From a virus, in IMG/VR virus record IMGVR_UViG_3300017770_000025, positions 1 through 48,427 of that record: a stretch of 48,427 bases of DNA. One strand, 5' to 3'. The notes beneath the pieces were generated by a model. That model had not been told where the DNA came from, did not search any database, and was given only the letters and a program-made list of their open reading frames with translations. The position numbers and the translations under genes are program-made. Of this stretch, positions 1 to 48,427 are shown piece after piece; position 1 is the first letter of the stretch; every line of letters begins with the position of its first letter.

Positions 1-373
1 GTTTACCGCCTTGGGACTCAACTGCACCACTTACACCACCCATGACACTACCAAAGACGCCTTTCATGCCACCAGCTTTTTTAGCACCGTCATCATCTGT
101 TACTGTACTTTCTTGTTGGGCTCTTTTTTGTGCTTCGCTATCAGCTTCTGCTTGCTGTTCCGCTTCTTCTTGATTCTTTTCAATATCTGCTAGAAAGCCA
201 GTTTGTGAACCTAACTGATTATTGATTGAAGCCAGTAGACCTATCATCTCTTTATGACGACTGTCCGTCATCATATTGTCTAGTTGTGTGTTTACCCGGT
301 CGGATGATGATTCAATTTCTCTTGATACTTGATCAAATCTTCGACTGACTTCTTCAGGTGTCATTTCTGCCAT
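1..373 (-). CDS. Partial virion protein, possibly tape-measure N-terminus
   Basis: Only the first 124 codons are in the window; the gene runs off the left edge. It starts at an ATG (371-373, complement) with AAGGA about 10 bases upstream, just after the stop of the 39-residue gene. The visible part begins MAEMTPEEVSRRFDQ and is hydrophilic and helical, with a Glu/Gln/Ala-rich stretch (about residues 65-90) that looks like coiled coil, then a Gly-rich segment (GGMKGVFGSVMGG) that could begin a hydrophobic region. In T4 the order 26-51-27-28-29 places the tape-measure gene (29) downstream of 26 and 51, and gp26-like and gp51-like genes lie just upstream here, so a tape-measure role is a reasonable inference. 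No motif proves it; a different tail or membrane protein is equally compatible with so short a piece. Confidence 0.6.
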   Translation of the reverse strand, partial: MAEMTPEEVSRRFDQVSREIESSSDRVNTQLDNMMTDSRHKEMIGLLASINNQLGSQTGFLADIEKNQEEAEQQAEADSEAQKRAQQESTVTDDDGAKKAGGMKGVFGSVMGGVSGAVESQGGK

Positions 374-378
374 TATAC

Positions 379-498
379 TTAATCCTTAAATTTACTATCG
401 ATCCAACATTTTCCATAGTAAAGTATGCCTAACCAGACAGTAAACAATATACCATCAAAGTAAGACAATTCATTCCATGCGGCTAGTGGTGCTTCCAT
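379..498 (-). CDS. 39-residue membrane peptide, function unknown
   Basis: This small ORF starts at ATG 496-498, immediately after the TAA (499-501) of the EF-hand membrane protein gene, and ends five bases before the next start. The peptide begins MEAPLAAWNELSYFDG and has one hydrophobic segment (about residues 15-29, ILFTVWLGILYYG) followed by a charged tail ending in KFKD, consistent with a single membrane-spanning helix. Translation is probably coupled to the upstream gene, since the start directly abuts its stop. It sits between a two-segment membrane protein and the putative tape-measure gene. It could be a membrane partner of the upstream protein (for instance in lysis or DNA entry), but nothing in the sequence identifies it. 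It fills the only gap between two genes, which supports it being real. Confidence 0.6.
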   Translation of the reverse strand: MEAPLAAWNELSYFDGILFTVWLGILYYGKCWIDSKFKD

Positions 499-825
499 TT
501 ACTTTTTCTTCCCAAAGTTTTGAGTTCCAAAGAATGCCGCTACGATACCAGCAACAGCAACAAAGTATGTTGGTGCCATATCGCCTAATGTTTTCTGTGC
601 TTGATCTAGACCTACAAGAGATGCTAGAACAACAGCGAACGGATATAACAACAATCCACCGAGTGCAAACCATGTCATGTTACGCTGTGCATCACGCATA
701 GCATCCGCATCTTCTAATTCTTTACGTCTAAACTCGAGGTATAACTGCTCTTCGTCTTTAGACACCTTTCCATCACCGTTTGTATCAGCAGGGTGAAACA
801 CTTCTGCTTTTGTTTCTTCTGACAT
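499..825 (-). CDS. EF-hand protein with two membrane segments
   Basis: A 108-residue protein with a canonical EF-hand loop near its N-terminus (residues 14-25, DTNGDGKVSKDE, with acidic or polar ligands at loop positions 1, 3, 5, 9 and 12). A charged helix follows (about 26-48), then two hydrophobic segments (about 52-73 and 84-101) and a basic end (FGKKK). The layout suggests an inner-membrane protein with a soluble calcium-binding head. The start has a good GGAG ribosome site 6 bases upstream (CGGAGTAATTATG). Upstream is the short gp51-like gene; downstream is a 39-residue membrane peptide whose start abuts this stop. Two membrane segments and small size would fit a holin-type protein, but the EF-hand and the position inside baseplate-hub genes would also fit a tail or membrane-entry component. 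The function is not established. Confidence 0.8.
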   Translation of the reverse strand: MSEETKAEVFHPADTNGDGKVSKDEEQLYLEFRRKELEDADAMRDAQRNMTWFALGGLLLYPFAVVLASLVGLDQAQKTLGDMAPTYFVAVAGIVAAFFGTQNFGKKK

Positions 826-835
826 AATTACTCCG

Positions 836-1003
836 TTATTGTTTTTGATTATTTTGTTCTTCTATGAAATCAACTAGCATTTCAACATACAAATCTCTTT
901 CATAAGGCAAAATACTTTCTAAGTCGCTTATACTGTATTTATGATGTTGAACCATTGAGAACATCATTTTGTAGTATGCTCCCAGACTAATATGACTCAA
1001 CAT
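836..1003 (-). CDS. Short gp51-like baseplate hub assembly protein
   Basis: A 55-residue ORF whose ATG overlaps the gp26 stop by one base (TAATG at 1001-1005), so translation is probably coupled. The product begins MLSHISLGAYYKMMF and contains a stretch around residues 19-48 (VQHHKYSISDLESILP, then YERDLYVEMLVDFI). Motifs of the form 'PYERD-Y---L--' are what I associate with the small protein following gp26 in T4-like phages (gp51, hub assembly catalyst) and with C-termini of tail-assembly chaperones. T4 gp51 is about 249 residues, so this is much shorter; it may keep only the conserved end. Gene order 26 then 51 matches T4. The role in hub assembly is inferred from position and motif; a tail chaperone is the main alternative. 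Confidence 0.6.
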   Translation of the reverse strand: MLSHISLGAYYKMMFSMVQHHKYSISDLESILPYERDLYVEMLVDFIEEQNNQKQ

Positions 1004-1734
1004 TAGAGAAAAAAAGTTTCGGTGCCCTCCAATACTAAGTCTTTCTCTTCGCCTTCTGAGTTAGTATACTTTGTCGTATATTTTAACGCAGGTACAGTAT
1101 CAAAAAATTGTTTCATCGATTCAATAGTACCGCCAGGAAGAGAATCAATAAAACTTTTAACTTCTTCTGAGGTATAATCACTTAACTTTTCTACCTCATC
1201 GCCATTTACTACTGTGTCAATGCAAGAAATCATCACGCTGTATAGTGTTTCAGAAGCTTTAGCCATATTCTCGTCTTCATCACCATCAAGGTTTGCTAAC
1301 TCTAAGAACATACCAACTTCTTCTAGCGTGGGATATCGCATCATTAGAAACATATCGTCTGATACATCAATTTTCTTGGTATGCCCTTCAGAAACACTTA
1401 TCTGAATATCGTCAACGTCAAGAGTTAACTCAACTGGCACATTCGTGTCTGGATCTTGTATCGTGAAAGTGATCTCATTATTCACAGACTTTGCTCTTAT
1501 TTGAAGCATCAAATACTCTAGATCAAACATTGGTAGTTTTTCTATGTCAACATCTGAGCAACAGTTTCCAGCAATTTGTTTCATTGCCAATATCATCTGT
1601 TTTGCATCTGCTGACTCTTGAGCCATCAAAAGAACTTTTTCTTCTTTCACCGTAAAGGGTCTATACTTTACCTTTTCACCCGTTGAATGTAATTCCGTTT
1701 CGAACAACGGAAGATCGATCTTCGGTAACGCCAT
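1003..1734 (-). CDS. 26: Baseplate hub protein gp26-like (T4_baseplate family)
   Basis: A 243-residue protein beginning MALPKIDLPLFETELHSTG, followed by KVKYRPFTVKEEKVLLMAQES (residues 22-42), a pattern I recognise as the T4 gp26 family (Pfam T4_baseplate). The next conserved block is LPMFDLEYLMLQIRAKSV (about 66-83). gp26 of T4 is 208 residues and is needed for assembly of the central baseplate hub. The start is supported by AGGAG about 8 bases upstream (TAGGAGAAGTGAGATG). Upstream in the operon is a tail-tube-family gene; downstream, overlapping by one base, is a short gp51-like gene, as in the T4 order. No frameshift or missing block is evident. Confidence 0.85.
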   Translation of the reverse strand: MALPKIDLPLFETELHSTGEKVKYRPFTVKEEKVLLMAQESADAKQMILAMKQIAGNCCSDVDIEKLPMFDLEYLMLQIRAKSVNNEITFTIQDPDTNVPVELTLDVDDIQISVSEGHTKKIDVSDDMFLMMRYPTLEEVGMFLELANLDGDEDENMAKASETLYSVMISCIDTVVNGDEVEKLSDYTSEEVKSFIDSLPGGTIESMKQFFDTVPALKYTTKYTNSEGEEKDLVLEGTETFFL

Positions 1735-1757
1735 CTCACTTCTCCTATATTATAGAA

Positions 1758-2522
1758 TTATTTAAATGAATTATATATTGTGTTTACTGTTTGAATATTG
1801 TTAACTGCATCTTGAATATCAGTAGGTCTTCTAATACTTTCTATCGCATTTACCGTCTGATTAATTGACGAAAACCATCTTAACATTCTGCCTGTTGTTG
1901 AGCCAGGTACATCTGATTGTACTCTACCAGTTTCTGAACCACTTACTTTCAACTGATCGTATGTGAATCCTACGGGTAATGTCAGTACCTCTCCTTGGTT
2001 TTCCCAAGAAGGAGATACATTACCAGTATTCAATGGATATAGTCCTGCAAAGTTATAAACATATTCAACTTTTCTCGTGTTTTGAGAGAATACTGCGACA
2101 TCCATTGTAGTAGCATATTCACTCTTGTAGCCCATCTCGAATGGTAATGCATTATTTACTGCACCAAAATTACCGCCACTCTTATCGTAGTTTACGATTG
2201 CTTGCATCCATCTATGAAAAAACTTCATAATACCAAAGTTTGAATCTACCATAAACACAGCAGGCAATATTGGAAAATTCATAGACTGTGGTCTACGAAC
2301 AACTGGTCCAAAACCTTGAGGCTGAACTTCTCCTGTTGTGATATCAAGTTCTGGTAGAGTAACACTTCTACAGAAGAACTCCAAATCTCTTGATACGGGT
2401 ATATCCACAAACTCATTAATTAGTGCTTGAGGTATATTAATTCTAGCAAAGAATAAGTTAGTTTTTGCTACACCACCATGCTCATGCAATTTTGAGTTGA
2501 AGTCTGCTATATTGAATGTCAT
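1758..2522 (-). CDS. Tail tube family protein (gp19-like), long form
   Basis: A 254-residue protein starting MTFNIADFNSKL. The open frame extends 29 codons further upstream (to 2609), but the ATG at 2520-2522 overlaps the upstream stop as ATGA (2519-2522) and gives the expected tail-tube N-terminus, so that start is preferred. The arrangement 'MTFNI-DF-S-L---GG---TNLF---I' followed by an LEFFCRSVTLPELDI segment (about residues 47-61) is typical of the T4 gp19 tube fold and its relatives. T4 gp19 is 163 residues; this one is about 90 longer, with an Asn/Thr-rich C-terminus (about 225-254). It lies next to gp26 rather than next to a tail-sheath gene, so it may be a tube-like baseplate or hub protein rather than the main tube subunit. 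The family is fairly certain, the exact role is not. Confidence 0.75.
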   Translation of the reverse strand: MTFNIADFNSKLHEHGGVAKTNLFFARINIPQALINEFVDIPVSRDLEFFCRSVTLPELDITTGEVQPQGFGPVVRRPQSMNFPILPAVFMVDSNFGIMKFFHRWMQAIVNYDKSGGNFGAVNNALPFEMGYKSEYATTMDVAVFSQNTRKVEYVYNFAGLYPLNTGNVSPSWENQGEVLTLPVGFTYDQLKVSGSETGRVQSDVPGSTTGRMLRWFSSINQTVNAIESIRRPTDIQDAVNNIQTVNTIYNSFK

Positions 2523-3115
2523 TGTATCTTCCCTTTGGAGTCTGACCAAACTTTTGTTTTCGATGCACCAACAAATCTTTCTGTTGGTAAAAATAATGCG
2601 ATATCCCATTCTGAAGGATACACATACATAAACTTACTTGTGACCTGTGATGTTAAATATCTTTTAACACAAGGTCTAAATTCTTTAAACTTAGCCGCTT
2701 TATCTAATATCTTGTAGCTAATTTTTATCTTAGTCGTCTCATCATATGCTTTATTGTTTGCTGTCTCATATAAAGCATCCATCAACTTAGCACGAAGTGG
2801 TAGAGGCAAGTAATGCATATTCAGTCCGTAGAAGCCACCTTTAACTGACTTATATGGAAAGATTAGTGGTAATCTATCATAATATGGTAGAGTATCTTTA
2901 TGCTTTGCTGAATACTCGTACATATACATTCCACCAAGAATAGGTCGAGACGCCATTCTTTCTTTATCGCCTTTCTTACCAAAGAAATCATTCTCTCGAA
3001 CTCTTTTATATTCTTGGGCTTGACCACGATACCAATCACGAGCCTCACTCGTTTTAGCAGGAATCTTTCCCTGCCTGATACCCTTGGTTAATAACTCATC
3101 AAATAGTATTGCCAT
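2519..3115 (-). CDS. Conserved virion protein, possibly gp2-like DNA end protector
   Basis: A 198-residue protein beginning MAILFDELLTKGIRQGKIP. Its core has the pattern PILGGMYMYEYSAK, then LPYYDRLPLIFP, then FYGLNMHYLPLPLRAKLMDAL (about residues 58-115), which I know as a conserved block in marine T4-like phages. I think such proteins are sometimes annotated as DNA end protector (T4 gp2) or simply virion structural protein; T4 gene 2 lies beside the head-completion gene, as this one nearly does. The second half is basic and aromatic, ending in SDSKGKIQ. The ATG has an AGAGG site about 6 bases upstream. The downstream tube-family gene starts inside this stop codon (ATGA), so the pair is probably translated together. 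The specific function is uncertain. Confidence 0.6.
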   Translation of the reverse strand: MAILFDELLTKGIRQGKIPAKTSEARDWYRGQAQEYKRVRENDFFGKKGDKERMASRPILGGMYMYEYSAKHKDTLPYYDRLPLIFPYKSVKGGFYGLNMHYLPLPLRAKLMDALYETANNKAYDETTKIKISYKILDKAAKFKEFRPCVKRYLTSQVTSKFMYVYPSEWDIALFLPTERFVGASKTKVWSDSKGKIQ

Positions 3116-3221
3116 TACGAACCTCTTTTTTGCCTGCTTGTCTTTCTTTGGCTTTTAAACGCTTCTTCAAGCGTTTTTCCCATGAGCGACTTAAACAATT
3201 TACAGACTCTTTCTTCGACAT
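3099..3221 (-). CDS. 40-residue highly basic peptide
   Basis: This ORF begins at an ATG that shares one base with the nuclease stop (TAATG, 3219-3223) and ends 17 bases inside the next gene. The peptide has 14 Lys/Arg among 40 residues (start MSKKESVNCL, middle KRLKKRLKAKERQ) and only four acidic residues, so it should bind nucleic acid or another acidic partner. It fills what would otherwise be a 105-base gap in a densely packed operon, and its start is positioned for translational coupling. Against it, part of the coding sequence is an 8-bp inverted repeat (3157-3176), so the region might instead be an untranslated hairpin. A role beside two nucleases and a head-completion gene is plausible but unproven. 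Confidence 0.5.
   Translation of the reverse strand: MSKKESVNCLSRSWEKRLKKRLKAKERQAGKKEVRNGNTI
3157..3176. repeat. 8-bp inverted repeat with 4-base loop
   Basis: On the + strand the left arm AAACGCTT (3157-3164) and right arm AAGCGTTT (3169-3176) are perfect complements around CTTC, and two more T bases follow, making a run of five T. Read rightward it resembles an intrinsic terminator; read leftward (operon direction) it makes a hairpin about 40 bases upstream of the conserved virion-protein start, with no good U-run after it. It lies within the 40-residue basic ORF, where it encodes the near-symmetrical KRLKKRL. It may be a terminator of antisense transcripts, an RNA-processing hairpin, or only a result of the Lys/Arg codons. 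Confidence 0.4.
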
Positions 3222-3664
3222 TATAGTGTTACAATACCTTCAGCGATTAATCGGTCTCTGTTAGCTAAATGTTGTGCATCAACTTCATCTTTTGAGCCAC
3301 CAAAATATGGTACAGCATGACCCTCTTCTACTAATATCTGAGTAGCTGGTCGCCATGCATCAGCTTTAGCACAATATACATCAAAGTCTCCGAGTACACG
3401 ACCGAACTTCCCACGCATATCTTCGCCTTTCTTACTGATCTGTGTCTTCAATACTGGGTTCTTACCGAGTAGAGACTTCAGTCTTGCTTTAGCGGCTAGA
3501 CCAAACTTCTTCTCAACTTTATCTCTTGTTCTTGATTCTGGTGTATCAATACCCATAATGCGTACACGCTCGTTATATAGCCATATACCAAAACCCAGAT
3601 CAATGTCTACATCAACTGTATCACCGTCAACTATCTTCACTACTTTTGTTTTATATTCGTACAT
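3221..3664 (-). CDS. Staphylococcal nuclease-like (SNase) protein
   Basis: A 147-residue protein that covers the SNase (thermonuclease) domain almost end to end. The N-terminal strand KVVKIVDGDTVDVDID (residues 7-22) carries the calcium-site Asp residues. RVRIMGIDTPESR (33-45) contains Arg35, Asp40 and Glu43, and GKFGRVLGD (85-93) contains Arg89. These match the catalytic Arg, metal Asp, general-base Glu and second Arg of staphylococcal nuclease, so the enzyme should be active as a calcium-dependent phosphodiesterase. No signal peptide is visible, so it acts in the cell or is carried in the particle. Its ATG overlaps the gp4 stop by one base (TAATG, 3662-3666), so it is co-translated with the head-completion protein. 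Nuclear-acid degradation of the host or trimming of packaged DNA ends are possible roles. Confidence 0.9.
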   Translation of the reverse strand: MYEYKTKVVKIVDGDTVDVDIDLGFGIWLYNERVRIMGIDTPESRTRDKVEKKFGLAAKARLKSLLGKNPVLKTQISKKGEDMRGKFGRVLGDFDVYCAKADAWRPATQILVEEGHAVPYFGGSKDEVDAQHLANRDRLIAEGIVTL

Positions 3665-4119
3665 TATTTTATTCCTAATTCATTTTCTGTTATGATTCGA
3701 AAGATATAACCTTTATCTTTACAGAACTCTTCAGCCGCATTCCATTTAGCAGAGTTTATGCCCCAAGTCTTCACTTCATTTATATATCGCTTAGTAGGCT
3801 TATTACGCTTAGTATTCTGTACCTTAGGTGGTCGTGTTTGAGCGTATGGCTTCACCTCTATTAGTACCTTTTCTTTACGCTTTTCTTTATTTATCTGTTC
3901 CACATAAAAGTCTGGAAAATATCTGTGCATTTTTCCATCGATCGGTGAGCGGTAGGGTATAACAATTTCTTCGCTATTCCACTTAGTAACATGAGGATGC
4001 TTATCTAAATAAGACATCAACTTGAGTTCCCATCCACTTCTATAAATTATATTTGTCGGGTCGCCCTTATATTTCTCGGGATTACGAGGCTTAAATCGAC
4101 CCTGATAATAATTAGGCAC
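3664..4119 (-). CDS. 4: Head completion protein gp4-like (nuclease fold)
   Basis: A 151-residue protein starting at GTG (4117-4119), with TTGGAG 6-11 bases upstream. It reads MPNYYQGRFKPRNPEKYKG, then NIIYRSGWELKLMSYLDKHP (about residues 23-42), YRSPIDGKMHRYFPDFYVE (about 56-74) and VLIEVKPYAQ (about 84-93). This matches my recollection of T4 gp4 (gp50/65), about 150 residues, which completes filled heads before tail joining. The order E(30), D(71)-F-Y, E-V-K(88-90) fits a PD-(D/E)XK, TnsA-like nuclease core, with Asp in PDFYV and Glu/Lys in IEVK as probable metal and catalytic residues. It is the first gene of the leftward operon, 43 bases downstream of a TATAAATA box on the - strand. The SNase-like gene follows with a one-base overlap. 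Confidence 0.85.
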   Translation of the reverse strand: MPNYYQGRFKPRNPEKYKGDPTNIIYRSGWELKLMSYLDKHPHVTKWNSEEIVIPYRSPIDGKMHRYFPDFYVEQINKEKRKEKVLIEVKPYAQTRPPKVQNTKRNKPTKRYINEVKTWGINSAKWNAAEEFCKDKGYIFRIITENELGIK

Positions 4120-4134
4120 AATATCTCCAATACA

Positions 4135-4142
4135 TATAAATA
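4135..4142 (+). promoter_or_regulatory. T4-type late promoter box, rightward
   Basis: A perfect TATAAATA, the consensus for T4 late promoters read by the gp55-type sigma factor. It is 41 bases upstream of the first rightward gene (ATG 4184), so transcription would begin near 4148 and leave a short leader. It is the left arm of an 11-bp inverted repeat whose right arm holds the opposing promoter. Confidence 0.8.
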
Positions 4143-4162
4143 ATTACCATAGACTAACTTAT

Positions 4163-4170
4163 TATTTATA
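4163..4170 (-). promoter_or_regulatory. T4-type late promoter box, leftward
   Basis: The + strand reads TATTTATA, giving a perfect TATAAATA on the - strand. It is 43 bases upstream of the GTG of the head-completion gene, so it should drive the leftward operon. With the rightward box at 4135-4142 it lies in inverted arms (4134-4144 and 4161-4171). The two promoters point at each other, and their predicted start points are about 10 bases apart. Confidence 0.8.
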
Positions 4171-4183
4171 TAAAGGTTCAGAG

Positions 4184-5422
4184 ATGACACAAGGATTACT
4201 TAAAACAAACCCCATAGAAGCCATGGCAAGAAGAAAGGTCGAGCAAAGAGGTCCTTCAAGTGTAATGACTTTTCCTAAGAACTTAGGTGCCCACGGAACA
4301 TTGATGCGATTTTTTGAGTATACATATGGTGGCACAAAAGGATCAGAAGAAAAACGTCTTGCTGAAATAATGTTACCTCTACCTAAAGTTATTCAAGATA
4401 ATTTTAAAATTAATGTTGGGGGTGACGAACTTGGATTGCTTGGTACTACCGCAGCCCAATTAGCAGGTCGACCAGAAGATGCTCAGAATATTGCGACTCA
4501 ACTTGCTGGTGAATTAAAAGATGTGGGAACAGCCGCTGGTAATGCAATTGGTGGACTATTTTCTGGTGAAGAGGGTGCAAAAGATGCACTAATTAAAGGT
4601 GCTAATACACTCGCAGATGGTGTAGGATTTCTTACAACAGCAGGTCTAGCATCAATCAGTCCTGATATTGCAAATGGTATTGGTGTAGGTCGTGGTACAG
4701 CAATTAATCCTTTTGCGACTCTTGTATTTAAAGGTGTTGATCTTAAGGTACATTCACTAGAGTGGTTATTATCACCAGAAAGTGAAGAAGAATCACGACA
4801 ATTAAAAACAATTATTCGTACTCTGCAACGCATGGTACTACCCAAGACAACATCTCCTCTGGGAGAAAACTCTGAGACAGGTGCTCAAGTATTAGATCGT
4901 GGTATATTAAGATATCCAGCGATGGTAAATACTTATTTAATGGGTGTTGACCAGTCATATTACTTTAGATTTAAGACTTCAATGATCTCACAATTAAGTG
5001 TAGATTATACACCAAACGGAATTGCAATACAAAAAGGTGGTAAACCTTCGGCTGTTCGTATTACAATGACATTAAATGAAGCATTTATTCATACTGCTGA
5101 CGATAATGCACCCACTGATTTATTAGAAGAAGCAATCAGCGAAAAGCTTGATGATCGTATTACTTCAAATCTACAAGGAGATGGCGAATCTGCTGAATAT
5201 AATCCTAATATTGTAAATAATCCTACAGGTGTTGCACCCTCGGGTAGTTCATCAAGAACAGATGATGAAGTAACTGTCGTTAAAACATTACCATCTGGTG
5301 CTACAGAGTCAAGAACAACAACAAAATCAGAACTACAATCGCAAGGATTCACCGATGCTCAGATCGCTGGTACAGTTGCATCAGGCATTGAAGGTGTAAC
5401 ATTTCAGGTAAACGGAGCATAA
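4184..5422 (+). CDS. Baseplate tail-tube cap/initiator protein (gp48/gp54-like)
   Basis: A 412-residue protein. The N-terminal part has VMTFPKNLGAHGTLMRFFEY (about residues 27-46) followed by EIMLPLPKVIQDNFKINV (about 61-78), and the C-terminal half has ILRYPAMVNTYLMGVDQSYY (about 240-259) and QLSVDYTPNGIAIQKGGKPS (about 270-289), then MTLNEAFI. This layout, with 'FP-dlG--G' near the start and 'vDYTP-G-----g-P-av-l-l-f-E' near the end, is what I know from T4 gp48 and gp54, which sit between the baseplate hub and the tail tube (364 and 320 residues in T4). An Ala/Gly-rich middle (about 85-165) and a Ser/Thr-rich tail (about 345-395) make this one longer. It is the first gene after the rightward late promoter, followed one base later by gp53. 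I cannot tell gp48 from gp54. Confidence 0.8.
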   Translation: MTQGLLKTNPIEAMARRKVEQRGPSSVMTFPKNLGAHGTLMRFFEYTYGGTKGSEEKRLAEIMLPLPKVIQDNFKINVGGDELGLLGTTAAQLAGRPEDAQNIATQLAGELKDVGTAAGNAIGGLFSGEEGAKDALIKGANTLADGVGFLTTAGLASISPDIANGIGVGRGTAINPFATLVFKGVDLKVHSLEWLLSPESEEESRQLKTIIRTLQRMVLPKTTSPLGENSETGAQVLDRGILRYPAMVNTYLMGVDQSYYFRFKTSMISQLSVDYTPNGIAIQKGGKPSAVRITMTLNEAFIHTADDNAPTDLLEEAISEKLDDRITSNLQGDGESAEYNPNIVNNPTGVAPSGSSSRTDDEVTVVKTLPSGATESRTTTKSELQSQGFTDAQIAGTVASGIEGVTFQVNGA

Positions 5423-5423
5423 T

Positions 5424-5984
5424 ATGTATTTCTCAGCATTTCCTACAACAAAATTTAATGGAGTTGACCTGCTTGATATCACAAGAAAGGCTCAACTTGA
5501 TAGAATCGTAAAGACTTCTGCTCTTGCTTATATGACTTATACAGTCCAAGAGGGAGAAAAGCCCGAAGATGTTGCATTTTATTATTACGATGATGTACGA
5601 TATGCTTGGTTAGTTTTATTATCAAATAATATTGTTGATCCATATACAGAATGGCCTAAGGAAGAAAAAGATTTATTAAACTATATGAAAGTACAATATG
5701 AGAATGCATCAGGTGCTACAGGTGATAAAGTAATTGAGTGGACACAAAATACAACAATCTCAGCGAATATCGTACACTATCAATCGCATTCCGATCCTGA
5801 TATTCGATTAAATCGTGCATCATATCTCAATTCCTCGCCAACCGAGAAAGCAAATTTCTTTCCTGTTCGTGTATATGACCATGAATTCTCTCTCAACGAG
5901 AGCCGCCGAGAGATCGTTCTCGTGAATAAAGCCTTATTAGCGACCATTACTGATCAATTAGAACGAGTATTGAATGACAACTAA
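5424..5984 (+). CDS. 53: Baseplate wedge protein gp53-like
   Basis: A 186-residue protein, close to the 196 of T4 gp53, which links neighbouring wedges when the baseplate closes. The central block is characteristic: YTVQEGEKPEDVAFYYYDDVRYAWLVLLSNN (about residues 39-69), followed by DPYTEWP and later a KYE-like 'VQYENASG' element. T4 gp53 has the same 'Y-i-----pE--A---Y----YwvlL--Nn--DPY--W' arrangement. The ATG is preceded by GGAG 8 bases upstream. The gene ends 11 bases inside the next gene (gp27-like). In T4, gp53 lies next to gene 5; here a gp27-like gene and a 28-residue ORF come between. Assignment is confident at family level. Confidence 0.85.
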   Translation: MYFSAFPTTKFNGVDLLDITRKAQLDRIVKTSALAYMTYTVQEGEKPEDVAFYYYDDVRYAWLVLLSNNIVDPYTEWPKEEKDLLNYMKVQYENASGATGDKVIEWTQNTTISANIVHYQSHSDPDIRLNRASYLNSSPTEKANFFPVRVYDHEFSLNESRREIVLVNKALLATITDQLERVLNDN

Positions 5985-7308
5985 ACAAGCCCAAGCTGGA
6001 TTCCACACACTACGGTCCGTGAAGCTTCGACCGTTGTTTCCTGGTAAAGAAACACCAAGCCAAAAGAATTCACAGGACTATATTGATCTCACAAAGGTCG
6101 TAACAAGCTGGACATTATCTGAAAGTATCAACGCACCTTACATATCAGGTCGGATGACAATACAAGAAAGTAATAATCTATTAGAAGATGTTCCCATACG
6201 AGGAGAAGAATCATTACAAATTACTGTAACAGACTTCTATGGAGAGACAAAAACATATGATTTTATTGTATATGCGGTAGATAATATCTCTCCTGATAGT
6301 TCAATCAATGATCGTATGATGAAATACACACTTGATTTCACTACAATAGATAAGTTAAATTCAGATACAAAAGAAATTAAAAGATCATTTGGTAAACAAA
6401 AGATATCAGATATGGCTCAATCCATCTTTGATGAATATTATTCTAATAGTAAGAAGCGTATAGAGATAGAAGAAACAGATGGAGAGCAAACTTTAGTCAT
6501 TCCATCATTAAGACCCGATGCCGCAATGCAATTTTTATCTAGAAGAGCATACTCTAATAGAAATAAAAGCTCCTTATACAGGTTCTTTGAGACAAGAGAG
6601 AAGTATTTTTTCTGTACGCATGAGTATCTAATCGAAAAATACGGGGAGTTTAAGGGTAAAACCATAGAGAAAAGGAATCGCTTATTTTTTAATTACAGCG
6701 TGTTAAATGATAACACAGGTCCAGGCCAGCTGAAAGCCCAACAAGCGGTGAATGATATCACCTATGGGAAGAAGGCCGATAGTTTCGCTGAAATGAAGGA
6801 TGGTGCGTATAGGAGAAACGTAACTGAACTCGATATCGCCAACAGGACCCGTATCTCACGCCAGTATGATTACACAAGCGAATACAAGGACTACAAGGCG
6901 CCTAGCGATTTAAAGCTAACGCACTCCCAGGAGTTTGTAGATTCCTATATGCCTTCCGCATTGGCACCTAGCACGACACTGATTACTGACTTTGCTCAGA
7001 TAGGCCAGAACAGAGGCGAGCAGGATAAGCCTTATCAGCATTACTACGAGAACTATACAACGAAGCCTGCTGTGGATTATCATATGAATCTGAACTCTTT
7101 TACGATTGATATCAATGGCCAACACGAAATATATCCTGGGATGGTGATTAATCTTGACCTATATAAGTTTAGTAATACATTATCAGGTACGAGAGAGACT
7201 GATAGCGAGCGAAGTGGTAAGTATTTTGTTATGGGAATCTCTCATAGCTTTAAGGGAGATATCTATAAGCAGTCTCTTACGATTACCAAGGGTGGTTTAG
7301 CATCATGA
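5974..7308 (+). CDS. 27: Baseplate hub protein gp27-like
   Basis: A 444-residue protein beginning MTTKQAQAGFHTLRSVKL. T4 gp27 (391 residues) forms the cup-shaped trimeric hub holding the gp5 spike. Supporting features are the order beside gp53 and gp5, the double tube-domain layout (VTSWTLSESINAPYISGRMT near 48-67 and a late SFTIDINGQHEIYPGMVINL near 372-391), and the middle pattern SLRPDAAMQFLSRRAYSNR (about 178-196), which resembles 'P-eai-wl-krA-s' in gp27-family hub proteins. It overlaps gp53 by 11 bases and ends with ATGA shared with the next ORF. Positions 6721-7080 are much richer in G+C than the flanks (about 48% by hand count against about 30% nearby), suggesting recombination within the gene. 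Confidence 0.8.
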   Translation: MTTKQAQAGFHTLRSVKLRPLFPGKETPSQKNSQDYIDLTKVVTSWTLSESINAPYISGRMTIQESNNLLEDVPIRGEESLQITVTDFYGETKTYDFIVYAVDNISPDSSINDRMMKYTLDFTTIDKLNSDTKEIKRSFGKQKISDMAQSIFDEYYSNSKKRIEIEETDGEQTLVIPSLRPDAAMQFLSRRAYSNRNKSSLYRFFETREKYFFCTHEYLIEKYGEFKGKTIEKRNRLFFNYSVLNDNTGPGQLKAQQAVNDITYGKKADSFAEMKDGAYRRNVTELDIANRTRISRQYDYTSEYKDYKAPSDLKLTHSQEFVDSYMPSALAPSTTLITDFAQIGQNRGEQDKPYQHYYENYTTKPAVDYHMNLNSFTIDINGQHEIYPGMVINLDLYKFSNTLSGTRETDSERSGKYFVMGISHSFKGDIYKQSLTITKGGLAS

Positions 7309-7391
7309 CATACGAAGAGTTTATGATATTAGGCCTATTGGGAATGTCATTGATGTATACGATCTATTTGAATTATAAGGATAAAGAATGA
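7305..7391 (+). CDS. 28-residue membrane peptide between gp27 and gp5
   Basis: A tiny ORF that fills the space between the hub and spike genes exactly: its ATG overlaps the gp27 stop (ATGA, 7305-7308) and its TGA overlaps the gp5-like start (ATGA, 7388-7391). The peptide starts MTYEEFMILGLLGMSLM and ends NYKDKE. It has a hydrophobic segment (about residues 6-22) with a charged C-terminus, as expected for a single-span membrane peptide. Both overlaps are four bases, the classic arrangement for termination-reinitiation, so this ORF would pass ribosomes from hub to spike gene. The function is unknown; a lysis-related or hub-associated peptide, or only a translational relay, are possibilities. 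Confidence 0.6.
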   Translation: MTYEEFMILGLLGMSLMYTIYLNYKDKE

Positions 7392-8971
7392 GTGGATTTA
7401 ATAATATGTTGTACTTTGCGGGTGTTGTTGAAGATAACAATGACCTGTCGAATGCAGGTAGAGTTCGTGTAAGAGCGTTTGGTATTCATCCGCCACGTGC
7501 GAGTGAGGGTGATGAAGATAGTGTTCCTACAGAGCATTTACCATGGGCGACTGTATTAGATGGATCGTATGGTGTATCGCCTGTGATTCCTAATGTAGGT
7601 GAATGGGTATTTGGTTTCTTTGTAGACGGAAGAGAAGCACAGCAACCAATGATTATGGGAAGACTCCCTGGTCAGCATCTACAAATGCCTTATGGAAGTG
7701 GTGAGCCTGGCGAAGATGGTTATCTACCACCAGAGAGCGTGAATCAATTTGGTAAGCCTGATCTACATCGATATCAAGGTGGTGAAGGAGCCAGTCAGGG
7801 TCAGACTCTTGCACAACGAGTACTAGCGAATACGAATATTCCTCAAGCGAATGGTGAGACGTTTGACGAGCCACCAATCATGATGCCCGAGAACAACTAT
7901 AAGAATAGAGTCATAGCATCCGCAGATGGAGATAACTTCATTGTACTAGGATCAGGTATGGATGGAGAAGCAAGTGATTATTTTCTCATCTCCCACTCCT
8001 CTGGCTCCGTATTCCAGATTGATGCGAATGGTACTATCTTTGTTAAAGCATTTGCTGACAAGTATAACACAACTCAGGGTATTGAGTCAACCTATGTGAG
8101 AGGTTCTTCTCATAGTACAATCGATGAAGACTATACATTAAAGATTGGCAAGAGCGGCAAGATACAAGTCAATGGCCGATTAGATATCGAATGTACAGAC
8201 TTTAATGTACGGGCTGCAAGAAACATTAATCTAGATGCTGGTGTAAAAGTAAACGTATCTGGTGGGGGTGTCGGGGTATTTGCGACTGCTGATGATATCA
8301 ATCTAGTTGCGAACACAAACATTAAAGGTCTTGCTACACTTGGTGGTATGTATTGGAAGTGTCTCATGCCAGGTAATCCAGCTGGAGATGGTGGTGACTT
8401 CCATGTTGACTCATATAAGACGAATATGTACAGTATTGCGTACACGAAGATACACAGCACAGGTACTCCAGCGATATCAGCACAGCTTCTACCGTTTCCT
8501 GATGTAGGTATGAATGGTATTGATATTAGTAGTTCGACAGGCTTGAAGCTTCAATCAAACACAGCAATGAATCTAACGTGTCTCACGAATATGGGTATAT
8601 CTTCAGTGGGTACATTAGGACTATCAGCAGGTGCAGCCATGAATCTATATGCTATAGGTACATTAGGTATAGGTGCTACACTTGCTGTATCACTTGACTC
8701 AGTAGTACCCGCAGCCTCTGTTCTGATTGGTAGTGGCACAGCAGCCGCTACGGCCACATCAACAGCTGGCAGTCTTGCAACATCTCTTGCTACGTTTGTA
8801 GCACCAGGTCATGTAGCTAGTTCAAATGTGCCAAACATAAGTGTAACAGAACTTGCGAAAGTTGTCAAGCCTCAGGAGATCAAGAACGCCCCCGCCCCAG
8901 AAATACCTGCTAAGACGAAGAGATGGTGGCATGCGATAACGAATATTATGAGATCAGATGATGACGAATAA
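7388..8971 (+). CDS. 5: Central spike protein gp5-like, without lysozyme domain
   Basis: A 527-residue protein. Residues 1-100 form the OB-fold domain of gp5/VgrG-like spikes: YFAGVVEDNNDLSNAGRVRV with a GIHPPR loop, then LPWATVLDGSYGVSPVIPNV and GEWVFGFFVDGREAQQPMIM, closing with GRLPG. A linker with Gly and Pro follows, then from about 180 a beta-helical stretch with repeated short hydrophobic and Gly/Asp units (IDANGTIFVKA, KSGKIQVNGRLDIE, NINLDAGVKVNVSG). The last part is Ala/Ser-rich and ends KTKRWWHAITNIM. In T4 gp5 a lysozyme domain separates the OB fold and the needle; no E-D-T lysozyme block is visible here and the linker is too short to hold one, so this spike punctures without digesting peptidoglycan. 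The start is coupled (ATGA) to the 28-residue ORF. Confidence 0.85.
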   Translation: MSGFNNMLYFAGVVEDNNDLSNAGRVRVRAFGIHPPRASEGDEDSVPTEHLPWATVLDGSYGVSPVIPNVGEWVFGFFVDGREAQQPMIMGRLPGQHLQMPYGSGEPGEDGYLPPESVNQFGKPDLHRYQGGEGASQGQTLAQRVLANTNIPQANGETFDEPPIMMPENNYKNRVIASADGDNFIVLGSGMDGEASDYFLISHSSGSVFQIDANGTIFVKAFADKYNTTQGIESTYVRGSSHSTIDEDYTLKIGKSGKIQVNGRLDIECTDFNVRAARNINLDAGVKVNVSGGGVGVFATADDINLVANTNIKGLATLGGMYWKCLMPGNPAGDGGDFHVDSYKTNMYSIAYTKIHSTGTPAISAQLLPFPDVGMNGIDISSSTGLKLQSNTAMNLTCLTNMGISSVGTLGLSAGAAMNLYAIGTLGIGATLAVSLDSVVPAASVLIGSGTAAATATSTAGSLATSLATFVAPGHVASSNVPNISVTELAKVVKPQEIKNAPAPEIPAKTKRWWHAITNIMRSDDDE

Positions 8972-8974
8972 ATA
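8967..8974 (+). promoter_or_regulatory. Possible late promoter, weak match
   Basis: AATAAATA, seven of eight bases of the T4 late box and a match to the relaxed NATAAATA form I recall for marine T4-like phages. It overlaps the stop codon of the spike gene and is 61 bases upstream of the 634-residue gene, at the largest gap (64 bases) of the rightward cluster. A short AT-rich motif like this can arise by chance, so it is only a candidate. Confidence 0.35.
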
Positions 8975-9035
8975 TCTAGGTGAATCTTTCATTATAACAC
9001 ATATAAACCTGCTTGTCAACAAAAAGGTAACATAA

Positions 9036-10940
9036 ATGTCGATAGAATGCACAAATACTACACCGATATCAGGGCAAAGTTCTGCTCTGACTGCACCTGT
9101 CGGCACTATTGACTTCTCTGCTCTGATTGCACAGCCGGATCCATTGGACCAGGTAGATAGAGCCACAGTTGTCGAGATTACAGACAAGTTAAACGCTTTG
9201 CTTGATGTAGAGAACTTATCTGAGTATTCTACACTACAAAATCGTTATGATCAGTTTCCTCTTACCTATACAGAGATTGCTGACTATGTGTTAACCAATA
9301 ATGTCAATACAGTTGATATACTGACATCAATTAACAAGTATGACGGTGCTATAGGTACTGATCAGGTGATTAATCAGACATTATCTGACTTAGACTTTCA
9401 CTATGAAACAAATCTAGGTAAAACAATCAATGAAGGGTTATGTGGTGCGTTTGGTAATACCCTAGCAGAACTACTCAGTGCTTTCACACTTCTTGATGCC
9501 ACTATAGCCAAATTAAATGGTTTAAATCTCAATGACTTAGATCCCAAGAAGGCTGCGATTGCTCTAGCACAGAAGTTGAAGGTTGAGGCGTTAAAAGAAT
9601 CGTTGATTAAGACCATTAATAAGATTATAGAGAAAGTCGAAGAGAAGGTGCGTAAAGCAATAGATAGTGCAATTGAAGAGATTACTGAGATTGTAGGTAA
9701 CCCTGGTGAAAAGATATTAGGTATGGTAACAAAGATGAAGCAAGAGATAGAAGACTTCTTCTCTAGTGAAACAGTACAACGAATAAAAGATAATGTAGAA
9801 GCATTCATTGCAGAGATGGTAGCCGCATTTGAAAGACCTACATTAATGAATATTCAGTTAATCATGCACAAGATATGTAACTTCACAGAGACTATCATGG
9901 CCATACTATTTGGACCTGCTGATGAGATAGCAGAAGTTGCACAAGTTGTCAAGAAAGAAAAGCAAATACTTGACACACAAGATAAGATCGAACAGAAGAA
10001 AGCAGAAGATAACGGTGCGATTCGTGTCCAGAAAGAAGTTGCTGAAGAAGTGAAACAAGAAGTCGAAGCGAAGATTAATGAACTAGCACTTGATAATAGT
10101 CCAAATAGGTATGTAGAACAAGAGTCATACCAGACTAGTCGTGGTATTAAACAAAGAGATGTAGTCAAGTATCGACAACCAGGTGAGTTGGGTTATATAG
10201 ATCCAAGTACTGGTCTACTTTCGATACCTACGAATGTAGACTATGTGACATCACCATATATTACTGCTGACGAGACAAAAGCAATTAATGGTATGAGTGA
10301 ATCTGGCTTAGGACCAGGGCGATTGATTACATGGAGTGATAAAGTCATTGATGGTAATCAATGGCAAGACTTGAGTAATAGTGTACTTGCTAAGTTATTG
10401 CGTATATCAAATCAGACTGGTGATAAGTATGTATTACGGCAAGGTAGAGTAGCGACCTCAAGTAGAGGTGATGCGAATACATACGGTAAGATTACAAAGC
10501 AGGGTACAGCGGGATATCATCATAAGTTTTCGGGCTTTAGTGTTCAGCTAGATGTGACTGAAGATAATCGTATGAAGACAATCATTGCAGCCTCGAGAGC
10601 GGGCTTTACTGGTATTGGTGTAGGAAGAAGATATCTAAAGCTTCATGTAGGTAATAGAGAAGGATATGTAGCAGATCAGAAGGATATTCGCTGGCGTCAA
10701 GAAGATAGGTTCTCACCAGGAACTGAACTACTTCAGCTCCAAGCCATGATGACTACACACAGAAAAGATGGTTATAGAAAGAGAATGAAGCAAGATGACG
10801 ATTTCAATATCCTTGATAAGTCTACACATAAGCAAGAAGAGAACAATGATGGTACATTTAGCTTTGTAGATAATAATAGCATATTCGATATCCCAAGTCA
10901 AGTAGAAGAATCATTTAGCCTTCTTCGTCCCGATAATTAG
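9036..10940 (+). CDS. Virion protein: coiled coil plus possible degenerate M15 peptidase domain
   Basis: A 634-residue protein lying between the spike and gp25. Residues about 165-345 are Glu/Lys-rich amphipathic helices (for example KTINKIIEKVEEKVRKAIDS), likely coiled coil. The C-terminal part (about 450-570) resembles zinc D,D-carboxypeptidases of the M15 type in order: GYHHKFSGFSVQLDV (about 493-507), AASRAGFTGIGVG, then LKLHVGNREG and a final RW. The usual SxHxxGxAxD and HxD metal motifs are not intact: Gln504 sits where the metal-binding Asp is expected and Lys535 aligns with the usual His, though His495/496 and His537 remain. I infer a fold that may bind peptidoglycan without cutting it, perhaps replacing the lysozyme missing from the spike. 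AAGG lies 10-12 bases upstream of the ATG. The peptidase likeness is tentative. Confidence 0.6.
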   Translation: MSIECTNTTPISGQSSALTAPVGTIDFSALIAQPDPLDQVDRATVVEITDKLNALLDVENLSEYSTLQNRYDQFPLTYTEIADYVLTNNVNTVDILTSINKYDGAIGTDQVINQTLSDLDFHYETNLGKTINEGLCGAFGNTLAELLSAFTLLDATIAKLNGLNLNDLDPKKAAIALAQKLKVEALKESLIKTINKIIEKVEEKVRKAIDSAIEEITEIVGNPGEKILGMVTKMKQEIEDFFSSETVQRIKDNVEAFIAEMVAAFERPTLMNIQLIMHKICNFTETIMAILFGPADEIAEVAQVVKKEKQILDTQDKIEQKKAEDNGAIRVQKEVAEEVKQEVEAKINELALDNSPNRYVEQESYQTSRGIKQRDVVKYRQPGELGYIDPSTGLLSIPTNVDYVTSPYITADETKAINGMSESGLGPGRLITWSDKVIDGNQWQDLSNSVLAKLLRISNQTGDKYVLRQGRVATSSRGDANTYGKITKQGTAGYHHKFSGFSVQLDVTEDNRMKTIIAASRAGFTGIGVGRRYLKLHVGNREGYVADQKDIRWRQEDRFSPGTELLQLQAMMTTHRKDGYRKRMKQDDDFNILDKSTHKQEENNDGTFSFVDNNSIFDIPSQVEESFSLLRPDN

Positions 10941-10948
10941 TATAAATA
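10941..10948 (+). promoter_or_regulatory. T4-type late promoter box for gp25/gp6 genes
   Basis: Perfect TATAAATA starting one base after the stop of the upstream gene and ending 20 bases before the gp25 ATG (10969). A transcript starting near 10954 would have a short leader carrying the AAAGG ribosome site. It lies in one of the few gaps of the cluster, so a chance match is unlikely. Confidence 0.8.
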
Positions 10949-10968
10949 CACTATAAAAGGTATCATAA

Positions 10969-11376
10969 ATGGCATTAACACCACGCACACGATCACAAGA
11001 GTTCTTCTCTGATTTCACAAGAAATCTAGAGCAGATACCTGGGCGTAAGGATACTTCTCGTGTGATTAATGAGAATGCTGTGAAAGAAAGTATACGCAAC
11101 CTAATACTCACTGATCGTGGTGAAAGACTCATGCAACCTAATATAGGGTGTGATATACGAGGTAGTCTATTCGAGAATATTGATCAAAGCACGATGTTGA
11201 TATTAGAACAGAACATTAAGTCTACAATACGAACATATGAACCACGCTGTAATCTACGCTCTGTAGAAGTACAGGCGAATACAGAAACAAATGAACTTAG
11301 AGTAAAGATTGTGTTTAGTGTCATAAATACCACTACTACATCTTCACTTACAATCGATTTAAATAGGGTAAGATAA
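10969..11376 (+). CDS. 25: Baseplate wedge protein gp25-like
   Basis: A 135-residue protein, near the 132 of T4 gp25, the wedge subunit that touches the sheath and is conserved in all contractile injection systems. ILTDRGERLMQPNIGCDIRG (residues 46-65) followed by SLFEN is the family signature ('llt--GErl--P-fG---r--lFe'), and YEPRCNL (90-96) holds the conserved EPR motif that binds gp6. The N-terminus MALTPRTRSQEFFSDFT is typical of the marine T4-like form. The gene has its own late promoter and is followed after one base by gp6, its partner. Nothing is missing or unusual. Confidence 0.93.
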   Translation: MALTPRTRSQEFFSDFTRNLEQIPGRKDTSRVINENAVKESIRNLILTDRGERLMQPNIGCDIRGSLFENIDQSTMLILEQNIKSTIRTYEPRCNLRSVEVQANTETNELRVKIVFSVINTTTTSSLTIDLNRVR

Positions 11377-11377
11377 A

Positions 11378-13141
11378 ATGGCAGACTTGTCACCAATCAC
11401 AAATATGGACTTTAATGAGACTAAGGAAGCACTCAAGACCTTTCTAAAGAATCAAGAGAAGTTTAAAGACTATGACTACGAAGGATCTAACATGAATGTA
11501 TTGTTAGATGTGCTGTCATATAACACATACTATAATAGCTATTACTATAATATGGCCATCTCAGAGATGTTCCTTGATAGTGCTTCTCAGCGTAACTCTG
11601 TGATCTCTCATGCAAAAGAACTCAACTATCTACCTACATCTGCTCGAAGTGCATCATCAAAGGTATCATTTAGAATAGTAGCACCTAATCTGAATAGTAA
11701 CTACTTCAATATACCTGCGAATACTTCATTGATTGGTCGCTGTGGTAATAAGACATATAACTTCATTACAGATAAAGCAGTAGTTGCTACACGATCAGCA
11801 AATAACGATACTGTATATACCGTAGACGGTGTTGATGTATTTGAGGGTCGTATGATTACCGAGACTCTATCATCTGTAGATACAATACTATCAAATGCTA
11901 CAATCGACACACGAAGCCTTACACTCAAGGTCAATGGTGAGACATATGTGTATAAGTCTGATATCTTTGGTATAGATGCTACAGATAAAGTATTCTACCT
12001 ACAACCCGAGAATGATGGTAAGTACTCTGTACAGTTTGGTGCTGATAAGTTTGGTGTACAACCTACGATCACTGATTCAATCATTGCATCCTATAGAGTG
12101 ACTGTAGGACCTACAGCAAACGGAGTGACTTCCTTAACGATAGGAAACTTTGGCGGATCCTCTTCGATCACAATCACGATGACAAGTGCGACAAATGGCG
12201 GCTCTTTGGCGGAAGATATTGAGTCGATTCGAACTTTTGCTCCAAAGGCTTTACAGGTTCAAGAAAGAGCAGTCACGAAACGAGACTATGAAACTCTGCT
12301 TCGTGCTAGATTTCCTAACATTCAAGCGATTAGCGTATATGGTGGAGATGAGACGACACCCCCACAATTTGGAAAGGTCATTATCTCTGTTGATGTAACA
12401 GGTGGTGAAGGTGCGGCTGATTACGAGATTGCAAACTTTCGAGCGTATCTGCGAGATAAGACTCCATTAACAATTGAACCAGTGTTTGTTGTAGCGAAGT
12501 TCTTGTATGTGAATCAAGTTGTACAAGTTGTGTACGATCCTAACTTAACAGATAAGAGTGCGGCTCAGATACAGAGCGAAGTGAATGCTGGTATACTTAA
12601 CTATAACAATCAGAATCTAAATGACTTTAATAAGACATTACGACAATCACGCCTAGCGGCTTATCTAGATGGGCTTGATGCATCGATTGTATCAACTGAT
12701 ATTGTAAGTAAGCCTATCATTGAATATATTCCTGCATTGAACTTTGCGACTAGTCCATCGTTCTCGTTTGAGTCTGGACTCGTACAGCCTTATCCGTTTG
12801 ATGCTTCACTTGGCTTTGATACATATAAGCCTGCTGTAGAGTCTACTAAGTTTACTGTAGAAGGTACATTAGTATCAGCACAAGACGATGGTAATGGTAA
12901 CATCATGCTTGTAACCGCAGAGCAAGATGCAAGTGTATCAGTATTTAAATCATCTGTAGGTACTATCAATTATAGCACAGGTGAGGTGAAGTTGTCAAAT
13001 CTTACAATTGAATCTTTCCAGAACAATGCAATTAAGTTTACTGCAAACACAGTGAATAAAGATATTCGCCCACCAAAGGATCGTATTATTGTAATTCGTG
13101 GTGAAGACGTAACCGTAACTGCTCAACCAGTCGAGACATAA
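11378..13141 (+). CDS. 6: Baseplate wedge protein gp6-like
   Basis: A 587-residue protein (T4 gp6 is 660). The N-terminus MADLSPITNMDFNETKEAL, then FLKNQEKFKDYDYEGSNMNV (about 23-42), LDVLSYNTYYNSYYYNMAI (about 44-62) and EMFLDSASQRNSVISHAKEL (about 64-83) are the recognisable gp6 start. The middle holds the baseplate_J-like segment: ESIRTFAPKALQVQERAVTK (about 283-302), then RDYETLLRARFPNIQAISV (about 303-321). gp6 makes the dimeric ring that ties wedges together and binds gp25, gp53 and gp7. It starts one base after gp25 and ends three bases before the next gene. Positions 12121-12420 are richer in G+C than the N-terminal part, perhaps because the conserved protein block is Gly/Ala/Arg-rich, or from recombination. 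Confidence 0.9.
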   Translation: MADLSPITNMDFNETKEALKTFLKNQEKFKDYDYEGSNMNVLLDVLSYNTYYNSYYYNMAISEMFLDSASQRNSVISHAKELNYLPTSARSASSKVSFRIVAPNLNSNYFNIPANTSLIGRCGNKTYNFITDKAVVATRSANNDTVYTVDGVDVFEGRMITETLSSVDTILSNATIDTRSLTLKVNGETYVYKSDIFGIDATDKVFYLQPENDGKYSVQFGADKFGVQPTITDSIIASYRVTVGPTANGVTSLTIGNFGGSSSITITMTSATNGGSLAEDIESIRTFAPKALQVQERAVTKRDYETLLRARFPNIQAISVYGGDETTPPQFGKVIISVDVTGGEGAADYEIANFRAYLRDKTPLTIEPVFVVAKFLYVNQVVQVVYDPNLTDKSAAQIQSEVNAGILNYNNQNLNDFNKTLRQSRLAAYLDGLDASIVSTDIVSKPIIEYIPALNFATSPSFSFESGLVQPYPFDASLGFDTYKPAVESTKFTVEGTLVSAQDDGNGNIMLVTAEQDASVSVFKSSVGTINYSTGEVKLSNLTIESFQNNAIKFTANTVNKDIRPPKDRIIVIRGEDVTVTAQPVET

Positions 13142-13144
13142 TAC

Positions 13145-16100
13145 ATGGCTTTAGAATTAAGAGATGCTGTATACTCAGGAATAAGTCAACAATTTCCTGC
13201 GATCTATCAAGAAGATGGAGATTTTCTTGTATCATTTGTACAGGCGTATTATGAGCATCTTGACGAGAAGAATGATCGTAACATTCCTAAGTTGCGAGAT
13301 GTTGATACAACATTATCTGCATTTCTAATCTATTATAAGAAGAAGTTTCTTGCTGATCTACCTATTGACACCAAGCTTGATACACGATTCATTATTAAAC
13401 ATATTCAAGATATGTACCGCAGAAAGGGTACACAAGAAAGTCTTGAGTTATTATTCCGTATGTTCTTTGATGAAGACATCGAAGTATTCTATCCAAGCAC
13501 AGCGATTCTACGCCCGTCTGATTCGATCTGGGGTGGTGATGTATTCCTTGAGGGTAACCCTGTCTATACTGTTGACGAATATCCTATTGAGAAAGGACAA
13601 AGAATAAAAGGTGATGTATCTCTTGCTACAGCGTTTGTTGACGAAGTAATCTTTGTAAACTTTTCGGGTGCATTGATTCCTATCGTCTACCTATCAAATC
13701 TTGCAGGAACATTTAGTGCAGATGACGGAATACAGATTATCACACAAGCAGATGACGGTACTATAACAGTTAAGAATGTGGGTCGTCTTATCGCAGGATC
13801 AATTGATTCGATTAGTGTGAATACTACAAATTCACTTAGATTACCTGATCAAGCAGTTGGTGATAAGGTAAAACTTCAATCATCAAAGGCTGGTATTGAA
13901 GCAGAGGGAAGAGTCACAAAGATTAGTGATACAGCTACAGGCGTTATTGATTTCTCGATTGTAGATGGCGGATTTGGATATGTTGATCCTACGACAACAA
14001 CACTTACAGTCAAGAATGATATTGGTATTAGTAACCAAGTGATGGTAATTAACAACACGACAGCTTTAGACATACAGCGTGGTGATGTAATCATTGCAAA
14101 TGGTGAACAATTAAGCTATCAAGGTTCTGCTACAGGAACACCTTATGCACTTACTGGTTCTGCAAAAGTAATTGAATATAATCACCCCCTTTTATTCCTA
14201 TACAGTGATGATTATAATACAGTCAAAACATATTTGAATCGAACAGCAGTAAATTCAATTAGTGCGACTACTGTAAATGCATTCACTGAAAGTATGAAGA
14301 GTGCGGCTCAAGCACAATACTGGGAAGCACTAGATCAAATTGCACCTCAAATACTAACAAGCGAGTTCACAAACGAGCATAGAAAGCTACAATTACCCAA
14401 TCAGCAATTTTCAGCCCCTCAAGCTACAGGTTCTGGTAAAATTCCAGCTGATAATCTAGGACACTTTCTTGCTGGAGATGCTGACACCTTTACAGCCAGT
14501 AGTACGACTGTTTCTACAATAGGTGTTAACTCTAGACAAGTTATGCAAGAGTATATTAACGTACTTAATCTGTCAGGAAACTTTCCAGCATTTGCCGCGG
14601 ATCTTTATCAACGAGCAGATGTGCCTGATAGTACAAGATCCCAATGGAGATTTTTCTTCAATAGTATATTTCTAGCATTAAGTAAAGTAGATATATTTCC
14701 TCAAATAGTTGTCAGTTCTACAAAGACAACAGGACCAGGTCCGCAAACTCATATTGTTAGTGGTCAATACTATATGATATGGGATAACGGTAGTGGAACT
14801 GGTAACTGGACAACTTACGGAGCATCTACATCTGGAGGAATAGAGGGTGAGATATTCCAAGCAAACCAAAGCTTTGATTTCACAACTACTTCGAACACAG
14901 ACGATTGGGCAGTAGTTGCTCAAGGTAGTTTATCAACACAAGAACTTCAAAACTTTCACTTGAATAGACTTAGATTTGATCAACTCCATATAGACAGCTC
15001 CAGTTCTTTGGCTAGACTGCGAGACAAATCTGGTACTGTTGTTTCTTATCCTACAATCACAACTCCATCTTTCAATCTTCAAAGATATAGAGGCAATCTG
15101 GCTAGATATGATTCAACTGTAACAGATGCCGCTTCATTGGAAAAGTTAGTATACATAGGTACAATTGCTAATCAAAGTTTTAGTGCAACGAATCGTAGTG
15201 CTGACTTCGAAATATCTAGCCTGAGTAATATTGAAACTGTAACGCTTATTCCAGATTTGATTGAAGACTTTGCTGATACACTATTAGACATACCTATTGG
15301 ACAAGCTGGCGGTGCCGCAGGTACTGCAAATGACGACTATGGTATGTCCGGACCTGGAAACGAAAACCTAGGCACTGCACTCAATACTGCGTTTAGTCCA
15401 ATCACAGTCAAGATAGGAACAATAACTGAACTGAATGTTCTGAATGGTGGTATTGATTATCAAAACGATGTAGCTATTGCTATTGAAAACACGCAGATAT
15501 CTAAGTTTAATAAACAAGATTACAAGTTGCAGTTTGATACAATTGACTTTGATATTTCTGCAGGAGATACCATAACACAAAACATCAAGATTGCTGACTT
15601 ACAGATAAATCAATCAGGAAACAAAATACACACAGATCCTGATGGTGATGGTTCGATCATTCTCCAATCTTTAGGCAGTGTAACAACAGGTACTAACTAT
15701 GAGAATAGTTCGACCACTTTTCAGTTTACTACAGGCGATACAAAAGATTACACAGTAAAAGCGAAGTTCTTGAGAAGAGAAGGTAACGACTTCTTCTTTA
15801 GACCTATAAGCTTTTATGGATTTGAAGGCAACATAAGTTTATCTTTCTTAAAGCCTAATCAAGAATATCAGATTGTTTCTTTGGGTGACACTTCACCCTC
15901 TAACTGGAATGCGATAGGTGCTTCTGTTAGTCCTCAAGTTGGAGAGATATTCACAACAGGAACACAAACAGCTATCAGCGGAGCGACACTTAATAAGGGT
16001 ACAGTCACAGTTCCAGTTACTGTTGGTGGCATCAAAAAGAGACTTGTTAGTATTAATGAAGATCCAACTTCATTGCCTATGGGTGCAAACGCAGAGATTT

Positions 16101-17866
16101 CAGGAGACGCTTCTTATCAGTCTGGTCAAATCTCTGAACTTGCAGTTATTAAAACAGGATACAGATATGTAGATCGTGAAGTTGTAGATGTTATTAACAA
16201 CGAGCCTACATCGTCTAGATATAATCAGAAGATTGCGGAAGCAACGGTTCGTGCTTTAGGTCAAGGTAAGACTGGTGGTAAATGGAGTACTAAAACATCT
16301 TTCTTGAGTGAGTCTTCTAAAAATTTGCACGATAATGATTTCTATCAAGAATATTCCTATGAAGTTTCTTCTATCGTAACTCCAAGTAAATATGAACCTT
16401 TAATTAAAGAAACTGTCGGTGTTGCAGGAACAAAACTTTTTAGTAAGCCTCTTGTAAATAGTGATAACACTTTAAATAGTGATTTGAATCTAGAGATATC
16501 TACATTTAATATTCAAGGTGTACAACTTGCTACTACAGCAAAAATTGGAATACATACTCCTAATCTAATTAGCGGCACATCATACACGATAACGGATACA
16601 GGAACAACTACTCCTGTACAATGGCAGAATGTAGGTGCTTCTGTTTCAAATGAAACGGTTCAAGGTGCAGTTAACCTAGTAAACGGAGAGTATTACACTG
16701 TCATAGATATAGCGGGTGCTGCCTGGGATGATGTACAGTATATGTCTTCTGAAATAAGACAAGATTGGTTCTTATTCTGGACCAGAATGATTGGTTCAGC
16801 GACTGTACTTGTTCCGGATTTCGATGGCAACGGATCAGTTACCTCTAGTGATTCGCTTACAGCGTTGAGAATGATTGCCGGTTTAGAACCAATGGATTCG
16901 ACATTTGAATCAAACTTAAATTCTATAACTACAGGATATATTATTTCCAATGCGTTTCCTAGTATAGTAACATATGATAAGCTTGATGCCCCAGACATAA
17001 TCAATCAAGTTAAGTTTACAAAACTTGAAGTCACAGTCGGTTCAACATTTACTGCAAACGGTAATGCTGGAGCAGGAACAGGTAAAGTATCTTATAAGAA
17101 ATCGTTAATTGTCTCACCTGGTTATACAGGTGACACATATAGTCCACAGGCTATCAGACCCTCTAGTAACACATACACTCTTACTGCAGGAGGTAGTACC
17201 ACTGATAGCATTATCTCGAATTATCCAGTTGTTGATAAGTTCTATGTAGTACACTCTATGGAAAACCTTGAAGACATGGACAACACAGCTACTGCAAATA
17301 TATCTATGAATATAGGCACCAATCCTGCTGGTACTAATAGAGTGACTGCTAGTGCGATATGGTCTAACATAATAGACGGTTCTGAAACTCAAGCCTCTAG
17401 CGGACTTCCTGCAACTTGGCCAAGACTGGGAACTATATTTAAAGCTGATGCTCCTAGTAATATTACGAGTAATGGAGCAAGAGTGGGAAATTGCCAAATC
17501 GCAGAAATTACAGACTCATTAACTATCTTTGGTGCTAGTGATATCTCAGGAAGCACAGTTACAAAAACTGGTCATGGTCTAGTAAACGATACGATTGTTT
17601 TATATAATCAATATCTAGGAACGAATTCTGGTAATCTTGAGGGCAACACAACAGCGAATAGAGCCGCTGACTATGAATACTACTATGTTGTAAATGTTAC
17701 AACGGATACATTCCAGTTATCTAAGACACCAATAGGAATAATACAAGCTTCTCCAGGAGATACTCCCATAGATTTAAGCACAATAGCTGGATCTAATCAT
17801 CTGCTTGTGAGACAAACGGGAATAAATGCAGACGATGCAATTTTGATAGGAATACAGGAGCAATAG
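13145..17866 (+). CDS. Giant baseplate wedge protein at gp7 position, with inserted modules
   Basis: A 1573-residue protein following gp6, where T4 has gp7 (1032 residues). The first 125 residues are helical and conserved-looking: AVYSGISQQFPAIYQEDGDF, then RFIIKHIQDMYRRKGTQESL, LLFRMFFDEDIEVFYPS. The rest is mainly beta, with GG-GY elements (DGGFGYVDPTT, near 13967-13995) typical of marine phage structural proteins. It holds several copies of a 'Y-I---G---W---GA----G--F-A' module (about 14758-14866, 15857-15980, 16570-16660, 16684-16750), a second 'TGHG' module (about 17540-17735) and a dockerin-like calcium loop (residues 1225-1236, DFDGNGSVTSSD). The homology to gp7 is inferred from position only; it could be a marine-specific wedge or fibre-anchoring protein. 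Confidence 0.7.
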   Translation: MALELRDAVYSGISQQFPAIYQEDGDFLVSFVQAYYEHLDEKNDRNIPKLRDVDTTLSAFLIYYKKKFLADLPIDTKLDTRFIIKHIQDMYRRKGTQESLELLFRMFFDEDIEVFYPSTAILRPSDSIWGGDVFLEGNPVYTVDEYPIEKGQRIKGDVSLATAFVDEVIFVNFSGALIPIVYLSNLAGTFSADDGIQIITQADDGTITVKNVGRLIAGSIDSISVNTTNSLRLPDQAVGDKVKLQSSKAGIEAEGRVTKISDTATGVIDFSIVDGGFGYVDPTTTTLTVKNDIGISNQVMVINNTTALDIQRGDVIIANGEQLSYQGSATGTPYALTGSAKVIEYNHPLLFLYSDDYNTVKTYLNRTAVNSISATTVNAFTESMKSAAQAQYWEALDQIAPQILTSEFTNEHRKLQLPNQQFSAPQATGSGKIPADNLGHFLAGDADTFTASSTTVSTIGVNSRQVMQEYINVLNLSGNFPAFAADLYQRADVPDSTRSQWRFFFNSIFLALSKVDIFPQIVVSSTKTTGPGPQTHIVSGQYYMIWDNGSGTGNWTTYGASTSGGIEGEIFQANQSFDFTTTSNTDDWAVVAQGSLSTQELQNFHLNRLRFDQLHIDSSSSLARLRDKSGTVVSYPTITTPSFNLQRYRGNLARYDSTVTDAASLEKLVYIGTIANQSFSATNRSADFEISSLSNIETVTLIPDLIEDFADTLLDIPIGQAGGAAGTANDDYGMSGPGNENLGTALNTAFSPITVKIGTITELNVLNGGIDYQNDVAIAIENTQISKFNKQDYKLQFDTIDFDISAGDTITQNIKIADLQINQSGNKIHTDPDGDGSIILQSLGSVTTGTNYENSSTTFQFTTGDTKDYTVKAKFLRREGNDFFFRPISFYGFEGNISLSFLKPNQEYQIVSLGDTSPSNWNAIGASVSPQVGEIFTTGTQTAISGATLNKGTVTVPVTVGGIKKRLVSINEDPTSLPMGANAEISGDASYQSGQISELAVIKTGYRYVDREVVDVINNEPTSSRYNQKIAEATVRALGQGKTGGKWSTKTSFLSESSKNLHDNDFYQEYSYEVSSIVTPSKYEPLIKETVGVAGTKLFSKPLVNSDNTLNSDLNLEISTFNIQGVQLATTAKIGIHTPNLISGTSYTITDTGTTTPVQWQNVGASVSNETVQGAVNLVNGEYYTVIDIAGAAWDDVQYMSSEIRQDWFLFWTRMIGSATVLVPDFDGNGSVTSSDSLTALRMIAGLEPMDSTFESNLNSITTGYIISNAFPSIVTYDKLDAPDIINQVKFTKLEVTVGSTFTANGNAGAGTGKVSYKKSLIVSPGYTGDTYSPQAIRPSSNTYTLTAGGSTTDSIISNYPVVDKFYVVHSMENLEDMDNTATANISMNIGTNPAGTNRVTASAIWSNIIDGSETQASSGLPATWPRLGTIFKADAPSNITSNGARVGNCQIAEITDSLTIFGASDISGSTVTKTGHGLVNDTIVLYNQYLGTNSGNLEGNTTANRAADYEYYYVVNVTTDTFQLSKTPIGIIQASPGDTPIDLSTIAGSNHLLVRQTGINADDAILIGIQEQ

Positions 17867-17869
17867 AGA

Positions 17870-18745
17870 ATGGCTACATTAAGAATCACATCAGATGGTG
17901 ATCCGCATCCAGTAAAAGCTGGAATAAATTTTGTGAATGATGGAGTACAGAGTAGATCATTTCCTACTCATCAAATATTAGATCAGAACCATGACTTCGA
18001 ATTTACATATCGTGCTGGTAGCCAAACGAGAGACCCACAAGCAGTTGTTGTTGATTCGCCTATAGGTATAACAACAAACGGTGTACTTATTTTTGGACCA
18101 GGATCTAAAACGAGAAGTTTGTCTGTAACAGCAAAAAGTGCTCCTACTAACTTTACTTGGAATGAAGTCGAGTTGCCTCTTGATTTTATAACTGATGCTT
18201 GCGATGGAAAACCAGACGAAACTGGACAGTATACATATAGAAGTGGTGCATTCTTTAGTTTTGGAATGCAAGGCAACACTAAGTTTGAAGATTCAAGTTC
18301 TTATTACAATGACATCTCTAATGTGTTCGGTAGCGATAAACTGAGACATGACAGTGATTCAGGAGTGACGGGTGGACATTCAAAAATTATAGGATTTGCT
18401 TTTGACGGATATCCCATATATGGACCTTATGGGTTTACAAATCCTAACGATGCAAGTAGTCCAGTAGTTAGAATGAGAAGTTCTTATGAAAAATTAAGTG
18501 CTCCCGCACAAGGAAGAAATTACGATTACACTCAAGTTTCAGCTGGAGCCTTCGTGGAAGACCACATATATAATCCTATTTCTTCAACAGGAACACTTGA
18601 TGAGTTTAATGGAAGATTTTGTGTAACACCAGATTATCTGAGTGGTACATATGCATATTTTTTAACATTTGCTGATGTTAGTTTACAGCAACCTGAATAT
18701 CCATACATCATAGGCCCAAGCACTAGAGAACAGCGTACAGCTTAA
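17870..18745 (+). CDS. YHYH-family protein with altered signature
   Basis: A 291-residue protein. GGHSKIIGFAFDGYPIYGPYG (about residues 165-185), the following SSYEKL, the LDEFNGRFCVTPDYLSGTYA stretch (about 243-262) and the final YPYIIGP (about 278-284) match the YHYH domain as I know it from bacterial and marine phage proteins. The eponymous element, usually 'DaC-G----dG-YHYH', reads DACDGKPDETGQYTYR here (residues 109-124): the Cys111 is kept but both His are replaced (Thr122, Arg124). If those His bind metal in the family, this copy should not. It lies between the gp7-position gene and gp8, with GGAG 11-14 bases upstream of the ATG. A virion decoration or adhesion role is an inference. 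Confidence 0.75.
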   Translation: MATLRITSDGDPHPVKAGINFVNDGVQSRSFPTHQILDQNHDFEFTYRAGSQTRDPQAVVVDSPIGITTNGVLIFGPGSKTRSLSVTAKSAPTNFTWNEVELPLDFITDACDGKPDETGQYTYRSGAFFSFGMQGNTKFEDSSSYYNDISNVFGSDKLRHDSDSGVTGGHSKIIGFAFDGYPIYGPYGFTNPNDASSPVVRMRSSYEKLSAPAQGRNYDYTQVSAGAFVEDHIYNPISSTGTLDEFNGRFCVTPDYLSGTYAYFLTFADVSLQQPEYPYIIGPSTREQRTA

Positions 18746-18762
18746 CTACAACGGAAAGAATA

Positions 18763-20781
18763 ATGGCAAAGATTATCACAGAAAATTTTAAAGTTGAAAC
18801 AACGAATGAGTTGTTTAACTCCTTCAAGAATCAGAACGATGCCCTAAGTGCAAGTTTTGAGACAGAGTTGACGGCTCTAAACAGTAGCACATTTTCGAAT
18901 GCTCTGAACTCAGGAAACATTGTTGAGATTAAAACTCTTGTTGAAAATCAACTTGAAAAACTTAGACCAGAAGCTGAGTATTATATTTTCGCTTCTAGAT
19001 CAATATCTAGCATTGATGGTGTACCTGTTATACGAAATACTCAGAAAGATAAGAGAGATTTTGAGAGAAAGGTTGTATTTGGAAATAAGGTAGACAACAA
19101 TAGTGCTAGATATATGTTCTATGAAAATTCTTGGACACCAAACACAGTTTATGATGCCTTTGATGATACTAAAGATATATCAATTTCAAATAGTGTTGTT
19201 ACTGTTAGAGGTGCAGACGATGACTACATTGTGTTTAAGTGTATAGAAAATAATAACAACTCGCCTTCAACAACTAGTCCTCAATCTGTTATAGCACAAT
19301 TAGCATCTTCTGGATATCAATCAGTTGAAACGAGTGATAAGTACATATGGCATTATATGTTTACTGTTGTTGCATCTGAAGCTAACATATACAAAACATC
19401 TAACAGTTTGCCTCTACCTACAAATGGTGGTGATGCAAATGTTATAGCGAATGCTAAAGAGTGTATATCTCAAATAATTATCGAACAAACTCCAGCAAAT
19501 CATTTTAATCAGTTTGTATTCGATACGGGTATCAATAGTTCTAGAGTGACAGTACAGACACAAGCTAACTTGGGACAAGGCAGAAGAAGCGTAACTCTAG
19601 GTGTTCAAAATAATACAGTGTTGTCTAATATAAACGAATTCTATAAAGATATGTACCTAAGAGCATCTGCTGGTGCAAATGCTGGAAAACTTTTTGACAT
19701 TATTAATACAACTTCAAACTCTGGAACTTCAGAGATTATAGTAACAGTAGAATCTGTAGATGACTTACCTGTACAATGTGAACTAGTTCCTAAAGTTATT
19801 ATTACTAGTCCAGAACTTGGCGGAACTAGAGCGAGAGCATATGGTATTATAAACAGATTCGGAACGCTAGAAAGAGTTGCCTATGAAACTAAAGGAACAA
19901 ACTACAAGTTTGCTACTGCGATGATAATGAATCCTAGAGGATTGACAGACACTAGTACTACAAATCTTCGTGTTGTCGTTTCTCCTACTGGTGGACACGG
20001 CTCTAATCCTATTAATGAACTGAGTATGAGTAGAATCGCAATCGTTACAAACTTTGTTGGCGAATCTACGACAATTCCTAAGAGTAATTTTTATACACAA
20101 GTAGGACTAGTTAAGAATCCTAAGTTCAGTAAAATTACTGGCTCAGGTCCATATAGTACAAGCAAAATTTCACCAGACTCTTTTGATAATAGAACATTTG
20201 CTACAGTTTCAGGAAATCAAACATCAATAGCAGTTGCAGGACATTATGTTCAGCAGTTTGTAGAAACTGTTGATGTCGTTGATAAAGAATCTGGTAGAAA
20301 ATATGTCATCACCGAACTTGGAAATCTAAGTGTTGCTGAATGGGAATCTATGATGGGTGTAACTGCGGCAGATAAGGTTGACGGTCAGATAGTTATTGGT
20401 CTTACATTTACTGCAAACTCAGCAACAGTGGATTCTTCTAAGACTGGTAAAATATCAAGTGCCGTAGATGGACTAGATCCAGATAAAGACATTGAAGTTG
20501 TTAAGGGCATTATTCACGAAAGCACATATACATCAACAACAAAAATTGCCATCGCACATGATACTGGTGATCATAGAAACAATTTCTTACCAGGAAAAAT
20601 AGAGATTAAAACTACTGAACTGGCACAAAGTGGTAATACATTAACTATAAATACTTTCAACGATATTGAATATGGAGCATATGTTTCATATAGTGGAGAA
20701 CTTCTACACTTTATAGATTTTTCTCCCATAGAAAGAAAGTCAACTACAAAAGAAAAGATTAAATTCTTATTTGATTTTTAA
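18763..20781 (+). CDS. 8: Baseplate wedge protein gp8-like, enlarged
   Basis: A 672-residue protein, about twice T4 gp8 (334). The first 250 residues show the gp8 pattern of marine T4-like phages: FERKVVFGNKVDNNSARYMF, ENSWTPNTVYDAFDDTKDIS, then DDDYIVFKCIENNNNSPSTT (about 151-170), with SDKYIWHYMFTVVASEANIY (about 191-210) and a Ser/Thr/Pro element. gp8 forms dimers in each wedge and contacts gp6, gp7 and gp10. Past about residue 500 the protein carries one copy of the dispersed 'Y-I-ELGN----W---' module (about 20290-20460). That half is probably a marine addition, while the N-terminal half is the conserved gp8 fold. GGAAAG lies about 8 bases upstream of the ATG. Confidence 0.75.
   Translation: MAKIITENFKVETTNELFNSFKNQNDALSASFETELTALNSSTFSNALNSGNIVEIKTLVENQLEKLRPEAEYYIFASRSISSIDGVPVIRNTQKDKRDFERKVVFGNKVDNNSARYMFYENSWTPNTVYDAFDDTKDISISNSVVTVRGADDDYIVFKCIENNNNSPSTTSPQSVIAQLASSGYQSVETSDKYIWHYMFTVVASEANIYKTSNSLPLPTNGGDANVIANAKECISQIIIEQTPANHFNQFVFDTGINSSRVTVQTQANLGQGRRSVTLGVQNNTVLSNINEFYKDMYLRASAGANAGKLFDIINTTSNSGTSEIIVTVESVDDLPVQCELVPKVIITSPELGGTRARAYGIINRFGTLERVAYETKGTNYKFATAMIMNPRGLTDTSTTNLRVVVSPTGGHGSNPINELSMSRIAIVTNFVGESTTIPKSNFYTQVGLVKNPKFSKITGSGPYSTSKISPDSFDNRTFATVSGNQTSIAVAGHYVQQFVETVDVVDKESGRKYVITELGNLSVAEWESMMGVTAADKVDGQIVIGLTFTANSATVDSSKTGKISSAVDGLDPDKDIEVVKGIIHESTYTSTTKIAIAHDTGDHRNNFLPGKIEIKTTELAQSGNTLTINTFNDIEYGAYVSYSGELLHFIDFSPIERKSTTKEKIKFLFDF
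20646..20653 (+). promoter_or_regulatory. Possible internal late promoter
   Basis: A perfect TATAAATA inside the 3' part of the gp8-like gene, 144 bases upstream of the next ATG (20798). It is in an AT-rich coding region (codons for Thr-Ile-Asn-Thr), so chance is a serious alternative. It could boost expression of the 1848-residue gene. Confidence 0.3.
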
Positions 20782-20797
20782 GGAAAGAGAATAACTC

Positions 20798-23700
20798 ATG
20801 GGTATCAATACAGACTTAAATGTAGATCCGTACTACGATGATTTTGACGAAGCAAAGCAGTTTAATCGTGTCTTGTTTAAACCTGCGAAAGCAGTACAAG
20901 CACGAGAACTAACTCAGCTTCAGACTATTCTGCAAAAGCAGGTAGAACGATTCGGATCCAATGTGTACAAAGAAGGTACTATCATTAGCGGTATTAACTT
21001 GACTGCTCGTGATGATTTGTTCTATGTGAAACTAAATGATAAGGCTGGATTTTCTAATCCCGCTATATATGATCAAGTTGTTGCAGACGATGGTACGGCC
21101 ACAACTTTCGTAGCAAGAGGTCTTACTTCAGGTCTAGAAGCTGAGATCATCAAAGGACAAAATGGCTTTCAGACTCAAGACCCAGACTTAAAAACATTCT
21201 TTGTCAAATACTTGAACACATCGCAAGACAACCAGACTGATGTTAAAAGATTTCTTCAAGGTGAAGCGATAGAAGTATTGGATTCTAATTCAAATGTTGT
21301 CGAAACTGTTACGGTTGCAACCGTGGCTGGTCATGAAGGCAGATCATTTGGCATTTCTTGTGAAGAAGGTGTAATCTATCAGAAAGGTCACTTTATCTTT
21401 GTAGATAATCAATTCATTATCGTATCGAAGTATAGCAATGTTCCAGGTAATGTTTCTGTGGGCTTCACAATTAAAGAAAATCTTATTGATTCTGATAGCG
21501 ACACAACTCTTTTAGATAACGCTTCAGGATTTAACAACGAGAACGCACCCGGTGCGGATAGACTTCAACTCGTACCCACACTAGTATCACACAATACTGT
21601 TTCAGAGCCAACTGAGTTCTTTGCACTTATTCGATATGTAAACGGTAAGCCTGTTCGTATTCGTGACAAAACAGAATTCAATATAGTAGGAAATGAGTTA
21701 GCAAGAAGAACTTATGAAGAGTCTGGAAACTATGTCACCGATGGACTAAGGGTTACCCTTGAGAATGAAAACGACACAGCATTTGCTGTTGTTTCTCCAG
21801 GTAAAGCTTATGTTTACGGTAAAGAAGTAACTAACGTATCACCTACTAAACTTCCAATAACTCCTGTTTCTCTAACTCAGTCTAAGGCTGGTCAAAGAAC
21901 AGGTACAAGTTACGGACAATACTACAAGTATTCTAGTAATGATAATTCTAAACTTCACGACTTCTTACTTACTGGTGGAGCAAGTGCGAGATATACTTTA
22001 TACAATAATACAACAGTGGTAGGACACTGTTCTGTTGCGAATATCGTACACAGTGCAACGGGAACAAACGACTTGGGTAAGATATATGTTTACGCTGTTG
22101 TAAAACTTAGTGCTTATGTTTCTACTGCTCCTAATAAAATAGGTTTAACGGGTGATGCGGCTGGTGCAGTACCCTTAATTAAGAAAGTTGGTTCAACTGA
22201 ATCTGCCGCTACAGGCACTCAGGCTGCCCATCTTTATGATTCAAATAAAGGTGCAATGATATTTGATGCTGGTAAGAGTAGCATGAATTCTATGCAGAAT
22301 ATTAATGTTACTAGAAGGGTTAAACTTACTAGTGTAGGATCTAATACTGTTACGCTTAATACGAATGATGGCTTTCCATTAAACACAGACATAGTTGCAA
22401 TCACTGCAAGTAATCAAATTGAGACTATTAGCAGTGCTACTTATGATGGTTCGGGTAATGTGTCTGTTACAGCCGCTGGTGCCGTAGATTCTCTTTACTA
22501 TAATAGAGTAGATACTCTAGAAGAAGATAGTCTGGTATTAGAAACTGGATATGTTAAAAATGTTTTCGCTAGTGGTAAAGGATTGATTGGTGTTCCTAAC
22601 TGCGTAGAACTTATAAGTGTTCAAGATCAATTTGGTAGAGAGATTAATAACGCTGTAGATGTTACTTCTAAGTTTAGACTTGTAAATAATCAGAAAGACG
22701 GATTCTATGATCGATCTTACATAGAACTAAGGGCTGGAGAAACTTTATCAAATAACGATCTTCTAATTAGATTTAAATACATCACTAGAAATAGTCCTGT
22801 TGGTGGAGGATTCTTAACAGTAGATAGTTATAGTCATTCGTCATTTACAGATAATTTAAATCTTGTTCAGAACTACACAGCTAAAGATGCTAGAGAATAC
22901 AATCTTCTTAACTCTTACGACTTTAGACCATACGCTCAAAAGTTAGTTACTCCTAGTGCAACTACAAACGCTCCTTTGGTTACTGCTCCTGGTGCTGGTG
23001 CCGCATCGCTAATCATCGATCCCAGAGCAATAATTCCTGCGGTAAATTCAACAATCTCTTCAGATCAAACATACTTTATGTCTAGAGTTGATAGTGTAGT
23101 TCTTGACGAGTATTCTAATGTGAAGTTAGTAAAGGGTGGCGAAAGTGAGAATCCTAGCGTGCCTAGAACTGAAGGTTTATATGCGATTGCAAATGTTAGA
23201 ATACCAGGAAACACGAGCAAGATTACTGGAGAAGAAAAGATAACTGTAAGGGATATCTCAACCAAAACATACAAGATGGAAGATATTGGAAGAATTGAAC
23301 AGAGAATAGATTCTTTAGTCGATCTCGTATCCTTAAGCCTGTTAGAGCAACAGAGTAACAGTATGTTAATCACAGATGCTTCTGGTGCTACTCGATTTAA
23401 AAATGGTATACTTGCAGATTCATTTAAAGATTTAAATTTAGCAGAGATTAGTGACTCACAATTTAAAGCTACACTTGATAAAGGTAGAACTATAGTCTCT
23501 CCCTCTGTCAATCAATTCCCTCTAGACCTAAAAGCAGAGTCAGGAACAGGTGTACAACTTTCATTCCCTGATGTAGTGACTATCGCAAGTACTGGTACAA
23601 ATATAGAGGTTATAAGTCAGCCTTATGCGACTACATTTAGAAACTGTGTTTCTAACTTCTATAGTTATCAAGGTAAAGCGGTAATCGATCCTCCATTTGA

Positions 23701-26344
23701 TTCTGGATATGATGTAATCAAAAATCCAGAAATTAATATTGAACTTGATATTGCTGGTCCTATGTTAGACTTAGTTGATACAATTCAAGAAATTATGCCT
23801 TTGACTAGCGAAGAACTTGTATCAGAAAAAAGAGTAGGCACAACTAGACCTAGACGAAGAGTTATCATGGGTCAGTTTGAGCAGACTCTCGAACAGACTA
23901 GCTTGACAAGTTCTACAAGCGATATTAATCAGGCAATAGGCAACTTTGTTACAGATGTAAACATGAAGCCTTACTTGAGAAGAAAAACTATTAAAGTTCT
24001 CATCACAGGTTTGAGACCTAGTACTCGTCACTACTTCTTCTTTGATCAGAAGTCTGTTGATGCTCATGTTGCTCCTGGACCAGTCATACAATTTGGGTTA
24101 AGTAACAGTTCAACTTTAGATGTTTCAAAAGTATCGACTGCTGGATGGCATTCAAGTCGAGCGGGATTTGGTAAAGGGTCTCCAATACGAAGTGATGCAA
24201 ACGGAACATTATCTGCGGTATTTGTTATACCTGGCGAAACTTTCTTTGTTGGACAGAATGTTCTTGAGATTGTTGATGTTGATCAATACTCAAGTATAGA
24301 CTCAGCTTCTACTTCATATGCTAGAGCAACTTATAGAGGCTATAACTTCGCAGTCAATAAGAGCGATGTGAGCATGACTACACGGACTGTAGACTTCGAT
24401 ACTAAAGTTAATATTGTGAAACGAGAGATCCAGAGACAAGTTGGTGATCCTATTGCACAAACTTTCAAAGTAAAAGCTTCTAGTACCAATGATGCTAACA
24501 TTGCTTTAATCAGCGACATCGATGTATACTTCAAGCAGAAGAGTTCCACTACAGGCGTTACATTACAGATTCGAGAGGTTGAGAACGGATATCCTTCTAA
24601 GATAGTATTGCCTTTCGCTAGTAAGCATCTAAATTCAAGCGAAGTATATACATCAACAAAAGGCACACTCGCAACTAAGTTTACTTTTGATAATCCTGTT
24701 AGACTTCAATCAGACAAAGAATATTCGTTTGTAGTTATTCCTGATGCGAACTCTCCAGATTATCTAATCTATACATCTAAGGTTGGCGAAACTAGTCTAT
24801 CAAAAGGCACTGCTGAATCTTCAGTTGCAGTTACTAATGATTGGGGTGATGGCGTATTGTTCACTTCTACAAATGATAGTGCATGGAAGTCTTATCAAGA
24901 CGAAGACATTAAGTTCAATATAAACAGATATGACTTCTCGACTTCATCGGCTTCAGTTAACTTAGCTCCTAATGATCTAGAGTTTTTAGACATTCGTGAT
25001 ACTACACTTAATTTTGAAGTTGATGAGATTGCTTATGTTAAGAAAACCGATGTGTTTACAGCAAGCGTTTCAGGTTCTGAACTTAACATAATTACAATTC
25101 AAGGTTCACCAGGAATTGCTTTAGGTGATTACTTACACATTGCGAACAATGCAGGAACAGAGTTTATTGTTGCTGAAGTAATCAATGTGGATACCCAAGC
25201 GGCGACTAAAGTATTTACGCTAGACTCTTCATACTTTGAAACTACGACTAGTGCGACAGTTACATTGTGTGTTGCTGGTAGAGTAAGCCACTTTAATCCT
25301 AGAAAACCAGATAAATTATTCTTGAGAGAAAGTAGTGCATCATCTATCAATTTCTTGGATGATAATCCTACAGTTCAGATTGGCTCTCTACAAGCTGGTA
25401 CAGTATATACAATTGTAGATTTGGGTTCTCCAACTACGACTACAACACATTGGGAAAGTGCAGGTGTTCCTTCTGGTAAAGCGGCTATAGGATATCAGTT
25501 TACGGCTTCCAATGCGGGTACTACTGGACCAGGTACTGCTAGACCCAATGATCAGTTAATTCAAGGTGCTGATAGTGGAGCAACTGCTAAGATATCTGCT
25601 GTAACAAACGAGAAGATTAGTTACTTCCAGTCACAAGTTTATATTAGTGATTCAATTAACACATCTACTTCGCTATCTCTGTTGAAGCAGAATGGAGTGG
25701 TTGACAAGAGCATTGATAAAAATTCTAATGTGTATACTCCTAATAACTTGAGAACGATTATGAGTAAGAGTTACATGGTTAGTAATTCTATTGCAGAAAA
25801 CTTCAAGATTAAAGTCGATCTTTCAAATAATGGATTTACATCAGCATCTCCAATCATTGATTCTAAAATATCTGAGTTGTTTGCTTATCAATATCACATT
25901 ACAAACGATAACACCAGTTCAACATGGGTGACGAAAGAAGTTATTCTAGAGGAAGACTTAGATGCAGTAGGAATGAGAGTTCTATTGTCTGCATATAGAC
26001 CAGCAGGTACATTCATTGATGTTTACGGAAGATTTGTTTATCCTGAAAATGTTGAAGAGCAAGGGCCCTGGCTACAACTTAGAAACGATAGTTCTGATCT
26101 GTACTCTAACACTAGTAACACAAAAGATTACCGAGATTTTGAATATAACTTTGATGAAGAACTTACTGCTTCACCTTATGATGTGCATACAACATATAAA
26201 ACTTTCCAGTTAAAGTTTGTATTGCGACACGGAACAACAGGTAGTACTACGGATGAATTAGGAACTCCTGATTTGAGTGGAATAACTCCTGATATCAACT
26301 TGTTCCCACACATCTTTGATTACAGAGCGATAGCATTGACATGA
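20798..26344 (+). CDS. Giant DUF4815-type structural protein
   Basis: An 1848-residue protein. Its start, MGINTDLNVDPYYDDFDEAK, then FNRVLFKPAKAVQARELTQL and QTILQKQVERFGSN (residues about 22-55), is the block I recognise as the DUF4815 family of phage structural proteins, found in marine T4-like genomes among baseplate genes. Later parts contain long beta-rich stretches, an ExDIKFNINRYDF motif (about 1370) and one copy of the dispersed 'Y-I-DLG----W---G' module (about 25394-25546), inserted between a hydrophobic segment and an NDQLIQGADSGATA element (about 25549-25590). Position (after gp8) corresponds to T4 gp9/gp10, which attach fibres, so a fibre-anchoring role is inferred. It overlaps the next ORF by four bases (ATGA, 26341-26344). 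Confidence 0.8.
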   Translation: MGINTDLNVDPYYDDFDEAKQFNRVLFKPAKAVQARELTQLQTILQKQVERFGSNVYKEGTIISGINLTARDDLFYVKLNDKAGFSNPAIYDQVVADDGTATTFVARGLTSGLEAEIIKGQNGFQTQDPDLKTFFVKYLNTSQDNQTDVKRFLQGEAIEVLDSNSNVVETVTVATVAGHEGRSFGISCEEGVIYQKGHFIFVDNQFIIVSKYSNVPGNVSVGFTIKENLIDSDSDTTLLDNASGFNNENAPGADRLQLVPTLVSHNTVSEPTEFFALIRYVNGKPVRIRDKTEFNIVGNELARRTYEESGNYVTDGLRVTLENENDTAFAVVSPGKAYVYGKEVTNVSPTKLPITPVSLTQSKAGQRTGTSYGQYYKYSSNDNSKLHDFLLTGGASARYTLYNNTTVVGHCSVANIVHSATGTNDLGKIYVYAVVKLSAYVSTAPNKIGLTGDAAGAVPLIKKVGSTESAATGTQAAHLYDSNKGAMIFDAGKSSMNSMQNINVTRRVKLTSVGSNTVTLNTNDGFPLNTDIVAITASNQIETISSATYDGSGNVSVTAAGAVDSLYYNRVDTLEEDSLVLETGYVKNVFASGKGLIGVPNCVELISVQDQFGREINNAVDVTSKFRLVNNQKDGFYDRSYIELRAGETLSNNDLLIRFKYITRNSPVGGGFLTVDSYSHSSFTDNLNLVQNYTAKDAREYNLLNSYDFRPYAQKLVTPSATTNAPLVTAPGAGAASLIIDPRAIIPAVNSTISSDQTYFMSRVDSVVLDEYSNVKLVKGGESENPSVPRTEGLYAIANVRIPGNTSKITGEEKITVRDISTKTYKMEDIGRIEQRIDSLVDLVSLSLLEQQSNSMLITDASGATRFKNGILADSFKDLNLAEISDSQFKATLDKGRTIVSPSVNQFPLDLKAESGTGVQLSFPDVVTIASTGTNIEVISQPYATTFRNCVSNFYSYQGKAVIDPPFDSGYDVIKNPEINIELDIAGPMLDLVDTIQEIMPLTSEELVSEKRVGTTRPRRRVIMGQFEQTLEQTSLTSSTSDINQAIGNFVTDVNMKPYLRRKTIKVLITGLRPSTRHYFFFDQKSVDAHVAPGPVIQFGLSNSSTLDVSKVSTAGWHSSRAGFGKGSPIRSDANGTLSAVFVIPGETFFVGQNVLEIVDVDQYSSIDSASTSYARATYRGYNFAVNKSDVSMTTRTVDFDTKVNIVKREIQRQVGDPIAQTFKVKASSTNDANIALISDIDVYFKQKSSTTGVTLQIREVENGYPSKIVLPFASKHLNSSEVYTSTKGTLATKFTFDNPVRLQSDKEYSFVVIPDANSPDYLIYTSKVGETSLSKGTAESSVAVTNDWGDGVLFTSTNDSAWKSYQDEDIKFNINRYDFSTSSASVNLAPNDLEFLDIRDTTLNFEVDEIAYVKKTDVFTASVSGSELNIITIQGSPGIALGDYLHIANNAGTEFIVAEVINVDTQAATKVFTLDSSYFETTTSATVTLCVAGRVSHFNPRKPDKLFLRESSASSINFLDDNPTVQIGSLQAGTVYTIVDLGSPTTTTTHWESAGVPSGKAAIGYQFTASNAGTTGPGTARPNDQLIQGADSGATAKISAVTNEKISYFQSQVYISDSINTSTSLSLLKQNGVVDKSIDKNSNVYTPNNLRTIMSKSYMVSNSIAENFKIKVDLSNNGFTSASPIIDSKISELFAYQYHITNDNTSSTWVTKEVILEEDLDAVGMRVLLSAYRPAGTFIDVYGRFVYPENVEEQGPWLQLRNDSSDLYSNTSNTKDYRDFEYNFDEELTASPYDVHTTYKTFQLKFVLRHGTTGSTTDELGTPDLSGITPDINLFPHIFDYRAIALT

Positions 26345-26529
26345 TGAGAACAGATACGTTAGTTAGAACTTCTAGTGGTGGTGTTGTAAACACTGACAGA
26401 GAGGCTTATCATCAAGCTGTTGCTAAACGCAAACAAGATAAATATATAAAAAGTTTAGAGGCTAGAATCGTTAAACTAGAGTCAGCCATGGAATTATTAG
26501 AAACTACAGTTAAAGAGATCATAAAATGA
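26341..26529 (+). CDS. Small coiled-coil protein, function unknown
   Basis: A 62-residue protein starting MMRTDTLVRTSSGGVVNTDR. Residues about 28-62 form one amphipathic helix with heptad spacing (YIKSLEARIVKLESAMELLE), so it probably oligomerises. The start overlaps the upstream stop and its own TGA overlaps the next start (ATGA at 26341-26344 and 26526-26529), so it is translationally tied to the giant structural gene before it and the collar fibre after it. A second ATG three bases downstream (26344) is an alternative start. Fibre-assembly chaperones are often small coiled-coil proteins encoded beside the fibre; that is a reasonable guess, with no specific evidence. Confidence 0.75.
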   Translation: MMRTDTLVRTSSGGVVNTDREAYHQAVAKRKQDKYIKSLEARIVKLESAMELLETTVKEIIK

Positions 26530-27902
26530 GTGTATCTATAACCGCACTAACAACAGATAAGACATTTTCTAATTGGGTAACAACGACTAATGAGTTGATT
26601 ACCTTTGCGGACAATGCTGTAACGCTTGATACGAATAATACTGGTAATATTACATTAACTGGTAATTTTTCTTTACAGAATACTGGTAACGTATTAACAA
26701 CAAATAATATTTCTCCAGTATCTGGTGGAAAGGTTACTTTTGCTGGTCAAGTAGAAGCATCAGACACGATCACATTGAACAAATCATCTGGTGAAGCGAT
26801 ATTACAGTTTCAGTTAGCTGATTCAGATACCTTTTCGATCAAAACAACTGCTTCTCAGACTGCACTTAGAATAGGAAACTCTACGCATCATATAACTATC
26901 GCTGGATCAGATGGAGATATTACAGCATCGGGCAGAATAGATAACGCTATGTTGCCTGTCAATGTATCGCTTAGTGGCACATTAGCTACAAATAGTACCG
27001 CTACTTTTCCTACAGTAGATATAAATGGCGGTGCTATTGATGGCGTTACATTAGGAACTAACTCTGCTGTTACGAGTGCCGTTATAACTACAGCAGATAT
27101 AAATGGTGGTACAATTGACGGCACTGCTATTGGTGGATCTACTGCGGCCGCTGGTAGCTTTACTACGATTGCTGCCAGTAGTAATGCGACTGTAGGAGGA
27201 AACTTAACTGTAACAGGCACTATAACGGGTGATGTAACAGGCACAAGTAGTGTAGCAAGCTCCCTAAACCAAGCCGCACTAACGCAAGTATTTAACGCTA
27301 TATATCCTGTTGACTCATTATATTACACTATAAGCAGTGAAGATCCTGCTACTACATTTGGTGGTAGCTGGTCAAGATATGGTCAAGGTCGTGCAATAGT
27401 AGGATATGATGATGGATTAAGCATATCTTCAATTTCCGCTAATGGAACAACTACAACTGTCACTACTTCTGTAGATCACTTTTTTGCGAGAGGTGATCGT
27501 GTCAACTTTTCTGGATTTTCTGGTGGTAATGGAGATGCTACAATAACATCGATTACATCAAGCACTACATTTGTAGCTGATAGAACAAGCACAGCTACAG
27601 ATGGCGGTAGTAGCAGAAAAATAAAACTAGCCAGTGCTGATGTCGTTAATGTTACTTCAGGTAGAAACAGTATAACTCAAAGTATATCTGAGATGCCTTC
27701 ACACACTCATGTTCACACGGTTAAAACTGGTCGTAGCTTCAGTTCTTCAACAGGTAGTGCGCCTGTCGTTCAAGGCAGTACCAGCACTGTTCGTGACGAT
27801 GCCGATGAAACGACATCTAGTACGGGTGGTGGTGTAGCAATGAGCGTACAGAATCGAAGTGTTATTGTTCATATTTGGAAAAGAGATACTCTAGCATCAT
27901 AA
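26526..27902 (+). CDS. Short tail-fibre-like protein with collar (gp12-like) domain
   Basis: A 458-residue fibre. Residues about 1-160 are Thr/Asn/Gly-rich strands; about 165-240 carry two 26-codon repeats containing DINGG-IDG (IDGVTLG, then IDGTAIGGSTAAAGSF), a trimeric fibre motif, followed by TVGGNLTVTGTITGDV. The C-terminal collar-type domain starts VFNAIYPVDSLYYTISSEDP (about 253-272), then TTFGGSWSRYGQGRAIVGYD, and ends with EMPSHTHVHTV (about 390) and IVHIWKRDTLAS. This is the 'iyPVgsiY---s---P---fGG-W---g-GR-lvG' ... 'mPsH-H' pattern of tail-collar fibres related to T4 gp12, whose His residues bind a metal. An extra segment (about 300-380, VDHFFARGDRVNFSGF) interrupts the collar domain. 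It probably binds host receptors at the baseplate. Confidence 0.85.
   Translation: MSVSITALTTDKTFSNWVTTTNELITFADNAVTLDTNNTGNITLTGNFSLQNTGNVLTTNNISPVSGGKVTFAGQVEASDTITLNKSSGEAILQFQLADSDTFSIKTTASQTALRIGNSTHHITIAGSDGDITASGRIDNAMLPVNVSLSGTLATNSTATFPTVDINGGAIDGVTLGTNSAVTSAVITTADINGGTIDGTAIGGSTAAAGSFTTIAASSNATVGGNLTVTGTITGDVTGTSSVASSLNQAALTQVFNAIYPVDSLYYTISSEDPATTFGGSWSRYGQGRAIVGYDDGLSISSISANGTTTTVTTSVDHFFARGDRVNFSGFSGGNGDATITSITSSTTFVADRTSTATDGGSSRKIKLASADVVNVTSGRNSITQSISEMPSHTHVHTVKTGRSFSSSTGSAPVVQGSTSTVRDDADETTSSTGGGVAMSVQNRSVIVHIWKRDTLAS
27018..27130 (+). repeat. 78-base (26-codon) tandem fibre repeat
   Basis: Two copies begin with GATATAAATGG at 27018 and 27096, encoding ADINGG-IDG-type units. 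The copies differ in several third positions, so they are old rather than freshly duplicated. Such repeats make beta-structured trimeric shafts. The TATAAATG they contain resembles a late promoter but is a coding repeat. Confidence 0.6.
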
Positions 27903-27927
27903 TAATTAAAAGGTAAAGGATAAAAAA

Positions 27928-30900
27928 ATGCCAGACACAACTAAAAAGATATCAGAACTAGCATCGATTACAGCCGCAGGTATAAACTCGGCTGATATTC
28001 TTGTTGTTACTGATGTATCTGAGTCTACATCTTCAAAAATAACATTTGAGAATGTTACGAATGCTATTCTTTCAGATGCGAATATTGAGGCAAAAGCTCC
28101 TACCTTTGTAACGAAGCTAAACGCTATAAACTCTTCTACACCCAGTCTAAGCAATGGTCTGAATGCTGGCGGTCTTTACTATAATGAGCAATACAGAGAC
28201 GGTGCATACTTCTTAAATTGGGCTAATATTACCAGTAAACCTTCTATTCCTGCTGATATAAACGATCTTACTAATGCAGGCAATTTCGTATCATATGATA
28301 CAACACTGACGAAGATGCGTGTTAAGGGTACAGGCACAAACCTTGCTACTGATTTAACAATGACTTCAGATTATATGGATGAGGGCATAACGAATTTATT
28401 CTACAGAGATGATCGTGTACAGACTAAAATAGATTCTATCTTTGGTGGATTATTTAATCAGTATAGCGACACTTTTGATGGTGGTCAGGTAATTGATAGT
28501 CTTGTAGATGTACCTGCTACTTTTCAAGCCGTTAACGCATTTCAATCTAGTGTTGTAAGAATATCAGATCCTACTTTAGCCAGTTACTTTTCTGTAGGTC
28601 AATCATTGAGACTTTATGGTGCTTCAGACACAGCAGATGTAATACAAGGAACTCCTAGTCCTACTATAAGTGTTCAAGGTCAAGCTGGATTTAGTGAAGG
28701 AACAAGTTCTAATCACAGAGTCATGGCATACAAGTTCTGCTATTTTGATCTAAAAGATGGAAGAATAGGACCACTGTCTGCCGTTGCACTTACTAAAAAT
28801 GTCCAGTATACTGCTGACGGTGGAACGACATACACAGATCCTTTACCTAGATTTAACACAGATAACTTTGTTAAGTTTACTGGCTTGTCAGCTGGTGCTG
28901 ATCAAGGTATTCTTGCGTACAGATCAATTGATAGCGGCACATTCAAACTCTTAGCAGTTTTAGGACCTAAAAACTTTGATGGTGGTGCTTGGCAAGACTA
29001 TCACTTATTTGATTATACTCCTTGGGGTGGAAAAAATTCTTCTGACAACACTTACTCTAGTATTACACATTTTCCTTTAACTGAACACTCAGCATCCCAA
29101 AGAGGATGGATGGATGCTTCAATTAAATCTATTGATGTTAGATCAAGTTACTTCGACATCACATTAGGCGACAATAGCACAAATACTACAACATCAGTAT
29201 ATTGTAATCCTTCTCCTAGTGCTGTAGCTGTTGCACACAACGACACTTCTAAAATTAATGAAGCGATACAATCAAGATCAGCTTCTGGAAACAAAAGCGT
29301 TCAGTTGAACGGTAAAACATACATGGCATCACATCTAATTATACCAGATAACTTTGGTATAGTCGGAACTGCAAACATCACTAAGATTAAAAAGTTGCCT
29401 TGGTCAGGATATAACGGAGATAATGCTGACGGCTCTTTGGTAAAAACTCAAACAATTACTAATGCAACTACTCTTTCTTTATATGGTCTTGATCTCGATG
29501 GAAATATTACGAATCAATATATTGTAAATGACAGTGCTGATAAGTCACTAAACTTCTTGGTAGATTTTGGTACTGCACCTATTGATGTTCTTATAGACAG
29601 ATGTAGAGTTCAGAATGTAGTTGCTGGTGGCATATACGCAGATTCGCCTACCAACATGAGAATTACAACAAGTGAAATTAAGAATAGTGGTGTGAGTGAT
29701 GTTCATCCATTCAGTCCTCTTTATGCGACTGGAGGATCAAACACCCTAATAACATCTAATAGATTCTTGAACTTCGCTGATTCAGTAGATGTATCTGTCA
29801 CATCGGAAGCTATGGTTGCAAGTAACATTGTTAAGGCTTGTGGATCAGGTTTGCTTGTCGCAGGTTCTACCTTTATGGTTTCATCGCCAAATGTTCTTAT
29901 TGGTGCGGCAAACGAGTTCTTATCTAGCCCAGACATATTGAATACTGAATACGATTCTATAAACATACCTCTTAATAAGTTTGTTAGTGCAGGCGACTAT
30001 CTTAGTGATTCATATGTCTATCAAGAGAATGGTGCGGCATTCGATCTATCACAAACTTCTATAGCAAGTGAAAATGGAACAATTGTTTATAGACTGAACT
30101 TAATTCAGCAGTTAAGCAACGGCTCTACTTTGCCTTATGCTGTTGATGCAGGTACACATACTAGCGACTTGCAACACGGACCTGCTATATCGTTCTTAGC
30201 GGCTAATGTCGATACAGGTAACAATCATATTACAATTACTGGTCATGAGATTCCTAATGGATCTAGAGTGCTTCTTGCAGGCGTATCTCTGAATGCGTTA
30301 GGTGCTAACACAGATGGACAATATTTTGCTAAAGTAACGGGTGATAATATTGAGTTATTTGATAGTTACACTGCTCCTAGCACATTCACTACTCAGCAAG
30401 GATTAAGCACTAATGCTAATGGTTCATTAAAAATTGTTCCTGCTCCTAGTATTCCTTTCATTAACGGCAAGCGTTACAAGATTAAAGCTGTGGGTACAGT
30501 GAACTGGACAGCAATAGGTGCTAAAGTTGGAATGGTAGACGAATACTTTATCTATAACGGTACTGCTGTTACTGGTGCTAACGGTGTCGCAAGTGCAGAA
30601 GACTTCGCAGGACTTAACAATCAGCTTCCTCCAGTGATTACGGACATGACTAAAACACCGACAGAAAGACAAGCAGGTGAGTTTCAGTTTAATGTTCTTT
30701 CTGCTGATAAGAATTTACTTTATACAGGTGCATTCTCTCCTTCACAGTTGCAACAAAGATACGATGCAAGAGTTGCCGAAGGCACTACTGGATATCCAGC
30801 AGGATCTAAGCATTTGGGTGTTGCTTGGTCAGCAAGCTACAGATACTTTGCTTCAGTTGGCACAATCAATAGTGGATTGTGGTATGTGTATCAAGCGGGT

Positions 30901-31302
30901 GCAGATACAACTTTAGCATCAGGCAATAAAACAACTGCCATAGCTAGCCTACAATACAGTCCGCAGTATAGAGTAATTGTTGACAACCCCGTAAACATAA
31001 CAGTGGGTATGGAAGTTACAATCAAGGGCAGTCAACACACAGGATTCGCTACTTCTGGTGGTCTGCTTTCATCGAATGCGAATACGGCTGTATATGCAAA
31101 AGTGACAGCGAAAGATAATATAGATGGACAGCCTACTCAAAAATTATTAACTTTAACTTATTACAACTTGTTAGGAACTAATGCTGGTGCTACTGATGGT
31201 GTAGTATCAGTAAATGCGGGCCATATCGCTAAAGGTTCTAATGTCACAGGAAAGATAAATACAGTTGACGACTTTGTGATTGCACAAGGGCTTATTAAAT
31301 AG
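27928..31302 (+). CDS. Beta-helix tail spike or fibre protein
   Basis: A 1124-residue protein. The first 60 residues (MPDTTKKISELASITAAGIN, then ADILVVTDVSESTSSKITFE) have the 'KISeL-------D---vvd-s---t-kitf' form of N-terminal anchors on many phage fibres. A middle stretch (about residues 430-700, including SRSASGNKSVQLNGKTYMAS, then DRCRVQNVVAGGIYADSPT and NTLITSNRFLNFADS) looks like a right-handed parallel beta-helix, as in polysaccharide-binding or -cutting spikes; no catalytic set can be identified. The C-terminal part holds one copy each of the two dispersed modules: ITITGHEIPNGSRVLLAG (about 30230-30390) and GKRYKIKAVGTVNWTAIGA (30463-30594), one after the other. A ribosome site AAAGGATA precedes the ATG. 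Confidence 0.75.
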   Translation: MPDTTKKISELASITAAGINSADILVVTDVSESTSSKITFENVTNAILSDANIEAKAPTFVTKLNAINSSTPSLSNGLNAGGLYYNEQYRDGAYFLNWANITSKPSIPADINDLTNAGNFVSYDTTLTKMRVKGTGTNLATDLTMTSDYMDEGITNLFYRDDRVQTKIDSIFGGLFNQYSDTFDGGQVIDSLVDVPATFQAVNAFQSSVVRISDPTLASYFSVGQSLRLYGASDTADVIQGTPSPTISVQGQAGFSEGTSSNHRVMAYKFCYFDLKDGRIGPLSAVALTKNVQYTADGGTTYTDPLPRFNTDNFVKFTGLSAGADQGILAYRSIDSGTFKLLAVLGPKNFDGGAWQDYHLFDYTPWGGKNSSDNTYSSITHFPLTEHSASQRGWMDASIKSIDVRSSYFDITLGDNSTNTTTSVYCNPSPSAVAVAHNDTSKINEAIQSRSASGNKSVQLNGKTYMASHLIIPDNFGIVGTANITKIKKLPWSGYNGDNADGSLVKTQTITNATTLSLYGLDLDGNITNQYIVNDSADKSLNFLVDFGTAPIDVLIDRCRVQNVVAGGIYADSPTNMRITTSEIKNSGVSDVHPFSPLYATGGSNTLITSNRFLNFADSVDVSVTSEAMVASNIVKACGSGLLVAGSTFMVSSPNVLIGAANEFLSSPDILNTEYDSINIPLNKFVSAGDYLSDSYVYQENGAAFDLSQTSIASENGTIVYRLNLIQQLSNGSTLPYAVDAGTHTSDLQHGPAISFLAANVDTGNNHITITGHEIPNGSRVLLAGVSLNALGANTDGQYFAKVTGDNIELFDSYTAPSTFTTQQGLSTNANGSLKIVPAPSIPFINGKRYKIKAVGTVNWTAIGAKVGMVDEYFIYNGTAVTGANGVASAEDFAGLNNQLPPVITDMTKTPTERQAGEFQFNVLSADKNLLYTGAFSPSQLQQRYDARVAEGTTGYPAGSKHLGVAWSASYRYFASVGTINSGLWYVYQAGADTTLASGNKTTAIASLQYSPQYRVIVDNPVNITVGMEVTIKGSQHTGFATSGGLLSSNANTAVYAKVTAKDNIDGQPTQKLLTLTYYNLLGTNAGATDGVVSVNAGHIAKGSNVTGKINTVDDFVIAQGLIK

Positions 31303-31311
31303 GGAAAACAA

Positions 31312-34300
31312 ATGTCAAGTATAACGAATGTAAACCAAAATTCTAGTGTAGTAAATGTAGGTAGAACAACTCCTGTATCTCCTGGGGCACAGACAGCAGA
31401 TAAATCTATTCCTGTTGTAATGGCTTCAGACCAAACTGCGATTCCAGTAGAAGAGCAGAATAAAGTACAGTCAGAAGTTGCACTATCGCTTCTAGGTATT
31501 CCGAGAGCAGAAGTTGCTCTGGGTATCTTTGCTGATGTAAACACCTACGATGTTAACCCAACTGAATGGTCAATGAAGCCAGAATATCATATTGCTGGTG
31601 ACGGTATTAAGCATCTTCCTACAGAAGCGGGCGCCCTTGTAGAAGCATCACGAAACAAAGTTGCTGTGTTGACATCAAAGCGTTTCTTCAGATATCAGCC
31701 TGGTCGTGTATCTGCGGCTACATTTGGTATCAGAAGTTCTGTGAGTGTTGCAGAATTCGCAAGAAATCCAGTTATTCGTAAGTATGGTATTTACGACAAG
31801 TACGATGGTTATTATTGGGAAACTCGAAACAACGGTCAAGGAGATAACTTCTCTGTTGTTCGTAGAACACAATCTGTTGCAAACTTTCCCGTAACTCCAT
31901 ACGGTGTTGCGAATATAACCAGTTTAAGAGGTGGTGACGAAAGAGAGACTGTAGGTAATGTGTCTTCAACACAATTAGACGACTATAAGGCTATAGGTTT
32001 AGGTGCAAGTGAAACAGAAGTGAGTGAAGGCTCTTTTGTAACTGATCGTAAAGTTTTGATTGAAAATAGATATGCAATCGTAAATAATGTTCTTGCTGAA
32101 AACGAAAGACAGTATAATTTAGATGGCACTGATGCGGCTGCTGGAACTGTTACACTGTCTGATAGTACTACTTCTAGTGCTTTATCAGGAACTAACTACT
32201 ACGCAGACTTAGCCACAGCTTATAATAATCTAACTACAACAAGTAATACTCTTGATGCGGCTGACATGGAAGCTAAGTGTAAGCGTGATTTAGATTACTG
32301 GATCGATTTCATGTTGCTCGATCTTGAGTATGATTCTACAGCCCACGTTAAATGGAATACAACTAACTTCGCATTATCTAACGGTACTGGAACAGCAGTA
32401 TCTGACTGGGAAGCTACGAAAGTAGGTAAGTTTCCTAAGATCAGTCGATTTGAGGCACCGCTTCACAAGAGACTTCTTAGTGTATTTACAACAGGTAAAT
32501 TATATGATCATGCTGAAGCTTCAGGTACTAACAAGTACTCGACTAATATCGAGGCCGCTACAGGCACAGATATAGGATTCACTTCTGGTGGTAAAGCTAA
32601 GTTAGATGCTCTACAAGACATCATTGTTGATGCATTCAATGGAACTGGCACTTCTGGTGATGACGATTTTGAACCTCAATTGCCTGGTGCTGGCGATTAC
32701 GGATCAAGAAACTCTACTGAAGGTAAACTTGATGCGTTCATTGAAGTTAAGAAACATTTCTGGGCATACTATGTAACTGTCACAGAGACTCAGCCGGGTT
32801 CGTCAACTCCAACATCACCACCCACAACAATCACATACGCTGTACCTAACTTTGGTCCAAGTAGTAATGATGCGGCAAACCAAACGGGTGGCGGGTTTAA
32901 TGACACAGACGAGCGAACAGGACTACATTACTTAACAACATTGACAGATGCAGAAGTTCAGAAAGTTCTTCAAAACAAATGTCAGCGTGATGTAGGATAT
33001 TTGATTGACGGTTACAAGAACGATTTAAGTGGTGGCGGTGATGCTGAAACCACATACAATATGCAGATGTTCTTCAGAGGCACAGGACTATCAATTTACT
33101 CTCAGCAAAAAACTGACGGTGGTAACAAGTATGTAAGTGAGATTGATAGACACGGATTGCTGAAAAATATCATACAGAATGATTTAAAGAGTGCTGGATA
33201 CTCTGCAACCTCATCAACATATGTTAACTTTACTTCACTAGCTACCAAGGTTGTCAATAACTTTAAGATAGAGAATCAGCAAAGTGCTACTTTTGGTAAT
33301 AGAGGATTTGCAGGAAACTTAGTTGCTCTTAGAGATGGCTTGATCCACACCCACGCGGCTGTGTACGATCCATCTTTACTTAAAGATTCTAAAAAGATTA
33401 AGACTACTGTTGTTGGTGGCACATCACCAACACCAGCAATATTTAAATTGTCTGAAGGCAATGTAACTTACGGACAACACATTAAGCTTAGTTGGTCGGG
33501 CAGTGTGGCTTCGATTGATGGTGTTCAGAATGGTGAAGTGTTAAGAGTATCTAGAATACTTAATCCTAAAGCCACAGAGTTTGTTTGTAGTAGGTTAACT
33601 ACTGGCTATACCGGAGTTGCGGATCCTGTTACTATGACCACAGCGATATCAGGTACTCCAGTTTCTGTTGCTGACGGAACTAGTACTGTAACTGCCGCAA
33701 CCACTGGTACAGCAGGAACATTTTATGTCGAAACAGTTGTTCCGTTTATGTTCCCGAACGACTATAACTTGCCTGGGATCAATAATACTGAATTCAAATC
33801 TGAAATTATGACCACTGTTGCTACTACAAACAATGCGGCTACTCTAGGCACTAATGCAGTTGATACGCAAAGAGTCTTTAAGACAGCTACAATTACAAAT
33901 ATGGGTGCAGTGCCTAAAGGGCCTGTATTCCCTTATATGTATTCAACAGATGACAACTTGTTGAGTTCATCGCTTACTGATATCAATACAGTAGGATTTA
34001 TCAATACTGCATTGGCTCCAACAGAAAACTCTAACGGAAATGTTAACACGATAAGATCACAAATTGATAATATAAACTTCCACCCAGAATATGTTAACTG
34101 GATTAAGAACAATGTTAAACCAGAATACTGGGGCGTTTACGAGTATCGTGTGCCTCGTTCACGATTCAGTCATGATACACTAGATGGTCGACAAAAAGGC
34201 GCCCCCACCACTTACGCTTATCCCGAAGATGTTGTAGCAATAACTGGCAGAGGAACTAGAAACAGAGTCTATAGTGACTTAGCAACAGGCCCAAGCGGTA

Positions 34301-35814
34301 CTGCTAGACCTGGTGAGAACTATGTCAATGATCAAGGAAATCAAGAAAAAGTTGATAGTGTTTACGATTTTGACTTCACTAAAGTAACGATGCTTAAAAT
34401 TGAGTTCTCGTGGTATGGTGCTGTTGGTGCATTGTTCCTAGCATATGTTCCAGTCGGTAACGGTGAAGCACGATGGGTACGAGTACATCACTTACGAGCA
34501 TCGAATCAGTTGAAGATTGCATCTCTTGGTAACGCAACACTGCCAATTACTTACACTACTTATGGTGGTGGTAGTCAGTATTGTGGCGGTGATGGTGAAG
34601 ATGTACCTGCTTCTCAAATAGATCAAGGCTACGGCTCAATATCACATAACATTGTTAAGTATGGTGCTTCATATTACATCGATGGTGGTGACCGCGGTAC
34701 TGTTCGTCTATACAGTTATAATAATGCTAATCAGGTAGGTGCATTAGGTAAACAGTTTAATATAACAGGATCTGCTGTAGATGGTAAAACTGGTGCGTAT
34801 TCAGCAACTGGTAACACTCTAGGCGATATAGATACACCTAGTTTAATTCATAATGCTACATATACTCCATCTGGCGGTAGTCCTACTCACATTGATGCTA
34901 GATTCTTTATAGGAGCTACAGTCAAAACTAACAGTGATTTAGATCAGAATGTTGAAGTTGTTTGGGCTGATTCTACTAGTGGTAGACTATTCTTGAATAA
35001 AGCATTAAATGGCAGTCCAGCTGTAACTGATATCGATATTATGCCAGATAGAGCGACAACAGTTTATGGACTAGAGACAAAGAAAGTTATTCTAAGTACA
35101 CGAGAAGGTAATCCTGTAAGAAACAGAGTGCAGGTTTATCCTACTAAACTTTCGACCAATAACGCATCGGCAGCCACTGATACTGTTAGATTGAGGTTTA
35201 AGAAGACTCCTATATTCCAGCCTCAAGTTACTACGGGTACTACATTTCAGTTACAGAACGAGTATGTTATCGACAATACTAATACAGAGTTAACATTCCA
35301 GCATAATGATGTGAGTGCGCCTTATTTACAAAATGGCGAAAAGGTTTACGGATGGTTTAGAGGTAGAATTGCGGCTACAGGTGTTACGGCATTTGGAGAA
35401 CTCTCAAAAGAAGGAGATAAATACTACTTTGAAATGTTAGAAAGTTTCGAAGGAACAGTAACTCTTACAACGGCTGAAGCATTCTTACCAGACTTGAGAT
35501 TCTTAAAAACTGGTCAACCAACAACAGCAGTTACTAAGAGTACAACGACCATTGAAGGACTGAGTTCTCTGAACATTGCAACTGATCCAGTAGTTCCTAT
35601 TCCTCACACAGGTACTAATGTAGCAACTGTGTATTTAAGAAAAGGTACAGAACAGTTTGATTTGGGTACTTACTTCGACTACAACAAAGAATATCTATCA
35701 TTTCCTTTAACAGATATAGCTGATAGCTTATATTTTGCGATAGATTCGGATACAACGGCTGATGTTGCGGCTGAAGATCCTATAAGCTTAGGTGTAACGT
35801 GGGAAGAGCAGTAG
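31312..35814 (+). CDS. Giant adhesin-like structural protein, paralogue A
   Basis: A 1500-residue protein that shares four blocks, in the same order, with the next gene: ALSLLGIPRAEVALGIFADV (about residues 57-76), LTSKRFFRYQPGRVSAATFG (about 121-140), MLKIEFSWYGAVGALFLAYV (about 1026-1045, followed by NGEARWV) and KYGASYYIDGGDRGTVRLYS (about 1116-1135). Between blocks 2 and 3 it carries an insertion of several hundred residues containing two K-C-x-R-D---IDxxxxDL motifs (KCKRDLDYWIDFMLLDL and KCQRDVGYLIDGYKNDL), a motif I associate with marine phage structural proteins. It has a short leader (AGGGAAAAC 6-14 bases upstream of ATG). Tail fibre, baseplate periphery or whisker roles are all possible. 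Confidence 0.7.
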   Translation: MSSITNVNQNSSVVNVGRTTPVSPGAQTADKSIPVVMASDQTAIPVEEQNKVQSEVALSLLGIPRAEVALGIFADVNTYDVNPTEWSMKPEYHIAGDGIKHLPTEAGALVEASRNKVAVLTSKRFFRYQPGRVSAATFGIRSSVSVAEFARNPVIRKYGIYDKYDGYYWETRNNGQGDNFSVVRRTQSVANFPVTPYGVANITSLRGGDERETVGNVSSTQLDDYKAIGLGASETEVSEGSFVTDRKVLIENRYAIVNNVLAENERQYNLDGTDAAAGTVTLSDSTTSSALSGTNYYADLATAYNNLTTTSNTLDAADMEAKCKRDLDYWIDFMLLDLEYDSTAHVKWNTTNFALSNGTGTAVSDWEATKVGKFPKISRFEAPLHKRLLSVFTTGKLYDHAEASGTNKYSTNIEAATGTDIGFTSGGKAKLDALQDIIVDAFNGTGTSGDDDFEPQLPGAGDYGSRNSTEGKLDAFIEVKKHFWAYYVTVTETQPGSSTPTSPPTTITYAVPNFGPSSNDAANQTGGGFNDTDERTGLHYLTTLTDAEVQKVLQNKCQRDVGYLIDGYKNDLSGGGDAETTYNMQMFFRGTGLSIYSQQKTDGGNKYVSEIDRHGLLKNIIQNDLKSAGYSATSSTYVNFTSLATKVVNNFKIENQQSATFGNRGFAGNLVALRDGLIHTHAAVYDPSLLKDSKKIKTTVVGGTSPTPAIFKLSEGNVTYGQHIKLSWSGSVASIDGVQNGEVLRVSRILNPKATEFVCSRLTTGYTGVADPVTMTTAISGTPVSVADGTSTVTAATTGTAGTFYVETVVPFMFPNDYNLPGINNTEFKSEIMTTVATTNNAATLGTNAVDTQRVFKTATITNMGAVPKGPVFPYMYSTDDNLLSSSLTDINTVGFINTALAPTENSNGNVNTIRSQIDNINFHPEYVNWIKNNVKPEYWGVYEYRVPRSRFSHDTLDGRQKGAPTTYAYPEDVVAITGRGTRNRVYSDLATGPSGTARPGENYVNDQGNQEKVDSVYDFDFTKVTMLKIEFSWYGAVGALFLAYVPVGNGEARWVRVHHLRASNQLKIASLGNATLPITYTTYGGGSQYCGGDGEDVPASQIDQGYGSISHNIVKYGASYYIDGGDRGTVRLYSYNNANQVGALGKQFNITGSAVDGKTGAYSATGNTLGDIDTPSLIHNATYTPSGGSPTHIDARFFIGATVKTNSDLDQNVEVVWADSTSGRLFLNKALNGSPAVTDIDIMPDRATTVYGLETKKVILSTREGNPVRNRVQVYPTKLSTNNASAATDTVRLRFKKTPIFQPQVTTGTTFQLQNEYVIDNTNTELTFQHNDVSAPYLQNGEKVYGWFRGRIAATGVTAFGELSKEGDKYYFEMLESFEGTVTLTTAEAFLPDLRFLKTGQPTTAVTKSTTTIEGLSSLNIATDPVVPIPHTGTNVATVYLRKGTEQFDLGTYFDYNKEYLSFPLTDIADSLYFAIDSDTTADVAAEDPISLGVTWEEQ

Positions 35815-35817
35815 TTT

Positions 35818-38800
35818 ATGGCAAAGCAGATAAAGATTGGACTGGACAAAGTACCATCTCCAGTCACGAAGCAGTTTACGCAACTCGTAGATATCGAGGG
35901 TACGAAGCTTTTTGATGCCGCAGGCAATCCGCTTGTAACAGAAGAAGAAGCTAGTATACAGGAATTTGCGAATAGCAATAATGCATTGTCTGTATTTGCC
36001 AATAATACGCCCGTACAAGGCGGTAATATTCCTATAGTTGAGCAGTTTCCTGAAACATCTGATGTTAGTTCTTCTCTTTTAGGTATACCAAGATCAGAAG
36101 AGCAACTATCACTTTTCTCTGATGTCGCATCCTATGGACTAGACGAAGATGCTTGGGAAGAGTATACGTTTGCTGATGCAACAGTTCCATATCAGTGGTA
36201 TCAAAAAGAGCATCCTATTCACGGAAGAAGATCGAATCCTACTTTTAATGAAGGTTCTACAGAGCAAGCACTTTTTCTAAAAACATTTCCTTCTCAATAT
36301 TCTTATCCTCAAGGACCAAGGACGCTAATGGCATCTGATCCATCGGGTGGGTTCAAAAGATATATGAACTTCATTGCTTTAGGCAGATGGTTTCATAATG
36401 AGTTTACATCAAGAGGATTTCCAGAATTTGCTGATAGATGGTTCTTAGATCCTACTTGTGCTAATGTGATTGATAGAAATGACCCAGCAACCATATTGAC
36501 TGACGGACAACTTGATTTTATAAACGGATCGCAGTTAACCTTTAATCAAAATACAGCATTCTATGATGTTGATTACGGCAAAGACGACATTCAAGATTCT
36601 TTTGATGCTATCGAAAGATGGACATTCTTTTTTCAAAAAATTAAAAATGGTGAAGACTATTATCCTTTTAACGCATCTGTAGGAAGATTTAAAGAAAACG
36701 CTGATCCTGCATATTCAAAAATTGTCTCATTTGCTACAGGTACTGAAGTGTTACCTGGCGGTAGTAGCACTAGATTTCAAGTAGCACAATTAGAAAGCAA
36801 GAGAGCGTTTAGATATCAGCCTGGTCGTGCCAGTGGATTTACATTTGGCTCTAGAATGACCAATGATCCTATTTCTTCCGCTACTGTTTGTGAGTGGGGA
36901 TGTGCAAATGAAACAGACCAATATATGTTTCAGTTGAAAGGATCACAGTTTAATATTGTTAGACGAAGTACAATTCCTATGCCTCAAAAACTTTTAGAGA
37001 GACAAGGACTAACAATTGACGATCAATCAGATCAACCTATCTATGTTAGAGGTTTAGCAAATAGTACTCCTTTATTTGAAACAATTATTCCTAGATCAAA
37101 GTGGAATGGAGATGCCTTACTTGGTGTAGGAGATTCTGGCTACATACTTTCATTCGAAGATGTTACAATGTACAAGATCGAGTTCTCTTGGTATGGTGCT
37201 ATCGGTGCTAAATTCTATGCTTACATACCTTCTGGAAACGGAGACGCTAGATGGGTTCTTATGCATACATTCGTTATCGAAAATGGATTAGGACAACCGA
37301 TATTACAGAATCCAGACTTTAAGTTTAAATATATCATCTACTCAACAAATACTGCAACTATACAATCTCCTATCTGCCTATACAAATATGGTAGTAGTTA
37401 CTATATTGATGGGGGAGATGAAGGAACGCAGAGACTTTCTACAGTGACATCCTTACCTAAAGTTGTCTCTCAGAGAACTCCTCTTTTAGGACTGCTTCCT
37501 AAAGATGATATTTTAAACTCAGATGGATTAGCTGTTAAGAATACTAAAAAATCTTATCCTACAACAATATCTGTTAACGCTAAAAAAGATTGTAGAATTG
37601 ATTTAGTGGAAGTACTAGGTTCTCGTGATGGAGTGCATTTTAACTATTCTCCTTCATTGCATATGAACGGCAGACATCCTAGAACAAGAGACTTGACATT
37701 CAAGTACACATTAGGAGATACTATATTACAAATTATACAGCCCGCTACTCCTCAGATAACAGGTACAGTTTATGTAAACAATAACGAAACTACACTTAAC
37801 GGAGTAGGCACTCAGTTCCAAACTGACCTTCAGGTGGGTGATGTTTTGTTGATTGGTACAGATACCACGACTGAACATAAGATAGATAAGATAAACTCAC
37901 AAACAGAAATAATATTATCTGATGCATATACTAACTCGGGATCTAGTGACATACTGCAAGCAAACGCAGTTACCGCTCAAAAAGTTCAAAGACTTAATCC
38001 TGAAGATAAGTACGCTAAGATAGTAGCTGATGGTATATATGGCAATTATGTGACAACAAGTGTTTCAAACGGTAAGTCTTCACCTGTGTTAAGAAGAAAT
38101 AGTCCTACACACGATTTTGCACTAAAAGAAAATATTGAAGTTAGGGATTCATTGAAGGTAGACGGTTCTAAATTAGATCGTACACAGAGTTTTACTGGTA
38201 AACTTGTAAACTATCATACAGTCGTAGGATCTGATACTCCTATTACTTCAAATAAATTTAAGATACACTGGTTAAATCCTAATCAGTATGAAGGCACTTA
38301 TGGCAATAGACATTTTGCAGAATTTGGTATAGGCGTTACTCCGCATAAGCCTGTTGAGCCAAATGGAAGCGATATATTCGATAGACTACACTTCGAAACT
38401 TCACCAGGCAACTTTAAAGAGTTCGATAGAGAAGAATATCCTTTCTTAGAATATGTGCATGATAGAACACGATTCGATGAGCGTGAAAATGCAGAGTTAT
38501 TTGAGTGGCATGGAGCTTACGGCAGAGGTAGATTTGAAGTTGATCCCAGAAATCCTCTTCCGAGATTTGGTTCTAGCGGAACATCTAATCAGAACAGTAA
38601 GCAATCTGGATTCATTTCAAGTTTTCAAGGAAAGGTTGAAGTTCAAGAGTTTGCTGTTAGTACCACTCTGCTAGAGCCTTTGCCTGCAGACGGCACTAAG
38701 TATTCTGCAATGAAGAGACTCGTGTTTACTTCTTCACAAGTTCCAAGTAATAGCGAGATAAAATTTACAGGTACTCTTGCTGATGGAACAATTGATCCTT

Positions 38801-39615
38801 CTACAGGTATATCTGAGATTGGTGCTTCATTCGCAGGAACAGGATTCTTCTTTAGAAGTGATGTGATTATTCCTAGCGGTGGCGGAAACAGATATGTTTA
38901 TGTTGATGCAAACATAACAAGTAATGCAGATGGAGTTACTCTAGGAACTAATTTTGGTCCTACAGTTGTTACTGATGCGGGAGATACAAAGAATATTCAA
39001 ACTAAAGTCGTAACACTGTTTGACGATTTTCAGGCACAGTCTTTTGATGATGACGGTACAGAGTTATTTCAGAATCATAAATTTTCAGTATCTCAAGCGA
39101 TTGCGTTTAACGATCAGCCTTTATATCCAGTATTTGCATTGCAAGATAATGCTAGAATAAATAGTATTGTCATAGAAGAAATATTTGAAGACGGAAGATC
39201 GTTAGTTCATAGTCCAACATTTAAGAAAGACGATTCTAACTATAATAGTGCTATAACAATAGACAGTTCTATTCCTGCAGAAGATCGGTCTCTAACTGGC
39301 GGACCTACATCATCACAAGCAACATCATCTTCAGTTTTGACGCCTACATCTTTTAACGAAGAAGATAGACAGTCTGGACTTAGATTTGATAAAAGTTGTT
39401 TAAATCCTTTGCGAGCAGGAACAACGATATCGTCTTTCTATGCTGAAGGCGGTGACCCAACTAAGATAGACATGAGTAACCTTTTTGCTCAAGATAGAAA
39501 AGGATTATCTCCTGGATTATTAAATAATACAGCGTTATTCTTCATCGCCACAGAACTAGACACAGGTTCAGCATCTGATACTGTAGAAATTGCTTTAACA
39601 ATTAAGGAACAATAA
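35818..39615 (+). CDS. Giant adhesin-like structural protein, paralogue B
   Basis: A 1265-residue protein, paralogue of the preceding gene: SSLLGIPRSEEQLSLFSDV (about residues 85-103), LESKRAFRYQPGRASGFTFG (about 324-343), MYKIEFSWYGAIGAKFYAYI with NGDARWVL (about 449-478) and KYGSSYYIDGGDEGTQRLS (about 523-541). Without the long insertion of paralogue A, blocks 2 and 3 are about 105 residues apart here rather than about 880. The C-terminal half, with RHFAEFGIGVTPHKPVEP (about 840) and an RFGSSGTSNQNSKQSG linker (about 920), is not evidently shared. The last codon overlaps the next start by one base (TAATG, 39613-39617), so translation is coupled. The pair probably arose by tandem duplication and then diverged by insertion. 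Confidence 0.7.
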   Translation: MAKQIKIGLDKVPSPVTKQFTQLVDIEGTKLFDAAGNPLVTEEEASIQEFANSNNALSVFANNTPVQGGNIPIVEQFPETSDVSSSLLGIPRSEEQLSLFSDVASYGLDEDAWEEYTFADATVPYQWYQKEHPIHGRRSNPTFNEGSTEQALFLKTFPSQYSYPQGPRTLMASDPSGGFKRYMNFIALGRWFHNEFTSRGFPEFADRWFLDPTCANVIDRNDPATILTDGQLDFINGSQLTFNQNTAFYDVDYGKDDIQDSFDAIERWTFFFQKIKNGEDYYPFNASVGRFKENADPAYSKIVSFATGTEVLPGGSSTRFQVAQLESKRAFRYQPGRASGFTFGSRMTNDPISSATVCEWGCANETDQYMFQLKGSQFNIVRRSTIPMPQKLLERQGLTIDDQSDQPIYVRGLANSTPLFETIIPRSKWNGDALLGVGDSGYILSFEDVTMYKIEFSWYGAIGAKFYAYIPSGNGDARWVLMHTFVIENGLGQPILQNPDFKFKYIIYSTNTATIQSPICLYKYGSSYYIDGGDEGTQRLSTVTSLPKVVSQRTPLLGLLPKDDILNSDGLAVKNTKKSYPTTISVNAKKDCRIDLVEVLGSRDGVHFNYSPSLHMNGRHPRTRDLTFKYTLGDTILQIIQPATPQITGTVYVNNNETTLNGVGTQFQTDLQVGDVLLIGTDTTTEHKIDKINSQTEIILSDAYTNSGSSDILQANAVTAQKVQRLNPEDKYAKIVADGIYGNYVTTSVSNGKSSPVLRRNSPTHDFALKENIEVRDSLKVDGSKLDRTQSFTGKLVNYHTVVGSDTPITSNKFKIHWLNPNQYEGTYGNRHFAEFGIGVTPHKPVEPNGSDIFDRLHFETSPGNFKEFDREEYPFLEYVHDRTRFDERENAELFEWHGAYGRGRFEVDPRNPLPRFGSSGTSNQNSKQSGFISSFQGKVEVQEFAVSTTLLEPLPADGTKYSAMKRLVFTSSQVPSNSEIKFTGTLADGTIDPSTGISEIGASFAGTGFFFRSDVIIPSGGGNRYVYVDANITSNADGVTLGTNFGPTVVTDAGDTKNIQTKVVTLFDDFQAQSFDDDGTELFQNHKFSVSQAIAFNDQPLYPVFALQDNARINSIVIEEIFEDGRSLVHSPTFKKDDSNYNSAITIDSSIPAEDRSLTGGPTSSQATSSSVLTPTSFNEEDRQSGLRFDKSCLNPLRAGTTISSFYAEGGDPTKIDMSNLFAQDRKGLSPGLLNNTALFFIATELDTGSASDTVEIALTIKEQ

Positions 39616-42600
39616 TGCCAATTTATAGAGGTCTAAATGTTGCAAAGGCTTTGAGTGATATTGATGATTCAAGACAAGCCTTAAAAAACTTAGGACTAAA
39701 GAGAGAAGATTTTGATTTGATTGCAGGACTAACTAGTTCTGAAGTAGGCGTTGGTATTAGCGATTTCCATAACATGGCAGGCTTAACCAGTGACCAAAAG
39801 AAAGAGTTAGAGTCTTTATCAAGTGCCGCTGATGCTACAGAAATAGCATTTCTAAGAATAAATGATATCAGTACTCCACTAAAATTCAATCTTAGATTAA
39901 ATAATAACAAGCTTGCTGGTGGAGCAATCAAATATAATTACCTAGATTTTTCTGCCACTCCAGTTGGAGGAAATTTTGTTGAAAAATCAGCAGACATTTC
40001 TACTTCTAGATTGTCTTCTTGGTCGCCTGTAGGAGATCCTAATCCAGACGACTACATTCTTTATGGCGGTGATATTAAAATTGTAGGCGATAGACTTTCT
40101 TATACAAAACTTTCTACCACAGAAGCTCCTATTGCTAGAACTTTTAGAGCAGAAGTTGCTACTCATGTAGCTACAGCAAACTTAAACTCGGGCGTAAGCG
40201 GAGACGGACTTCAATCGATGTATCTAATGAAGGGTATACCGTTAGAGTGGGAAGGAGTCTTTGAAGAGATATCTCTAAAGGCTGCCGTAACTCCTATAGC
40301 TGATGCAGAAGGAAATATTCCTATCACATGGAGAATAACAAATCTGCAAGCTCCTGCTGGATCATATAACTCTGGAGATGGCTCGAACAACACAGCAAGT
40401 ATAGGAACAGGAACTTTAGGTAATCCAACAGAATACAAGATAGCTCCTCCTGGATATGCTAAAAGAAAAATTGAGTTCTTCTATGATCCAGCGAAAGTGC
40501 TTAGACTCGAAATGACATCAGCTAACATATCAAAATGGACAAATGTATCTTTGCCCAATCTTAACTGGCTAAATTTAAGTTTTAACGATTTTCCTGTTAT
40601 GCCAGAATTTAGATCAGACGGTACAGCCGCTAAACAAGGCTTTGATGGTGGTGCTGGTCTTGCTCCTACGTTAGATAGATTGTATATAACAGCAAATGAT
40701 TTAGGAAGAGGAAACGATGCTCTGTTAGGCGAAGGAGATCGTGAGAACACAGGTAACTCATCACAACAATTGAATAGATTGCCTCTTACTTTAAGATATT
40801 TGATTGCTAATGGTTGCTTTACTGATAATGTCGATATCGATTTGACTGACTATGAAAATCTGATTTATCTAGACCTTTCTTCAAACTTTACAAGAGAGTT
40901 AAGAAGACCACAGACGGCAACAAATAGTCCTGCAACATATAATCCTAAAAAGAGAGTTTTCTTTTCAGTCGAGACTGACACATCGTGGGCGTCATCGGCA
41001 GCATCTAATCAAATGTTTATTGCGGGACATGGCTTTACCACTAATGGTACTCCAGTAAGATACGACTATCATGCTGATAGTTCAGGAACTATGGCTGAAC
41101 CCATAAGTTCATTGTCTGCTAACACGACATATTATGTTCGTGTAATCAATAACAATGTTATAGAATTGTATAATGCTGAAGGAAATGCAACAAGTACAGG
41201 CAGTACTACTGGTAGACGATCTATGAGTGGCGAAGGTGGAGATGGACACGGTAAGCTACACTCTTTGATTCAGTGGGACACATCTACCAATAAAGCTTAC
41301 ATGGCCAGCACAACGAAAGGTATAGATCAGTATAGAATTTATAATCAGGGTTATAGTAGACTAACTCCTGGTGTGTATAATAGTAAGAAGTTACATTTGT
41401 TCTATGCGAATACTAATGATGACTTGGCAACAAATTCAGAGACGCCTCACTATGCATCTACTGCTAGTATAGATGGAACAGTAACCGCGGCTCAAGCTAA
41501 AGCTAAGTCTTCAGCAGATATGGCAATTCCTAAAATCGAAGCAGATACAAACTTTAGATATTGGTATAGTGCGTATAATCCTCACAATATAGTAGATTTT
41601 AGCGGTAACACAAGTATCTATCGTTATTATCAATATCGAGGTGATATTGATACGAGATATGAAGAAGCTGAAACTACATTAGACGGAAAGTTCACAGGAT
41701 GTACAAGTCTTACACACATTCATGTTTATAATTGTTACGGCACATCTGGCAACTTTGAAACAAGCAATTTGTTCCAGAATTTGCCTAATCTGAACTATGT
41801 AAACACTCTTGTCTGGGGTAGAGGTGGATTGAAGGGAAGAATCACAGATAATATGTTTAACGGATCACCTAAAGTGGGAGACTTCACTGTAGGTGGCGAT
41901 CAGATGAATCAGTTTACGAATGACACTTTCGGAACTAGTGGCGTTGGCAGTGTTAATACAGGTAAAGCACTATATAATGCCAACCCTAATATGAGACACT
42001 TCAGAGTGGGGAACAATAGATACGGATCTGGAACTCTTGTGCAAGAAGAGGCAGGAACACACGACTTCATTTGGCCAACAAATGACAAAATGAGAACTCT
42101 ATACTTCTATGCTAATAATCTTAGAGGAACATTCCCAAATGTATTCAACAGTTTTAAATTCTTATCTTATCTACAACTAGGATACAATGCTCCTTGGATG
42201 AGAGTTAGAATGGCTCAAAGTAAACAAATATATAAAATTGCATACAACCATTTGAGTAATTCTGGCGTTGACGGTAGCGGTCATGGCGGCAGCAATAAAG
42301 ATCGATTGACTACGCATGACTACAAAGCAATAGGCTGGCAAGTACAAAGTGAAGCTGACAATATTGCGGCTGTGGGAAGCGTTTTCGGAGCAGAAGTTGC
42401 AGGAAATCCCTCTACAAATCACGCATTCAAGTTACAGCACATACCTGTGGCCACTGGCAATCCAAACAACTATATTAGAAATAGATATTATAGAATTATG
42501 AAACTTGGTAATACAGATTGGAATGCTTTGACTGAAGGCGGTAATAGTAGTCCGTATCTTGGACAGAAGATAGAGTTCAAGGCTTCAAAAGTAGGCAGTA

Positions 42601-43175
42601 TATCATCGAGCGATGCTGGTACTGATCCAGGCGAAATGATGCCATACTCTACTTACGCATCTTTAAGGTCTTTGGGATTAACGGGTACATTCCCAACATT
42701 TAATCAGACGATGACAAATTTAGGGGGCTTATTTATCTACCAGAACAACTTTACTGGTCAGTGTCCTAAGATAGATGCGCCAAAACTAACAAGATTCTAT
42801 GCGAATACTAATAAGTTCATTGGCTCTATACCAGATTTCTCAAATTGTGAAAAGCTTAAACAAATTAGATTGCATGATAATAAGTTAAGTACATTTACCG
42901 CAGGGTTCTTAACAGGTGCCGTAAGGTTAGAATCACTAGATTTAAGAAACAATGTATTAGAAGCAAGTTGTCTGAGAGAACTTTTAATTGATCTGATTGA
43001 AAATTACACGAACAGAGAAAGAAGCGGAGTGACAGTAAACTTAAAAGGACAGAGTGGAGCAAACAGACTGCAAGAAAGTTCTAAGTTTGACGGAACTAGT
43101 GGGGAAAGTTCTACTGCCGCAAAACTAGACTTTTTAAGACAAGTAGCAGGCTGGTCTATACTTCTAGACTCATAA
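39615..43175 (+). CDS. Leucine-rich-repeat adhesin-like virion protein
   Basis: An 1186-residue protein with an N-terminal anchor-like start (LNVAKALSDIDDSRQALKNL), then LRR-like segments at about residues 294-332 (LEMTSANISKW, LNWLNLSFNDFP), 390-430 (LIYLDLSSNF), 690-860 and a clear C-terminal block (about 1010-1130): LGGLFIYQNNFTGQCPKI, LTRFYANTNKFIGSIPDFS and LKQIRLHDNKLSTF, then LESLDLRNNVLE. The 'L--L-l--N-f-G-iP' form resembles plant-type LRRs, usually protein- or glycan-binding. Copies of both dispersed modules are also present (NQMFIAGHGFTTNG, about 41009-41190; RNRYYRIMKLGNTDW, about 42477-42630). The LRRs suggest host-surface recognition. The gene is coupled to paralogue B by TAATG. 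Confidence 0.75.
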   Translation: MPIYRGLNVAKALSDIDDSRQALKNLGLKREDFDLIAGLTSSEVGVGISDFHNMAGLTSDQKKELESLSSAADATEIAFLRINDISTPLKFNLRLNNNKLAGGAIKYNYLDFSATPVGGNFVEKSADISTSRLSSWSPVGDPNPDDYILYGGDIKIVGDRLSYTKLSTTEAPIARTFRAEVATHVATANLNSGVSGDGLQSMYLMKGIPLEWEGVFEEISLKAAVTPIADAEGNIPITWRITNLQAPAGSYNSGDGSNNTASIGTGTLGNPTEYKIAPPGYAKRKIEFFYDPAKVLRLEMTSANISKWTNVSLPNLNWLNLSFNDFPVMPEFRSDGTAAKQGFDGGAGLAPTLDRLYITANDLGRGNDALLGEGDRENTGNSSQQLNRLPLTLRYLIANGCFTDNVDIDLTDYENLIYLDLSSNFTRELRRPQTATNSPATYNPKKRVFFSVETDTSWASSAASNQMFIAGHGFTTNGTPVRYDYHADSSGTMAEPISSLSANTTYYVRVINNNVIELYNAEGNATSTGSTTGRRSMSGEGGDGHGKLHSLIQWDTSTNKAYMASTTKGIDQYRIYNQGYSRLTPGVYNSKKLHLFYANTNDDLATNSETPHYASTASIDGTVTAAQAKAKSSADMAIPKIEADTNFRYWYSAYNPHNIVDFSGNTSIYRYYQYRGDIDTRYEEAETTLDGKFTGCTSLTHIHVYNCYGTSGNFETSNLFQNLPNLNYVNTLVWGRGGLKGRITDNMFNGSPKVGDFTVGGDQMNQFTNDTFGTSGVGSVNTGKALYNANPNMRHFRVGNNRYGSGTLVQEEAGTHDFIWPTNDKMRTLYFYANNLRGTFPNVFNSFKFLSYLQLGYNAPWMRVRMAQSKQIYKIAYNHLSNSGVDGSGHGGSNKDRLTTHDYKAIGWQVQSEADNIAAVGSVFGAEVAGNPSTNHAFKLQHIPVATGNPNNYIRNRYYRIMKLGNTDWNALTEGGNSSPYLGQKIEFKASKVGSISSSDAGTDPGEMMPYSTYASLRSLGLTGTFPTFNQTMTNLGGLFIYQNNFTGQCPKIDAPKLTRFYANTNKFIGSIPDFSNCEKLKQIRLHDNKLSTFTAGFLTGAVRLESLDLRNNVLEASCLRELLIDLIENYTNRERSGVTVNLKGQSGANRLQESSKFDGTSGESSTAAKLDFLRQVAGWSILLDS

Positions 43176-43187
43176 CAGGAAAGAGAA

Positions 43188-44351
43188 ATGGCACAAGGTT
43201 TTGTAAGAACTAATAATTTAGCGGAGAGTTTAACTCCATCGTCTGATAGAAATATCCTTGATAACTTGGGTGGTGTAAACATCACTCAAGATGTCCTATT
43301 GTTTGATGGTAATGCCAACTTTGAATCTAAGTTGATAAACGACTCTTCTACAAGTCGAGCAGATTTTAGTTTGTTTGATGACGCCACAGAATCCAACTTC
43401 AAGACAGTTAAAACCGATCTAATCAACAATAAACGAGCATTCTCTAACGGAACAAAATTATCCTTTGATAATGGAAATACATTTCCTTTCATAGTCGTAG
43501 ACAGCAATGGACTAGACGAGTTTCGTGTTGTAGCAACTACGGCCACAATTACTTATAATGCTGGAGATTACTCGGGACCTTTTAGTGGTTTAGATATTAC
43601 AAATCTAACGATGACTCGATCAGATACCATTACAGTTCAAAATATTGAAAATATGAGCGTGGATAGATTGCCCACTGTAGATGTCCAATCAGATTCTGAA
43701 GAAATCGGCACTGGTGGAGCTGATTCTAGCGATGATACTGGAGATATCGATATCGCTACAGAAGAAGGTGCAGGTATATACGATAACTATGGTACATATG
43801 ATCAGATAAGCTATGTGGCAGGAGCAATAGGTAGATTAGAAGCTAAAAAGCAAAGAACTGTATTGACAGATAGACTTTCTTTCTTTGAAGAAAGAGTTAG
43901 GTTTAAAGGTAATGTCAGAATTACTAACGATGCTCAAACCACAATATTTCAAAATAGTGCAAATGCTCCAGGTCTGTTTGTATATAATACAGCATCTAAC
44001 TCAGAAATTAGGGCATTTTCCGGCTCTGATAATCCTTGGGCAGAAAATAGTAGTATTGCTATAGATGATGGATCAGGAACATTAGCAGGATTACAGACAT
44101 CATCTCTCAAATCACAAGTATCTAATTTAGTATTTTCTCCTGATAATGGCGGCACTGCTGGCACAGCAAATGATCGAGGAGATAGACCCGCATTTGTGAA
44201 AAAGAATACTAGCGGTGCTGTAGTTGGTTCAGTAACACATATAGATGGAAGTGCTTCAGCCTCTAGTCAACTTACTGTTGCGGGATTCACACATAAGATT
44301 CCAATAACCGTAAATGGCGAACAGTTTTTTATGCTCGCAACGAAAGTTTAA
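43188..44351 (+). CDS. Fibre or adhesin protein with shared N-terminal anchor
   Basis: A 387-residue protein. The start MAQGFVRTNNLAESLTPSSD followed by NILDNLGGVNITQ resembles the '-nLsdi-dp--aL-NLgl' anchor motif of the two flanking genes, though it is more diverged. The middle contains an acidic, Asp/Ser-rich stretch (about 164-196) and the end is a beta-rich domain (about 220-387) finishing HKIPITVNGEQFFMLATKV. AGGAAAGAG lies 2-12 bases upstream of the ATG. It is the last gene of the rightward cluster: its stop is six bases from the stop of the leftward giant gene. I do not recognise a known family beyond the anchor, so receptor binding is only inferred from the context. Confidence 0.65.
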   Translation: MAQGFVRTNNLAESLTPSSDRNILDNLGGVNITQDVLLFDGNANFESKLINDSSTSRADFSLFDDATESNFKTVKTDLINNKRAFSNGTKLSFDNGNTFPFIVVDSNGLDEFRVVATTATITYNAGDYSGPFSGLDITNLTMTRSDTITVQNIENMSVDRLPTVDVQSDSEEIGTGGADSSDDTGDIDIATEEGAGIYDNYGTYDQISYVAGAIGRLEAKKQRTVLTDRLSFFEERVRFKGNVRITNDAQTTIFQNSANAPGLFVYNTASNSEIRAFSGSDNPWAENSSIAIDDGSGTLAGLQTSSLKSQVSNLVFSPDNGGTAGTANDRGDRPAFVKKNTSGAVVGSVTHIDGSASASSQLTVAGFTHKIPITVNGEQFFMLATKV

Positions 44352-44357
44352 GTTATC

Positions 44358-47300
44358 TTACTTAGGCTCAACGTGCCTACTATTTACTAGAACTCTGTAA
44401 GTCTCTTCAGATCCGCCTGAAGGAGTATAACATATATCGAATCGACCATCGGGCTCTTGTGCTTGAGCCTCTGATTCACTACCTCTATTTGCGGCATCGC
44501 TTGTCTGCTCTGTAAATTCGACATCTTCTAGAGACAGTGCTTCTCCTAGTCTGGTGAATGTTATATCAGGTAGACTACCATTACCAGTTACATTTGACCA
44601 AGATCCACCGCTATAGTGTTCTACTGAGAAGTTTCCAGTACTGCCGTCTACAAAATCTACCTTATATATAATTCCATCAGAGAATGTTGACAATACAGAG
44701 CCTGTATTCGCTCCTTCAGCTTTTATTAAATCTCCCACTTTAACTACGGGTTGCGAAGGAGAAAACCCAAATAAAATATTAGATCCTAGAGTGGCAGTAA
44801 ATTTAAAGTCTGATTTCGTATTGTAGCTTAGTTTTTTGAATGATAATTCTTTAACTTCTAGATTTGGAAAACCATCAGTCGTTAACAATCCTTCAGTGTA
44901 GCTACCAAAAGGTGGAGCAGTGTTCAAAGGAATAACGCAATACTCTCTATTCTTTCTGAGTTCGGTAACTGATCCAGAATAACTACCCGAAGGAACGATT
45001 ACAAGAGTTGCGCCTGGATTAATTGTCTGAGCAAGATTTACTTGAGCACCACTTTCATTTTTCAATCTAATCATTTTCTCGCCACTACCGCCAGTAAACT
45101 TTTGGACTTTAGTAGCAGTTCCGCTAAGACTACTTTGATTATCTTGAGGTATAGCCGGATTAAAATATACTCTATCGTCATCAGCTATTCTTGTGTAATT
45201 AGTATCTGTCAGTTCAATCTCGTCTTGACTATTTGAAGCTTGTGTTTTTACCTCTACTCCAAATACTCCTGTACACTCGTAAACACCCGTTATATCATTC
45301 AAGCCTCTACTCGAATATATTGAAGCAATGCCATGAGTTGCAGATAATGTTGCATGATTGACAAGAGTATTTCTATTCGCAGTTAAACTTGGATGGTTAC
45401 TCACTTGAAGTTTTAATTGAGTTGCGGCTGTAGGTGCAACAGAGGCATCACTGTCATTAAGATATGTAATTTTCTCAACCACATAAGGTCTATCGTTTAC
45501 ACAATGGCCTGTTGCTGATAGGGATATTGCTCCGTAGTAATAAACTAAGTCACCTTCTACTACATCTAATATTGATCTTTTGAGTGTATCGTTTGTTCCG
45601 TTGACGACTCTAATTGTCAACTCTGTGTCAGACACTCGGGATGCTTTATATGTTCCTACTAGTCCTTCATTTTTAAGATGAATAAACTCTTTTACTGCGT
45701 TTAAAGGTATGTTGGCGCCACCAACAGATCCAATATCTGATGATATATAAGCCTTTGTACTATCAATTTTCTCTAAGAGTTGAAACGAAAATACTTTATT
45801 ATTAGCGTTTGTCCAGCCAGCATTCGCACCATCGTAAGCTGTTATGAATGTAAGCACATCTCCTTCTTGGACATTAGTGAATGGCGAATTCGCATTCGCA
45901 GGATCTCTTTGTAAAGTGCCAGCCGTATTTGTCAGCTTAGCCACTCTTATAGGGTTATTGATCTGACCTGCACCACTATCAAAATCGGGAAAAATATCTC
46001 CAGTGGCTTGTTTTGCATCATACAACATCATAGATATAGTATCATTTACAACTAGTTTTGCTGTAGAATCTTGTTTTGTCACTTTAGCATGATTGTTCAC
46101 AAAGTATGGGAAAGTATATCTTCCAAAATCATCACTAGATCCGTCAGTTGTATAGAAATATGAATATGACAGCGGTCCACTGCCACTGCCAGTATCGTGT
46201 CTGAATATTTTACTTTCTAGCAATTGCTCTTGACTATCGTTTGGTTCGTACCACCAAACACTGTAGCGTATCTTTCTTCTTTTACCATTTGCTTGCAAAG
46301 GAGTTATAAAAATCGTACCTGTTCCTAGATCATATTCTGATCTATCGTATTCGAATTCGAGAATATCAGATCCAGTGGCGCCTGCATCCGCATCAGTTTT
46401 AGCGTAGTATCTGTAATCTCCCATTACAGCATCATATTTACGATAGACCTCTGTAACATATAGTTCTATTCCATTTATTTCTACTTCATGATTCTCACAA
46501 ACTCTTCTATAATCATCTTCTTCATGTAACTCAATTAGAGTTACATTATCGACAGTCGAATAACTACACTGCTTTAACGATTGGAATGCAAATGCATTTA
46601 CGCCTTTTAAGAATTTCCAGTTACCGTCATCGTTAACATCTTCTTCTATTGAGAAGAATCCATTTATTAAAAGTTTAAACGAGAAAAATCCACTTTGATA
46701 TCCTTCCCAAACAATACCGCCTTGCGTGTTAGTAAAATCTGGGTGAAGTGTTCCTACTAACTCAAGTTGACCGTCAGACCACAAATCTACACCCGTAACT
46801 AAATCTAGTAAGTTAGCGGTATCATTCTTCTTCGTATAGAACTTGTTTACTGGTAAATCAGTTGAATTAGGATCTAAATTTTCAGCAACAGATGCTCCTT
46901 CGCCACTAGGTAATGTTTGGTTTCTCAGATATACCCTTACAGCTATCGCACCTGAGAATGCTCCAGTAGGAGTATGTGTTACATGGTCTCCTATCGACCA
47001 ATGTTCTAACGCAAAAGCATCTGCAACAGTTGTTTGTGTAGCACCATTGTAGATAAACTGTTGTCCTACATAAGGTATACCCTCTACTCCTATATCTTTC
47101 CACTCTGAAGCATTAGAAGAGACTGTTCCTAGTTTTAGAATTGTGTACATTTTATTCGCAACAAAATTACCCATTGATTTTGCGGGTATTACTTTGTTGT
47201 TACCTGATGCAGTAGCAGTTGCGGTTGGAGTAAATCTAGTACCTATGGGTATAACTAATTGTAATGTACTAGTATCACCAAAATCAGCAGTTAATGTCTT

Positions 47301-48212
47301 TTGTGTTGATAAAGCCGCATCTGTGTATAACTCAATTCTATCAGTATCAGTAGTAACTACTTTTACAAAGAAAATATCACCGTCAGTAAATCCACTACCT
47401 TCGGCGCCACTACCACTTTGATAGACCACTTTGTTGCCAGTTACAAATGAATGTCCAACAATTGTGATATAACCAGTAGCTCCAGCACTTACATTTGCGT
47501 TAACAAATGATTCAGTAGAAGTGCTTAGTGTTGAATTAACTGCTGACCAGTCGTAAGTTCCGTCTGCCTCTACTATAACACAAGGAGTGCCGCTAGTTAT
47601 AGATGTCGTTTCTAGAGTTGTATTAGCTACAGGAGATTGATCTCTGAGACTTCCCGTGGTGTTACCGTATAGTGAGTTACAAGTTATTTGTAAGTTATCA
47701 AAATTCATGTCCGAAGCACCAGCAATAACTCTGTATGTGTTGCCTTGACGACTTTGAGTTGCGTTTATTTCGGCTTCTGGATAGTTTACTGTATTCTGAT
47801 TAAGTCTATCTTCTGATATGATAGAAGCACTAGGACCTGAGCCTCCGTTTATCCAAGGCGGATCACCCAATGCTACTTTGAAATTGTTTATATGATCTTG
47901 AATTGTTACTCTAGGCTCGACATCTACTGATGTGGTATCGCTTCCCACTAGAGTGCCTTCTATAGTAGTTCCAGCAAGTTGAGTAAATTCTTGAGCGTTT
48001 CCGCTTACAGTTAGTCTGTCACCTAAAGGACCGTCAGCTATCCCCACCAATGGTAAAATATCATCAGATGTGAATCTTAAAGCATTTCCGTTTGCATCTA
48101 CTTGTGTAGATATATTATCCAATATATTGTCTAGTGCGTTCTTGGGATCAGGTATATCTGATAAGTTTTTATCTGCTCTGGCACCAAATTTTATATACTT
48201 TGTTCTTGACAT
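44358..48212 (-). CDS. Leftward giant fibre/adhesin protein
   Basis: A 1284-residue protein on the - strand, the only leftward gene in the right half. It starts MSRTKYIKFGARADKNLSDI followed by PDPKNALDNILDNIS, the N-terminal anchor motif I know from marine T4-like fibre proteins. Further on it carries both dispersed modules: ITIVGHSFVTGNKVVYQSG (about 47290-47480, + coordinates) and MYTILKLGTVSSNASEW (about 47010-47163), and an ISS-like SGTPCVIVEADGTYDWSAVN that may be a third copy. The rest is a succession of small beta domains (NIPLNAVKEFIHLKNEG, AYISSDIGSVGG). It has its own late promoter box in the palindrome at 48244-48259, 33 bases from the ATG. It ends six bases from the opposing gene. 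Tail fibre is the likely role. Confidence 0.75.
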   Translation of the reverse strand: MSRTKYIKFGARADKNLSDIPDPKNALDNILDNISTQVDANGNALRFTSDDILPLVGIADGPLGDRLTVSGNAQEFTQLAGTTIEGTLVGSDTTSVDVEPRVTIQDHINNFKVALGDPPWINGGSGPSASIISEDRLNQNTVNYPEAEINATQSRQGNTYRVIAGASDMNFDNLQITCNSLYGNTTGSLRDQSPVANTTLETTSITSGTPCVIVEADGTYDWSAVNSTLSTSTESFVNANVSAGATGYITIVGHSFVTGNKVVYQSGSGAEGSGFTDGDIFFVKVVTTDTDRIELYTDAALSTQKTLTADFGDTSTLQLVIPIGTRFTPTATATASGNNKVIPAKSMGNFVANKMYTILKLGTVSSNASEWKDIGVEGIPYVGQQFIYNGATQTTVADAFALEHWSIGDHVTHTPTGAFSGAIAVRVYLRNQTLPSGEGASVAENLDPNSTDLPVNKFYTKKNDTANLLDLVTGVDLWSDGQLELVGTLHPDFTNTQGGIVWEGYQSGFFSFKLLINGFFSIEEDVNDDGNWKFLKGVNAFAFQSLKQCSYSTVDNVTLIELHEEDDYRRVCENHEVEINGIELYVTEVYRKYDAVMGDYRYYAKTDADAGATGSDILEFEYDRSEYDLGTGTIFITPLQANGKRRKIRYSVWWYEPNDSQEQLLESKIFRHDTGSGSGPLSYSYFYTTDGSSDDFGRYTFPYFVNNHAKVTKQDSTAKLVVNDTISMMLYDAKQATGDIFPDFDSGAGQINNPIRVAKLTNTAGTLQRDPANANSPFTNVQEGDVLTFITAYDGANAGWTNANNKVFSFQLLEKIDSTKAYISSDIGSVGGANIPLNAVKEFIHLKNEGLVGTYKASRVSDTELTIRVVNGTNDTLKRSILDVVEGDLVYYYGAISLSATGHCVNDRPYVVEKITYLNDSDASVAPTAATQLKLQVSNHPSLTANRNTLVNHATLSATHGIASIYSSRGLNDITGVYECTGVFGVEVKTQASNSQDEIELTDTNYTRIADDDRVYFNPAIPQDNQSSLSGTATKVQKFTGGSGEKMIRLKNESGAQVNLAQTINPGATLVIVPSGSYSGSVTELRKNREYCVIPLNTAPPFGSYTEGLLTTDGFPNLEVKELSFKKLSYNTKSDFKFTATLGSNILFGFSPSQPVVKVGDLIKAEGANTGSVLSTFSDGIIYKVDFVDGSTGNFSVEHYSGGSWSNVTGNGSLPDITFTRLGEALSLEDVEFTEQTSDAANRGSESEAQAQEPDGRFDICYTPSGGSEETYRVLVNSRHVEPK

Positions 48213-48245
48213 AATTGTTCCAATTAGTTCATAAGGTTATTCTGT

Positions 48246-48253
48246 TATTTATA
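48246..48253 (-). promoter_or_regulatory. T4-type late promoter box for leftward giant gene
   Basis: The + strand TATTTATA gives a perfect TATAAATA on the - strand, 33 bases upstream of the ATG of the 1284-residue fibre gene. It overlaps the rightward box by four bases, so both promoters probably cannot be occupied at once. Confidence 0.75.
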
Positions 48254-48257
48254 AATA
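48250..48257 (+). promoter_or_regulatory. T4-type late promoter box for rightward structural gene
   Basis: A perfect TATAAATA 27 bases before the ATG at 48285, with a GGAGAAAATT ribosome site between. It overlaps the - strand box (48246-48253) by four bases. Confidence 0.75.
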
Positions 48258-48284
48258 ACTGTAGTATCTATTGGAGAAAATTAC

Positions 48285-48427
48285 ATGGCAATTAAAGCAA
48301 ATCTTATAATCGAGCAGGGTACCGACTTCTCGGCAACCATTGACGTTAAAACGGCTACTGGTCAGAACTACAATCTAACTAATCATTTGGTTCGAGCCCA
48401 TATGAGAAAGAATAGTTATAGTTCTGA
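48285..48427 (+). CDS. Partial virion structural protein
   Basis: Only 47 codons are in the window; the gene continues past the right edge. The start MAIKANLIIEQGTDFSATID, then TATGQNYNLTNHLVRAHMRK, is a sequence type I recognise as the N-terminus of structural proteins in marine T4-like phages ('mAikanliv-QGt-f---vdl----g---dltg-----qiRk'). It is preceded by GGAG 11-14 bases upstream and a late promoter box. The distance suggests a new rightward transcription unit. What the rest of the protein does cannot be seen here. Confidence 0.75.
   Translation, partial: MAIKANLIIEQGTDFSATIDVKTATGQNYNLTNHLVRAHMRKNSYSS

Follow-up and report, generated by a model that had tools for sequence, protein, structure and literature searches.

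The structural genes of this virus raise the question of why one short protein segment recurs in proteins that are otherwise unrelated. The window, i.e. the whole stretch of DNA analysed (48 kb), is an entire IMG/VR record, which looks like a fragment of a marine-type virus infecting bacteria. Its baseplate region is of the T4-like myovirus type, the nearest cultured relatives of the baseplate genes being phages of the Sinorhizobium phiM12 and Caulobacter Cr30 type. Structural genes are ordered as gp6-position gene, gp7-like, gp8-like, DUF4815, beta-helix spike, two large structural proteins, LRR protein and leftward fibre. The gp7-like protein matched the baseplate wedge family phrog_17744 (2e-97); the gp8-like protein matched phrog_438 (3e-37) and, by its predicted structure, T4 gp8 (PDB 1n7z, Foldseek probability 0.99); the DUF4815 family match was 6e-49.

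The first-pass annotation had listed similar segments in six structural genes, and all of them were found in long open reading frames (ORFs) at the places named. They represent a module of about 45 residues with the consensus AGSFVVGTTYTIVSLGTTDWTAIGASSNTVGTxFTATGAGTGTGTA. In an alignment of the seven full segments of the window Y, I, G, W and G were invariant; conserved columns were Y7, I9, G13, F/W17, G21, G28, F31 and A33, together with the GTGT end. Judged from the sequence, these columns probably correspond to a hydrophobic core and turns rather than to a polar site. The two halves of the consensus, FVVGTTYTIVSLG and NTVGTTFTATGAG, look alike, which suggests an internal duplication.

Aligning the segments and searching with a profile, as had been proposed, bore out their relationship. 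The copies aligned, and leave-one-out HMMs recovered seven out of seven full copies in their own ORF among the 23 ORFs of the window (best domain E 1e-8 to 2e-3). Circularity was guarded against with an external HMM, built from 169 copies outside the phage group of the window (unrelated phages and bacteria); it also found every window copy (3e-9 to 3e-4, the gp8 copy being weakest at 0.015) and matched little else. Chance or low complexity as the origin of the module was rejected, the reversed-sequence control yielding no domain below 0.01 in 6,354 reversed ORFs against 408 in the forward ones; the reversed matches did not even fall below E 1. The copies, and the sequences lying within the interrupted ones, were as follows:

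14750..14917, plus strand: copy gp7a, residues 536-591 of the gp7-like wedge protein (leave-one-out E 2e-3; external 3e-4)
15845..16012, plus strand: copy gp7b, residues 901-956, an exact ortholog indel (leave-one-out E 2e-9; external 3e-9)
16562..16663, plus strand: N-half of copy gp7c, residues 1140-1173 (HMM E ~1e-6; external 3e-6)
16667..16735, plus strand: possible half copy AVNLVNGEYYTVIDIAGAAWDDV inside gp7c, tentative, seen by eye (HMM E 4.6)
16817..16891, plus strand: tentative dockerin/EF-hand-like stretch DFDGNGSVTSSDSLTALRMIAGLEP inside gp7c, seen by eye
17030..17089, plus strand: C-half of gp7c, kept in orthologs (external HMM positions 29-45, E 0.004)
20281..20460, plus strand: copy in the gp8-like wedge protein, residues 507-566 (leave-one-out E 1e-5; external 0.015)
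25385..25546, plus strand: copy in the DUF4815 protein, residues 1530-1583 (HMM E 1e-3; external 2e-7)
30457..30597, plus strand: copy in the beta-helix spike, residues 844-890 (HMM E 7e-4; external 8e-9)
42471..42632, plus strand: copy in the LRR protein, residues 953-1006 (HMM E 1.5e-4; external 1.6e-4)
47013..47168, minus strand: copy fibre-2, residues 349-400 (HMM E 1e-8; external 1e-5)
47190..47255, minus strand: C-half of copy fibre-1 (VIPIGTRFTPT...), by alignment to relatives L234-L236
47256..47519, minus strand: insertion of ~88 residues in the fibre-1 loop, absent in L234-L236 and carrying a second dispersed module
47520..47603, minus strand: N-half of fibre-1, aligned to L234-L236, whose whole copy matches the HMM at 1e-9 to 2e-7

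No credible match to the module was obtained among Pfam-A, NCBIfam and PHROG models or PDB chains (sequence and fold); Pfam matches to YjbE and Glucokinase were read as chance matches of low complexity and discarded. A literature search on the letters of the motif retrieved no relevant description. Single copies or the consensus gave at most two weak tblastn matches in the phage collection; the probable cause is the masking of low-complexity sequence, by which the GTGTGTA end is lost.

Structure prediction, likewise suggested at first reading, returned the same order of elements in the two models made. The gp7b copy alone (AlphaFold2, 97 rows; pLDDT 87.4, pTM 0.74) was predicted as a strand, a helix and two strands. 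In the model of whole gp8 (pLDDT 78) strand-helix-strand-strand appeared again at residues 505-568 (local pLDDT 84-92), the copy being placed between predicted strands 495-504 and 577-589. Both models displayed three strands of at least three residues and one helix within ~45 residues. The gp7b model matched ten phage proteins of BFVD, nearly all uncharacterised (probability 0.69-1.0, TM 0.55-0.74), and no PDB entry, Foldseek being weak for a chain of 61 residues.

It had further been claimed that the hosts are otherwise unrelated and that the module moves between genes; masked-host families, clean indels and alternative sites in relatives agreed with this. Clean in-frame presence and absence among orthologs was found for copies in gp7, gp8 and DUF4815. 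Module-free gp7 orthologs join residue 897 directly to 955 at the place of gp7b, and relatives L107 and L092 lack gp7b and carry a copy at gp7 residue 346, where the window has none. The gp7a site is also occupied in relatives, in a degraded form in L087 and L089. Where the window has the gp8 copy, orthologs without the module show an exact gap (501|576), and relatives show one (1521|1586) in place of the DUF4815 copy; in L211 the DUF4815 copy lies elsewhere, at 1731-1778. The gp8 and DUF4815 copies are held by the same phage group, a clade of 22 rows, and the label of module presence required two changes on the gp8 tree against 19.9 in shuffles. These two copies would reflect an old event followed by vertical descent in the clade, and movement of the module would therefore be episodic. 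Many further presence/absence pairs were encountered in unrelated phages. At one site of a tail protein L013 has a single module and L017 and L043 have two in tandem, and copy number would thus also change by tandem duplication.

The family extends far beyond the window. With the consensus of the seven diverged window copies as query, pattern searches of viral contigs gathered at least 138 relatives; bacterial contigs were scanned with a DNA pattern for G--TDFT-IGA, and an HMM then removed pattern matches that lacked the remainder of the domain. Iterating the profile over the fetched loci yielded some 400 domains, distributed over roughly 300 ORFs; these counts refer to loci, some of which overlap, and not to independent viruses. 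When the module was masked, 285 module-bearing ORFs fell into 40 unrelated host-protein families. All named PHROG matches listed for the hosts were tail, tail fibre, baseplate wedge, host specificity or virion structural proteins. This bias towards tail proteins is partly one of ascertainment, because no phage genes are larger than those of the tail and the query retrieved mainly tail loci. The module was also present in spirochaete, planctomycete and verrucomicrobial proteins from bacterial contigs, some of which may be prophage or phage. In a Limnohabitans isolate it lies in a very long protein with PATR, YDG and MBG_2 repeats, which are typical of secreted adhesins. Few cultured phages carry it: cyanophage S-TIM54 has a single copy, as does podovirus ctXG6705, and HTVC008M, phiM12, Cr30 and Syn9 have none. 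Most relatives of the window displayed 6-11 copies per record of 40-67 kb, these records being partial, and L052 (record G013) held about 20 full or half copies, all within a single open frame of 7757 residues.

The reading that we favour, with a probability of roughly 0.6, is that all these copies are one undescribed, independently folding mini-domain, carried in frame in loops of tail and baseplate proteins, spread by recombination and serving an accessory role at the surface. Insertions would keep the reading frame and lie in loops, hairpin tips among them, both in the tail and baseplate proteins of virions and in certain surface proteins of bacteria. The module would have spread over a long period as phage genes recombined in the ordinary way. 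The place of the modelled copy between two gp8 strands suggests exposure at the particle surface. An accessory role there is proposed because most hosts are outward-facing or host-contacting proteins; it might consist in weak adhesion to a cell surface or matrix, or in bulk that tunes loop geometry. Since the conserved positions resemble those of a core and of turns, the sequence does not imply adhesion. Finally, the helix-to-strand loop of the module itself accepts further domains.

The module might instead be a pure structural spacer, a stable cap that binds nothing, allows for or evens out differences in loop length and guards against proteolysis. Such a role accords with conservation confined to core aromatic or aliphatic and glycine columns, with the predicted location of the gp8 copy between two strands and with presence or absence among orthologs, which indicates that the module is dispensable. 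A spacer, however, need not retain up to 80 % amino acid identity across unrelated hosts, and the module is kept across the whole gp8/DUF4815 clade and concentrated in receptor-side proteins, so that we consider this role possible though rather unlikely.

Specific carbohydrate binding, which the first-pass annotation had suggested alongside docking, is a doubtful candidate function. An aromatic residue (F, W or Y) is conserved at position 17, the strands are rich in Thr and Gly, and copies occur in spike, LRR, fibre and bacterial surface proteins; yet position 17 may simply belong to the core, the wedge proteins gp7 and gp8 bear copies as well, and no match to a lectin, carbohydrate-binding module or docking domain was found by sequence or by fold (for which Foldseek is weak at 61 residues). 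A putative docking unit, joining the outer proteins of one particle through module-module contacts, would fit the multiple copies per virus record in most relatives, but appears improbable in view of the single copies in S-TIM54 and ctXG6705, the copies in bacterial proteins and the relatives whose gp8 and DUF4815 proteins are otherwise intact without the module.

Dispersed in-frame insertions are also known as DNA elements. Rickettsia palindromic elements are short, in-frame, palindromic coding units found in unrelated genes. PARCEL repeats, similarly, are short in-frame coding units with palindromic DNA, present in unrelated genes of distant taxa (PMC2996958). Copies of the module on one contig reached an amino acid identity of up to 0.8 at a synonymous identity of 0.44, close to the 0.385 that codon usage predicts; L142 was an exception (synonymous identity 0.89). 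Module DNA gave no palindrome, hairpin or RNA-structure signal (mean z -0.31, 60 copies), and its GC content followed that of the host genome (r 0.70). Low synonymous identity, absence of hairpins and host-like GC therefore indicate that the module is kept as a protein and that most copies are old; unlike the elements above, it is not palindromic and is constrained as protein. A selfish in-frame element of these types, whose protein product is incidental, would account for dispersal and nesting and was nevertheless rejected as highly improbable, the synonymous identity, hairpin and GC tests all speaking against it.

Returning to the mini-domain, several copies were themselves interrupted. Inside a copy in L052 a second, complete copy was nested, L065 and L076 being uninterrupted at the same site. 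In the leftward fibre, the segment 47490-47620, which had been given as doubtful, proved real: it is the N-half of fibre-1, whose C-half lies at 47190-47255, and three relatives (L234, L235 and L236) keep the copy whole where the window has the ~88 residues bearing the second module. Two further segments had been proposed in gp7, of which 16570-16660 was substantiated as the N-half of the split copy gp7c, while 16684-16750 was only weak and half-like and was not retained as a copy. In close orthologs the C-half of gp7c follows 120-138 residues after the N-half. Pfam gave no match for the dockerin/EF-hand-like stretch at 16817..16891. The interruption of the L052, fibre-1 and gp7c copies lies, in each case, in the helix-to-strand loop after IGA.

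The second dispersed module, GHGF-TG--V-Y...YYV...(F/I)(Q/E)L, has about 75 residues, and the window carries it in four genes that are unrelated to one another. Its HMM was built from these four copies, so that independent support comes from the matches in relatives; Pfam gave no firm match (PilW_C at 0.0016 for the fibre copy, below the cut-off). The copies were:

17525..17794, plus strand: near the C-terminus of gp7 (four-copy HMM)
30193..30420, plus strand: in the spike (GHGF-TG--V-Y...YYV...IELY), just before the first-module copy (four-copy HMM)
40980..41222, plus strand: in the LRR protein (four-copy HMM and relatives)
47277-47507, minus strand: in the fibre-1 insertion (second-module HMM match)

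One may speculate that the first module acts as plug and socket at once. Hairpin loops would receive it, and the variable loop within it would be a preferred socket for further copies of itself, for the GHGF-type module and for the dockerin-like piece; tail proteins would then be enlarged by the nesting of one domain in another, possibly via dedicated or sequence-favoured recombination. This extension is tentative.

Phage Ig-like domains, which have been proposed as surface adhesion parts, behave in a similar way: these accessory domains are dispersed among tail, baseplate and head proteins that are unrelated to one another, may be present in one ortholog and missing from another, and also occur in bacterial adhesins. 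The module, in contrast, is half their size, has a helix instead of an all-beta sandwich and takes up other domains in a loop of its own. It lacks the seven-strand beta sandwich of 80-100 residues and had no sequence match to the Ig-like Pfam families Big_2, Big_5 and I-set; most likely, it resembles these domains in kind and is not homologous to them. Unrelated phage proteins, mostly receptor-binding and baseplate proteins, were reported to have fragments in common in a survey of domain mosaicism using known ECOD domains (Smug et al. 2023, PMC10684548). The present module, by contrast, matched no PDB chain, and a survey of domains from solved structures would therefore probably miss it.

The copies would thus define an unrecognised domain family common to tail proteins of environmental phages and bacterial surface proteins, and portray tails as assembled from interchangeable plug-in parts. 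They also offer a record of domain-in-domain insertion in which relatives still show the uninterrupted state, and the gain of new phage tail parts thereby becomes open to direct study and testing. A profile of the module would aid annotation of many tail proteins of unknown function.

Two minor observations, both made by eye, concern neighbouring genes. An ORF of 291 residues between gp7 and gp8 (17870-18745) contains GHSKIIGFAFDGYPIYGPYG and resembles a YHYH-type domain. The two adjacent large structural proteins at 31312-39615 (1500 and 1265 residues) have the stretches LLGIPR, SKRFFRYQPGR/SKRAFRYQPGR and KIEFSWYGA in common, which suggests an old gene duplication.
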